64,000 bases of DNA, taken from contig NC_092014.1 of the NCBI RefSeq assembly GCF_042242105.1, positions 2,102,374-2,166,373 on the forward strand, read 5' to 3'. Both the position numbers and the translations under genes were made by a program. This stretch comes from Pempheris klunzingeri (taxonomy: Eukaryota; Chordata; Actinopteri; Acropomatiformes; Pempheridae). Shown here piece by piece: positions 1-64,000 of this stretch (positions are counted from its first letter, which is position 1; the number at the start of each line of letters is the position of its first letter). A model generated the notes under the pieces. The model saw only the letters and a program-made list of their open reading frames with translations, had not been told where the DNA came from and made no database searches.

Positions 1-1575
1 ACTGTGATTAAAGAGCTGCACATACTGGTGGGTTAACCATCACAGGAACTACAGAATATATAATAATAATGCAGGGTGGAGACGCCGGTGATGAGTGATG
101 AGATGGTCCGACGTGCTGATCTGATGTCGGAGGTTTTTTTTAATACGAAGCAAATCACAACAAGAACAAGGGAATATTTACACTGAGCAGTTTTTTTTTT
201 TTAAACATCATTTCTTCCTCTTCCTCAAACACACCCACTAAATTTAACTCCAACTGCAGACAGACAGACAAACGCTGTCCACAACATTAAGGCTCGCGAA
301 AGTTTTTTTTATTGTTTTAATGGTGGTCAAACAATAAAACTGACGATAGCTGCGATGTTTGAGACGCCGTACAGAGACTCTGAGCTATAAACGAACTGAG
401 AACATTGATTTGAATCTAAATTGGCACAGATCTGAGCACGAACTGGAGGGCTGGAGGGACCTGAACCACGTACCTGTGGGGTCACACTCACTTAATAGGT
501 TATTTATGAAGTCTATATCAGTGTGTCGGCCACAGCCACACAAAGACAAGCTAGAAAAATAGTATACATATATCTGTGAACGTTGGCTCTACAATTTATG
601 CATTTATTGACATTCACCGTCAGGACACTAAAACTAATCTACTGGCCTGGTTAATCAGTTTTAACACAGCGCCTGTGGTGTCAAACTGCAGTCTTTATTC
701 CCTCACATGTACCTGACACCAGGTGACGTCTTAAAGGAACAGGACACTCTTTTCAGCTGCCTTTAATGATGACGACAACAGGCCAGAATTAGTTGATGCT
801 TTGAGCTAAATGCTTGTTGCTAACACGCTGTTATTCTGATGATGTCCTGCGGTGGTGTGTGTGTGGTTCTAGGTATCATTTCCCCTGCAGGAATAGTTGT
901 ATTAGATTTTTTGTAAACATCTGAGTGACTTGCTGACGTTTAGCATGCTTGCATGCTAATGTTAGCGAGGCATGAACAGTATGCTTTGTGCTAAATGCTT
1001 GTTTTACAGTTTTTAATAACATCCTGGCTAGCTGAGCGCTCACCCAGATATGCTAACATTCAGCAGATTTGTGTACTAATGTTAGCTGCGCAATATCACT
1101 ATGATTTGAGCTAAATGCTAACATTAGCTATAGTTAGCTTGTTCACATTCATATTAAAAAACTGAACACAAAGTTTAGCATGTCAGCATGCTAAGATAAA
1201 CATTCATGCAAACGTTAGCATGTATTGCTAGCTTATGTTTGTCATGTGTGAAGCAAACGAGAGGTGATTAACATACAAAGCAAAGCTAACATTTGACTTA
1301 TTTGTGTGAATTTTTATGTGGGCATGTTTTTTTTTCCCACATCAAATAGGACCAAATTAAAACATGAGTGGTTGTACCTTCTGTCCCACTTGCGTCTCAA
1401 ACCCTCAGTTTATGTTCAGTCTGGATAACACTTAAATTACTTTAAAGACAACTTCAGTATTTTTAAACCTGGGCCAAATCTTTATATATTTTGGGATTGG
1501 TCCGGTAGATTTCCTCGGCTGAGAACGGGCAGTGAACGGGCTGTAATGGCTGTAACATGATCAGTAAAAAGTGCC

Positions 1576-1965
1576 TGTTTGATCCACTGACAGGCTCAGA
1601 GTGTTATTCTAAGTGTGTGACAGCATCATGGAAAGGATCCCTACAGAGAGAGACCTGGAAGATCCTTTTGGTTTAACCACAAACAGCACACACACCAGAC
1701 TACATTCACTAAAGCAGGGATTTTATCTTGCAGAACACAGGAGCTGCTGGACTACTGGCAGTTAGTTTGTTTATGGTATTGGACCTGAAATTAGTTCAGG
1801 TCCAATACCATAAACATTTAAAAACACAAAAGTCACACAATAACACAAACAAACTAACGGATCAAAACTCTGATAAACTAGCAACTGCTCTGTAAAATCA
1901 CTATTTTTGTCAATGGAGTCTGGTGGCTTTGAACCAAGCAATAAAACAGCTGTTTGTGGTTACGT
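1576..1965. repeat. MITE-like dispersed element, copy 1
   Basis: Begins with a block containing TTTGATCCACTGACAGGCTC and GGAAAGGATCCCTACAGAGA. It ends with an inverted partner of the CCAGACTNCATTCACTAAA segment (AATGGAGTCTGGTGGCTTTG near 1913-1932). The same block recurs at 6055-6480 and 6484-6760, and the inverted arms recur at 7395-7690, so four copies lie in or beside commd1. Confidence 0.65.
1769..1815. repeat. Perfect 21-bp inverted repeat with 5-nt loop
   Basis: Arms 1769-1789 and 1795-1815 are exact reverse complements around the loop ATTAG. The hairpin sits in the middle of a MITE-like element, where the two halves of the element meet head to head. Confidence 0.85.
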
Positions 1966-2353
1966 CCTCGCTGACACTGTTGCCCTAAAGGATCCGATTT
2001 CAGCCATCACAGCTCATTTTGCTGTCCATTCTTGGCTGCCAGCTGTGGCGATCAGTTCCACAAAGTTTAAGGTTTAAACGTTATCCAAATCCTCTTTCTT
2101 CAAAGGCTTCATCTTTTCCAGAGCCGCTCAGAGAGGAACCGTCATCCTCACAGAAAACACGGCAGTCCGGCACTTTGAATTATGGCGTCAGTAGGTCAGA
2201 TCCCACGTGAATCATATATATCTTACACAGTATGTGCAGTCTGAGTCCTTACGCAGGTGTGAAAGCTGTGTTTCTGTGTGAAATGCTGCTGAACCCACTG
2301 GCAGGGAGAGAGGAGTCTGAGTCACACCTCACCGTCTGAGGTGAAACTCTCTT

Positions 2354-5300
2354 TCAGGCGCGGTGAACGAAGCCGTCGATGCTCTTCTGGATGTCGGCCA
2401 TCTTCTTCAGCACGTGGTTGACTTTGGCTTCGTCAAACTCCAGACACACAAACTCTGAGTCCTGGGACGGACGGACAGACAGGCAGACAGACAGACAGAC
2501 AGACAGGCAGACAGGCAGACAGACAGACAGGCAGACAGGCAGACGGGAGAAAGACATTTTATTACAACACATTATCATATACACCGAGCGTCGTATATGA
2601 AAATGTTTGACTTAAACTTTATTGAGATGTACGGTATTCACATGCCAGGAGGACTCAGGACAATTTCTCCCCCTTAAAGGACAATTTCTCCCCCTTAAAA
2701 GACAGTTTCTCCTCTTAAAGGACAGTTTCTCCCCCTTAAAAGACAGTTTCTCCCCCTTAAAAGACAGTTTCTCCTCCTTAAAGGACAGTTTCTCCCCCTT
2801 AAAGGACAGTTTCTCCCCCTTAAAGGACAGTTTCTCCCCCTTAAAGGACAGTTTCTCCCCCTTAAAAGACAGTTTCTCCTCCTTAAAGGACAGTTTCTCC
2901 CCCTTAAAGGACAGTTTCTCCTCCTTAAAGGACAGTTTCTCCCCTTAAAGGACGGTTTCTCCCCCTTAAAGGACAGTTTCTCCCCTTAAAAGACAGTTTC
3001 TCCTCCTTAAAGGACAGTTTCTCCTCCTTAAAGGACAGTTTCTCCTCTTAAAGGACAGTTTCTCCCCCTTAAAGGACAGTTTCTCCCCTTAAAAGACAGT
3101 TTCTCCTCCTTAAAAGACAGTTTCTCCTCCTTAAAGGACAGTTTCTCCCCTTAAAGGACAGTTTCTCCCCTTAAAAGACAGTTTCTCCTCCTTAAAAGAC
3201 AGTTTCTCCTCCTTAAAGGACAGTTTCTCCTCCTTAAAGGACAGTTTCTCCCCTTAAAGGACAGTTTCTCCCCCTTAAAGGACAGTTTCTCCCCTTAAAA
3301 GACAGTTTCTCCTCCTTAAAGGACAGTTTCTCCTCCTTAAAAGACAGTTTCTCCTCCTTAAAGGACAGTTTCTCCCCTTAAAGGACAGTTTCTCCCCCTT
3401 AAAGGACAGTTTCTCCTCCTTAAAGGACAGTTTCTCCTCCTTAAAGGACAGTTTCTCCCCCTAAAGGACAGTTTCTCCCCCTTAAAGGACAGTTTCTCCC
3501 CCTTAAAGGACAGTTTCTCCTCCTTAAAGGACAGTTTCTCCCCTTAAAGGACAGTTTCTCCTCCTTAAAGGACAGTTTCTCCCCTTAAAGGACAGTTTCT
3601 CCCCCTTAAAGGACAGTTTCTCCTCCTTAAAGGACAGTTTCTCCCCTTAAAGGACAGTTTCTCCCCCTTAAAGGACAGTTTCTCCCCCTTAAAAGACAGT
3701 TTCTCCCCCTAAAGGACAGTTTCTCCCCCTAAAGGACAGTTTCTCCCCCTTAAAGGACAGTTTCTCCTCCTTAAAGGACAGTTTCTCCTCCTTAAAGGAC
3801 AGTTTCTCCCCTTAAAGGACAGTTTCTCCTCCTTAAAGGACAGTTTCTCCCCTTAAAGGACAGTTTCTCCTCCTTAAAGGACAGTTTCTCCTCCTTAAAG
3901 GACAGTTTCTCCCCCTAAAGGACAGTTTCTCCCCCTTAAAGGACAGTTTCTCCCCCTAAAGGACAGTTTCTCCCCCTAAAGGACAGTTTCTCCTCCTTAA
4001 AGGACAGTTTCTCCCCCTAAAGGACAGTTTCTCCCCCTAAAGGACAGTTTCTCCCCCTTAAAGGACAGTTTCTCCCCCTAAAGGACAGTTTCTCCCCCTT
4101 AAAGGACAGTTTCTCCTCCTTAAAGGACAGTTTCTCCTCCTTAAAGGACAGTTTCTCCCCTTAAAGGACAGTTTCTCCTCCTTAAAGGACAGTTTCTCCC
4201 CTTAAAGGACAGTTTCTCCTCCTTAAAGGACAGTTTCTCCTCCTTAAAGGACAGTTTCTCCCCTTAAAGGACAGTTTCTCCTCCTTAAAGGACAGTTTCT
4301 CCTCCTTAAAGGACAGTTTCTCCCCCTAAAGGACAGTTTCTCCCTGCCACTGTTGCCTAATATAATATCTGCTCCTGTTTGAACTGAATCTTTGGTCTCT
4401 TAATTAAAGAGTTTGGTCGGAGCGTCTTGAGATAACGCTGGTATGAATTGGCGCTGTATAAATAAAGATTGATTGATTGAAGCAGAAAATGCGCGTTACT
4501 GCAGAGACTCTGAGCCAAAGCGGCCCGGACAGGGTGACCTCTGCAGGTCGACCCCCGGCCCGTGCTGGACTGATCCGCCTGGGGGAGGTCTGCTGGGCCC
4601 GCAGCGTCCCCGGCATTTTACAGGCCAAACAACACAAATCTAATTAATCTCTGATCTTTCCTGATGCGGTTCCAACATTAAGCTCCTTCATGAACAGGAA
4701 AATACAACAACGTGATGGCAGGTAAACAATTCTTAAACCCATTAAGAGTGCAGAGGCCAAGCTGCACCAGCTACAGCTAAAGCTTCTATCACAACCAGAT
4801 TAATGGTCAAACGAGGCACAAAATGTTAAAGGCAGTTCTGCAACTTATTTTAGAAGCACTTTTTGTCATATTTATTGAAATTGTCATAAGAGCCCTGTAG
4901 CATTCAATAAAGAAAATATAGTTTGACAAAAAAAAGTCCAGTGTTTGTGGCTGTCACGGGACGGTAACACACCTCATAAATCTGTTTCATTCAGTCCGCC
5001 TGCCTGCACACATGGATGCTCACTTCAAGGCTAAAGCTAGCGAGGCAGGTGCACAAGGAACGGCGGAGAAAGAGGCGTCAGACGCCCACTGAGCCAAAAA
5101 CAAGAGGCCACAGAGGGGAAACTCTGAGCTAAAGCCAACGTTACCTTCCCGACGGATATGATTTATACGATTGTGGCGCTGTGGAGGGAAGCCTGAGAGC
5201 TGCGTGGAGCCGTATTATCAGTGGGATACTTTCAAAATCAGCTACTCTGCCGAGGCTTGGAAGGCTTACAGGTAGAAAAATTAGAGGAGGAATAACAATA

Positions 5301-8146
5301 AAAGATGATACGCAGCTCTGATAAGGGAGGACGAGGACGAAGGATCGACAACATTAAGCCCGTAACAGTAGCAGCTGTATGTTGCTGTGACGTCTCAGTG
5401 ACCCACAGTCCTGCACTGACAGCACATACATGAGGGGCTCCGCTCATTTCAGCCCCTTTGGGTGCAAATTTTAGGGCTTTTTCTGCAAAAATGGAATTTG
5501 ATTTTGTAATTAAAGGTCACCACATAAACAGTAGCAGTGCCTCGGGGCTGTTGTGGTCTGGGAGGGGCTCTGACACCGTTTTCAGCCCAGATTGGGTAAA
5601 TTTAGCCTCCTCATGGGACGGGGCCTTTCTGAAACAGAGCAGTAATCCGGTCACATCCACAGCCAGGCCGGCCCTCTGTCCCCAAAACCAGTTCATGCCT
5701 GTGCTGCCGGCAGAGTTTGTACATTTGTACACAGCCGGAGCACCAGCAGCTGCCAAACTGCAGCTTTAAAAGCTAAAAGACAGTTTAAAACATCATTAAT
5801 ATCTTGCATTTTCGTCAAAGCGAGCTGTGAGGAGCGAGTCAGACGCAACACTAGAAGATAGATCCTTGACGTCCACTGTTTGAGCAGTTAGATTCACTAC
5901 AATTTCAAAAACGGGGCTGTATGTTTGAATATATTTGTGTCTGAATGACCGGCAGGTACAAAAAGTGTTGGGATTGGTCCAGTAGATCACCTCAGCCTGC
6001 AGCCGTGAAACAGGCTGCAATCGTTTGGAGCGACTGTATGTCAAAAGTAAGTCCACTAAAAGAGCTTGTTTGATCCACTGACAGGCTCAGAGTGTTATTC
6101 TAAGTGTGTGACAGCATCATGGAAAGGATCCCTACAGAGAGAGACCTGGAAGATCCTTTTGGTTTAACCACAAACAGCCGTTATATCGCTCTCTGCACAC
6201 ACACCAGACTCCATTCACTAAAACAGGGATTTTAGCTCACAGAACCCAGATGTTTCTGGTCTATCGCTGCCTCTGTCAGTTAGTCTGTTTGTGTTACTGT
6301 GTGTTACAAAAATGTTGTGTTTGATCTGAACTAACCATTTAAAACTCCAATATCATATAATAACACAAACAAAGTAATTGATCAAGGCAGCAGGAGACCA
6401 GCAACATCTGGGTTCGGTGAGGTAAAAGTACTGTTTTTGTCTATGGAGTCTGGTTGTTTTGAACAGAGTGATATAACGCAGTAGGTCCACTAAAAGAGCT
6501 TGTTTGATCCACTGACAGGCTCAGAGTGTTATTCTAAGTGTGTGACAGCATCATGGAAAGGATCCCTACAGAGAAAGACCTGGAAGATCCTTTTGGTTTA
6601 ACCACAAACAGCACACACACCAGACTACATTCACAAAAACAGGGATTTTAGCTTCCAGAGCACAGGAGCTGCTGCTCTGTCATAACCTCATTTGTTTAGT
6701 TAGTTTGTGTTATTGTCCGGTACACAAATATTGTGTGGATCTTGAATTTGAAACCAGTTCATTCCCCCAGCAGCTGCTGTCACTGGTCTCTTTAGCTAGC
6801 CATGAAGTGCTGCAGTAGAGGACTGGAGTTGTATTGGTCGGCCCCCAGAGTTGATATGCGATACCGAAACAGCGGATGTGAGTCTCACCTGTCCGGCTCG
6901 GCCCAGCTCCAGCTCCACCAGGGCGACCGGGCCGCTGTGCCCCGCGTCCCCTCGGCTGGCTGCGGTCTGGAGGTCCACCCTCCAGGAGAGGCCCCTGAGG
7001 CCGGGCTCCCAGCGGCTCCGAGCCAGCAAGCTCTCCCTCACCCGGGCTCGCTGGCTCTTCCAGAAGCGAGAGAGGGCGGCGGCCTGTTCAGCCGTCACCC
7101 CACCGCCGCCCTGCCTCTTAGTCTGGGCGGTGAGGAAGGCCTCCAGCTGGGCGTGGTCCATGTCTGCTGTGGCGATAGACTGAGAGATGGAGGAGACTGT
7201 GTTAACCATTTATTGTGACAATACTTTCATGATGCCTTCAGTGTCGCTTTCACTTAGTTAAATAAAGGAAAAGTCATTCTTCTTCTGTGGTTGACCTTAG
7301 TACAGGTCACAGTGCACCTAAAGGGATAGTATGGACTTTGTGGCACAGACGCTGAACTGGGTCTGCTACTGCTGTGGACAGGGGGGCAGAACTTAAGCGG
7401 TTATATCGCGTTCTTCAAAACAACCAGACTCCACTGAAAAAAACAGCAATTTTACCTTGCAAAGCACAGGAGCTGCTAGAGTAGTTGCTGTGTCTTTTGT
7501 GTTTTAGCGCATTAGATCAAATCCACAGCAACCTTCTAAAACTCCAAAGTCACACAATAACTTAAACAAACTAGCCAATCGAGGCAGCAATAGATGAGCA
7601 ACTCCTGCGTTCAGCAAGTTAAAATGACCATTTTTATCAATGGAGTCTGGTGGCTTTGAGGAGAGCGATAAAACAGCTATAGTTCCCTGTTGGAAAGGAC
7701 TGTGTGGTGGAAAAGTGGTGACAATATTCTAACTACACAAACGGATATTGATTTTTTTCAGGTGGGAGTTTTATTTAGGTGGTCATAATCCATTTTTCCG
7801 CCGTCCACAGCAGTACTCAGCGTCTGTGCTGGGACTCCTACATAGGTGATACACCGACTCTGCAGAGGGACGTCATACAATCCCACTCTGAACTATCCCT
7901 TTAACTGTGACCAGCAGTGGTAACAGGTATGTGTGTTAGTGCTGCTCCCTGCTGACAACAGGTGAGACACACAGGAGCAGACTAATGAATGAAAAAGTTG
8001 CACCTCTCACCATTAACATTAAGGGCCGTCATCATATACACGAGATCTCATTTCATATTTCCCTGAAAACAATTCTACATATCTTTACTACTTTATTATT
8101 GTCCTGCTCTTTTGGCACATTACAACACTTATTGTATGTATGTATG

Positions 8147-8215
<69 letters not shown>

Positions 8216-8951
8216 TATTTTTTTCTCTCTCATTTCAATATTTGCATTTATTTTTGCACTAATTCTCCTACCGACACTTTATTTCTGCACCTTTTGCTAT
8301 AACAAGTACATTCCCCCGGTGTGGGATAAATAAAGCCTCTCTTATCTCATGTTATTTTAGCTTGTCTTATATTTTACACTATACACCTTTATACTTATTC
8401 TACACACTGTGTCCCATGTCTTGTGTTTTCTATGGTCTAACGTTGGAAGTGCATCGCTGAGGGTCACTACCTGAAGTTCTTTATTTGTCATTTGCACAAC
8501 AATTACAGGGACCAGCAATGCTCATATAGAAAGAAGAAATATAAGATATATATATACGAAATAATACATGTTGTGTGAGTGCATATACTGTGTAGACACA
8601 CAGTCAAAATATTCCTTGTATATAAAATAATGAACACCCTGCCTATGAAGCAGGCCTGTGCACATCTATACTTCTTATACTACTTCTGCTACACTCATAT
8701 AAACACATTCATGCATCCAGAGGAGTCAGAGGGAGGCTGTGGCTGCTGTTTCCGGCAGGACGCAGGTGTGCTCTTACCTTCAGGAGGCCCGCCATCCTCT
8801 CGTGCAGAGCCCTGAACTCTTCCGGGGGCAGCTCGGGGTAAAGCTCGCCCCTCAGCTGCTCCTCCGTCACCTCCGTGTTGTTATAATAAACTTTCTGGGC
8901 TATTCCGTTCAACAGGGCGCTCAGAGACTTCGCCGCCTCGTCGTCGGCCAT
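2354..8951 (-). CDS. commd1: COMM domain-containing protein 1, three coding exons, complete
   Basis: Minus-strand gene with coding exons 8951-8778, 7179-6889 and 2461-2354 (58 + 97 + 35 codons plus stop, all phase 0), giving 190 aa, the length of human COMMD1. The N-terminal helical domain includes LLNGIAQ and LYPELPPEEFR. The middle exon carries DMDHAQLEAFLTAQTK and SRWEPGLRGLSWRVD. The last exon completes the COMM domain with EFVCLEFDEAKVNHVLKKM. Donors CTGAAG|GTAAGA and CAG|GTGAGA and acceptors CTCAG|TCT and CCCAG|GAC are canonical. COMMD1 is a subunit of the COMMD/CCDC22/CCDC93 (CCC) complex. That complex works with retriever in endosomal recycling of membrane cargo; COMMD1 is also known for effects on copper transporters and on NF-kB turnover. 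The 4.4-kb second intron holds a large minisatellite and several MITEs. Confidence 0.96.
2466..2546. repeat. (GACA)n / (GGCA)n microsatellite
   Basis: Tandem GACA with GGCA variants, directly adjacent to the splice acceptor of commd1 exon 3. The acceptor's upstream tract on the minus strand is therefore CTGT/CTGC repeat. Length variation here could affect exon 3 recognition (inference). Confidence 0.9.
2658..4344. repeat. Large minisatellite (VNTR), about 80 copies of a 19-21-bp unit
   Basis: The unit AAAGGACAGTTTCTCCCCCTT (with CTCCT, CCCCT and shorter variants) repeats head to tail over about 1.69 kb in commd1 intron 2. Units of 19, 20 and 21 bp alternate, so reading frames through the array do not persist. 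The array is strongly strand-asymmetric: the minus strand carries GGGGGAGAAACTGTCC runs. Confidence 0.97.
6055..6480. repeat. MITE-like dispersed element, copy 2
   Basis: Same opening block as copy 1 (TTTGATCCACTGACAGGCTC, then the CATCATGGAAAGGATCC segment) and an inverted partner near 6440 (CTATGGAGTCTGGTTG). Lies in commd1 intron 2. Confidence 0.6.
6484..6760. repeat. MITE-like dispersed element, copy 3 (truncated)
   Basis: Repeats the opening block of copies 1 and 2 immediately after copy 2, in direct orientation. It decays before the commd1 exon 2 donor region near 6888. Confidence 0.55.
7319..7903. mobile_element. MITE with a second MITE nested inside it
   Basis: Terminal inverted repeat TAAAGGGATAGT at 7319-7330 and its complement ACTATCCCTTTA at 7892-7903 bound the element. 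Inside, at about 7395-7690, are the inverted CAGACTCCACTGAAAAAAAC / TCAATGGAGTCTGGTGGC arms of the neighbouring MITE family, so a later insertion is likely. It lies in commd1 intron 1. A similar AAGGGATAGTTTGGATTG end appears at 63940. Confidence 0.6.
8137..8217. repeat. Compound (TA)n(CA)n(TA)n microsatellite
   Basis: GTATGTATG, then TA, CA and TA dinucleotide runs, in commd1 intron 1. Confidence 0.95.
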
Positions 8952-9392
8952 GTTTTCTTCCTGTCACGTGTCACGTGGAGCGGATGGATAATATCACGTG
9001 AAGTCCGGCCCGGCACGGCATTGTGGGAGTTGTAGTTTTATGTTACCGTGATTCTTTATTCGCTTATATCTTATTTTTTTAAGGGTTGTTCCATGTTGTG
9101 TGGCTCTATTAAGACCGAAGACGAGTTATTAGTGAGGTATTTCAGTTCAGTTTTGATTGTCAGTATTTGAATTTGACGATTAATTGCTTTAATTCACTCT
9201 TTTACTTAGTTAGAATTAAAAATGTTATTCCACCCCTGTTCTTAACACACCACTAAACATTCCAGCCACTGTAATTTGCATATATATCACATATTTCGTT
9301 ATTATTTTTCATTTTCATTACACTATACAAAACTAACAAAGCGTCCTCCATTGAGAACTACTGTGTACTTCCGGCCGCCATCTTTGTCTGTA
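8952..9392. promoter_or_regulatory. Candidate bidirectional TATA-less promoter between commd1 and a plus-strand exon
   Basis: The 440 bp between the commd1 start codon and a plus-strand ATG at 9393 separate two divergent open first exons. Near the plus-strand start lies an ETS-like CTTCCGG overlapping a YY1-like GCCGCCATCTTT (about 9368-9384). A second candidate site, the NRF-1-like GCGCATGCGCAGTGC, sits at about 9623-9637, inside the first intron. CACGTG-type E-box sequences occur next to commd1 (about 8964-9000). These motifs are typical of housekeeping bidirectional promoters; the assignment is inferred from sequence only. Confidence 0.5.
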
Positions 9393-9512
9393 ATGAGTCT
9401 CAACCGAAACTCTGGAGTATTGGAGAAAGTTAAAAAAAACCAGCTGTTCAGGGTGTCTCGGCTTATTTTTGTTGAAGCGGAACAAATGGAGCTATGTTCA
9501 AAACAAGCAGCG
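9393..9512 (+). CDS. Possible first coding exon of an unidentified plus-strand gene
   Basis: An ATG at 9393 opens 40 codons (starting MSLNRNSGVLEKVKKNQLF) that run without a stop to a strong donor, GCAGCG|GTAAGTG, leaving phase 0. The reading frame closes soon after in the intron. Immediately upstream are ETS- and YY1-like promoter motifs, and commd1 starts divergently 440 bp away. I do not recognise the protein. A weak candidate second exon lies at about 10780-10842 (acceptor TTCAG|CTG, donor ACT|GTGAGT). The exon could equally belong to a non-coding RNA or be a 5' UTR exon. Confidence 0.3.
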
Positions 9513-9549
9513 GTAAGTGTGCTCAAACGACCTGCGTTTGTTTCTTAGT

Positions 9550-11160
9550 TTGGCTTGTGTTTATCTGAGAGATGCTAGTTTAGCCTTTAGCTAACACAGA
9601 GAAAAGATAATTAACGCTAGAGGCGCATGCGCAGTGCTGCCCTCGGGGTAACGGCCCGTCATTCTTCTTCTTTTTTTTTTTTTACATTTCTTTTTATTTT
9701 AACATCCGTTTATCCGTTGTCAGTGGTGAGAGTACATTTACTAAAGCAATCCAGTACCAATTGTGGAAGAAGTATTCAGAGCCTGTAATAGATTGTTTAA
9801 AAGAAGTGGACGTAGCTTCCGGGTCTGAAAAGTGAAGCCAATGCGGAAGTGCCTTAAACCTGCGTCCTTTTAAAATTCTCCTCCTTCAGCTAAATAAACT
9901 GTTTTAAACCCTCATGGCTCAGCTGGAAAAAGCAGCTGAAAACAGGCTGTTTTTCTGATGGAAAGCGTGAGACTTTTTTGTTGTGGTTCTCACAGGGAAG
10001 CGAAGCTGCAAAGCCACGATGATTTTATAGACCATGATGCATTGCTGTAGATTAACTACAGCAGTAAAATGAAACATAAACACATGAATGCAGCAGTGAT
10101 ATTAATTCAGAAGCATTTTGTTGCAACATGAGTACTTTTACTACTCATCCATAAGTACAGTTTGCTAATAAATATTGGATAAGTCTACTTTAAGTTGATT
10201 AATTTTGACATTTCATACTTATTACTATGACCTTAAAAACATATGCCTTTAACCTACTTTAGAATTAAACGATTCATGACAAAAACTGATCGTAAACAGG
10301 TTTGGAGGTTATTTTATTGCATTAATTAGCATCATTTATTATTACTGGTTACAGCTTCTCTTCTCCTGCTGAAGTGATAGAGGCCCCTCGCATCATCTTG
10401 GACTCATAATGGAACAAAAAGATTTCTCCAGACTGCACATTTCTTCATGCATGTTGCAGACATAATTCAGCCCTGGTCGTGATGACGATAATTATATAAT
10501 TTAGAATGACGATGTGATAAATGGGGAAATTTCAGCTCACTTTCTGCAGAGACACACGGCTATTGTTGTTTCCTTCAGTTTAAATCGGTTACTTGTGTAC
10601 ATTAATAAATTATCTGCCACTGAGGTGCTCCACCTAAGAAATAAGGTTTTCTTTTACATAAGGATTGTTAAATGCAGCTGTTTTTCGTCTTTAATGTAGA
10701 TGCAGATCCTCCACTGGACAGATTGTTTTCAGCCTTTTATTGGGAGGCATTGGTGCTGGCTGTGAGACTTCGGTTCAGCTGAATGATCTCCTCCCCCCTC
10801 ACTTGAAATGGAGACGGACGAGGCAAAGCGGAGCCACACTGTGAGTGTCTCATATTAAAGGAGACGTATTCTTCTCATTTTCAGGTTCATACTTGTGTTT
10901 GGGGTCCTGCTTGAACATGTTAACATGCTGTGATGTTCAAAAAAGCTGCTTACTGCTCTGGTCAGCCTCTTTCCGAACACTCAGAGGACATTACCGGTTT
11001 TGCTGAGAAAACAGTCCTGAGCAAAATAACTCACATTCCCATTTTGCGGTCGTATGAACCATCAGATGCACCTAAGAGAAAAAAGTCTTAATGATCTAAT
11101 GTTGTGTTCAAACAGGTGATAGTGGTGTAACGTGGGATTTCCCAAATGATTAACACGCAG
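9550..11160. other. Intergenic, no gene recognised
   Basis: Contains an NRF-1-like site near 9623 and AT-rich sequence. Apart from the weak candidate exon at about 10780-10842, I see no gene or obvious transposon here. Confidence 0.35.
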
Positions 11161-11188
11161 ACGGACCAGAATGGATGCTGAGCAAAGC

Positions 11189-11194
11189 TTTAAT
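11189..11194 (-). terminator. Polyadenylation signal ATTAAA of deaminase gene A
   Basis: On the minus strand the sequence reads TGATTAAAGCTTTGCTCAGCATCC-like. Near-identical blocks lie downstream of genes B (18943), C (24551) and D (35528), always several hundred bases after the stop codon. This is good evidence for homologous 3' ends; here it implies a 3' UTR of about 1 kb. Confidence 0.7.
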
Positions 11195-11434
11195 CAGAAA
11201 GAACAGAACATCACTTTAACATAAGTGTACAGGACAATAATATAAGCACCAAAGATACTGAGGAACCGTTCCTTCTTCCTTCCTTCTGTTCAGTAAAGTA
11301 GATAAAGAGTGCTACTGGAAATTGAAATGGATTTAAATCATAATTATGTTATTAATTTTGGCAAACGTTCTCCTGCGTCAGGGTAACATTGAATACTGAT
11401 TTTTGGAAAGGGTTGGCAATGTCAATGTTTAAAT

Positions 11435-11550
11435 ACTCATCTCATTTTTTATACCGCTTATCCGTGAGGGTCACGAGGGATTTGAACCCGGGACCTTCTT
11501 GCTGTGAGGCAACAGTGCTGACCACAGCACAGCCATGCTGCCCCTTGTTT
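11435..11550 (-). mobile_element. Degenerate tRNA-derived SINE-like fragment
   Basis: The minus strand reads GGGGCAGCATGG, an A-box-like TGGTCAGCACTG, a B-box-like GGGTTCAAATCCC, then GGATAAGCGGTATA. This order matches a common fish tRNA-derived repeat with an internal deletion. It lies within the 3' UTR of gene A. Relatives lie at 44497-44815 and 50870-50990. Confidence 0.55.
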
Positions 11551-12171
11551 AAATACAACAAGGGAAATTTAGAATTTAGAGGCACAAACACCCCAATGAC
11601 TTTGTGTAGTTTTTTTAAATGAACAGTTTGCTGACCACAATCAATCATTTCACGAGCGTCAGTGAGTTTTTAAAGCATAAAGCTGGAGACAATCGCTACT
11701 TTTGTTAATGCTAACAAATCCCACGAAAAGATCAGTGCCGTGTTGGTGTGTCTCTAAATACTTTTCTGACCTCCCCACCCTTACTGAGGTACCTGTGGCT
11801 CTAATATAAACTTTCTGGTGAGTATTTGGCACAGTGGGTGTGGGTCAAAATAAAATACAGCAATGGAACTCTATGGCACTGAGGAATAAGCTTTGTACAC
11901 ACACACAGTGTTTGTAGTACTGTGGTTATATTCCTTGTTGGTTTTGGTCTTTTTCAAGAGATTTGTGGACAATAAGAAAAATATAAAAATCCCCGCCTTA
12001 TCCTTTTGAATGCTTAAAGATGGACCAGTTCCAAAATTCAAGTGATATATAAAAAAAAAAAAAAGTCAAATGCCGGAGAAGGGAGACATTAAATCTATGG
12101 GAAGAAGAGAAAAGAAGTCATTCTTATTAAGCCGAAGTGATTGTTTTGATCAGATTCTCAGGATCTTACAG

Positions 12172-13788
12172 TTATTTTCCCCATCCCCACTTCCTGCCCC
12201 GCTTTTTCCCTCCGCCACCTATGAGTCTTATACCCTTGCCCCTTCTTTTACCTTTACGCTTGCGCCCTTTTCTACCCTTGCGTCGCCCTTTTTGCTTGCG
12301 CCCTTTCTTAGCCACGCCACCTCTTCCACCCTTGCGTCGCCCTCTTTGCTTGCGCCCTTTCTTAGCCACGCCACCTTTTCCGCCCTTGCGTCGCCCTCTT
12401 TGCTTGCGCCCTTTCTTAGCCACGCCACCTCTTCCACCCTTGCGTCGCCCTCTTTCCTTGCGCCCTTTCTTAGCCACGCCACCTTTTCTACCCTTGCGTC
12501 GCCCTCTTTGCTTGCGCCCTTTCTTAGCCACGCCACCTCTTCCGCCCTTGCGTCGCCCTCTTTGCTTGCGCCCTTTCTTAGCCACGCCACCTCCCGTATT
12601 CCTGCAGCCTTGTTGAAGACCGCCACCTCCTCTGCACTTGCTCAGTCGTCCATCCATCTCGTTCCCTCCCATTCCCTCCCACATGCCTGTGGCCACCTCG
12701 TTACCCATTCCTTCGCCTGGTGCGATTTCTTCGCCCGTGAATGTGTCTTGAGGGACTGTGCTTATTTCCTCGTCTACGTCCTGCTCGTGATTTGCCGGGC
12801 CGGTGTTTGTAACACATGAGGTCGTGACACCTTCGCCTGAGGAGCAGCTGGTGCACTGGAAAGGATCATCTCCAGGTTTATAACAACGAAATATGTTATC
12901 CAGCCCAAGTTTCGAAATCAATGAAGTATTGACTACCTCAGTAAACACAAACGCATAACCTCTCCAGTTCTGAATGACATTGTTAAAGCCGGCAGGGATG
13001 TCGGCCTCATTTGTTTTTGTACACGTTGGGCCACACGGGGATTCTTTTGAGTAGATGATGAGGAAGTTACCCTGACTGCTTGTAACGAGGGGCTGTATGT
13101 TTTCTAGAACACGTGACAGCGCTCCTGACTGTGCTGCTGCCACCATCCTGGTGCCGCGGTACACTTGACCCCCTGAAACCGTTTGCGTCACCGTGTCTGC
13201 TGGGTCGTCCTGAAAGACTTGCTGAAGACTGTCTGGGTCTTGGTTCTGGGGGACGTTAACGGCCAGACTGAAGGTGTCACCAAGTGCATACCTGCCAAAG
13301 GAACACATTACATGACTTTTTAATGAGTATCTTGGTTCAGGCAATTTAAGGTATGTGATGGTAGTATAGATAGACAGTTTGAATTGTGGAAGTGTGAATA
13401 CACAGGTAAACTGAGGACAAATTCAGATTGATTGATTTAAAGGCCCTGTGGTGCCCAAGAGAAAGTCTACATTGCCAGAGAAGACATTTAGCAACAGGCA
13501 TGGCAAATGCACGCTGAGTTTGAGATCCCATTGATGAAAACTAGGGTCAAGGGAAGATATGACGGTGAATTTTATTTGAATTTAGGAGTTAAGAGTTCAG
13601 AGTCACAGATAACAATTGGTCCAGCTGTAGTAGTAATACTGGTAAAAAGACAGAAGAGAGCTACAGACTCACTCATCTTTGATGCCCTCTACAGTACTTG
13701 CGAGCCAGTCCTGGTTCACAGCAGCCAGTCCGCTTCCAGCAGACAGGAAGAAGGCAAAAGCCACAGCCATCCAGCACAGGCCAGCCAT
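12172..13788 (-). CDS. Gene A: secreted AID/APOBEC-like (SNAD-type) protein, catalytic residues lost, cationic repeat tail
   Basis: Two coding exons, 13788-13673 (116 nt) and 13291-12172 (1120 nt), joined in phase 2, give 411 aa. Residues 1-22 form a signal peptide (MAGLCWMAVAFAFFLSAGSG). The deaminase-like domain begins around FSLAVNVP. The Cys half of the zinc site is intact (SPCGPTC, P124, C125, C129), but the position of the HAE motif reads GAL (residues 95-97) with the same 26-residue spacing as gene C. The nucleophile-activating His and Glu are therefore gone, so deamination is unlikely. A conserved four-cysteine motif follows (FRCY...QCTSC...SC). The tail has six 18-residue units (GGVAKKGRKQRGRRKGGR and variants), then more KR-rich sequence. 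I infer a secreted nucleic-acid or membrane-binding pseudo-enzyme. Confidence 0.82.
12268..12591 (-). repeat. 54-bp coding minisatellite, six copies (basic tail of gene A)
   Basis: Six tandem 54-nt units in frame encode GGVAKKGRKQRGRRKGGR-type 18-mers, with small changes (E for Q, K for R, RK for GR). The unit is a multiple of three, so copy number can change without a frameshift. The high GC and repetition also keep several other frames open on both strands; those are shadows. Confidence 0.93.
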
Positions 13789-14993
13789 CTGCACACAGAT
13801 CAGGTTTAATAATAGAGTGGTTTTAACAAAAGGCATTGTCTCTAAGCACAGAATGAACAACAGCAATAAAAACAACTAAACCAAGTGCACAACAGACTTA
13901 AAGTGTAAATTGTAAAGAAACACCTTAAAGTTGTAGTTACAGGAGTCGAGCAGATTGAATCATTAATTTGGTTTATATAATAAAAAATCTACATATTAAG
14001 GAATTAACTTGACATTTAAGGTTGAAACAGTGTCCCGTTATCATGCATAGTTCAAATATTGCTTTTCTGAATGTTATAGACGCGTCCAAAAGCTGGACCT
14101 GGATAGCTGGATGGCAGAAGCTCACTCTCTCTCAAAGGCTGTACGCTGTGTTATTGAAGGCATTGAAGATTGAGCAGCACTTAATCATTCATTTTTTGTC
14201 AATATGCGTGTATTTTGTTATTTGAAGTTGCTAAAAGTAATTTCATGCGCTCTGTAAATATTTAAATGCAAATGTTGCGCTGGAAAATTTAGAGGATTTG
14301 TTTACAACTTCATGAAAGGCTTAAAGGCAGCAAGTTAGTGTCTAGTTTTGATTCTCCACAGTGCCAAAAGTGATGCTCGTACTGAAAACACCCAACAGGG
14401 ACTCTACAGATCAATTCGCCGAACACTGAACATTTTCTTACATTATACAGTTGGCTGACTTGGAGGCTGATGTGAAGATGCAACCTCGGGCTTTAGCTTT
14501 GTAGTACCTCAGTTCTTTACCTGTGCATATAATGAGATGAAATCAAAGAAGAAGAAAAATACAATTAAGAAAATGCACAGGTACGTCTGTAGAGAGAGCC
14601 CCCCCCCCCCGATATTAAAGTTAGAGACAGCAAACATACATTTTCTAAATACGAGAGAAGAAAAGAAAGGGAAATAAAGCACAATAACATATTTGCACTG
14701 CTTTCATACGCTGCTGTCATACCTTATTTGTTAAGTACGTTTAAGGTACTTTAAGATCTTTTTTTAAAGGTGTGAAATGAGGAGTGACTGTGAGGTGAAG
14801 CAGCAACGCTAGATAGGCAGACCTAGTTACAAAGAAAGTGCAAAGTGAAATGGGAGGTGAATTGCCGAGAACTCGAAATACAAACGTTTACCTGCATGTG
14901 TCTGAGGTTTACTAATGTCAAATGAATATAGGAAAATATGCTCGGCATTTCAAAAAACGAGGAATGAAAAGTGACACGTTTTATTGTACGTAC

Positions 14994-15105
14994 CTACTTT
15001 GTAGAGGAGACTCTTCCGGTTATCTTATCAGTGTTTGAAGGGATGTTGCTGCTGCAGTAAACACAGTCAGGAGGAAGTGAAGTTTTTTTTTTTTTTTTTT
15101 TTTTA
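14994..15105 (-). promoter_or_regulatory. Promoter and first (5' UTR) exon of gene A
   Basis: On the minus strand a CACTTCCTCCTGACTGTG block leads to a Pur/Pyr block ending TTTACTGCAGCAG (15050-15080). An exon then ends at the donor ACAAAGTAG|GTACG (14994). Equivalent blocks precede genes B, C and D. At the TATA position a 20-nt poly-T/A tract (about 15083-15104) replaces the CTATAAA-like box of its paralogues. Confidence 0.55.
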
Positions 15106-18100
15106 GAGGACATGGCCAATATGGCATCATACCCTTATTTGAACATTTCTTTCAAAATGTAGGAGGAGGAAGATTAGAAAAAGGGGTAAAGCTATTATCT
15201 CAGCAGAATATGAGAAGTTAATGGGGTTTATGGTGCAGTTAGTAAAGGGGCTCTTAGATTTTGATGAAATGTATACAAAACCACAAGTAGAGTAACAATT
15301 TTATGTTATGAGAGAAAAAAAAGACATTTTTCCACATGCATCAGGTGCAATAAGATGGTCTAAAATCTAAAATCGGCTCGTGAACTGTCAAATCTGTTTT
15401 GTGGATTTACTTACTACTTAGTACAGAGCACAGGCAGCGCATTGACTGTGTAGAATAGAATAGAATGCTTTTTATTGTCATTATACAACGTATAACTAGT
15501 ATAATGTGTTTTTTAGTCTGTATGCTCTTGCCTTGATGCACCCGTAGCGCCTGCCAGAGGGCAACAGGTCAGACATGTGGAAACCAGGGTGTGAGCTGTC
15601 CTTGATGATATCTTAGGTTAATAACTGTGTACGTGACAAATAAAGGTCTTGAAATAAAAATGACGTGCAGACAGAACTTATGTGCAGGTTGCAGCTACAG
15701 TTTTTAGTTTTAAGTGTCCTACATTTATCTGCTGCATTGATATTACTAAACTTGCTGAAAGCAGCCTCTCTAATCTTTAAAGTAAATCATTAAAGAGCAC
15801 ACTCAGACATCAATGCAGTACAATAAAGAAATCACCTGGAAAGCTCGCGCTGCAGTCCACAGCATGAAATGTGAATGTTTTTCTAATGAAAAAAATGGCG
15901 AATGGCAAACATTTTTCCATTGTTTCATGGCACAATGTGTCGGACAGACGTATGTCCCTGTTGTCTGCATACTGCATGGAAAGTACACACTTTGTGAGGG
16001 CAGCTGCAGTACGTACTATAGTAAAAGGTAGTAAAAAGTATGCGATTTGGAACAAAGGGACCGTTTATTCTTTTTCTCTTGCGTTTTTCTTTTTGCGTTA
16101 TTCACACACTCGTAGAGCGAGTCGTCCATCAAATGGTGGTGTCGCGTGTGTCCTCGGGGCAAGACACTGAAACCCAGCTTGTTCCTGAGGCGTAGCTTCA
16201 GTGTGTGAAAGAATAATCCCCCCTCAGCCTGGATACCTCCTGTATGGATGATATATAAACTGCTGAATGTGGTGTAAAAGCGCTATGAGTGGTCAAAACG
16301 ACAAGAAAGGCATTTTACAAGTACAGTCCATTTTCCTTTTGACCATATAGGAGCCTGGGGGTGTGATCAATTGTTTCCCAGGCGTTAGTTGGATCCCTGG
16401 CTATTTCCAGGGCAGTCGAGGTGGCATATCAGGAGTAGAGTGGTAGAGAGATGGCAGATAGACAGAACTCCTGTCTTGCTGTCCGGGCTAACCAGCACAG
16501 CCTAACAATAGCTATGGTGGAGGAACAAAAATGAATATGAAATTTAAAAGTCGTGCATATTTTGGGTCAAATTGCTCTCAAAAGTTTTGGGGAAATTGTG
16601 AGTGTGCATTTTTCTTTTCTACACGTTCCATAGACCAAACTCTTAAGCGATTAATAGCAAAAATGATCTGCAGATAAACGATATTTAAAATAATCTTTAG
16701 TTGCTGCATTAAACTTTTCCTAACGGCTAATGAAACCAGCTGTGACCTTTGTGTCAAAGAGGTTGTGCCTTTTGTGCAGCAGCCAAACAAAAACTCAGCG
16801 GTCAACAAAGTGTCACAGTGATCCCATGCAGCACCTCTGATATCTTCGTCATCAAGAGATAAGATGAAGACTTCTGCCTGGTGGATGACTCACAGATTCA
16901 CCTTCCTGTTTTCACACTGCCTGTTCATCAAAACCACAAAAACAACCCGGAGGCCTGAGCTTAGACATACTTTACTAGTCTCAAAAGAAGACGTAGTTTA
17001 TAAATTTATAAACCAGAATTTACCAGCCCAGGCCAGGATTAGATTAGATTAGATTAGATACAGGATAAAAATGTTTTACAGATGATATATACAGATTCGG
17101 TGCTATGAACATACTATACTGCATAACATGTGTATACATATATGGATGGATATAGACATAATACACAGATTAGATTAGAATATACAGATTAAAGTGCAAT
17201 GAACATATTAAACTAGTGGACATAATATATGGATATATGGAGCAAGTATTGGTCATGATTAGGGTTTGGAGATTTGGCTGAACCCAGCCTTTATTTCTGA
17301 CTTTTAGCTCACACTGTTTGTCGTTACACACAAAACCTAATTTTTAGTGTGCGAACGTAGTTTTTCTAAAGGGTTTAACTTGAGAGAGGTCAGAGAGCTG
17401 CCGAGCTGTTGCGACAGAATATCTAACTCTTCATTATGACTTGAGTGTTATCAGCACAGAAGCAGCAGGAACAACAGTCACCCTCACAGCAGAAGTAAAT
17501 GGTGTGTTTCACAACAGATGTGCACACACACACACACACCTTTTCTCACATCTGTTATTGTGTCTTTTCCTGGATATAATAAAATGATCAGTTTGGCTGT
17601 ATTTTATTTATTTTCACGGTTGGCAGTATTCATGATAATAAAAATGAAGGAGTGTCACAGTTGTCTCACACTTTGGATAAAGAGTTTCCAAATTCCCCAT
17701 TTGGCCGGATACGAGCACCGACACTAATCTTGGGTCTGGAAGGACCTACAGTGGACAGTGGGTCTGGAAGGGAAACTGACTCTTGGCTGTTTGGCAGAAG
17801 CAAATGGCAGCTTTAGTGTTTCCAGCAGACGTTGTGCTGCCCTTCAGTTCCCAGGCACAACCTTACGGGGCTTTTCCTCAGCTCCAGGCTCTCTGCGTTT
17901 GTGTCATTTGCCTTTTTTTTAACGGTCATTCCCTTGAGTATTTAACTTGTTCGTTGTATGATAGATTTAATTTAGAAGCCTCTCAGAAAGCCTCTGTCTT
18001 GTGTTGTCGAGGATGTTTGCGTTTCATGGTGTTTTAGATGTCTGTACGTCAGCGCTTCTGGAGTAACAAGGGGTATAAACATGTATATCAAAAAGAGGCC

Positions 18101-18140
18101 AGATGTGGTGTGTAAATTCTGTTGTGTGTTAGAATTGGTG
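15106..18140. other. Intergenic between genes A and B, dispersed repeats only
   Basis: No gene recognised. About 16090-16340 matches a common fish dispersed repeat (GGGGCAAGACACTGAAACCC ... GTGTAAAAGCGCTATGAG). A LINE-tail-like TTTTTATTGTCATTATAC occurs near 15470, (GATTA)n near 17040-17060, and a short (CA)n near 17522-17537. Confidence 0.4.
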
Positions 18141-18149
18141 CCATATACA

Positions 18150-18620
18150 GTGAGGGAAATAATTATTTGATCCCCTGCTAGTTTTGTAAGTTTACCCCCT
18201 TATAAAGACATGAACAGTCCATAATTTTTATGGTAGGTTTATTTTAACAGAGAGAGACAGAATATGAAGAAAAAATCCAGAAAAAAACATTAAATAAAGG
18301 TTATAAATTCATTTGTATTTGAGTGAATTAAGTATTTGATCCTCAAGCAAAACATGACTCAGTACTTGGTGGAGAAACACTTGTTGGCAAACACAGAGAC
18401 GTGTCAGACGTTTCTTGTAGTTGGTCACCAGGTTTGCACACAACTCAGGAGGGATTTTAGTTACAGATGCTCTCCAAACCCTGAAGGTTTGGAGGCTGTC
18501 GCTTGGCAACTCGAAGTTTCAGCTCCCTCCACAGATTTTCTATGGGATTAAGGTCCGGAGACTGGCCAGGCCACTCCAGGACCTTACTGTGCTTCCTCCT
18601 GAGCCACTCCTTTGCAGCAT
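18150..18620 (-). mobile_element. Truncated Tc1-like transposon with transposase C-terminal remnant
   Basis: Starts with the Tc1-family terminal sequence CAGTGAGGGAAATAATTATT. On the minus strand the region encodes a decayed transposase C terminus, including KIPPELCANLVTNYKKRL, a typical Tc1 ending. The N-terminal part and the other terminus are missing, so it is a dead fragment. Lies just downstream of gene B. Confidence 0.75.
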
Positions 18621-18942
18621 CACTGGCTGATGTTAATATAATATATTATTAGTATATAATGTGTGGCAGAGCCATGACATGAGATGAAGCACTTTTGGAA
18701 ACATTTTAAGTACAGGTTAAATTTTTGAGACTAGCAAAACCTTCAGTCTTGCACCATGCCTCTATCTGAAAATTCAAATTCATTTATTCATTTAAAAATT
18801 GAAGAAGAGGGAGCAAGATATTAGATATATGTTATCTTTAAAATGCTGTTTTGCCTACAGGATCCAAACTGTGAAATGACAGCTGTTATGAAGAGACACT
18901 TGAATGACACACAGACAGAATAGATTGGATGCTGAGCTAAGC

Positions 18943-18948
18943 TTTAAT
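18943..18948 (-). terminator. Polyadenylation signal ATTAAA of deaminase gene B
   Basis: Minus-strand TGATTAAAGCTTAGCTCAGC, the counterpart of the 3' block after gene A, about 450 nt past the gene B stop codon. Confidence 0.7.
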
Positions 18949-19393
18949 CAGAAAGAACAGAACATCAGAGGATTTGGTAATACTTTACAGAAGTATGGTA
19001 CACAGTGATATGAGTACCGTAAACACTCATCACGATTTACATCAAACTTCTTTACTTTAGTTAATGAATTTGAAACAAAACAATTTCCTCCTTACACATT
19101 CATGGACCAAATTGTGTATCACAGGGTATCAGAAACTGATCAGAACACTGCAAGTAAGAAAACATCGTCGTCAATTTGAAAACTCGTTGAGAAAACGCAC
19201 TGCAAATACAGAAACTGAACACAATACAGATCCCATAACCTCTATAAACACATACTTGCGTATGAGTGCAGGACAAGGGACAAGGGACAGGACTTTGATC
19301 CACTTTGATCTGATTTATTGGCTTGCCTTCATATGCAGATGTCTGCTTATAGAGATGTCCGTTCAATGTCTGTTACACCGGAAATCGTCTTCA

Positions 19394-21656
19394 TCACACG
19401 ATACCTGATGTGCCCAAATACTGCAGACAGGTCGGCAAAATCAGAGGGCAGACAACACAGCACAGCGCACACACACCAGCACAAACCAGACAACACCTTC
19501 TTGCTCTCTGGTTTGGGCCACTGCTACAAGCCTGTCTGCTGCCACTTTGTGAGGAGGAAACACATTCTCCTTCATTAGTTTGTCCCTTTTTTTTGCCCTT
19601 ACGACGCCTTCCTCTGCCACCCTGGCCTCCTCCTGTATTACTGCTGACTTCTGTATTAGGGCCCTCAATGCCACCTTGGGTGGAAGAAACATCTACATTA
19701 GTATTTCCCTTTTTTTTGCCCTTGCGACGCCTTCGTCTGCCACCCTGAGTTCCTGCATTACTTCCCACATTTGTATTAGGGTATTCAGTGTCACTCTCTG
19801 AGGAGGAAAAACTTTCACTTTGCATTATATTTTTCCTGTTCTGACCCCTGCCGCGGCTTTTTCGGCCAACCTCATGCCAGCTGCCACTGCTACCCTGACG
19901 TTGTCTGATATTCCTGTCAGCTTCTGTATTACGGCCCTCAGTGTCACTCAGACTAGGCAGTGAGGGGGACTTTCTTCTGCCACGCTGAGGCTGCGTCAAC
20001 GAAGTGGATGGCAAGTTGTTGCTGGTACCAAATGGTACGTTGTCTGTAACACAATAGTCTGGAACACGGCCATTATCAGAGCACGTTGCGCACTGCACTG
20101 GGTTTCCTCTCCTACAACGGTATATGTTGGTCGCACCAACCGATCCCCCAAGACGCTCAAGGGCTTCACGATGGACTTCCGGTGTTATGGCTGGACCGCT
20201 GCGGGGTTGGAATATATCACTAAACACAACGGCATGGTTGCGCCAGTTCGTAATCTCTCTTATACTTTGGAGAATACTCCAGTGACCTCCTATCCTTGTG
20301 CATCTGTTACTACACGGGGTAGCGCGAACGTAGAAAACCAGCAGATCGTTAGGGTTACGATTCGTGACCAAGGTGTTAAAGTTCTGCAGAATACGGTACT
20401 CTGCATGATCAGCTCTACCATTTTGAACTGCATCAACACACTGTGGTGAAGCCCTACCACTCCTTAACATCCTCCCTAGAGCATCCCATGAAAGAGGCTG
20501 TCCACCACATTTGCGCACAACATCACCCCATTGCACAGGTTCATTAGGACACTGAGTCAGAACATTGTCCCATCTCAGGACTGTGGCTTCAACCACCCTT
20601 GCACTGGTGTACACTCGACAATTATCCACCTCATGCCTCACTTGGCCGCTGTCGTCAGTGACTTGACTGATGTCAAAAACCTTTCTTTCATTGTATGGGA
20701 TGCTGACGGCCACACTGAACATTGGCGGTCTGTCAAAAGAAGCACACACACAAAATCTAAACTAAAAGTTGTCATTCAAAACAACAATGCAGTTAATTGA
20801 AGTTAGCTGGACCAAACCAAACTAAACCAAACTGTGGACGTCACTCACATTCTGCCATTTTGCGTTGGTGTAAACCTGCAATAGGAAACGGATACAAAAT
20901 GTCACTGGTGTGTTTGATCGTTTCATACAAAACAGACGTTCGGAGAGTTTAATAGATGGATGGATGCACTGATCATTGAATGGACACAAACAGGCTGGAG
21001 ATTAGAAAAAGATGATCAACACACAACAGCCCATCGGATTATATTAAAGATGTATAAATAAAGATTTAGACTTGGAAAAACGTTGTGAAATGGAATTACA
21101 AAGGCAACTTGACTATAGTTTGTCATGTTTACTGATTATTATGTTTTAATAAATGTATTGTGTCATTGAAATGTCACAATACATGAAGCAGATGGTAAAC
21201 ATTTCTGCCTCGTTTCACTCTGTTTGTTATAGACGTGGCTACAAGTAAGGTTATCATATAGTTTTTGTTTGGTTTTAGTAAATGTTTGTAACTTTGCACA
21301 CATAAAAAAACAGCATAAAGCCAGAGAATAGAGGCAGAACCAATGTGACAGGAACCCCCCCCCACAAAGGAAGAAAACACTGAAATATATATGTATAAAA
21401 TGTATATCTTATTTTTACACAGTTCTGACCTGAAAGGCCAAAGCACACACTATGAAGAGCTCCCTATCTATTATGTGAAGGATAATTAAATTTGAACATC
21501 AAAATAAGGAATAAGGAAGTTTTCCTCTGAGTCAACTCACCTGTTCAACATCTGACCTACAATTTCAGAAAGTTCATTCTGGTTCACAGCAGACACACCG
21601 TTCCCAGCAGAGAGCAACAAGGCCAGCGTTACAGTCATCCAGCATAGGACGGCCAT
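19394..21656 (-). CDS. Gene B: secreted AID/APOBEC-like (SNAD-type) deaminase with basic repeats and hydrophobic C terminus
   Basis: Three coding exons, 21656-21541 (116 nt), microexon 20875-20849 (27 nt) and 20729-19394 (1336 nt), all split in phase 2, give 492 aa. The signal peptide is MAVLCWMTVTLALLLSAGNG. The active-site signature is complete: H156-A-E158, then 27 residues to P186-C187-x3-C191 (TPCSNRC), the AID/APOBEC pattern. A 49-residue insert with three cysteines precedes the HAE helix, as in gene D. The four-cysteine motif follows (YRC...QCATC...YC). A long Ser/Arg-rich region has two copies of RRRRKGKKKG. Residues 460-483 are a hydrophobic segment with eight cysteines, only nine residues from the end, suggesting a membrane or GPI anchor. 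Expected activity: extracellular cytidine or related deaminase; the substrate is unknown. Confidence 0.84.
20849..20875 (-). CDS. 27-nt in-frame microexon of gene B
   Basis: Acceptor TTGCAG|GTTTACACC and donor AGAAT|GTGAGTG flank nine codons. Spliced in phase 2 it adds RFTPTQNGRI between the signal exon and the deaminase exon. It aligns with the 36-nt microexon of gene D (FRPSYLGSNGRR; shared F-x-P ... NGR). Skipping it keeps the frame. It counts as coding sequence within gene B. Confidence 0.7.
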
Positions 21657-22639
21657 CTGAGTGTTTGTAACAAACAGCATCAGCATAGAGGATTAGGCAG
21701 GAATGATAGCAGGGCTAAGTACAATCTCAATATCTCAAAATGCATATAATCTACTGCAGGATGTTATTAAATACAGGGTCCAGCTTTTATATTGAGATTA
21801 TACACTCATGTTTAGACATTAAAATGTGCCAGAAACCACATGAACGTGGCCTGGTCACAACTAAGAGAGACAGAGTGGCTGCTCGTCAACCAGCACACAC
21901 AGTCCTGAGGGTTTTGAGCTGTCACTTTTGCAATATTTTCTCTGCATCCCATGTCTGTCCAAGCCACAGACTGTCCTTAAAGACTGATGACATGTCTTCA
22001 CTTCCTCCCCCTGAACGAAAATGATCACTACTACACAGACTGTGGCTCTAAATACACCCGTCCAATGGGTTAGAGTTGGCTGTCAATCATGACGTCCCCA
22101 CCCCTCTTTTTATTGCATCAAATAACTAATTAAAACCAAACAGGTCAGAAATATGAACACATAAACATACATCAGCGTGATAAGAGCAACATAAAGTGAC
22201 AGAAACCGTCTTTGGGCTTCACTTTTGGGCAGCTGTCATGCCGTCCATCTTTAAACAAAGCCTTTGGTCTGAGCATGGCAGCAACCACAAAGAACAACAA
22301 ATGAAAGGAAAGGCAGACATACAGAAAGAGCAGGAACAAGGAGAGAGTCTGGACGGAAATAACAGTAGATAACAGGAGCGCTGAGACCAATCAGAGGCTA
22401 AGCAGACCACCGACACAGTACCATGCTCACGGTTGGTATGTCTGTTGCTTTCTGGCTTACGGCTAACATTCATGGTTTATAAACCCAACTATTGATTGAA
22501 AAAGGAAAACTAAGTCTCAAAAGCATCTTGTTTCTGTCACCATAAGTAGCCATTTCATGGTCCTGCAAAGGTAGAATTTACAGAGGAAAAGGGAACAAAA
22601 AAAGTTGTCAAACTTCAACAGAATCGTGAGAATGCTCAC

Positions 22640-22663
22640 CTTCACTACCGCTGCCAACAGGAT
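22640..22663 (-). other. Possible 24-nt internal 5' UTR exon of gene B
   Basis: Acceptor TGTTTTTAG|ATCC and donor GTGAAG|GTGAGC on the minus strand. It is positioned and flanked like the 32-nt candidate in gene C (27437-27468), which also has a TGTTTTAG acceptor and an ACGAAG|GTGAGT donor. The duplicated arrangement is the main support. Confidence 0.45.
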
Positions 22664-23023
22664 CTAAAAACACAAAAGCAAAGGTAGGAGTAAAAAGTGT
22701 GTATCTCATTTTTATTTAGAAGGATAGCATCACATGCTTTCAAGCTAAGTTTAACTTTTGCATATTGCAAGCAAGCAGGCAAATTCTGTTTCCAAAATAT
22801 CATAAAAAAAGCAAGAAAGAATGTGTTTTTAGTGCCGAGGGCTTTACCGAAATCAGAGTGCACCTTTTTAAATTGTAAATTTAAGACATGGAAATTAATA
22901 CCTCTTATTTTCTCAATCTTGCAGCACATTACTGTCCATTAAAATCTGCTGAGTTTATTTATTTGTCTTCTTTTATTCAATGTTTCAATTTGTACAAATC
23001 CAGCAAATGTGAACGTTTTTTAC

Positions 23024-23134
23024 CTGCTTTTCATGGAGAAAGATGCCCAATGAATTCTTTTGACTCTGCTTCCTTCTCAGTGCAAACAGCTCTTGCAGTG
23101 GATGCAGTCAGAAGGAAGTGCTGTGTTTAATAGA
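23024..23134 (-). promoter_or_regulatory. Promoter and first (5' UTR) exon of gene B
   Basis: On the minus strand a TATA-like CTATTAAAC (about 23126-23134) is followed by CACTTCCTTCTGACTGCATC and CACTGCAAGAGC. The exon ends at the donor AAAAGCAG|GTAAAA (23024). The same order of blocks occurs upstream of A, C and D. Confidence 0.6.
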
Positions 23135-23139
23135 GGAGA

Positions 23140-23815
23140 GCCTGAAGGCCAAACCCTCTGAGTGGCACCATTTCCTTATTTGACCGTGTCCTTAAGAAAT
23201 TGTGTAAGTAGTTGAAAGACATCCTGCAGTTTGATTCAGGAAGTTGATAATATTGCATGTACCTGTCATTACTGTTGATATGTAACCCCGACTCGTAACC
23301 TTTGGAGGCCTGCTTATGGTTGACAAAATGTTCAAGAAGGGCATTTTGGGTAGACATAGGTTTAATCCTTATTATTTTCAATTATAATCATATATTGTCT
23401 CCTGTGGTGTACCCCAAGGCTCCATGCTGGGGCCCCGCTTTGTTTTCCTGTGTCATTGCTGCACTGACAGAACGCAGCTATGCTTATCTTTAAAACCGGA
23501 CCTTTAGTTTCTTTGAAGTTGTCTTAAGGATGTCAAATGCTGGACAGCAATTTTTTTTTTAGTTTAATTTTTTAGTTTACTTGAGGTCCTTATCATGAGT
23601 TGTGAAAATAAAGTAAATGAAGCCCTGAAGTTTCCAGTATGTAAAAGGCCCTGGCTGGTTAACTCTTTGAAGAATCTTTGGTACTTAAAGGTTCCTGTGG
23701 TGTAACAAGAGCTCAATTTCCATTCAGTGTTCAGAGCACACTGTTAGTCACCAAAGCCTAATGAACTTGTTACCGAGTCAATCTTTTGAAGTATTTGAAA
23801 ACTACTGAAAACTGG
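23140..23815. other. Intergenic between genes B and C
   Basis: No gene or clear mobile element recognised; sequence is AT-rich with short homopolymers. Confidence 0.4.
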
Positions 23816-23818
23816 TTC

Positions 23819-24195
23819 CTATGGATCCTGGTCCTGGTCCTGCTGATGTGGTTCTCCATCAGTCAATGGATGTGCATCTGTCCAAGGCTCCAGCCTGTCC
23901 GTCCTTGGGAGCTGGATCTCTCCTTCACTGTGGTGCTCCCGGAGGTTTCTCTTTTCCCACTGGGTTTTTTGAGTTTTTCCTTCCCGAAGAAGGAGGGTCA
24001 TAAAGGGCAGGTGATGCCTCGGACTGATCCACCGGACTGATCCATTGGCCTCATCGACTGCTGGACTCTTTATTAGATTGTTTGTTCGCTTACATTTCTT
24101 GTTTATTTCAATGAACTTTGTAAAGCACTGTGAGACAACTCTGTTGTGATATTGGGCTATACAAATTAAATTGATTGATTGATTGATTGATTGAT
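23819..24195. repeat. Dispersed LINE-tail-like repeat, copy 1
   Basis: Starts with ATGGATCCTGGTCCTGGTCC and ends with TTGGGCTATACAAATTAAAT plus (TTGA)n, a typical fish non-LTR 3' tail. A near-identical copy lies at about 31980-32345 in the same orientation. Together they flank gene C and the pseudogene fragment. Confidence 0.75.
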
Positions 24196-24550
24196 CCATG
24201 AATGCTTGCGGTCAGTCTTCTTCTTTGCCTTTGATTGTGCATTGCTCTGTTTCTTGACACACTATTATTTATTCCAGCCCATTTATATGGCTAGATAACA
24301 GGCACTTCTCTGTATAGCACAGTTCCACAGCATCACAAACGACATCCTCCAAAATAATCTTTTTATAATCTCCACCAATTAGTTTTTCTTTTTCTTTTTT
24401 TGTTTGTTTGTGCAGCACACCTCCCTTATGTGAACACATAAGCTATGTAGTGGAGTGACATGTAAAGTATCGGTCAGTTTAACAGGTTGCAAAAATGATA
24501 AGAGACAATGACTGACACAGACTAATCACAATGACAATGCAGAGCCAAAC

Positions 24551-24556
24551 TTTAAT
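24551..24556 (-). terminator. Polyadenylation signal ATTAAA of deaminase gene C
   Basis: Minus-strand TGTGATTAAAGTTTGGCTCTG, a diverged form of the 3' block of genes A, B and D, about 690 nt past the stop codon. Confidence 0.65.
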
Positions 24557-25239
24557 CACAAAGAGCAGAAAATGATGATGATTTAGTATTTAAGTACAAT
24601 TGCATGAGTATACAGTTTAATGTAAGCAGTCATGTTGGATTTTGAGGTTGATTTACTTCTCAGTTACAGACATTGTTTAGGGTGGAGTCACTTTTATATT
24701 ATCTACCAAATCTCAAGGTTCCCTTTTTTATTTTCATTTATTTATTTATTTTATACCAGCAAAACTATCATTTAATACAGTCAGTTTAATACAGTTACTC
24801 ATTTTATTGTGTGGCTGTTTGAAATAATGAGTAAAGTGCTGAGTTTAGTTTATTTTGTTTTGTTATTTGAAGAAGAGAGAGGATGCCTCTTAACCTAAAA
24901 CCACACTGACACTCCCAAAAATGAAAATGTGAGTCTCTCTCCTCTTCAGACCAAACTGGCACGAGTACAGAACATGACCAAAACCAGTCAGCATTGCGAT
25001 CAACAATAGCCATAAACCTCAATAGTGTGTGTGCAACAGACTAATGGAAGCTCCTCTGTGCCAGTCTAATAAGCTTGTAGATAGAAGTAGAAAGCGTATT
25101 GTTAAGCATAAACTACCTTTTTTTTTTTTAAACTGGATCCAGTTGTGTTTGTGCTCAGGTCCTCATCAGTTGGAGCTAAATCTGAGTGGTGCCCAGAACT
25201 CCTGTGTTGACCACAGCACCTGTTGAGGCTTAAACTAAG

Positions 25240-26733
25240 TTATGCCTTGTTACTGTAACACAGCTTTAAAAGGTTGTTTTCGCTGTAGCACTTGGTGCAT
25301 GTGAGTGCACCATTTACTTTGTAACAACGGAATATGTTGTCACCAACTTTAGATTTCTTAAGCTGATTAAGGGACTCAATTATGTCATCCTCGGGAATGG
25401 AAGTACCATCACTGGTTAGGTCGAATACTTTAGAAAATACAAAGACACGGTGTTCCCACTTCGGAAAGACTTCATTAATCTTCCTTAAGATATTGTTCCG
25501 ATTCTCCAAGTTTGTACACTTTGCACCACATGGAGAAAGGTAAGAATAAAAGACCAGAGAATTATCCTTACTTTTGTCAGCTAAAGGTTGGATTTTGTCC
25601 AGAACACGTGCCTCTGCATGCTCAGTGAATTTCTCAAATTTTTTGAATTTTGCTGCAACCACATTGGTACCTTTGTACACTTCATCCTTTGAAATACTTG
25701 TCTGCACACTGTCAGATTTGTCTTTTTCAAAGACCTCTTTGAGCTTGTCCTTTTCCTGGGTCTTTGGGATGTTTACAGCCAAACTGAACTGGCCCTGGAT
25801 GTTGTAGCTGCCAAAGAGAACAGACACAGTGTTACCTTGTGTGGCGGATGGAGATGGATAAATATGGATAATAAATAGGTGGATTAATGGGTGGAGATCA
25901 TTTTAGAGTTTGGTACTTTCAGCCATACTGTGAGGCGGTACTTGGGCACAGGGTACTTTTACTTAAATGGTATCATAAACATGCTAACTTGGTCACAATA
26001 ACACTAATCTGCTGATATTAAGCCTAATGAATGCATGTTAACCATCTTAGTTTAGTGTGTTAGCATGATAAGATTTGCAAATTGATACGAAATTCAAAGT
26101 ACAAGTATTTGGTCGTTAACCAAAGTATTGGATAAATTAAAAGTTTGACCTCATGATGATGCTAGACAAAAGAGTAGGGGACCATCAAAGTTATTCCAAT
26201 TAATCCTGAGGGGGACATGAAAGTGTGTAGAAAAATTTTTATGGAAAATCCATCCAATCATTGTTGAGATATTTCGCTCAGAACTAAAAATGTCAACCTC
26301 ATGGTGGAGCAGAAGAATGAATGTCTGTTCTGAATGTCATGACAATCCATCCAAAGGCTGAAGCGATATTTCAGTCTACACTGAGCCTACATGCCAACAC
26401 TGCCATCTACAGAGCTGTCTTTAATTTAATTTCTGACAAGGGCCAATAATGCCAGATTGTGCCATGAGAATCACAGTTGATGGGAAGAAAGGGTAACTAG
26501 ACTACGTGGTTATTGTTAGCCAAAACAAGGCCACGGTATGCACATTATTATTTACATTTCATTACATTAAGGAATACTGAAGTCTTTCTGCTTTAGACAA
26601 CTAGAAACAAATTGACTCACTTTTTGATGAATCCCACAATGTTTGCAAGATTATTCTGATCCTTAATGTCCAAGCTGTGTCCAGTGGACAGAAACAAAGC
26701 CAGCAACACAGCCATCCAGCACAGGCCCGACAT
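25240..26733 (-). CDS. Gene C: secreted AID/APOBEC-like (SNAD-type) deaminase, minimal form
   Basis: Two coding exons, 26733-26621 (113 nt) and 25807-25240 (568 nt), joined in phase 2, give 226 aa. The signal peptide is MSGLCWMAVLLALFLSTGHS. The domain starts at FSLAVNIPKTQ. The catalytic signature is H101-A-E103, 26 residues, then P130-C131-x3-C135 (SPCGAKC). The four-cysteine motif is FRCY...TCTKC...LC. The protein ends 12 residues after it, with no tail. It lacks the 49-residue insert and the microexon of B and D, so it is closest to gene A and may represent the ancestral short form with intact active-site residues. It is Lys-rich around the active-site helix (KFKKFEKF). By family it should be exported; its substrate is unknown. 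Confidence 0.85.
25950..26390. repeat. Dispersed fish repeat in gene C intron
   Basis: Contains CATGCTAACTTGGTCAC, ACCATCAAAGTTATTCC, ATCCATCCAATCATTGTTGA and GATATTTCGCTCAGAAC. These phrases belong to a widespread interspersed repeat of ray-finned fishes. No coding potential seen. Confidence 0.6.
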
Positions 26734-27063
26734 CTGCTCACAGATCAATGAATTAGTAGTATTTTTTAACCATAAAAGAAAGAGGAAAAAGGAAAACTTC
26801 TAGATTCCCCTCCTTGACACATTTGACCCTGCACATGGCAATTTTTTAAATATACGAACCTCTCTATTTAATAGATATCACACTTCCTGTATAGCACATA
26901 CTGCAATAAGCATTGGAATATTAGCTTTAACAGTTAAACCTCTAAAAAAGAGAGGTTTTATGCAAGCTTGCCATATTTAAGAATCAACTTTTAATCAAAT
27001 TTAGCCTGGTCTGAGTTAATGAAAACAGCTAAGCCTGCCATGTTTTGCAATGCTGCATTTAAT

Positions 27064-27082
27064 TAACCCTAACCCTAACCCT
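27064..27082. repeat. Short interstitial telomere-like repeat
   Basis: Three tandem (TAACCC) units in a gene C intron. Confidence 0.8.
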
Positions 27083-27436
27083 TAAACAGCTATATGTAAT
27101 CACAGAGCAGATAACAATAACAGATAAATATCCATTTGTTGTGACATAAATGTGAAGATTAACACAGAGAACCCCCACCTTCACTAGAATACATATATTT
27201 ATTGTAAACCTATTTGTAATGAATATTTTCTTAATATGCTGACAGACTGTAACAGTAAGTCCACGTACTGTTGGACTAATTGATTACAATAAACTCTAAT
27301 AAACAGTAATTAAATGTTCATACTTGCAGCCCAGTAATATATCGGCCACAGATATATGGTGTCTCCCCAATTTAATATGCTGCACACCTTACATAGTGTA
27401 GGTAAAGTCACCGCCAGCAACAACAGTCAAACTCAC

Positions 27437-27468
27437 CTTCGTCACCGTCGCTCACAAGGCCTCTCGGT
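27437..27468 (-). other. Possible 32-nt internal 5' UTR exon of gene C
   Basis: Acceptor TTGTGTTTTAG|ACCGAG and donor GACGAAG|GTGAGTT on the minus strand, matching the 24-nt candidate in gene B in position and flanks. Confidence 0.45.
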
Positions 27469-28114
27469 CTAAAACACAACTACAACAGAAATACACAAAA
27501 AGGGCAGGTGTGTTCATCAACTTTGCTTTTTCTCACACACTTGTATGAAAACATTCATTCAAGGATGCTTCGAATCAGCCAAAGATATAAATACCTGGCG
27601 GAGGAGGAGTGTTAATAATGCTGATATTAATAACCACCACTAACGCAAATGGAGCATCCCACTGCCGCTGCTTCACACAGTGTGGCTTTTATTGTGAAGG
27701 AGTCACAGGAAATGCGCTCGGCACTTTGGTTAGTTTTGACCTGACATTGTTGTCAAAGCTGCAATATAAACGGCAGCGGCAGCCGAATTAAAATATAACT
27801 GTATAACTACTATACAAATAGATAATTAAAATGATTATTGTCTGAAATAATTGTTTTCATAGTTCATATTTCAGTAGGTTAAGTTATTACGCAAAACATA
27901 TTGCGCTTCAAATCATTAATAGTGTCACATTTTTGATAAAAATTCAGTTCCTGCAATTTCTGTTTTCTGTTCAATCATCTAAAATAAAATAAGAAAAAAA
28001 ATAAAATAAGTTTGAAGTTTTTGTCTTATCTATCGTCTTGCTGTCACAGCCAAGAACTGCTGTGGTGAGATCGTGTTACTGTATAGTTTAGTTCAGTTTT
28101 CCATAAACATTTCA

Positions 28115-28630
28115 TTATGAGTTTTTTTTTTCTTTCAAAGTGATACAATTTACAATTATACTCGTTCTTACGAAACAGTTCAGTATCACATGTTTTGCAC
28201 AAACATAGAAAACAAATATAAAAAGAAAAGCACTAACAGAATAACCCGAGATAACACATAAAACAGTGCCTTTCAAGAACATAGCTTCTCTTTTGGACTG
28301 TAGCAGGTGGTCGTCTCTAGATACGGTACATGGTTGCAAGGGATTCAAAAATTAGTCAAGTCATCAGAAACATCAAAGTCCTTAGTAAAGTCAACAAAGG
28401 GTCCCCAAATCTTTTCCAATTCTTGTTGCCTTGACTTATGTATATATGTTATTCTTTCCAAAGGTAAGCTAGACGACATCTGTTTTAACCATTGGGAGAC
28501 GCCAGGTCCATTCATATTTTTCCAGTTTATAGCAATACATCTTTTTGCTATCAATGAGCTTAAATCAATAAAAGTACTTTCTGCTTTACTAAAGTTATGT
28601 TTATACGGATATATAGCCATTATAAATAAT
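28115..28630 (-). mobile_element. L1-like LINE 3' fragment (ORF2 C terminus)
   Basis: A minus-strand frame encodes LIAKRCIAINWKN, VSQWLKQM, LERITYIHK and ELEKIWGPFVDF. This is the order and style of the C-terminal end of L1/Tx1-clade ORF2 proteins. It is 5'-truncated, as usual for LINE insertions, and sits in the first intron of gene C. Confidence 0.75.
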
Positions 28631-28709
28631 CGCAGTGCTCTTTAAAACAGAATACAACAGTTACAAATCTGAATTCTTAAGCTTTATTCCTGAATAGTGT
28701 AGCTCGTAC

Positions 28710-28810
28710 CTGCTTTGTTGGATGTCAGCTGGAGGCTCTGGGGTTGTTCCTCTCCTCAGTTTTCCTCTTCTGCAGTGAACACAGTCCGAAGGACGAGACA
28801 CTCTTATAGG
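28710..28810 (-). promoter_or_regulatory. Promoter and first (5' UTR) exon of gene C
   Basis: Minus-strand TATA box CCTATAAGAG (28801-28810), then CGGACTGTGTTCACTGCAGA about 30 bp downstream (the likely start region). The exon ends at AACAAAGCAG|GTACG (28710). It is the clearest member of the four paralogous promoters. Confidence 0.68.
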
Positions 28811-28829
28811 GGAGAACGAGACGGCCAAA

Positions 28830-29485
28830 CTGCACTCGACATTCAAATTCCTTTCATTGAATTTATTCAAAATGAAGAAGATTAACAGTGAGGGAAAAAA
28901 TAGCAGCTTCAGTGAAGCGGGACCGATGAAGTTAAAGCGACACGGCAGCTTCATTTGAGTATCTCATGAGAGTAGATTAGTTTCATGCTAACTGCTGACA
29001 CTACAGCCAAACTAAACAGCAATGGTTTCATTTATTCATGTGGTTTTTGTGAAGCGATAGTGTCGTGTTGCGATTATACAACAGTTACCAACAGAATAAA
29101 AGAAGCAGCCAAAATGGATTCACATTGTGGAGTTCACAGTTCACTCCAAAAATAGAAAAACTGACTATTAACTGAAAAAAACAGTCAGGTCAGTGGACCC
29201 CTATGTAATTATACTTAGCTTACCACTCCATTAAATAGGCCGACCCTAAGTAACATCCTGGCAACAGAGAACAAATCTATTTAAATGAAAACATTTGCTT
29301 ATTGGTTCTCCTGAGAGAAAATAACATGAAATGAATAGCCTTTGTTAGTGACAAGTGATTAAACTTTGAGCTTAAACTATTGGCTTTCTATTATGATTGT
29401 TCCTGTGATAGCTTGAAAAGTGATTGTACTCTCCTGAGAAAATGTAATGCCTATCCGTGCTGTCATGCTGATTTGAGCACGTTAC
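28830..29485. other. Intergenic upstream of gene C
   Basis: AT-rich, no gene or well-defined element recognised. Confidence 0.35.
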
Positions 29486-29488
29486 ATA

Positions 29489-30185
29489 CACTACTCACTA
29501 AAAGTCAGGGATATTCAGCTTTCAGGATGAACCTAAAATGCTTTATAACCTTTCCAGGTGAACTTAATGTGACCTTCTCTAAACCTTTGAATGCACATGT
29601 CCAACTGTTCAGTGTCTCAGTACTTTCTGCACCAGCTGCTGTTCTCTAACAAGAAGCTTAACAGCAACATTCACAACAGGTTTGATCCATGAATCCACCA
29701 ATACATTTCCTGCTTCAGTTAGAATTGGTATTTAAACAGTCCTCCTCATCCTGCTGTTCACATTCTGACATCATGAGACCAAGACGACACCTAACAGTTG
29801 ATCAGCAGCACCTCAACACTGGAGGCTTCAAACAGGAAGTCCTCAGACGGAGGTGTTCACTGAGCTTAGAGGGTCACAGAGTGTCATCAGGAGGTTGGAA
29901 CAGTGATACAGAGACTGGAAGAGTCACAGAAAGGAGAGGAGTGGACATCCTTTGGCCACGTCCCAATTTATTGAGGCACTGAAAATGTTTTGTTGTGGTA
30001 TACCTACCACTGTTGGTAGATTTTCTTTCAATAAACTGTTTAAGATGAAGAAATCACCAGTGTATGCTTCTACTTAAATGTCCTACTCTCATGATATAAT
30101 ATCACTGTAGCATTCACTTTTTACATTTTCCATAAATTTCACCTGAAAGTCGAATATCCCTGACTTTCTGTGAGTAGTCTGTGTC
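29489..30185. mobile_element. Non-autonomous DNA transposon with terminal inverted repeats, copy 1
   Basis: Ends CACTACTCACTAAAAGTCAG and, inverted, CTGACTTTCTGTGAGTAGTC bound about 700 bp. It carries a short plus-strand open frame (containing MRPRRHLTVDQQHLNTGG) that does not look like a full transposase. A second copy, inverted and about 70 bp shorter inside, lies at 45168-45789 in the cadherin gene. Probably a Tc1/mariner-type derivative; family not certain. Confidence 0.7.
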
Positions 30186-30189
30186 TAGT

Positions 30190-31390
30190 TGACCAGTGGC
30201 ATTGTTTGGTGGGAACTATTATAATCATACTGTGATTTTTGAAGGTTGGATCATGGACCAGTGGGACCAGTGGACATTAGGCCCTTGCTTACTGATATTG
30301 TAGGCTAACCAGTACCCCCCCGCCCCCCCAGACCCTTTGCTGTTTGAAATGTGGCCCCATGTTTAAAACATATGCAGACTTAGAATACGTAATTCTGATT
30401 CTAAATAATTTGTAACATAGGGTCTCAAGCTACGTCCAGCTGTGTATTTCTGGATCTAAACCCTTTTCTCTGTGGAGAAAATGCATTAGGACTCTAAATA
30501 GAGCGCCTCTGCAAAGATTTTGTAGGCCAACCTGGAAGTTAGCATTGCCGTGAGTTCCCTTGACAAAAGTCTAACTTTTATTCTCACAGTTGATAGCAAC
30601 ATATAACATTTTTTTAAGCAGAACTGCATCAGATAAACGTAAGAAGTTAAGGTCTGTGTGCTTTGGACCGTGGAGAAATCCATCTCAGGGGGTGGGGGGC
30701 CTCCAAAAGACTCAGGGGCTTCATGGGACCACGATCCGGCCCTGCTTGGAACACATTCTGAGGTCAGCAATCACCAAAAGGTTAAATTAAAACACGTGAA
30801 AAACAACAAGTCTGTACAGAGAAGCACAAGCAATTAGTCGTTGAATTTTAGACCTGAAATTAAGTCAAATAAATTGAGTTCATTGAGTTTTATAGTGATA
30901 ATGACGCACTATTTCTTTGTCAGTTTGGTGAATATCTTCTATCTGAGGTCTTTTACAAGCCTCATTAGATATAACTGTGCCGGTCAAACTGATGGTGTAA
31001 CCAAATGTTCAGAGTGGCACCGAGCCTTATCTATGAATTCAAAAACATTCAAATACATTCATACAACGATGAAAGCGGGATAAATGGAATAAAAAGACTT
31101 TATGCCATTGTCATTTGTCCATGAACAGAGAAAGTAAACAAAACAAAAAAGAAAAGCTTTATGCTCAGTGGTAAAGGATCCCATTAAAGGACATTAAGGT
31201 AAAAGCACAGAGAACAGATACATAAACAGAATATCCATTGCTAGGAGAAACCTTTGCCTGTCGTAGGATAGACATTTCAATTACTGACATTTCAAATTAA
31301 CATTTTATTTAGTCATCTGAAACACAAAAGTTTGCAATTTGAATATTCTACGATATTCAGTTCCACCATTTTTGAAAAGACACAGCTATT
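30190..31390. other. Intergenic, no gene recognised
   Basis: Contains a short C-rich tract near 30314-30330 and a LINE-tail-like TTTATGCCATTGTCATTTG near 31100. Nothing else recognised. Confidence 0.35.
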
Positions 31391-31399
31391 CCATCGCCA

Positions 31400-31705
31400 C
31401 ATGTGATTTATCCGTCCGAAAATGACCTCACAATGAGTGTTGCTTGAATATTTTTTGACACATGGGGAGACCTGAGCAACAATTCGTTATCATTCTCATG
31501 ACGACTTCTTAACGCCCTGTCCGCCACACTGCACACGATCAGCTCCTCTGTTGGGCCAGTTCTGAACTTTGGCTGCGACCACCCCGTTGCCCATAAACAC
31601 CTCTTCATTGTTGATCTTAATCTGCACATTGTCACCAGGGTGACTTCCAAAGACTTGCTGAAAGATATCCTTAATCTTATGGTTCTGGTTGTCAAGATAT
31701 AGGGA
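31400..31705 (-). pseudogene. Pseudogene P: broken SNAD-type deaminase copy
   Basis: A minus-strand frame reads DNQNHKIKDIFQQVF, GDNVQ, EEVFMGNGVVAAK, which aligns with gene A (SLQQVF, DTVTQ, GQVYRGTRMVAA). It then hits a stop. After a frame change the sequence HENDNELLL and SPHVSKN corresponds to the strand leading into SPCxxxC, with both metal-binding cysteines replaced. No signal exon was found upstream, and repeats (31830-32345) plus a Tc1 element (32471-34016) occupy that side. It is an old, non-functional member of the array. Confidence 0.72.
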
Positions 31706-31829
31706 AACAGATACAGTTCAATCAACAGTGGTAGAGATGATGCTGGAATACACACAAATGGACAATGGAGAGACCATCATGTTTGGAAATCAAGAGAGAA
31801 TTAAGATTCTTCAAACATGTATCAGTCGA

Positions 31830-32015
31830 TCTGTGGATCCTGTGGATCCTGTGGGTCCTGGTCCTGGCCCTGCTGATGTGGTTCTCTGGTTCCTGTGGGT
31901 CCTGGTCCCAGTCCCGCTGATGTGGTTCTCTGGTTCCCGTGGATCCTGGTCCTGGTTCTGCTGATGTGGTTCCCTGGTTCCTATGGATCCTGGTCCTGGT
32001 CCCACTGATGTGGTT
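31830..32015. repeat. Minisatellite of about 44-bp units
   Basis: About four imperfect copies of a unit containing CCTGGTCCTG, CTGATGTGGTTCTC and TGGTTCC run directly into dispersed repeat copy 2. It appears to be an expansion of that element's own 5' segment. Confidence 0.75.
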
Positions 32016-32345
32016 CTCCATCAGTCAATGGATGTGCGTCTGTCCAAGGCTACAGCCTGTCCGTCTTTGGGAGCTGGATCTCTCCTTCACTGTGGTGCTC
32101 CCGGAGGTTTCTCTTTTCCCACTGGGTTTTTTGAGTTTTTCCTTCCCGAAGAAGGAGGGTCATAAAGGGCAGGTGATGCCTCGGACTGATCCACCGGACT
32201 GATCCATTGGCCTCATCGACTGCTGGACTCTTTATTAGATTGTTTGTTCGCTCACACTTCTTGTTTATTTCAGTGAACTTTGTAAAGCACTCTGAGACAC
32301 TCTGTTGTGATATTGGGCTATACAAAATAAATTGAATTGAATTGA
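31980..32345. repeat. Dispersed LINE-tail-like repeat, copy 2
   Basis: Near-identical to 23819-24195, in the same orientation, and also ending in TTGGGCTATACAAAATAAAT. The pair forms direct repeats around gene C. Confidence 0.75.
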
Positions 32346-32470
32346 AAAGAAACCCAACAAGAACAAAGAAGTGTGTTGTAGGTTGTTTGATATATGGATG
32401 TGTAAAGGAGTAACATAAGTTGACCACTGAGTGGCAGCTTTGTACCATTTACTCTGTTTGACCTGTACTA

Positions 32471-34016
32471 CAGTCGTGGCCAAAAGTTTTGAGAATGACA
32501 CAAATATTAATTTTCACAAAGTCTGCTGCTTCAGTTTTCATAATGGCAATTTGCATATACTCCAGAATGTTATGAGGAGTGATCGGCTCAACTGCAATTA
32601 ATTGCAAAGCCCCTCTTTGCCTTGAAAATGAACTTAATCCCCAAGCGAACATTTCCGCTGCATTTCAGCCCTGCCACAAAAGGACCAGCTAACATCATTT
32701 CAATGATTCCTCCGTTAACACAGGTGTGGGTGTTGATGAGGACAAGGCTGGAGATCAATCTGTCATGATTGAGTTAGAATAACAGACTGGACACTTTAAA
32801 AGGAGGATGGTGCTTGACATCATTGTTCCTCTTCTGTTAACCATGGTTACCTGCAAGGAAACGCGTGCAGTCATCATTGCATTGCACAAAAAGGGCCTAA
32901 CAGGGAAGTTTATAGCAGCTAGTAAGATTGCACCTCAGTCAACCATCTATCGGATTATCAAGAACTTCAAGGAGAGAGGTTCAATTGTTTCCAAACAGGC
33001 TCCAGGGCGCCCAAGGAAGTCCAGCAAGCGCCAGGACCGTCTCCTAAAGTTGTTTCAGCTGCGGGATCGGGCCACCACCAGTGCAGAGCTTGCTCAGGAA
33101 TGGCAGCAGGCAGGTGTGAGTGCATCTGCACGCACAGTGAGGCGAAGACTTTTGGAGGAAGGCCTGGTGTCAAGAAGGGCAGCAAAGAAGCCACTTCTCT
33201 CCAGAAAAAACAGACTGATATTCTGCAAAAGGTACAGGGATTGCACTGCTGAGGACTGGGGTAAAGTCATTTTCTCTGATGAATCGCCTTTCCGATTGTT
33301 TGGGGCATCTGGAAAAAAGCTTGTTCGGAGAAGACGAGGTGAGCGCTACCATCAGTCCTGTCTCATGCCAACAGTAAAGCATCCTGAGACCATTCATGTG
33401 TGGGGTTGCTTCTCAGTCAAGGGAGTGGGCTCTCTCACAATCTTGCCTAAAAACACAGCCATGAATAAAGAATGGTACCAGAACGTCCTCCGAGAGCAAC
33501 TTCTCCCAACCATCCAAGAGCAGTTTGGTGATGAACAATGCATGATGGAGCACCTTGGCTAAAGCAAAAGTAATAACTAAATGGCTTGTGCAACAAAACA
33601 TAAAGATTTTGGGTCCATGGCCAGGAAACTCCCCAGATCTTAATCCCATTGAGAACTTGTGGTCAATCCTCAAGAGGCGGGTGGACAAACAAAAACCCAC
33701 AAATTCTGACAAACTCCAAACATTGATTATGCAAGAATGGACTGCCATCAGTCAGGATTTGGTCCAGAAGTTGATTGACAGCATGCCAGGGAGAATTGCA
33801 GAGGTCTTGACAAAGAAGGGTCAACACTGCAAATATTGACTTGTTGCATGAACTCAGTGTAATTATCAATTGTCAGATTTTGATACTTATGAAATGCTTG
33901 TAATTATATTTCAGTATACCATAGAAACATCTGACAAAAACACCTAAAAACCCTGAAGCAGCAGACTTTGTGAAAATTAATATTTGTGTCATTCTCAAAA
34001 CTTTTGGCCACGACTG
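32471..34016 (+). mobile_element. Tc1-like transposon with intact inverted ends
   Basis: Flanked by TA dinucleotides (32469-32470 and 34017-34018). The outermost about 63 bp, beginning CAGTCGTGGCCAAAAGTTTT, are an exact inverted repeat, so insertion is recent. The single transposase gene inside is broken by a small deletion (see the pseudogene entry). Confidence 0.93.
32807..33839 (+). pseudogene. Tc1 transposase, frameshifted
   Basis: The first frame (32807-33562, 251 codons) has the paired helix-turn-helix DNA-binding region (IYRIIKNFKERGSI, PGRPRKSS) and the first catalytic Asp in FSDESPFRLFG. It then runs out of frame at about 33545-33562. The second frame (from 33555) continues with [20 protein letters not shown], including the catalytic Glu, and ends GQHCKY. 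The break falls at the second catalytic Asp region and looks like a deletion of about 10 nt between short direct repeats. The element cannot make an active transposase. Confidence 0.9.
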
Positions 34017-34019
34017 TAG

Positions 34020-35520
34020 ACTCAGTAGTTTTGAAGTGTCTTAACATTTGATTGCCAATTTTGTTGAACTTCATTTCATAGAAAAACAAACAAATGCATT
34101 TTTGCTGAAAAAGTAACCGTGAATACCAAGCGAGAACCTATAGTGGCTTTAAATTGTAAGTTCAACCCTCCATTTGTCAGAAAACAAAATGGTATTCCTC
34201 CTCTTTTTTCTTCTTTGTCTTTTTCATCCTACCAAATTCAAGCTGTCAACATAACAACGCAGCTTCTGTAGAAACATGGCGGTGTAGGTTTGAATTCTTG
34301 AATCATTGGTCCAGACCCGCTCTTTATGGAAAGCGTCTTAAGATAACACTGCCATGAATTGGCACTATATAAGTTGATTTGATTGATTGAACACGGTGCA
34401 CTCTTTGGACGAGGACCCACGAAAACACAATGACTGTTACAGTTATAATATTATACAACAAGTAGCTCCAACCAAGCGATCTGATTGGTCAACTAGTACC
34501 AACAAATCAGTGTTTCTACCTGTGGTTTTCACTCAGTTTGGGAAATCCCTCCATCTCTAGAAAGCATCAGCTCAGCTCGTCAGCAGGGACTAGTTATCAT
34601 CTCTGTTGCTAGGGGCGTTACTAAGGGCCAGCGCTAAGCTAGGTTTCATTATATAGGAGTCTACTGACGGGACTGATCGCTTTCCAGGTGTTAGTCAGAG
34701 CCCCATGTGGCTCCGTGGAGACAGATGCTACACTGGCAAGTTTTTTTTGCATTTTGAGAACGAATTGCGCCACAACATGAACCACATTTTAATTACAAAC
34801 AAATCACAAAAAGTAAGGAAATTTGTGTTTGGTAGATTTTTTTTTCGTTGTTGTAACAGTGCGTCTTGGCAATAAATCTTATACCGTTGGAAAGCCTGTT
34901 TATTTCCCTTTTAACATGCATTTGTGGGATGAGCAGCAGAGCTGAGTATGTTGGTTGTGCCCATGAAAAATTTGATAAATCTTCTTTGCCAAATGTCAAA
35001 CAGCTTATTCTGTTATTGACTCTGCGATGTTTATATTCTATTTTGTTAGTAACCGTCGTATAATCGCAATGTGACACTCGAGGGTGAGCTTTACCGTCAT
35101 CATTGGCTTGTCAGTGATGCCGAGGTCCGTTAGCATCGTTAGCATCACTGTATCCTGTAGCGATGCCAATTTGTCAATTATTACGGGCACATTACGGCAT
35201 CATGATAATTTACTGAAACATTAAGCATAATTTTCCGCATTTTGTCTGAGCTATTTTTTTCTTGATGTAAAACACAGTATCCTCAGTATCTTAGCGTTGT
35301 GCGGTCTTATATTGTAAGATTTAGCATAGTGTTGTGTAGTTGAATGTAATATTGTATCATGTGGTACAGTATATATGTGTGCAGGAGGTGTTTGGCCACA
35401 TCTCCCTTTAGACGGAGAAAAGCTCCGTTAGATAATTAAGTATAAGATGAGTCATTATTTTTGGCCTGCTGTGTAACAGATGTTCCCAAATGAAGACACA
35501 CAAAGACAGATGGATGCTGA
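34020..35520. other. Intergenic between the Tc1 element and gene D
   Basis: A LINE-tail-like end (GGCACTATATAAGTTGATTT plus GATTGATTGA) occurs near 34350-34390. No gene recognised. I looked here for a lost signal exon of pseudogene P and did not find one. Confidence 0.4.
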
Positions 35521-35527
35521 ACCAAGC

Positions 35528-35533
35528 TTTAAT
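35528..35533 (-). terminator. Polyadenylation signal ATTAAA of deaminase gene D
   Basis: Minus-strand TGATTAAAGCTTGGTTCAGC, matching the blocks of A and B, about 950 nt past the stop codon. Confidence 0.7.
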
Positions 35534-36481
35534 CAGAGAGAACAGAACAGAGAGAGTTCAGTGGCATACGTGAAGTGAATTCAGAGGGTACACTTTCATT
35601 TTTATCTAATTAGTATAATCATAGCATGAATCAAATCCAAAAGTGGTGTTTTATTTCTGACGGCTTTTCGCCACAGTGCCTGGCACCGGCTGGTCCTCCA
35701 GTTCACCTCTGACACCACTGTGGTGGAAGAAATTCCTCATTGTCCTAATTTTGTTTTAGCTCCTATCCAAAAGGGCCCACAGGCTCCTACTGCAGCTTTT
35801 GTACGTGTGACTGCTTCTTTAAGGGCTGGGCACTGAATGCTCTGTCAGATTCTAAATTTCTTTTTTTCTTGAATCAGATTTCATCCGGAGGTTTTGTATT
35901 GAGAGCTTAATTACGTCGACCCTCTGATGATGAATTCACACTATGTCCTGAACAACTCTGGGACACAAATGGGAGCCGTTAAATCAGCAGGAATGCTCAA
36001 GAGATTAGCATGCTTTTTTAAGCGTAAGGAATCTTTTACATCTCAGCTGCGTTTCATGGACTGCTGTGGATCAGAGCTCAGGGTCTAGCAGATCTGCAGG
36101 GACATGCACAGACATTTTAGAGTATTGCATAAGGTATGAGATTTTGAGAGGGAGTGTCAGTATAATAATCTTTCTTACCCTTGTGCCAAAACGATGGTAA
36201 CAACAAACCTTTTCTGTAACCTGAGGGTGGTCACAAGAGACTTACATCTTTCTACCCCAAGCCAGGGCCATGTTTTTCCTCCTGTGAGCGAAATTATTTT
36301 TTAAGAAGCTTTAAACACAGTAATAGAGTGTTTTTACTTAAAGATGCCCTGTGGAGTTTTCCTCTAAACAAACAACAATTTGAAACCTGCATAGTTTGAT
36401 CTAATACTCTGTACGCCCCCTGCAGATCTATTTGATCTGAATCACAGCTGTCCGTAGTACGTAGGTACCCCTCGCCAGCCC

Positions 36482-38662
36482 TCAGCCTGCATGGCTGGGA
36501 CCAGGTTGTGGTTCATCTAAGTAGCATTTGCGTGTAACTTGACCATCCGTGGAGCAGCTGGTACACTGTATCTGACCAGATGCTCCAGCACAACGGAATA
36601 TGTTCTCAAGACCGATCGACTGACCCAAGAGGTTCTGGTGTGACCCGAGCCTCTCCAGGGCTCCACGGAGATTGTCCTCAGGTATGTCTTTACCATCACG
36701 CGGCTTGAATACATTAGAAAACACAACGGCATAGTTATTCCAGTTCAGAATCTTAAGTATTTTATCGAGAATCCTCTTGTCATTGCCTTCGCTTGTGCAC
36801 CTTTTGTCACACGGGGAGGAGAGAATGTAGAAAAGCAGCAGGTCGTTGCTGTTATGATTGGTGAGCAAGGTGTCAAACTTCAGCAGAGTACGGTACTCTG
36901 CATGATCAGCTCTACCGGCATAAACTGCACCACGACACCGATCTGAAGTCTGTGCATTGTTCAACTTTGCCCCGAGAGCAGCCCATGTCAGAGGCTGTCC
37001 ACCGCATTTCTTCACAACATCATCCCATTGCACAAGTTCATTAGGACACTGATCCAAAACATTGTCCCATCTCAGGACTGTGGCCGCAGCCATCCTGCTG
37101 CTGGTGTACACTTCACAATTAAGAATACTGTTCCTCACTTGGTTGCTAACGTCAGTGACTTGACTGATGTCAAACATGCTTCTTTCACTGTTGTATGGGA
37201 TGCTGACAGCCACGCTGAACATGGGGTGTCTTCTGTCAAAGGAAACACACACAGTGTCAACCAGGTGTCATTTAAAACAGTGTAGGGATGCAGTTTCTCA
37301 CACAGCTTCATTCAGGAGGGGACAACGGGGTGATTTGAGCCAGTGGTCATGTGACTAAACATTTCTGAAGAGTCATCCATTAAACCCAATGATGGAGAAC
37401 TTTGTTTTGCCATTCAGTGTGATTTTTATGTTCAATGAATCATGAGTCTTACATCTGAACAATTAAAGAAACAGTTAAAGACACATATTAGTGTCAGATT
37501 TGAGCCAAATGGCCCAATATTATTTAAGTATTTGTTTCTGTCCAACTGACTCTTGTTGCGCTAGAAATCAGTCCTAACTCGGATTGATTTATTGGCTCCA
37601 TGGCATCATTACACTTCCTGTTTAAACACAGTTGAAATAGCCAATTTTCCACGTTTACACAATTTACTTTTACTAAGCTACTTAAGCCAAGAGACCAGTT
37701 TGTTTTGGAAAGTTATATTTGACAACTGTTTAGTGTAGACCTAAAGGGGAATCCCTTTCCCATCCTGAAATGTATGTTCACATTTTAGTTGGAGACATTA
37801 CTGTCACACTTGGCTCATCTCCCCCCACTCTCCCCCCACTTGATTCTGAATGGTCAATTACAACATCCTGTGGTCTGTTTCTGTAGAAAAGCCTGCTGCT
37901 GTGGAAGCTATGAATCAATAGAATAATTTTATCAAATCAATGTTATATGTCAAATGATTGATTTCTTTAGTAAGGAGTCTTGTAGTAAGTGGGATAATGT
38001 ACAGCGAACTGGTCGTTATTACAAAACTAATCCCTGCAGCCCTTAATTCTGAAATAAAGACCAAACTAAACTGTCGACGTCACTCACATGTTACCGTCTG
38101 AACATCAAATACAAGAAATTTAAAGTTTCATTATATTTGCTGAACTTTGGATGCAACTTTGTCTCGACGGTTGTCTTTTCTCTTTGCCATAAACACATTA
38201 TAACCATGATTTTTGAAAAGTTCCATACATGTAATGTTTACTTGATTACTTACTGACCTTCTGCCATTGCTGCCCAGGTAGCTTGGTCTAAATCTGCCAC
38301 AGGAAACAGACACAAAATGTTACTGGTGTGTTTGGACACAAACTGGCTGGACATTAGAAAGAGGCGATCAACACACAACAGCCCACTGGATTATATTAAC
38401 AATCAATCAATAAACATTTTTATCTACAGGATGTATCAGGGAATATTGACCATGTTTCGGTTAGTGGAGATGAAGATGGTCGACTGTCTGGGATTTATTA
38501 TCATTATAAGGAATGAGCAAGTCCTGGTGTGAGTAAGTTGACTCACCTGTTCAAAACCTGATTTACAATTCCTGCAAGTTGGTTCTGGTCCACAGCGGCC
38601 ACACGGGTCTCAGCAGAGAGCAGCAAGGCCAGCGGTACAAACACCCAGCACAGCACAGCCAT
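36482..38662 (-). CDS. Gene D: secreted AID/APOBEC-like (SNAD-type) deaminase
   Basis: Three coding exons, 38662-38547 (116 nt), microexon 38293-38258 (36 nt) and 37232-36482 (751 nt), all split in phase 2, give 300 aa. The signal peptide is MAVLCWVFVPLALLLSAETR. The active-site signature is complete: H161-A-E163, 27 residues, then P191-C192-x3-C196 (SPCDKRC). It shares with gene B the FSVAVSIPYN start, the 49-residue three-cysteine insert (with QCPNE and KCGGQPL) and the microexon, so B and D form one subgroup. The four-cysteine motif is FRCA...QCTSC...KC. It lacks the basic repeats and hydrophobic tail of B and ends in a short QPGPSHAG segment. Expected to be exported and enzymatically competent; the substrate is unknown. 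Confidence 0.85.
38258..38293 (-). CDS. 36-nt in-frame microexon of gene D
   Basis: Acceptor GTGGCAG|ATTTAG and donor CAGAAG|GTCAGTA bound twelve codons. Spliced in phase 2 they read RFRPSYLGSNGRR. It is three codons longer than its gene B counterpart and can be skipped without a frameshift. It counts as coding sequence within gene D. Confidence 0.7.
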
Positions 38663-39075
38663 CTGAGCACAGAGCAGCTTTATTTCATTTATAATTTTTT
38701 TTAAATGGCATCAGCATAGAGGATTAAAAGCAATAAGACCAAGTATGTTTTCGTAGCTGTTCAGTCTTTACATTTGATATTTAGGTTTTTAAATGACCTA
38801 AAATAAGCAACCCTTACTTGAAGCGGTGCTTTGATCTAAATGCAAACAACATTAATGTTGATTATGGAGATGCTGATTCCTTTCGTTTCATTTCATTTTA
38901 AACTGGTTTGGTGTCTCCAGCTTGAAAAACCTAAAAGTTCCAAACGTTTTCTTAAAATCACATTTTTACTCCATTGATAACTGCAGGGACAGCTAACCCC
39001 CGTCAGAGTGTCTTTGATAGGTAATAACTTGCTGTCAAAATAGATTATAAGAATTGAGAGCAGACAATCGGTTAC

Positions 39076-39190
39076 TTGCTTTGTTGGAGGGACGTCTGAT
39101 GGGTGCTGTTCACTTCTGTTTTCTTATGAGTGTTGGAGCAAAGGTGTCGTTGCAGTGAATAGAGAAGTACAGAAGTCTCTATTTTTATAG
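39076..39190 (-). promoter_or_regulatory. Promoter and first (5' UTR) exon of gene D
   Basis: Minus-strand TATA box CTATAAAAAT (39181-39190), then TTCACTGCAACGACACC about 30 bp downstream. The exon ends at CAACAAAGCAA|GTAACC (39076). Layout is the same as for A-C. Confidence 0.65.
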
Positions 39191-39199
39191 AGACGAGGG

Positions 39200-39855
39200 C
39201 CGGCGATGGGGAAATCCTCCGAGTTGCAGCATGCCCTTATTTCAATTCATTGCTTCACTCAACAAACTCATGGTTCAGCTCTTAAATAGTCCAGGAAGTA
39301 AGTGTGGCGTCGCTGTACAGCTTTCAGTTTTCACTTTAGCCAAAAAAGACACTTAAAGCTGCAGTAATTAAGAACTGTATTTGAATAGATTTTAAATGTG
39401 AAAGTAGTAGTAATGAGCATTTATCACCTGACTGTGCAGTACGATCCATCTAAATGAAAACACTTGAGCTCTACACACAAACGGCCCTGTTTAAACCATC
39501 TGTAGTGAAAGTGTATGGTGCACTTCTGAGGGTGTATAAAGTGGGTGCACAGCAAGGCCCAGAGGGGTCGTATTTAGTTTTGTAATTGATCATATGTGTG
39601 TTTTGGGGCCTAATTAAATCAATCAGGGTTTCACCCTACTCCCTTTAATCTGTGGAGCTTTCAACTACTTCCTCATCATCAGAGGGACTTTGCCTTGCTG
39701 TCATCACTGACTTTACAGTAAGTTTGGAACTTCATCCACATCTCCATGATAAGTGACCAAACTTAAGCCGCTGATAAGGACCATGAGATATGGTTGAAAG
39801 CTCCAGTAAGTGGACCCTGAGTTAAGTGTACCATATTAAGTGTTTCTCATGGAAA

Positions 39856-39897
<42 letters not shown>

Positions 39898-40047
39898 GCT
39901 CAACAGACACACTGAATGCATTTCCCTCCTCGTAAAACATTTTCGGAGCCAGTACAAACACTGAGTTCTAAGCCAGGCGTGCAGGCATGAGGCACACTGC
40001 TACTCAGATTGTGGATTCGACAAGTTGGAGAGGCGAACAATTGCTTG

Positions 40048-40089
<42 letters not shown>

Positions 40090-41085
40090 GGATGTACAGC
40101 GGTCACAGCAAACTCGCAATGGCACTTTGCTTTGTGTCAGGTGAGTGTTTAATATTTGCAACATAACCCTTTTAACCTCTAACCAGGTCGTGCTTGATCG
40201 TTTAGTAAATCTTTGTGGTTTCAGGAAGTGCATAACCAAATGTTCATCGTCGTGCCGATTTTCTGACTTTAAAATGAAGATTTGGGCAGAAACACAGAAG
40301 GACCAGATGAATCAGCTGCAGGTCAGACGAGGAGAAGAGGATGGATGCAACAGTAAAACCACACACATCTTTCTACAGAATCAACATCTTGTTGTTAAGG
40401 AAGTCATTTTTCTTTCTTTTAAAACCTTTTGTTTGTGTTTAGGACTTGGACTTGACTCAGGTTTAACCTGGTTAAATGTACTTTAGGGCTCAGTCCAAAG
40501 ATGGCAAACCTACAGAAACTAATTTTTATTGTAGTGTGTTTAGTGCTAACTGGTCGTGGCTCCATCCGGTTCCCCAGATTTTCCTCTTTTCAGCTCTCTG
40601 TTCATGTTTCTAAACTCAGTGGTGGATTGTGCTCACTTCCAAAACATCACCAGCTAGTTTTATTTTTAGGATTCGTGGCGGTATAATGAAATCAATGTAG
40701 TGATTTCAGTCACTTTAGTTCAAAAAAGGAAAGTTAGAAGACAACATTTGTGAAACATTTCTAAAGACTCTAAAGGAGGAAACACGATAACAAGGTTAAA
40801 ACTGCAGCAGCAGAGGCCGAGCGTTTCTCAGCATGAAATCTATAAATTCAGCCAAAACTTCCCAAAGCAAAGCTGAAACACAATGTTGGTCATTTCAGGG
40901 GAAATGCAACTCAGACTCTTTGGCACAGTCACTGTCAATGAAAGCTGTAACACTTTACAACCAGCCATAAAACAGGACTGCTGGGAAGGAGGGCGAAGTG
41001 CTGCGGACGCCTCGTAACGCCTGCGATTCAGGTGATCAGCTCAGTGTCGGTTTTCAGGTTTTGGGGAAAACACGACCGAGCCGAT
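39200..41085. other. Intergenic between the deaminase array and the cadherin gene
   Basis: Holds a (GT)n tract at 39859-39896 and a (CA)n tract at about 40051-40085. A dispersed-repeat-like segment lies near 39640-39830 (GAGCTTTCAACTAC ... GGTTGAAAGCTCC). No gene recognised; the cadherin promoter should lie just before 41086. Confidence 0.4.
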
Positions 41086-44000
41086 ATGGACGCCGGCGGT
41101 TTGATTGGGACTCGTCTGCTCGCCGTTCTCTCCGTTTGTGTGTGTGTCGTTACTGGAGGTCCTATAGGTGAGTGGAGTCAGGATGGATGGATTCTCTAGA
41201 GGTTAGAAAACAGACAGAAGTGGCACAGATTAGATTTAAAACTGTAAAAAGCAGGAAGAATTAACTGGCTTTTGTCTGTGTTGAAGGCCCTGGGGTTTTT
41301 TTTTCATCATCCAGTTATCTGCCAGTTATTTTCCTAATCAATCGATCGGCTCTTTGGTCCAGAAAATGTCGATCAGTGGCTCCCAAAGCCGGCGGTGACG
41401 TCCTCAAATGTCTCGCTTTTGTCCACAATCCAAAGATATTCAGTTTGATATCACAGTGGAGGAAAGAAACCAGAAAAGTATCACATTTAGGAAGCTGGAG
41501 TTGGACATTTTTGAGTGTTTTTTTTCTTAAAAAAATTACTAAAACCAATTAATTAATTATCAAAATAGTTGCCGATTGATTTAACAGTTGACAGCTGCTG
41601 CTCTACAGTACACATGATGGAATATGCTGATCGAGGGTTTTTATGGAAGCTTAATTAATTAATGTTAAATGCTGTTTTGACCGATCAGTAGGCCCTGCTG
41701 TGGGTATCAGGCCGTGGCCTCATTGTATAATTATAGACATTACATCATATGTGTTATATCAGTATATCTACCTGGATAAACTACAGTGTCATATCTGTTT
41801 AATCACGCCTCACTTTAAGTGTTTCAAAGTCCAAACTGCCAGGCTGCTGTACTCATCTAATAAAGACAGAAGTACACTACAAGCAGTAAACTGACATTCT
41901 TATAATTATAGAAGCAATAAATAGCTCTGATTTCCTGTCTCTTTCTCAGAAGTGTCTGACGCGCCTTTCTAGCGCTTCATACACAGAGGTGCGTTTGAAA
42001 TGCCCACCTCAACGAGCCGGGGGGAGATATAGAAGAGGGGTTTTTGTGGTCGGATGTCAGAGAATGTTTTAATGTCAAACCAATCAGAAGTTGTCTTTCA
42101 GAGTATTTAATCCAGATTACAGTACAGACAGCACATAGCATCTGCAGTGTCTGTGACAAAGAAAACAATGTGAGCTGAGCACATTTCTAGGAACCAGATG
42201 AGCCCCCAGCAGGGTGTGGACGGGAGAGAAGGGGAAGTGGTACGAGGAACAGAAAGAGCAGTGTAAGGGTTATGAATGAACGTAGAAGTAAAAAGGTCGA
42301 GAGGTCAGTAACAGGTCAGGCAGTCGTCTGAATCTAGTATTTCAAGCACACAATCTTATACACACTAAATACTGTCATGCACTTTAAATCATCGACACAG
42401 TACACGTTAGGTACTTTTACTTTATTTCCATTTCATATTACCTTTTTGAGTCTTGCACCACATTTGAGAGGGAAATATTGTATTTGTTTTTCCTCGACAG
42501 TCATTGGACAGGTACGTTTACTTTGTGTGATAAGCCCCCATCATATGGTCATAAACCTCCTACATGTATCTGTATACATAAATCTGTCACTTTGCTCCAC
42601 CCTCTTCAGCTACGTCACTAAAATGCTGTTTATAATAATGACCCAGTAACATGTTATATAGATATAACACTCAAATAAGTACTTCTACTTATTCTATTCA
42701 TATATTTAGTATATTTTACTGCTTGTACTTCAACCAACACTGTCTGCTACACCATTTAAAGTGTGTGGTATCAAAGAGAACTGGTCACTTCAAGGGTCTC
42801 CCTGTTGTGTTTCACAGTATGTGTGTTTTAAATGGTGAATAGCTTTACACTGGCTTTAAGCTGACTCTACTACAATATGTCCAGTGGTGATGAATAGAAC
42901 TTAAAAGAATGTAATGATCAAGACTTCCAAGTCAAATACACTGATTTTGTTAAGGTGGCATCTCTAAAATATGAAAGGACACGTCCACGTTAGCCTAGCT
43001 TAGCACAAAGACTGGAGGCAGGTGGATTGCGTTAGCCTCGGCAACTCCTCCACATTCTTTCTACACACTGTTTTATGTTTGTAGCGTGTGGAAGTGTCGC
43101 CATAAGATGACTAATCCTGCTGACGTTTTTTTCCCATCAGCCTCAGCTGCACTTTGTGACCTCGACAACAGATAACCTAAAAACCCAAACCATTTTACAC
43201 ACCTAGATGTCCGTTTTTTCATGTACAGAACTTTGGGTGAACCTACTATAATCTGTCTATTGTCTCTTCTCTCTGTTAATTTGTATTTTTTCTACTCCTC
43301 TAGCTACTACAGTCATAAATTGTAATGCTGGAGGTGCCTCGGTAAACCTGGGCGCAGTGACTGAAGGATATTCAGGCAAGTGAGATTTGACATGCAGAAT
43401 AAACTGCAAAAGTTGATTTCAGAAAATGTGTTATCTTCGTCCTTCTTTTTCTTTGAGAAGGATTATATTGAAATGAATCTGTTATTTATCATGGCCCACC
43501 TTAAATGTCATTTTCATTGATTAAATATTGTTTGTATCTGACGTAGGTTTCTGAAACGCACCTAAAAGTTTCGATTTAGCTTTTGGGGCTAAAAACCTGA
43601 CTAGATCTGGCAACCTGACCAGAAAACTTAGCTTTACTTCTTAACAGTGAATCACAACTAGTTTAATGTTCTGCCCTTTTTTTCTCTTTTATATAAATGT
43701 ATTTACAAGTTGCTTTGTGTGCAAAGTTTGCAGGAATAAAGGGGTGGGTGATACCATTAAAATTTGTTTTTCGACCACATAACAAATAAAACCAGGACCA
43801 GATTTGCCAAATTCTTCCAATTTAAACCGTTGCCAGTACCTTTTTTATTTTTATTATCATTATTATTATTGCTGTATCATGTAGGGGAGAGCAGCACACT
43901 TTCCCCAATATGCAGCATTTATTAAAATCAATGAGATGCATCATTAGATTAGATGCTATAATCAGTGTTTTCTGAGGAATCCTGACGAAGGAGGAGGACC

Positions 44001-44250
44001 ACTGTACTTGAGTGTCCGTTAGATGGTAGATACAGTAAGGTGTGTGACCTTCTCCCTCTGCCGATGCTCCCGTGGTGCTGCAGGAGAGGTGGAGGTGGTG
44101 AATGGGATCGTGGCAGGAAGTGGTGTGAAGCTGGTGCCCTACCTCTTCCCTCCCCACCTGCAGTTTCTGGAGCTGAGCTTCACACTTGGAGACACCAGCG
44201 CGACCGTTCGCACCAAGAAGGAGCTGGACGCAGAGGGCGTGCTGCACGAC
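41086..44250 (+). CDS. Cadherin gene exons 1-3: signal peptide and N-terminal region
   Basis: Exon 1 starts at ATG 41086 and encodes MDAGGLIGTRLLAVLSVCVC, a clear signal peptide, ending in phase 1. Exon 2 (43304-43375) reads ATTVINCNAGGASVNLGAV and ends at an AG|GCAAGT donor. Exon 3 (44084-44250) reads GEVEVVNGIVAGSGVKLVPY and LELSFTLGDTSATV. This N-terminal domain is not a typical cadherin repeat. Only the GC donor keeps the frame between exons 2 and 3. Confidence 0.82.
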
Positions 44251-44302
44251 GTAAGTCAGGGCAAGAAATAGAAATGAAGTTTATGGAGCTGCTGTTCAGC
44301 TG

Positions 44303-44348
<46 letters not shown>

Positions 44349-47300
44349 GGATAAAGAACAATAAGTCAGATCCATGTCAGATCAGCAGGAAAACACATAA
44401 CTAATTAACTAATATATTTGAGTTTTCTTAACTTATTATTGAGAGTATTATTATCAGTTTAATAATAATAATAAGTCAAATACAAGTATAAAAGGGGCAG
44501 CATGGTGGTGCGGTGGTTAGCACTGTTGGATGTTCTCCCCATGCTAGTGTGGGTTCTCTCCGGGTACTCCGGCTTCCTCCCACAATCCAAAGACATGCAC
44601 ATTAGGTTAATTGGTGACTCTAAATTGCCCGTAGGTGTGAGTGTGAGAGTGAGTGGTTGTCTGTCTGTCTGTCTGTCTGTCTGTGGCCCTGTGATTGGCT
44701 GACCAGTCCAGGGTGAACCCCGCCTCTCGCCCAAAGTCAGCTGGGATAGGCTCCAGCTCCCCCGCGACCCTGACGGATAAGCGGTATAGAAAATGGATGG
44801 ATGGATGGATACAAGTATAAAAGGCACCTGAGCACACCGGAGCCGAGCCACACTGGCTCTTCACACTCAGGTGAAAATAGTTTTGTTGGCTACTGACACC
44901 CGGGTGCAGATACCACCTACCTTAGAGTAACAAAACCCAAACTTTTATATAATATGACCCCTTTAAGTTCAGCACACGCTAACATGAGTCTGACTTAGTG
45001 TGACTCTTTATGGTCTTTGTAGCGGACAAGCGCTGTCGTTGCTGAGCTGCAGCGGAGGGTCAGACACACAGAGGACAGTTTTCACTTCCAGCTTTCACAC
45101 TTTAACTGTATTCATTAAACGTCGTTGATGAATACTCATTCTCCAGCCTGTATGAACGGCCTGTATACACACTACTCACTAAAGTTAGGGATATACGACT
45201 TTCAGGTGAAATATATGGAAAATGTAAAAAGTGAATGCTACAGTGATATTATATCATGAAAGTAGGGCATTTAAGTAGAAGCATGCACTGGTGATTTTAT
45301 TCATCTTAAACAGTTTATTGAAAGAAAATCTACCAACAGTGGTAGGTAAACCACAACAAAACATGTCAGTGTCTCAATAAATTGGGACGTGGCCAAAGGC
45401 CCTCTAAGCTCAGTGAACACCTCCGTCTGAGGACTTCCTGTTTGAAGCCTCCAGTGTTGAGGTGCTGCTGATCAACTGTTAGGTGTCGTCTTGGTCTCAT
45501 GATGTCAGAATGTGAACAGCAGGATGAGGAGGACTGTTTAAATACCAATTCTAACTGAAGCAGGAAATGTATTGGTGGATTCATGGATCAAACCTGTTGT
45601 GAATGTTGCTGTTAAGCTTCTTGTTAGAGAACAGCAGCTGGTGCAGAAAGTACTGAGACACTGAACAGTTGGACATGTGCATTCAAAGGTTTAGAGAAGG
45701 TCACATTAAGTTCACCTGGAAAGGTTAGAATGTATTTTAGGTTCATCCTGAAAGCTGAATATCCCTGACTTTTAGTGAGGAGTGTGTGTATAGCAGATGG
45801 TTGCTGTGGAAGCTGAAGCAATAAAATCATTTTTAATTAATAGAACTGTTTAAAGTCAGTGTTTTTTTGGTCAAATAGTTGATTTCACCAGTAAGAAGCT
45901 GCTGCAATAAACAGCAAGCAGCAGCCGTTTGTTGTCATCGTACTGTCTGTAAGACGTGTCCAGCTCTGACTGGGTCCTGTACGTGGACTGGACAGACCTG
46001 AAGCCTGCTGTGTTCCTGTCTTACAGACTGACGGGACCTTGTATTACTCCATCATGTGTGACGGCGTGCTTAAGGTGGGTGAAATGTCAAAGTTTCAACA
46101 ACGTTCGCCAAACATGACAAAGCACAACGTTCGACACGTCAAAGGATGTTTTCTCCTTCGCAGTACAACAACACGCGCACGCTGAAAGTCAACGACCTCA
46201 ACGACCACAGCCCGGTGTTCACAGAGACACACTACAGCGCTACGGTGTCCGAGGTACGTCACGGAGACCTCTTAGACCTGCATGAAGCATGTTTATTGAT
46301 CAGATGGTTTGTTCAGTGGCCACAGCATGAGAATAGTGTAGCAGTAACATTATCCCCCAACCAGGAAGTCAAAGCAAGTTATGTTATCAGGAATGATCAC
46401 ACAGCTTTACTCCACTGTTGTTTCTGTATGACAGTTTAGGTTGACCTCTCATCATGGAACAGAAATACGGAAATAAAGAAACAACGCTGCTCTCGTTACA
46501 TTACATTCCTCTTCACAGTGTAATATAAACCTGCTTAGTTTAAATATTATAAGTGTGATCACACTGTTAAAAGGACGAGAGGAAAGTGGCTTCGGGCTGC
46601 ACTGCTGTTCTATCACATATTCTTACACTGGATTATTATTCCTCATCTGAGTTGATTCATCTGCTGGTTATTTTCTCCATCAGTCCGCTGAATGGTTGTT
46701 GATCAATGATCCCAAAGTGACTCCTTCACAATAACAGCCCACAGCTCAGCGTTATTAATTAAAAACACGTGACTCGAATCGGAAAAATGACTTAAATGAT
46801 TCAGATCAGATTAATTTTCTTTAAATTAACTGATTAATCTATTGGCTAATCATGTTCAACTATTTATTCAACCGTTAAACATATTTTAAATATATATTTT
46901 CTATTTTATTTGACTTTATGTTGAAGTATAAAGTATCTTGTTTCCCTCGGAGGTGTAAAGACTTTAGTAAATGTACACAGTTACATCCCACCACTGGCTC
47001 TGAGGAGGGTTTAGCAAATAAAAATCAAAAAGTAAGTTTTCAGAATACAAGGAATTTACCTGAATATGATATAATCATATAGAAGATCTATAGTAAGTGT
47101 ACACTAGATCTATACTATATACAGAGCAGTGGAAGGTGTTTTATTAAATTAACAGTATTACTGATCACCAGATTATTTCTTTAGTTCCTGTGATGGTTAA
47201 CCCTCCAGTATGTGCAGCTCTTTAATCACAGTGATGGATCTGAAATGATGTTGATGATGACAATGACAAACAGATCTGGGATTTATTGAATTAAAAAATA

Positions 47301-50007
47301 GATCACACACACATTTAATCCATATTTGGAGCTCAATAACAAAAGAGACGGTGGAAAAGTCCATGAAAACAATCAGGGAGGTCAAACTAGATATGAAGAT
47401 TTCTGGTTCAAATATGTGAATAAGGACTATTTAGTTGTTCCACTTTGTTATTTGCCTGATAAATAATAATACAATGTTTAATCTGAAACAAGTTGTTGAC
47501 AGATTTCTAAAATATTTGTGTTTTCTCCTTTTTATGACAAGTGCATAAAAACACTGTATATCTGTTTTGTTTTCTAAATGTCGGACTTCTGACTAGAAAT
47601 GTAGAATCAAACGCTGTCCTCTGGGCTAAATGTTTGACTTGTGCGTATATTCATTTGTTATCTGTGCGTCATTCAGCCTTTTTTCTTCTTCCAGGCAGAA
47701 AATGTGGACAAAGAGGTCCTTCGGGTGACGGCGGTGGACGGAGACAGCAGCCCTCAGCACAGCAGAGTGTCATACTCCCTCGTAATGAGCCGTTCCCGTT
47801 GTCACGTGTGCTCGAATGAATGTTTTCCGTTTCGGTTTAGTTCCTCAGAGTGCTGCTTTAATGAGCACTTGTGCAGATACGAGGTGCTCTCTCACGTTGC
47901 TCGTGTCTTTAAATCCAAATTATGACACTGAGTGCATTTACGTGACCATAAAGATCATTAATCATTATGGAGTTATCACATTATTCAAGTGATCATGTAA
48001 ACAGCATAACATGACATGCTTTATCATATTTCTTTCATGAGAAGTCGGATTAACACACCTAGATTTCTCCCCAATACTCTCATTTATGTACGTACCCCGA
48101 AAGAAATCTGATAAACGGACTGAAATATGTAAACCAGGGTTTTTTTGATTATGTAAACGTGTCAAATCTAATTATTACAATTATCTGATTACTCCCAGTC
48201 ATCTGACTTTTATGGCCATGTAAACAGGCTCAGTAATATATTAAGATCTCCTCTGCAGACACAGCGAAGTGGACTCGTCTGTCTTAATATGATGGGAATG
48301 TACAAACGCAAATGTACATAAAAGACAAATAAAGACGACACATTAAAAGAAAACAAACAGAAATACTGTAACGCAATAATGGAGTTTTCTGTCAACCACA
48401 GAAAATGATCTAAATATGTTAATTTTAGTTTGAATTGCTGAGATAATGGTTATTTTAAAAAAAAACTGAGAGGAGAATTAAGAAATTGAGATAAAGAACA
48501 ACAATGTTAAACTGAAATGTTATGTTATATTATATTTCTGCATATATATGTATTCTTACAACAACAACAAGAGAGCAAACACAGTTATTATACAAATATA
48601 CTGCAGTAACAACATTCTGTGTGGAAATGTGATGGTCACTGTCTTTTTCTAAGGCACCGACCTCAGAGGACTTTACTTTGACCAACTCGGGGGCTTTTAT
48701 TCTGAAGAGACGTTTGAACTACAACGTGGTCCCACAGTACAGCTTCACTGTGACGGCACAGGTGAGGGAACGTGTTGGAAAAACACACACCTGCTCATAC
48801 AGGACTGATTCGAGCGGCGGAGACATGAATAGCCGGCTGATGTGTGTTGTCTTGTTGTTGCCTTGTTCCCTGCAGGACAGCAGCGGGTTATCTGACACAG
48901 CCACTGTGTTGATTAACGTGCAGGACTTTGATAACTTGAACCCATATTTCAGCCACAACACGTACCAGGCCTCTATTCCAGAGAAAGAGGTGAGTCTCCT
49001 GAGCTAAATACTGCAGGGTTTAGTTATACTTATTTTTATCCACACCGTTTTGCCTTCTTTCATTTTCGACTGAGGGATTTTAGGCACCGGTGTTTCTTCT
49101 GAATTTGTTCTACAGAATTTGAACATGACCCCCCCTTTGTCTCTCGTATATTTCAGGTTGGGCCGTTCTGGACCATTGAGCCGGCGCCGATAAAGGCTCA
49201 GGACGGAGACACTGGGATCAACATGACTTTAACTTACAGCATCAGTGGAGGTGATCAGCGGGGAATAAAAGCTTTAATTCAACTCAAACCATTGAGGCGA
49301 AACACTAGAACATGGGAAAAGACAAACTGTGTCACATTGTCTTTGCTCGTTTAGTGTCTCCAAACAAGTATGAGGGAAACTTCAACATTAACCCCAGCAG
49401 TGGAGTTCTGTCAGTGGTGACTGCCATGGACAGAGAGGAGATGGACAGCAGTGGGATCTCTGTCAGCATCAAGGTACGGACCTCTTAGCCTCTTATCCTT
49501 CATGACGAAGCTCGAAGCGCACAGCAACACCACAGGGCCTTCATTTAGATCAGATTAGATTAGATTAGCCTTTATTCATCCCACGGTGGGGAAATTCACA
49601 GTGTCAGCAGCAGCAGTTCACGCATACACATACACACACACACTGGATAAAAGGTTAAAGATATAAAGAAATATTAAAAAAAGAAAAGAAAAAAGGAGAA
49701 TCAAATCAAATCAAAGTTTATTTCTATAGGCCTCTCCAACAGACTAAAGGGTTTTACAATAGAAAAACAAAGGAATGATGCTAAAAACAGAAACATGACT
49801 TAAAATAGCGACAGTGGTAAAATAGACAGCATTAAAACACTAAAATATACGACTGAAAGTGAAAACGTAATTCACCTAACCAACAAATAAAAGAGAGGAT
49901 GAAATAAAATAAAATGTAAAAGGTATTAAAAGCCTTTATAAACAGGGAGGTTTTCAGTTTTGATTTAAAAAGACGCAGGTCAGTGACTGCGTATATATAC
50001 TATATAC

Positions 50008-50045
<38 letters not shown>

Positions 50046-53000
50046 AAATAACAGTGTAATTTGCATGATAAATAAGGCTATTGCACATGATTTGGTTATA
50101 AAAATATAAAAAAAATATAGGAAATATTGGACTTTTTTGTTTTTTCTTCATGTCGGTCTACTGGGAGCAGGCTTGGTTGTAAAGTCTGACGGCAGCAGGG
50201 AGGAAGGACCTGCGATGCCTCTCTTTGACGCATCGTAGGTGACGAAGCCTGTCGCTGATGGAGCTTTCCAGGGCTCTCACAGTCTCATGTAGGGGGGGGG
50301 GAGACATTGTCCATGATCGATGACGGCTTCGCCACCATCCTCCTGTCGCCCACCACCTCCACAGGATCGAGGCTGCAGCCCAGGACAGAGCTGGTGGCTT
50401 TGTCCACCAGTTTATTTAGTCTCTTCCTCTCTGCTGCCTCCTTATTTCAACTGCAAGAGACAAATTATTTAAGGATGCTCATTTGAATTGTGCCATGAAT
50501 TCCACAAATTATATTAAGATCATTTAAAAGATAATTTTGCAAGTCAAGCAAGTTGCAGTTTGTCGTAAGAAAAGCCTAAACAGAAGCGGCGTCCTGCTCC
50601 CTCTGTGGCCTGGTCAGGGCAGATAACGGTACTTTAGCACGGGGACGTAGCGTAGCCGGCTAACCAGCTAGCAGGTGAAATGTATCGTTGAGGTCGAAGG
50701 GATGAGCAGCTTCACTCAAAATGAAATGGAACTTAAATATCTTTACAACAAAGTGTGACTTTCAACATTATCCTTTGGATTGACAAACATCTTACATCTT
50801 AACTTAAATGGGATCAAAAAATAACTTCTCTCTCGCAGATGACTTTCTGAATTTCCTGAAATAAGGTTCCACGGTGGGCGGCACTGTTGCCTCACAGCAA
50901 GAAAGTTCCAGGTTCGAATCCCAAAATTGCCCAAAATCAACTGGGATTGGCTCCAGCTCCCCTGTGACCCTGAAGGATGGTGGTCCACAGGAAAGGGGAG
51001 GGACTTTTCCTCTCTATTCAAGTGTTTTAACACATGTTAACCATCAGTAATGCGAACTAACGGCCGGTCACCCCTGTGAAACTCACAAGATAATGTGAAG
51101 TCAAACACACTTATTGACACACATCAGCACATGCCCTTCATCTGGATCTTTACAGACGGACTGAAACACACAACATGAACTAACAACAGACGCCTGATCA
51201 CTGATTGTCTGTGATGTTTCCTGCCTGCAGGCGGCCCAGACGGACGACAGTCTGAAGACGGCTGATGCTGCCGTGTCCGTCACCATTGAGGATGTGAATG
51301 ATAATCACCCGGAGTTTAATCAACCCGAATACTCTGTAACACTTCTGGAGAATTCTCCTGTTGATGCTGTTGTGTTCAAAGCCATCGTCACCGACCTGGA
51401 CCAGGTAGATTTTATTTCATTAATACTGAATTTCTGCGTGTGGTTTTTTTTAATTCATCTCCTCCACGACACTCCTTCCCAGGGAGGATTTGTGGGAACT
51501 TTGCGGATCCTTCCTGAGTCTGCTCCTTTCTCTGTCGACTCTGACGGGACGGTCAGAGTGAAGACCGCCACAGCTCTGGACAGGGAGACAATTAAAAGCA
51601 TCACATTTCAGGTAAACTGGTTTCAGATTAAACTGAAATAAGCCGTGAGCTTCTTGGTTCCCACTCAAGACATACATCTTTAAAAGTAGGTCACAAATAC
51701 AGCTTCATTTAAAAAAAAAACAAAAACAGCCTTTTAACAAACAGAAGGAGTCTTTTCATGGAGGGCGACTTGCAATGTACAGGTCCAATATCTTGACCAC
51801 TGATGGAGAAATTACACAGTTGACTAACAAACAATTACATTATGAGCTTAACTTAGATGCTGTTCTTTTTGTGAATTGTATTAAAGCTTGAAGCAAGAGA
51901 GACGAGCCCACCAAACACTGTTACCGCGGTGCCGGTCAATGTGACGCTCCTGGACGAGAACGACAACAGTCCCGTATTCACCGCCAGCACGTATGAGGGG
52001 AAAGTGTTTGCAGATCAAGAAGTGGGAATGTTGCTGGTCCAAGTAAGTGGCTGAAACTCATGCATTGATTAATCTATAAACTTTTCCTAATTATGATCAT
52101 TTCACCACATTTTTCTAAGGTTCATTATTTCATCTACCAGATCTTTTGTTGCTGTGTTCGTCCCTTTAATTGCTGCTGCAACATAAATGTATGGGAGCAT
52201 ATAAAGTGTGCACACTTTAAAGGTGCAGTGTGTAGGATTTAGGGGGATCTAGTGGCAGAAATTGAATATAGTATACATAATTATGTTTTCAGTACTGTAG
52301 ACTCAACTGAAACTAAGAGTCTTTGTCTTGAGGTGGATGCTCTTCCATGGGGTCCGCCATGTTGCACTACCACGTTTCTCCACTAGCCCATTACGGATAA
52401 ACGGGCCTTACACATTTTTACATTGAAGTTGCAGCTTGAATTTGAAGAAAAGAGAAGAAAGAGAAGGAGTTGAGTTGAGTTGTTGAGACGTTTGAAAGCC
52501 AAACTTTGACCAAATCGAGGAATCAGACTTATTGTTCAGCACAAGAGGAAGCAAGAGGACTTGAATCCTCGACGGACACCATAGGTTCTCTTACACGCTT
52601 GGAAAGGGAGGGTTGAGGCAGTGGTTGCAGTCTGCTATCTCACTGCTGGATGCCACTAAATCCTACACACTGCACCTTTAATTTGTATGTAATATTCTGA
52701 TAGAAATAGATTTACATTGAAAGGGAGTAGCGTTCCTAAATTTGCATCACACTTATGATGCATGACACTTAGAAGTTGGACACTTGGAACTTTAATTATT
52801 TAAATAAAAACCTCTTTATTTTTATTTGAAAGTCATCTTCTGCAGCAGAAGTTTCTCAAGTTTTAATTTTAGGTACTTTTCTTTTTTCTGTTTCCAATAC
52901 ATTAGATGGAAAAACATCCGACCTCCGCTGCTACGCTGATGACACTCTTCTTTAACTAACCCTGAACCCTGATTTTTTTTTACAACTTAACAAACTTAAT

Positions 53001-56000
53001 AACCCATGTCATAAATGTTCCATATAGTTTATTTATTAATCTGAAGTGTGTGCTGAGCTCATTATTGCATTGGTAAAATCCAACCCTTACCCCTATTACT
53101 CAACATTATAACATAGTTCTGACATTGTTTTTTTCTGTTTTCTGACAACTCATCGCTTTGTCAGTTTGATTTGACATTCTTAGAAGTCCTATTGATTATT
53201 TGTATTTTTCAACGTAAAGGTGGAAGCAGAGGATCCAGACGCGGATGCAAATGGCCGGATTACATACTCTATTGAATTTGGGAACAATGACGGCTACTTC
53301 TCAATCGAAGAAAATACTGGAAACATCATACTGGCTAAAATCATTCCCCTGGTGGAAAACCAGATTTTGCACTTCCCTCTCTACGTAACAGCCAGAGATG
53401 GTAGATCTGAGCAACATGTCTCTGAGTATCTAGCTCTGCCTACCGTGTGCCACAAATCTAAGATTCACTTATCCTGATTGTGATGATTCAGCCTGTTAGA
53501 GTAAAAGCCAATCAGCACTAAATCAAAACATTTAAAGCCATAAGAATCATTATTTGGCATGTGGCACTGCTAATGGGGCTTTCAACAACTGCTCCTCATT
53601 TGGTATGGTCATGTCAGCACTTCACCTTTGGCAGTATCAAATTCTTTGTCATCGTAAAATTGTTATCACACCCTTACTCAGATTGGTGATGTTGGACATG
53701 TTCTTTGATTCACTCCAACTCCCTACTGTACTTAAGCCCTAGACTAAAACAGCGGTAACTGCTGCTATATAATTGTGATAAAGTAGTGCCATGTGCTGAA
53801 AGCTCATACTGAACGCATGTAACTGCCTCTAAGTACAGATCACACTCAGTATTATAAGTCCTGATGATATCCTTCTCCACCTCTCCTATAGGGGGCGTCA
53901 TATCCCGCTCCTCCTCAGCACAGGTGAACATTCGTGCTCCTGGTAACTCAAAACCTCAGTTTTTCCAAAAAGTCTTCCATGGCACCGTAGAAGAAGAGCA
54001 GAACCCAGGAGTTGGGATTCTTAAGGTGAGTTTATGGGTCAGTTGGTATGAACGGTCAAATCAAAACGTCCGGATAATTAACTTCTGGTTCTGCACAAAT
54101 TTAGTTAGTAAAATCATTCTTACATCCTGCTCCTCTTCTTTATTTATTCAGGTTACATTCTTCGCACTAGAGTCTGACCCTCCTCCGACTCTCCGAGTTG
54201 ACACAGAAACCGACAAGTTCTCCATCCTCTCCAGCGGGGAGTTCACCACCAAAGTGAAGCTCGACTATGACGATGCCCCGCACAACTACTCTGTGACCAT
54301 CTCCATCTCTGACGGGGTGAACAGTGACAGTGCAGTCGTGAAGGTTCAAGTCACTGACGTCAATGACAACAGTCCTGTTTTCACCCCCAGTTCGGTCACT
54401 AAATCAGTCCCCGAGGACGCAGAGGTAGGAACCAATGTCACTGTTGTTCCAGCGACAGACAAAGACAGCAGCTTCAACAAGGAGATCAGGTACTCTTTGC
54501 GTGGAGGAGAGGGGAGGTTCTCTATTGATCCTGTGTCTGGGACGGTGAGTGTGGCCAGCGCACTTGATAGGGAGGCCAAAGCAGAGTACGACCTGCTGGT
54601 GGTGGCTGAAGATCAGGGGCGTCCAGTGAGGTCGGCCACAGCCTCCCTGCTGGTCCAAGTGTCCGACATCAACGACAACGTCCCCAAGTTCTCAGAGGCT
54701 GAGTATCAGGTGGAGGTCTCAGAGACAGAGCCAGTGGGTACGAGCTTGCTCACGCTATCAGCTGCAGACCCCGACGAAGGAGCCAATGGGAGAGTTTCTT
54801 ACAGTATTTTCCAGCAAAGTCCCTCATCAGAGCCGGCTGTGTTTGAGTTGGACTCCTCCAGCGGGACTCTGCGGCTGGCTCAGCCTCTGGACTACAGCGA
54901 GGTGAAGATGTACAGTCTGATGGTTCAGGCCTCTGACGGGGGGGCTCCCTCTCTGGTCGGGAACAGCTCTGTGGTGGTGAAGGTGAAGGACGTGAACGAC
55001 AACCCGCCTGAGTTCAGTAAGGAAAGCTACGACGTGGCCGTCTCTGAGAACCTGGCCAGCGGTGCGTCCATCCTGACCCTGCAGGTCACCGACAGGGACG
55101 AGGTGAGTCGTATGCAGCCTGCAGGTTAAATCACCTGCTCTGGTAAAATGAGCACTATTAAAACATGTTGAACATGGTGTCAGTAGCAGATCATCTTTCG
55201 TTCCTTTATCAGAAAATACAACTGTCATCACCAAACTTTAATTTAACAATTGAAAATTGACATGGACATTGGTGGATGGACAGATCACATCACTCGCTCC
55301 TGATTTTTTCAGGGTAAAACTAAACAAATGCCCCCCCCCTTACCAACAAGTAATCAGCTAACAAACACAATGTCAGGCTGAATATATGAAGTGAAACATC
55401 TGGCAGTTTAGCCAGATTATCAAACTGAGGGGGTTTCAGAGGGGGGTTCTAAATCAAACATCTGTTAGAGTAACACAGAAATAACCTCTAACTTGAAGGC
55501 TATACTGGTAAAGATTTCTTATTTCATCATTTGATTAATCTCCACAGGGAGGATTTGTGGGAACTCTGCAGATTCTTCCTGAATCTGCTCCTTTCTCCAT
55601 CAGCTCTGATGGGACGATCAGGGTGAAGGACTCCACAGCTCTGGACAGAGAGAAGACCGAGAGGATCCTGTTTCAGGTCATGCAGAAGCCAAGATGCAGA
55701 TTCAGACAAATCCACCATAAAACAGGGTTAAGAGCAACTCTGCCTGTTACCCTTCTACCAAGATGCCATTGGTTTACACTTGACTTGACAAAGAGAGGCT
55801 TGATCAGATTCTTTCTGTAAAAGGCAATAACATGCATGCTAGCATCTAATGTGTCCAAATTAAAAGAAATATAAACAAAAATATAAACAAAATAACAACT
55901 TAACAAAGTTATACAGTGTCACAGAAAGTTACAATCTTAACTCAAGGTCCACTTACTAGCTTTATTCAGGGGTTTAAATGTATAACGCTGCCTTCAGCAA

Positions 56001-59000
56001 TTTATCTCAGTTATCATCGAGGTGGATTATTCATAATACATATAGGACTTCTAAAGCATTGGAGTTTGATCTGATCTCACTTGGTCCACTTACTTGTTCT
56101 TCCTAGAGCTTTCAACCATATTACACGTCTTCATCAGCAGATGGTGCTTGCTTGCTTAATTGTCTTAGAGGTGGATATGTTGACGTAGGTAGAGTTTGTT
56201 AACTCCCACTGTTGATGAAGTCAGTGATTTGGGTCAAAGTTCCAGAAACAGCTGGTAAGTGAACTGTTTCCAAGAGTAAACTTTGATGCTTCACACGTGT
56301 GATTGTTTTTAGGTGAAAAGATCAGCAGCAATGCTGAGAGACGAGTGTAAGGTTCAAAATCTTAAACCTAGCTCAAGCAAGCACCGCATGTTCTCACACG
56401 TTTTGGAACCAATGGTCTTCTAAACAGAGCTGACTGCATCCTTAGACGTTATTCTCTCATCCATCATAAAGGTTGAAGCAAAGGAGAAAGAACCACCCAA
56501 CCATATTGTGATGGCGAATGTGAACATAACTCTACTGGATGAGAACGACAACAGCCCTGAATTCACCAGCAGCAAGTATGAGAGCAAGATCTTCACCAAC
56601 CAGACGGAGGGGATGTTGGTTGTGAAGGTACAATACGGTTTATTTTCCCCACAAATACAACACACGTTTGGCATATTTATAGGTGAATAACAGTCACAGC
56701 TCAAGCTTTATTCTGGAGAGTATTAGCATCACATATGAGAAAATTGGACTTGTTAAGGGAAAGAAAGAAAGTCACAAGACATTATAACAATGTTCAATGT
56801 CCCCCAGTTAGTAATGTGCATGCTGCAGATACTGTAAAACAGGTTTTTAAATGCAGTTAAGTTTTGTTACATAGTTTTGTTAATAAACAACAGATAATAT
56901 TTGTTTTTTTACGTAATGATCATCATACCTAGTTTTTGGAGGACTTGCATGTAAATGTGTGTCATTATGTTCACTGTGTGTTCACTATAGCAAAACTTTG
57001 GTAAAGTCACTTCATAGAATGACATGAATTTACAGTTGTTTTTTTTTAGAAGCAATCAGGGAACTATTGAACGTGTGCTAAAAATCATGTGTTCTAACAA
57101 TTGTGCTTTTGGCACCCGTTAAATAGTTCCCTAAACAAGATAATTCTCCAACAGTCTTGAATTTCCTTCATCAATTACTTCTGTAATTTGTTCTTTTGCT
57201 CAGTTCTGTGAGGGTCCTAAAAGCCATCCTCTCTCCACCCAGATTACTACCTACCAAACAAACTAGATAGCAGATAGAGGATTTGTTTTGGTCTTCTAAA
57301 GAGACAACTTATTGCTCTCAAATAAACTCTTGATCTTATTGAATTCCTCTCTTGAGATTGTCTTGTTGAGTTGTTGAAACGGCTGAGTCATCAGCATATA
57401 AAAATACATTTTCAGCACAAGCAAATTACAAGTCAAAGACAAGACAAGACAAATTCAGAAATGACAAAAACAACAGAGGACCCAAAACGCTTCCCTGTGG
57501 AACGCCATGTTATAGGTAGTCTTCCAGATAAATTACTTGCTCCCTGAAATGTACAAGTTAAATATGGTGCAAACCATTTAGCTACAAGACAGGACACACA
57601 GTGTTGCTGTTACATATCAGAGACACCTTTTGACCATCTTCATCGTGTTTTTGCTTGTAACATTTGATTTTAAAGTAGTCACTAAGCCAGATTTGTCCAA
57701 GCTGGTGCTCAGTGATGATTAGAACATTTGGGAAAAGTGGCTTTGGTACACTGATAACATTTAATGAGGTTTTTCTTTGCTCTGTGATGCAATTCAAAGG
57801 TTGAGGCAGAAGATCAAGATGCAGGTGTCAATGGACAGATCAAATACTCCATCGACTTTGGTAATCAAAACAACTACTTCTCCATCGACGAAAACACCGG
57901 GGAAATCACTCTGACGAAGATTATTCCACTGGAACCACACCAAACCTTGGAGTCCTTATTGTTCATAACAGCCAGAGATGGTAGATGTGAAAAGTGTTTT
58001 TTTTTTTCATATATCCAGTGTTGACAAATCCTTTCAGTTCAGCCAGGCACTGTGAAGTCATGACAGTATTGTTGTTGTCCTCTAGGCGGCGTAGTGTCCC
58101 GCTCCGCCTCAGCTCAGGTGGAGATTCTCGCTGTAGGAGATACAAAACCAGCGTTCACTCAGAGCACATACAGTTGCACCACAGAAGAAGAGAGAGACCC
58201 AGGAACAGTGATCTTCAAGGTGAGCTTCTTTGCAAATTGGCACAAACTGTCACCAGAACTTGGTTAAATCAAAACCATCTCGTCTTGTGATAAAGTCTTG
58301 TGCTCGCACAGTCCAACCTCTGGTTCACTGGCACTCTGAATAATGTCATTTATTTTCTTTATTTATTCAGGTCGACTTCCTTGCAACAGGGGAGCTTCCT
58401 GTGACTCTCCGAGTTGACACAGAAACCGACAAGTTCTCCATCCTCTCCAGCGGTGACTTCACCACCAAGGTGAAGCTCGACTATGACGATGCCCCGCACA
58501 ACTACTCTGTGACCATCTCCATCTCTGACGGGGTGAACAGTGACAGTGCAGTCGTGAAGGTTCAAGTCACTGACGTCAATGACAACAGTCCCGTTTTCAC
58601 CCCCAGTTCGGTCACTAAATCAGTCCCCGAGGACGCAGAGGTAGGAACCAATGTCACTGTTGTTCCAGCGACAGACAAAGACAGCAGCTTCAACAAGGAG
58701 ATCAGGTACTCTTTGCGTGGAGGAGAGGGGAGGTTCTCTATTGATCCTGTGTCTGGGACGGTGAGTGTGGCCAGCGCACTTGATAGGGAGGCCAAAGCAG
58801 AGTACGACCTGCTGGTGGTGGCTGAAGATCAGGGGCGTCCAGTGAGGTCGGCCACAGCCTCCCTGCTGGTCCAAGTGTCCGACATCAACGACAACGTCCC
58901 CAAGTTCTCAGAGGCTGAGTATCAGGTGGAGGTCTCAGAGACAGAGCCAGCGGGTACGAGCTTGCTCACGCTATCAGCTGCAGACCCCGACGAAGGAGCC

Positions 59001-62000
59001 AATGGGAGAGTTTCTTACAGTATTTTCCAGCAAAGTCCCTCATCAGAGCCGGCTGTGTTTGAGTTGGACTCCTCCAGCGGGACTCTGCGGCTGGCTCAGC
59101 CTCTGGACTACAGCGAGGTGAAGATGTACAGTCTGATGGTTCAGGCCTCTGACGGGGGGGCTCCCTCTCTGGTCGGGAACAGCTCTGTGGTGGTGAAGGT
59201 GAAGGACGTGAACGACAACCCGCCTGAGTTCAGTAAGGAAAGCTACGACGTGGCCGTCTCTGAGAACCTGGCCAGCGGTGCGTCCATCCTGACCCTGCAG
59301 GTCACCGACAGGGACGAGGTGAGTCATATGCAGCCTGCAGGTTAAATCACCTGCTTCTGCGCTGAAAAAGTATTAAATTCTTAGCACCATAAGATCACAT
59401 GCTTTGTTTGTAGCTGTGAAAATATTTCTATTTCCACAGTCAGTACAGCTGCAGTCGTGTCAACACACAAAAGGCTGCTGAATTTGTTATTTTGTTAACA
59501 AAAAATGTTTATAGACCAAACAGACCAATAGAATACAAAAACAAATGAATAACAATTAAAGATATTTGTAAGTTTATTGAAGATTGGATAAAATTTGTTG
59601 GAAAAATGGTGAAAAAAAAACGTTTTTAGTTGAATGTTCTTCAGTCTAAACTGCTAATATGGATTAATATCGAATCGAGGAAAGAAAAAGTGACGTTTCT
59701 GTTTGCCTGGTGATTTTAGCCCTAACCCTAACCCTAACCCTAACCCTAACCCTAACCCTGCTGAATGATGGAACGAATCCTTCCATCTAACAGAAAGACA
59801 GAGAAATGGAAAAGAAGTCGTGTTTTTTTTTTTTTTTTATCCAACAATGCATTTTTGTTCCACATTCAGTTTTACCACCAAAATGCTTAATGTGTAACTT
59901 TCAGGTCGAACAGCCACGGTGAATTCATTTTCCTCTTCATAAAACAATCCCAAAGTGGACTTTTGAGTATTTTGAAGCCGACATTGTTCAGATTCAGGCT
60001 TCAGAATCAGAATCAGAATCAGAATCAACTTTATTGGCCAAGTTTGTACAAGCAAACAAGGAATTTCTCTCTCTGTGTACAGTAAGAAAATTAGAAATAA
60101 ACTACAACAATAAGAATAGGACAGAGAAAACTGGAGGAAAAGTTTCCGATGTTTAAAAGCTCCTGTCTGGTGAAAGTGACCAGAGACGGAGAGCAGAAAA
60201 CCAGTAAAACACAAAAAAACACGCAAAGTACCAGAGAGCGAAGTACCGAGGCGGCCATCTTGATTTTATCCTGCGTGCGTGTTTCCCACACGTTGCATGC
60301 GTGTCCATGACGTAGGGTTCGCTCATAAAGACACAGAAGAAGTTCACAGGGTGTGAATCTGTTAATCTAAGCTGCCACCTACCCAAGTTTTACAAGTACG
60401 TATTTCCAGTATTTACCCGAAGCATTCAGCATCATCGAGGCCTCGGACAGTAAAGATACAGGCTGGTCCTGTTGGCTGGACCTTGGCACCACTTGTTTAT
60501 AATCACAGTCATTTATTACGACCATCATGTCGCTCCTCGGTTCGTATTTATTACATTTCTGATAAATGTCTGCTGCTATTTCAGTCCTGGTGAGTAACTT
60601 AAGCCAGCGGAGGTATTTATAACACCTTGTTCTTCAGGGTGGATTCTCCGCTGGTTTCTTCCTCTACACCGACGACACCTTCGACATTAACAAACAAGGC
60701 GTGGTGTCGCTGAGGAAGGACGTCACCCTGGACAGAGAGACGAAGGACAGATACGTGTTTCAGGTACAAACACTCTCCAGTGTCGATAAGTTGTTACCTG
60801 ATGTGACACGTGTGCACTTATTATTATTATTTTCATACTGAGAGGAACACTTTGATCATTCCCCCAAAATAAAAACCAGAGGTGTTACAGTCAAACATGT
60901 GCTGTTTGGAAAGTCACTATAATTGTTGTAGTTTAATAGTAAAGCCTGAAACACCTCTGTGAGCTGAGCTGTGCTGTAAAACAAGCCTGGAAAAAGGTTC
61001 TGGACAGCAGACTCACCTGTGTTGCTTGGCTCATGGTGTGCTCAGGTGGTGGCGGTGGATCAGCCGACCGACGGTCTGAGAGCCTCGGCTCAGCTCAACA
61101 TCACCGTCCTGGACTACAACGACAACGCCCCGCAGTTTCCCGCCATCCCGGACCCCCTGCGGATCCCCGAGGGAAACTACTCGGAGGACACTCCAGGAGA
61201 GGTTTTCACCTTCCAGCCCACGGACGTCGACCTGGGCGCCAGCGGGGAGGTCACCCTCTCCCTCGCCTCCCCTCACCCGCTCTTCAGATTCAGAGAGGTG
61301 AGGCCACAAGCGGAGGGCGACAGTGGGAGTATTGTGGGTGCTGTGTCGGCGCTCCGGCTCAGAGACCATGTGCTGTGTTGCAGGACGGGACGCTGCTGGC
61401 TGTTGGCCGTCTGGATCGGGAGGTCAAGGACACGTACGAGCTGGTGGTCAGGGCGTCAGACGGAGGAAGCCCACAGAGAGAGGTGAGAGACGCACGATGC
61501 TGACGGACATTTGAATGTCGTCAGGTGTAGTTTTACAGGTTGTTTCCATCTCTTAGGTTACAGGTAAGTAAAGTCAAGTCACTTTAATATCTTATTAAAG
61601 TGATGCATGTTAAGATTATTATTATTATTATTATTATAACAATTATTATTATAGAAAACAAGACACAAGAAAGACACAATTACAAACTTAAGGAAACATT
61701 GAGGATTTTTTAATTTAATTAACTTTATTTAATTTTTATATAATTGACATTTTGCATGATGTCTAAGTTGATTATTATTATTATCATCACTGAAAGGCCC
61801 ATTACATTCACCTACTTATTTATCTCTAATATTGACATTCTGCGTTCTGTGTGTGGTGATAGACGACAACACTGGCCCTCCATATGATGATCAATAGTAG
61901 TGTTGAAAGTTATTATTTTATTTTATTTCAGCAGCATAACTTTGGAACACATTTAGTGTGAAATACCACAAAACAATAGTTTATACAATAAATACAAAAT

Positions 62001-63766
62001 AAAGATAAACTCACTCATACAGTTCTCGTATATGTCAGAAATAGTTTCCTTACGAATGTATTTTAGGACATTTGACATAAAAACAAACACTGAAACGCTA
62101 AAAACAAAACACTTGGACGAAGTGTTTTGTAGAAGTAGATTACAGCTACAAGTAACTTGAATGTTTGCTTCACCAGAACGTCACCGCGGTCAGACTGAGC
62201 GTCGGCGACGTCAACGACAACACGCCTGAGTTCAGCTCCGCCAGCTTCGTCGGCAGCGTCCTGCTGAAAGACGCCGAGGAGGGGAAGCTGCTGCTGACGC
62301 TGACCGCCACCGACAGGGACAGCGGGAGCAACTCGCTCATCACCTACAGGTCAGCTCGGCTTGTGTCTCGAAGAATTGATCAATTGATCAGTGTATCAGC
62401 TCAAATGGACTTTTTTTTTTATTCAATTATTTGAAATATAAACAAAGGTCATCGTGGGTGTTACATTTAAAATCTCAACACATTTTTCTCCATACATCAT
62501 GTCATACTATTCTAAACAGAGTGCATACAGAATCCATTTTCCCCCATTTGTTCAGTACGTTTCTCTAACTCAGGTCTTAAAACAAAAGTAAGTCTCTTCA
62601 TACAGTAGATGTCTTTCACTATCCCACGCCACTGGGCCAATGTTGGAGGACCATTTTCAGGTTACAGCTTTCCTGCTACCTGCCAAAAGTATCTTCAATA
62701 AATATTTCTCCTTGTGTAGGAGTGTTTCAGGTATTTTACCAGGATATAGAGTAACAAAAGAATAAACTAACTCCACTCCCATTACTTTGTTTATCTCATT
62801 AGCCACCTCCCCCTAGTATGATTGGATTTTTGGGCAGGCCCAAAAGACATGGCAATGATTCGCCATTGAGGTTCCACATTTTCTCCAACAGAAGCCCCGG
62901 CTGCACGAGCCTGTTTGCAGTGCAGTTATTTTGGGAGTGATAAAGAATCTCACTACATTCTTCCAGCCGAACTCTCTCAACGATCTTGAGTTTGCAGTGG
63001 TTGTTTGAGTCGAGGTTTTGACCCAGAAATGAACCCAGTGTCTGATTACTTAAATTTCCCAGCACACAGCAGGCCTCGTTCAGGTGGTCTGGACAAAAAG
63101 AGTTTAAATATGACACTGAAATGAACTAAAATGTCCTAAATATCTAAGACAAGCTCACTGTAAAATGAATATATATCACCACCACCATGTTTTTTTCTTA
63201 GATTTCATTATTTTTAAAGGCAACAACTTCAACATGTCAGTAGGAAAACTCTCACTCCTCCTGTTATGACATATTTAACTGAAGGTAACCCGCTCCTCTT
63301 CGTCACAGGGCGGTTCATATGTTTAGTCTGATCATTTCAAACCTCTGGACTTGAGCGTCGTGCCGTGTGAAGGTCTTTTTTTACTCTTTAGTAACATGCA
63401 GTGAGTGAATCTCTCCCTCTATGAGGCCGCCTTATATGGTGAGTTCAGGGGCTCATGAACGCTCAGAAAGCTGGCAGGTTTGTGCAGTTTAAAGATAAAG
63501 ATAAAAATAGTTTTTGAAACCTTCAGCTGAGCACTTTTCACGCAGACTCTTAGTACATTTGTAAAATCCTAGCGTGCTACACTAAAGCTGTGCTCTCGCT
63601 CTCTGCTGCTCTAGTTTCTGTGAAGGAAGTTCTCCATATTTGGCCTTGAACGGCGAGACCGGGGCCGTGACCTTGACCTCCGACCTCGCCGACGTCACAG
63701 AGGACACCACGCTGGTGCTGACGGCCATGGCCAAAGACCACGGCAGCCCCCCCCTGAACTCCACAG
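41086..63766 (+). CDS. Large multi-cadherin-repeat surface protein, 5' part (26 exons), continues beyond window
   Basis: Exons: 41086-41167, 43304-43375, 44084-44250, 46027-46074, 46164-46253, 47695-47781, 48654-48761, 48876-48989, 49157-49250, 49355-49473, 51231-51404, 51483-51611, 51887-52042, 53220-53400, 53892-54025, 54152-55102, 55548-55676, 56472-56627, 57800-57980, 58086-58219, 58371-59318, 60638-60763, 61046-61297, 61384-61482, 62177-62349, 63615-63766. Phases agree throughout, giving about 1,685 codons, with the last exon ending in phase 1. A signal peptide is followed by at least 13 cadherin linkers of the DxNDNxP type, plus LDRE/LDYE and AxDxD calcium-binding motifs. Such proteins mediate calcium-dependent adhesion at the cell surface. 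The N-terminal part faintly resembles intestinal cadherin-related proteins (CDHR5-like), and the rest FAT/protocadherin-like proteins; orthology is not settled. The transmembrane and cytoplasmic parts are outside the window. Confidence 0.9.
44306..44345. repeat. (CA)n microsatellite
   Basis: About 20 CA units, 56 bp after the exon 3 donor of the cadherin gene. Confidence 0.95.
44497..44815 (+). mobile_element. tRNA-derived SINE-like repeat with internal deletion
   Basis: Begins GGGGCAGCATGGTGGTGCGG with an A-box-like TGGTTAGCACTG. It continues with GGGTACTCCGGCTTCCTCCC, GTCAGCTGGGATAGGCTCCA and ends GCGGTATAGAAAATGGATGG. The B-box segment present in the 50870-50990 relative is missing here. 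A (CTGT)n tract lies inside at about 44659-44684. Confidence 0.7.
45168..45789. mobile_element. Non-autonomous DNA transposon with terminal inverted repeats, copy 2
   Basis: Inverted copy of 29489-30185, with ends CACTACTCACTAAAGTTAGG and CCTGACTTTTAGTGAGGAGT, lacking about 70 bp of the interior. It lies in the intron before cadherin exon 4. Confidence 0.7.
46027..51404 (+). CDS. Cadherin gene exons 4-11: first cadherin repeats
   Basis: Eight exons of 48-174 nt. Linkers are atypical at first (LNDHSPVF in exon 5, FDNLNPYF in exon 8) and canonical in exon 11 (VNDNHPEF). Exon 9 has PIKAQDGDTGINMTLTYSIS and exon 10 GNFNINPSSGVLSVV plus MDREE, typical strand and calcium-binding motifs. Donors are GTGGGT, GTACGT, GTAATG, GTGAGG, GTGAGT, GTGATC, GTACGG and GTAGAT. 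The GTAATG and GTGATC donors (exons 6 and 9) are weak, so those ends are least certain. Confidence 0.8.
49545..50445. repeat. Dispersed LINE-like repeat region in cadherin intron 10
   Basis: Starts with (GATTA)n and CCTTTATTCATCCCACGGTG, and continues with CAAATCAAAGTTTATTTCTA (a reversed LINE tail). A (TA)n tract lies at about 50006-50043. It ends with GAGGAAGGACCTGCGATGCC ... GTCCACCAGTTTATTTAGTC, a phrase set common in fish non-LTR repeats. No intact reading frame seen. Confidence 0.55.
50870..50990 (+). mobile_element. Degenerate tRNA-derived SINE-like fragment
   Basis: Contains GCACTGTTGCCTCACAGCAA, a B-box-like AGGTTCGAATCCC and GGGATTGGCTCCAGCTCC, the same order as in the element at 44497-44815. 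Confidence 0.55.
51483..55102 (+). CDS. Cadherin gene exons 12-16: repeat module copy 1
   Basis: Five exons of 129, 156, 181, 134 and 951 nt. They begin with GGFVGTLRILPESAPFS, then a LLDENDNSPVF linker exon, then VEAEDPDADANGRITYSIEF, then VEEEQNPGVGILK. The large exon holds three complete linkers (VNDNSPVF, INDNVPKF, VNDNPPEF). This module is repeated as exons 17-21. The 951-nt exon is unusually long next to its neighbours, as if several ancestral exons had fused by intron loss or retroposition. Confidence 0.9.
52217..52681. mobile_element. piggyBac-like MITE with TTAA target duplication
   Basis: TTAA at 52217-52220 and 52678-52681 flank a perfect 21-bp inverted repeat (AGGTGCAGTGTGTAGGATTT plus A, 52221-52241 and 52657-52677). 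The 457-bp body has no transposase. Exact ends with TTAA on both sides are the hallmark of piggyBac-type insertion. It lies in the intron before cadherin exon 14. Confidence 0.8.
55548..59318 (+). CDS. Cadherin gene exons 17-21: repeat module copy 2
   Basis: Five exons of 129, 156, 181, 134 and 948 nt with the same order and phases as exons 12-16. The first four exons are clearly diverged from copy 1 (for example VEAEDQDAGVNGQIKYSIDF). The last exon is almost identical to copy 1 over its 3' 915 nt and differs only at its 5' end (DFLATGELP against TFFALESDPPP). Confidence 0.9.
59720..59759. repeat. Interstitial telomeric repeat (CCCTAA)n
   Basis: Almost seven perfect tandem CCCTAA units (40 bp) in the intron between cadherin exons 21 and 22, shortly after the gene-conversion tract. 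Confidence 0.97.
60001..60170 (-). mobile_element. LINE-tail-like fragment
   Basis: (GAATCA)n followed by ACTTTATTGGCCAAGTTTGT, the reversed 3' end of a common fish non-LTR element. It lies in the intron before cadherin exon 22. Confidence 0.5.
60638..63766 (+). CDS. Cadherin gene exons 22-26: further cadherin repeats, open at window end
   Basis: Exon 22 (126 nt, GGFSAGFFLYTDDTFDINKQ) resembles the opening exon of the two modules. Exon 23 has the YNDNAPQF linker, exon 24 VGRLDREVKDTYELVV, exon 25 VNDNTPEF, and exon 26 LNGETGAVTLTSDL and AKDHGSPPLNSTG. Exon 25 ends in phase 2 and exon 26 in phase 1 (donor ACAG|GTCAGT). The GC-rich exons 23-25 stand out from the AT-rich introns. Confidence 0.88.
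62440..63120 (-). mobile_element. L1-like LINE fragment (ORF2 C-terminal part) in cadherin intron
   Basis: Read on the minus strand with frame changes, the segment gives CHVFWACPKIQSY, GEVANEINKVMGVEL, LYPGKIPETLLHKEKYLLK and LLAGSRKAVT. These are the C-terminal reverse-transcriptase-downstream motifs of L1-clade LINEs. Stops and frameshifts show it is dead. It lies between cadherin exons 25 and 26, antisense to the gene. Confidence 0.75.
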
Positions 63767-63939
63767 GTCAGTCTGACGGCTCCACTGTAACATCAGAAAC
63801 CTACATGCTGCCTGCTGGGGCAACACTTATTTATCCAATTACTCAATTTGTGTTGGAGAATTTAAAAATGAGGATTTTATTGTGGTGGAAGAAGTGTTCA
63901 GATACACGTAAAAGTCCTAAATTCAGATTTTTACTTTAA

Positions 63940-64000
63940 GGGATAGTTTGGATTGTCTGAAGTGTGGTTGTAGGAGGTATTTATCCAGTCAGTGTGTTAC
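63940..64000. repeat. Start of a MITE-like dispersed repeat, cut by window end
   Basis: AAGGGATAGTTTGGATTGTC resembles the terminus of the element at 7319-7903. Confidence 0.4.

Follow-up and report, generated by a model that had tools for sequence, protein, structure and literature searches.

Why does a short stretch of a fish chromosome hold several genes for putatively secreted, deaminase-like proteins, one of them without the residues on which catalysis depends? The window analysed here, 64,000 nucleotides of the genome of Pempheris klunzingeri, carries such a group of genes between commd1 and a cadherin gene (Table 1). We examined to which family these genes belong, which of their products may be enzymes, and what their unusual C-terminal ends might do.

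Table 1 Features of the window (positions counted from its first letter)
Feature	Coordinates	Strand	Exons	Protein (aa)	Remarks
commd1	2354..8963	-			Downstream neighbour of the cluster, same strand; three exon-bearing frames
Gene A	12172..13788	-	13788-13673 (signal), 13291-12172	411	
Minisatellite, 54 bp x 6.1	12266..12593	-			TRF; codes VAKKGRKQRGRRKGGRGG-type units of the gene A tail
Gene B	19394..21656	-	21656-21541, 20875-20849, 20729-19394	492	
Insert of B	20411..20584	-		58	Contains Cys; directly before HAE; from alignments
Gene C	25240..26733	-	26733-26621, 25807-25240	226	
Fragment P	31349..31705	-			SNAD1 pseudogene; tblastn; genome search E 0.0019
Gene D	36482..38662	-	38662-38547, 38293-38258, 37232-36482	300	
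Insert of D	36908..37081	-		58	67% identical to the insert of B
Cadherin-repeat gene	46083..64000	+			Neighbour on the other side of the cluster; continues beyond the window

A tandem cluster of SNAD1-like genes

An earlier note on this DNA had described four genes, A to D, lying head to tail on the minus strand, each with a signal exon that ends in phase 2. The rebuilt gene models, in which introns are GT-AG and in phase 2 throughout, bear this out. The neighbours named at that time were also recovered. Frames of commd1 matched COMMD1_N (E 6.3e-19 and 2.2e-19) and, piecewise, COMM_domain (E 2.4e-4 and 0.0083, both below the cut-off), while the gene on the other side, whose start was placed by inspecting open reading frames, displayed Cadherin domain matches (E 1.4e-52 and 8e-53). 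By eye, the outer coordinates 11189 and 39190 coincide with ATTAAA and the word TATAAAAA. RNA families gave no match across the window at gathering scores.

The cluster holds an additional, non-intact member, fragment P. It displays three in-frame stops and no HAE, in agreement with its first description as a pseudogene; the stops and the lost zinc site rule it out as a fifth working gene. The Pfam search gave no match of its own for P, and a tblastn search for its signal exon found none. Genome-wide searches covered the Pempheris klunzingeri genome alone; there, a protein search for further SNAD1 copies with the core of C gave six matches, namely A to E and P. Gene E is a further, dispersed SNAD1 gene on C13, with flanks (9.9 kb per side) that consist mostly of simple repeats and an N gap, and in which no neighbour gene was recognised by eye. 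Four weaker matches to the SNAD1 profile (C20, C2, C21 and C4) were rejected as copies, all being below the cut-off, and visual inspection of those on C20 and C2 revealed no SNAD1-like gene. In all five genes the ATG of the signal exon is immediately 3' of a CAG acceptor. The signal was measured by hydropathy only, and the best value over 19 N-terminal residues was 1.79 in A, 1.69 in B, 1.61 in C, 1.93 in D, and 1.33 in E.

Family placement and zinc site

The AID/APOBEC-type relatives of SNADs are antibody- and virus-editing enzymes, and the SNADs themselves reportedly owe their name to Krishnan et al. 2018 (PNAS). Membership in the SNAD family had been guessed from the letters, and the profile search narrows that guess to SNAD1. 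Against PF18744 (curated cut-off of 25 bits), A scored a marginal 26 bits, B 47.7, C 77.6, D 40.2, and E 55.3, with E-values for the second-exon frames of 1.1e-5 (A), 2.4e-12 (B), 1.7e-21 (C), and 4.5e-10 (D). In the genome search, the best stretch of A gave 22.7 bits, or 29.3 together with neighbouring stretches. Since all four genes of the cluster score above 25 bits, their homology to SNAD1 is not a product of chance, and A to D, together with E, almost certainly belong to this described family.

B, C, and D also cross-match the SNAD2, SNAD4, NAD1, or APOBEC2 profiles, mostly below the cut-off. SNAD2 and SNAD4 (PF18745 and PF18750) are part of the same superfamily, but the three genes score lower on them than on SNAD1, and the SNAD4 matches above cut-off sit elsewhere in the genome (C11, C2, and C8), not in the cluster. 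A SNAD2 identity for the cluster was discarded, as only two of eight genome matches, C and B, exceeded the SNAD2 cut-off. The bacterial-type deaminase family PF14437 gave two genome matches, neither within the window, and NCBIfam gave none for the cores of A, B, C, and D. In the search for viral relatives, 26 stretches fitted a pattern and none was confirmed, and the PDB yielded a single sequence match to the core (E 0.43).

The zinc and proton-donor residues of the HxE...PCxxxC site are complete in B, C, D, and E, that is, in four of five SNAD1 genes and three of four in the cluster. The residues between HAE and PCxxxC number 27, 26, 27, and 22, respectively, and the first three values agree with the 26-27 originally read. 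Cysteines 170, 173, and 183 (C-core numbering) are invariant in A to D, and the same columns are Cys in E. Gene C, with an intact site and no tail, is a minimal SNAD1. The AlphaFold models of C and B were poor (mean pLDDT 52 and 53). Among the 50 PDB structures listed for the model of C, at this low pLDDT, 12 were APOBEC3 chains (best E 0.33, TM 0.21-0.29); for the equally poor model of B, APOBEC accounted for 2 of 50 and triosephosphate isomerase for 29. No listed structure match of either low-pLDDT model reached E 0.001.

The four deaminases of the earlier note are hence to be counted anew: B, C, and D, with their complete zinc site, stand as predicted enzymes, and A is without the catalytic His and Glu. 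C-to-U activity of the former three, as predicted from these residues, is reasonably likely.

Gene A, a homologue without the catalytic residues

Gene A keeps PCGPTC and displays GAL at the aligned position of HAE, matching the initial observation that only the Cys half of the site is present. On its sequence, it is a SNAD1 homologue that we do not class as a deaminase. It might simply be a young pseudogene within an ordinary SNAD1 cluster whose tails are neutral repeat expansions, tolerated beyond the last structural Cys; this explanation falls clearly short of even odds, yet deserves serious consideration. Fragment P is evidence that copies do decay at this locus. Gene A, however, retains its splice sites, its signal exon, a full frame of 411 codons, and a short branch in the tree (0.43, against 0.59 for C and 0.61 for E, the shortest of these three). 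Because these were retained despite the loss of His and Glu, A is more likely to encode a pseudoenzyme than to be a gene in decay. The dN/dS of its branch was 0.26 (95% 0.12-0.78), a value that pools the time before and after the loss of the zinc site and for which dS is close to saturation; the same method was unstable elsewhere, giving 1.28 or 0.34 for branch B depending on the outgroup, and a negative dS for D with one.

Positively charged C-terminal tails

To the earlier reading our analysis adds the long charged tails of A and B. Proteins A, B, and E each carry a positively charged tail at the C-terminus (net +61, +21, and +37, respectively), which C and D lack. The tail sequences are unlike one another: A displays 18-residue units of the KKGRKQRGRRKGG type, E displays RN/RS/RD repeats coded by hexamers, and B displays RRRKGKKKG patches. 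The tail of A derives from a minisatellite, all six detected units of which are in frame 0, and that of E from a hexanucleotide array. Such arrays expand by slippage, which, together with the tail-less C and D, favours neutral expansion. So does gene B, in which 169 of 500 shuffles of its own bases reached the tail charge, which is thus no more than base composition gives. Against neutrality, in A and in E alike the coding frame is the most positive of the six reading frames, and none of 500 base shuffles reached the observed charge in either gene, a control that is weak for repeats. The repeat array of A is also open on the opposite strand, a further point for neutrality; hence, the openness of its coding frame means little.

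These tails could reflect a recurrent SNAD1 design, in which a cationic C-terminus is kept while its sequence is replaced. In A, the tail would then have outlived the enzyme, leaving a secreted, catalytically dead, and strongly cationic protein that binds rather than edits. We regard this design as doubtful, if suggestive.

Alternatively, these proteins may act mainly as cationic antimicrobials or carriers, the acidic core and linker of A neutralising a basic, perhaps protease-released C-terminal segment, an arrangement known from other precursors in host defence. The charges of A fit this: its core carries a net -9 and its linker -10, and the last 151 residues, 48% of them Lys/Arg, come to +71. 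So do the five RGRR sites of A and the six R-x-[KR]-R sites of B. We take the RGRR of gene A to be a furin-like motif. Nevertheless, C and D are tail-less, R-x-[KR]-R is absent from C, D, and E, and four of the five genes retain the zinc-site residues, all of which makes this alternative improbable.

A shared insert and mini-exon in genes B and D

B and D each have a mini-exon that brings their coding exons to three, a feature also new to the description of this locus. Both encode a 58-residue insert and an intact zinc site; D is tail-less, and B carries the basic patches and ends in a hydrophobic, Cys-rich segment, which we assume might point to membrane or GPI attachment. The insert presumably occupies the loop before the HAE helix. 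A genome search with the insert of D returned two matches, D and B themselves. Acquisition from a STAND/NB-ARC-type NTPase segment is very hard to credit: both inserts match NB-ARC (E 0.0063 for D and 0.042 for B), but at 16.2 and 13.5 bits, below the Pfam cut-off of 23.5, and the genome search found no donor copy beside the inserts themselves. The best PDB sequence match of the insert was a plant CNL protein, at E 0.31.

Comparison with described SNAD1 genes

Neither the SNAD1 family nor its gene clustering is new. Close-set SNAD1 genes are listed for zebrafish chromosome 15 and carp B15/A15, which likewise have several genes of 2-3 exons within tens of kb (PMC11004436, its Table 1). The cluster shares with the described family the domain, the zinc site (in B, C, D, and E), the C-terminal Cys cluster, the separate signal exon, the close-set paralogues, and rapid divergence. 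It differs in that A is without HxE, A, B, and E have long cationic tails, and B and D carry the insert. Absence of the zinc motif has already been noted for two SNAD1 sequences (PMC11004436). Searches of the text of PMC11004436 and PMC9207270 yielded no mention of long cationic tails, and Krishnan et al. 2018 may remark on tails or inserts.

In carp, SNAD1 occurs in both the blood and the seminal plasma, and its expression responds to infection (PMC11004436); shark plasma also contains it (PMC9207270). These accounts of other fish agree with secretion and an immune role, and the activity and function of SNADs are stated there as unknown (PMC11004436).

Proposed role of the cluster

Taken together, we favour, with a probability of roughly 0.6, a tandem SNAD1 cluster encoding putative secreted deaminases, the tailed ones of which would be tethered by charge to polyanions, with A as a binder. 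B, C, and D would leave the cell via the secretory pathway, their fold stabilised by disulfides of the C-terminal cysteines, and would deaminate cytidine in nucleic acid, extracellularly or in pathogens that have been taken up. The insert of B and D, adjoining the active site, may change the choice of substrate. Cationic tails could tether the proteins to nucleic acid, microbial surfaces, or glycans, thereby raising the local dose or uptake; this function of the tails we put forward tentatively, at slightly less than an even chance. Gene A would have abandoned editing; its product might bind instead, serving as a decoy or as a cationic effector. The odds of a defence role are about balanced.

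The five SNAD1 genes detected form a natural panel with which editing might be separated from binding: C is tail-less with an intact site, B and E are tailed, D has the insert and no tail, and A is tailed without the catalytic residues. If A is expressed, SNAD1 proteins would have a role that is independent of deamination.

Family assignment and layout of the cluster

The four head-to-tail genes A, B, C and D belong to an already known family, SNAD1 (PF18744), a placement that rests on Pfam profile matches. Their stop-to-stop exon frames, scanned with hmmscan against Pfam, all passed the PF18744 cut-off of 25 bits, with E-values of 1.1e-5, 2.4e-12, 1.7e-21 and 4.5e-10, respectively, A doing so only barely (26 bits). 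The guess of the earlier note, made from sequence alone, that these are SNAD genes was thus right. The SNAD2 cut-off (25 bits) was also passed by C (32.9) and B (25.2), both with lower scores than for SNAD1, and D fell just under it (24.8). Matches of the A-D frames to SNAD4, NAD1, APOBEC2 and APOBEC_N were all below cut-off, and neither the broken fragment P nor the two scanned signal-exon frames had a Pfam match by hmmscan.

The gene content points to a bony fish. A search of the genome (646 Mb, 439 contigs; window at C3:2102374-2166373) with PF18744 returned nine rows from ten candidates, of which five passed the cut-off: A, B, C, D and a fifth gene, E, on another contig. The SNAD1 domain part (core) of C, used as a protein query, yielded six matches from eight candidates, namely A-E and P. 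Because these searches take exons singly and score the best candidates only, the SNAD1 gene count is a lower bound. For SNAD4, four of nine rows passed the cut-off, on C11, C2 and C8 and none in the cluster. Five stretches on contig C6 (24015920-24075645, L019-L023), about 12-16 kb apart, carry noise-level SNAD2 matches with a stop; they form a tandem array, near-identical in all three inspected of the five.

Coding exons of the SNAD1 genes and fragment, rebuilt with GT-AG introns for A-D
Feature	Position	Strand	Description
Gene A	13788-13673 + 13291-12172	-	411 aa
Gene B	21656-21541 + 20875-20849 + 20729-19394	-	492 aa
Gene C	26733-26621 + 25807-25240	-	226 aa
Gene D	38662-38547 + 38293-38258 + 37232-36482	-	300 aa
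Fragment P	31705-31349	-	matches A and C; three in-frame stops, no zinc site
Gene E	L004 804-2373 (C13:25.445 Mb, ~0.36 Mb from contig end)		SNAD1; Arg-rich tail coded by hexanucleotide repeat

The rebuilt models sustain the proposed array of four genes plus one pseudogene, P, for which a signal exon was sought and not found. The four genes and their signal exons stood as described earlier, and the mini-exons of B (27 nt) and D (36 nt) had been missed. Every intron in A-D is in phase 2. The ATG of each gene lies directly behind a CAG acceptor, a position that points to a preceding, untranslated first exon. Both neighbours named before were found: downstream lies commd1, on the strand of the cluster, and upstream, on the opposite strand, a cadherin gene.

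The commd1 region holds a large minisatellite (2657-4344, 21-bp unit, 81.7 copies) between frames holding exons. The cadherin gene contains two 1-kb stretches (54136-55139 and 58355-59355) that are 97.8% identical, the result of gene conversion or of a recent duplication within the gene, or else an error of assembly. Gene D is flanked by inverted near-identical element copies (29483-30182 and 45167-45790; 98.7% and 93.6% in two pieces), and a Tc1-type transposase frame lies between P and D (32783-33562; HTH_Tnp_Tc3_2, E 3.9e-16). Direct copies at 23812-24182 and 31974-32345 are 96.5% identical; one is beside P, and the second adjoins a 44-bp tandem repeat of four copies.

Low-scored AlphaFold models were obtained for C, with four sequences (pLDDT 52, pTM 0.56), and for B (pLDDT 53, pTM 0.41). 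Against the PDB, the C model had 158 matches at E <= 10 and none at 0.001; the best 50 of the 158 included 12 APOBEC3 chains (best E 0.33), with a GGDEF-EAL protein at rank 1 (E 0.23). The B model had 568 matches at E <= 10 and none at 0.001, the best 50 including 29 of triosephosphate isomerase, APOBEC3B at rank 2 and APOBEC1 at rank 4.

The zinc site and the fate of gene A

B, C, D and E each carry the zinc site, HAE followed by PCxxxC, the two motifs being 27, 26, 27 and 22 residues apart, respectively; A has only the Cys half (PCGPTC). For A-D this had been read before. Since HAE is replaced by GAL in the alignment, A should not deaminate, provided that the assembly is correct; the loop ahead is shorter, and an 18-residue gap follows VFTEV. 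Two SNAD1 sequences reported in PMC11004436 also lack the zinc motif.

Decay of A into a pseudogene is opposed by its intact splice words, signal exon and reading frame. Its branch also counts against decay: in a tree built from the five cores it measures 0.43, versus 0.59 for C and 0.61 for E (support for the branch joining C to B and D is 67%). A further argument against decay is the dN/dS per branch, estimated by three-way distances at 0.26 (0.12-0.78) for A, 0.63 (0.18-4.52) for C and 0.28 (0.13-0.79) for E, with large dS, wide intervals and an A branch spanning time before the site was lost. The method proved unstable for B, whose value fell from 1.28 to 0.34 when E replaced C as outgroup, and for D, whose dS was negative with E.

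Genes B and D share a Cys-containing stretch of 58 aa immediately ahead of HAE (67% identity), and the D insert matched only D and B in the genome. It is mostly helical in the weak B model (pLDDT 53), its middle scoring best (residues 61-100 of the modelled stretch, blocks at pLDDT 65-79). With a pairwise dN/dS of 0.74, and pN/pS of 1.05 over the 56 B/D columns missing from A, C and E, the two genes change fast, which falls short of proving positive selection.

Charged tails

Past the last conserved Cys, A, B and E have tails of 208, 213 and 110 residues (net charge +61, +21 and +37); D has 8 residues (0) and C none. In A the charge is partitioned (core -9, linker -10, last 151 residues +71 with 48% Lys/Arg), and the tail contains a 54-bp array of 6.1 copies, the six units found sharing one frame. 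In E, the tail-coding DNA is a CAGGAA-type array (48.5 copies). Lys/Arg make up 16% of the B tail; a 19-residue window at its C-terminal end, where the DNA is GT-rich, reaches a hydropathy of 2.79 and may serve as a membrane or GPI signal.

The coding frame of the E tail is far more basic than the other five, and that of A is the most basic of six, the next (+57) having 11 stops. For B, a frame full of stops is more basic than the coding one (+26 vs +21). Dinucleotide shuffles reached the real charge in 0/500 cases for A, 0/500 for E and 169/500 for B, a control that is weak for repeat sequence. Because of these results, selection for tail charge is advanced as a hypothesis only, to which B gives no support.

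All fish reportedly have SNAD1, whose activity is given as unknown; carp has 13 genes and zebrafish chromosome 15 has three (42.04-42.09 Mb), and carp SNAD1 expression is altered by infection and temperature (PMC11004436). Expression of the 13 carp genes during development is reported (PMC13402138), nurse-shark plasma reportedly contains SNAD1 (PMC9207270), and ray-finned fishes are described as the only holders of SNAD2 and SNAD3 (PMC8201067). Word searches of the main texts of PMC11004436 and PMC13402138 turned up no mention of charged tails; "tail" occurs once, meaning the tissue. The interest of the cluster lies in a tailed paralogue, A, that is predicted to be catalytically dead, and in the recurrence of tails among the paralogues.
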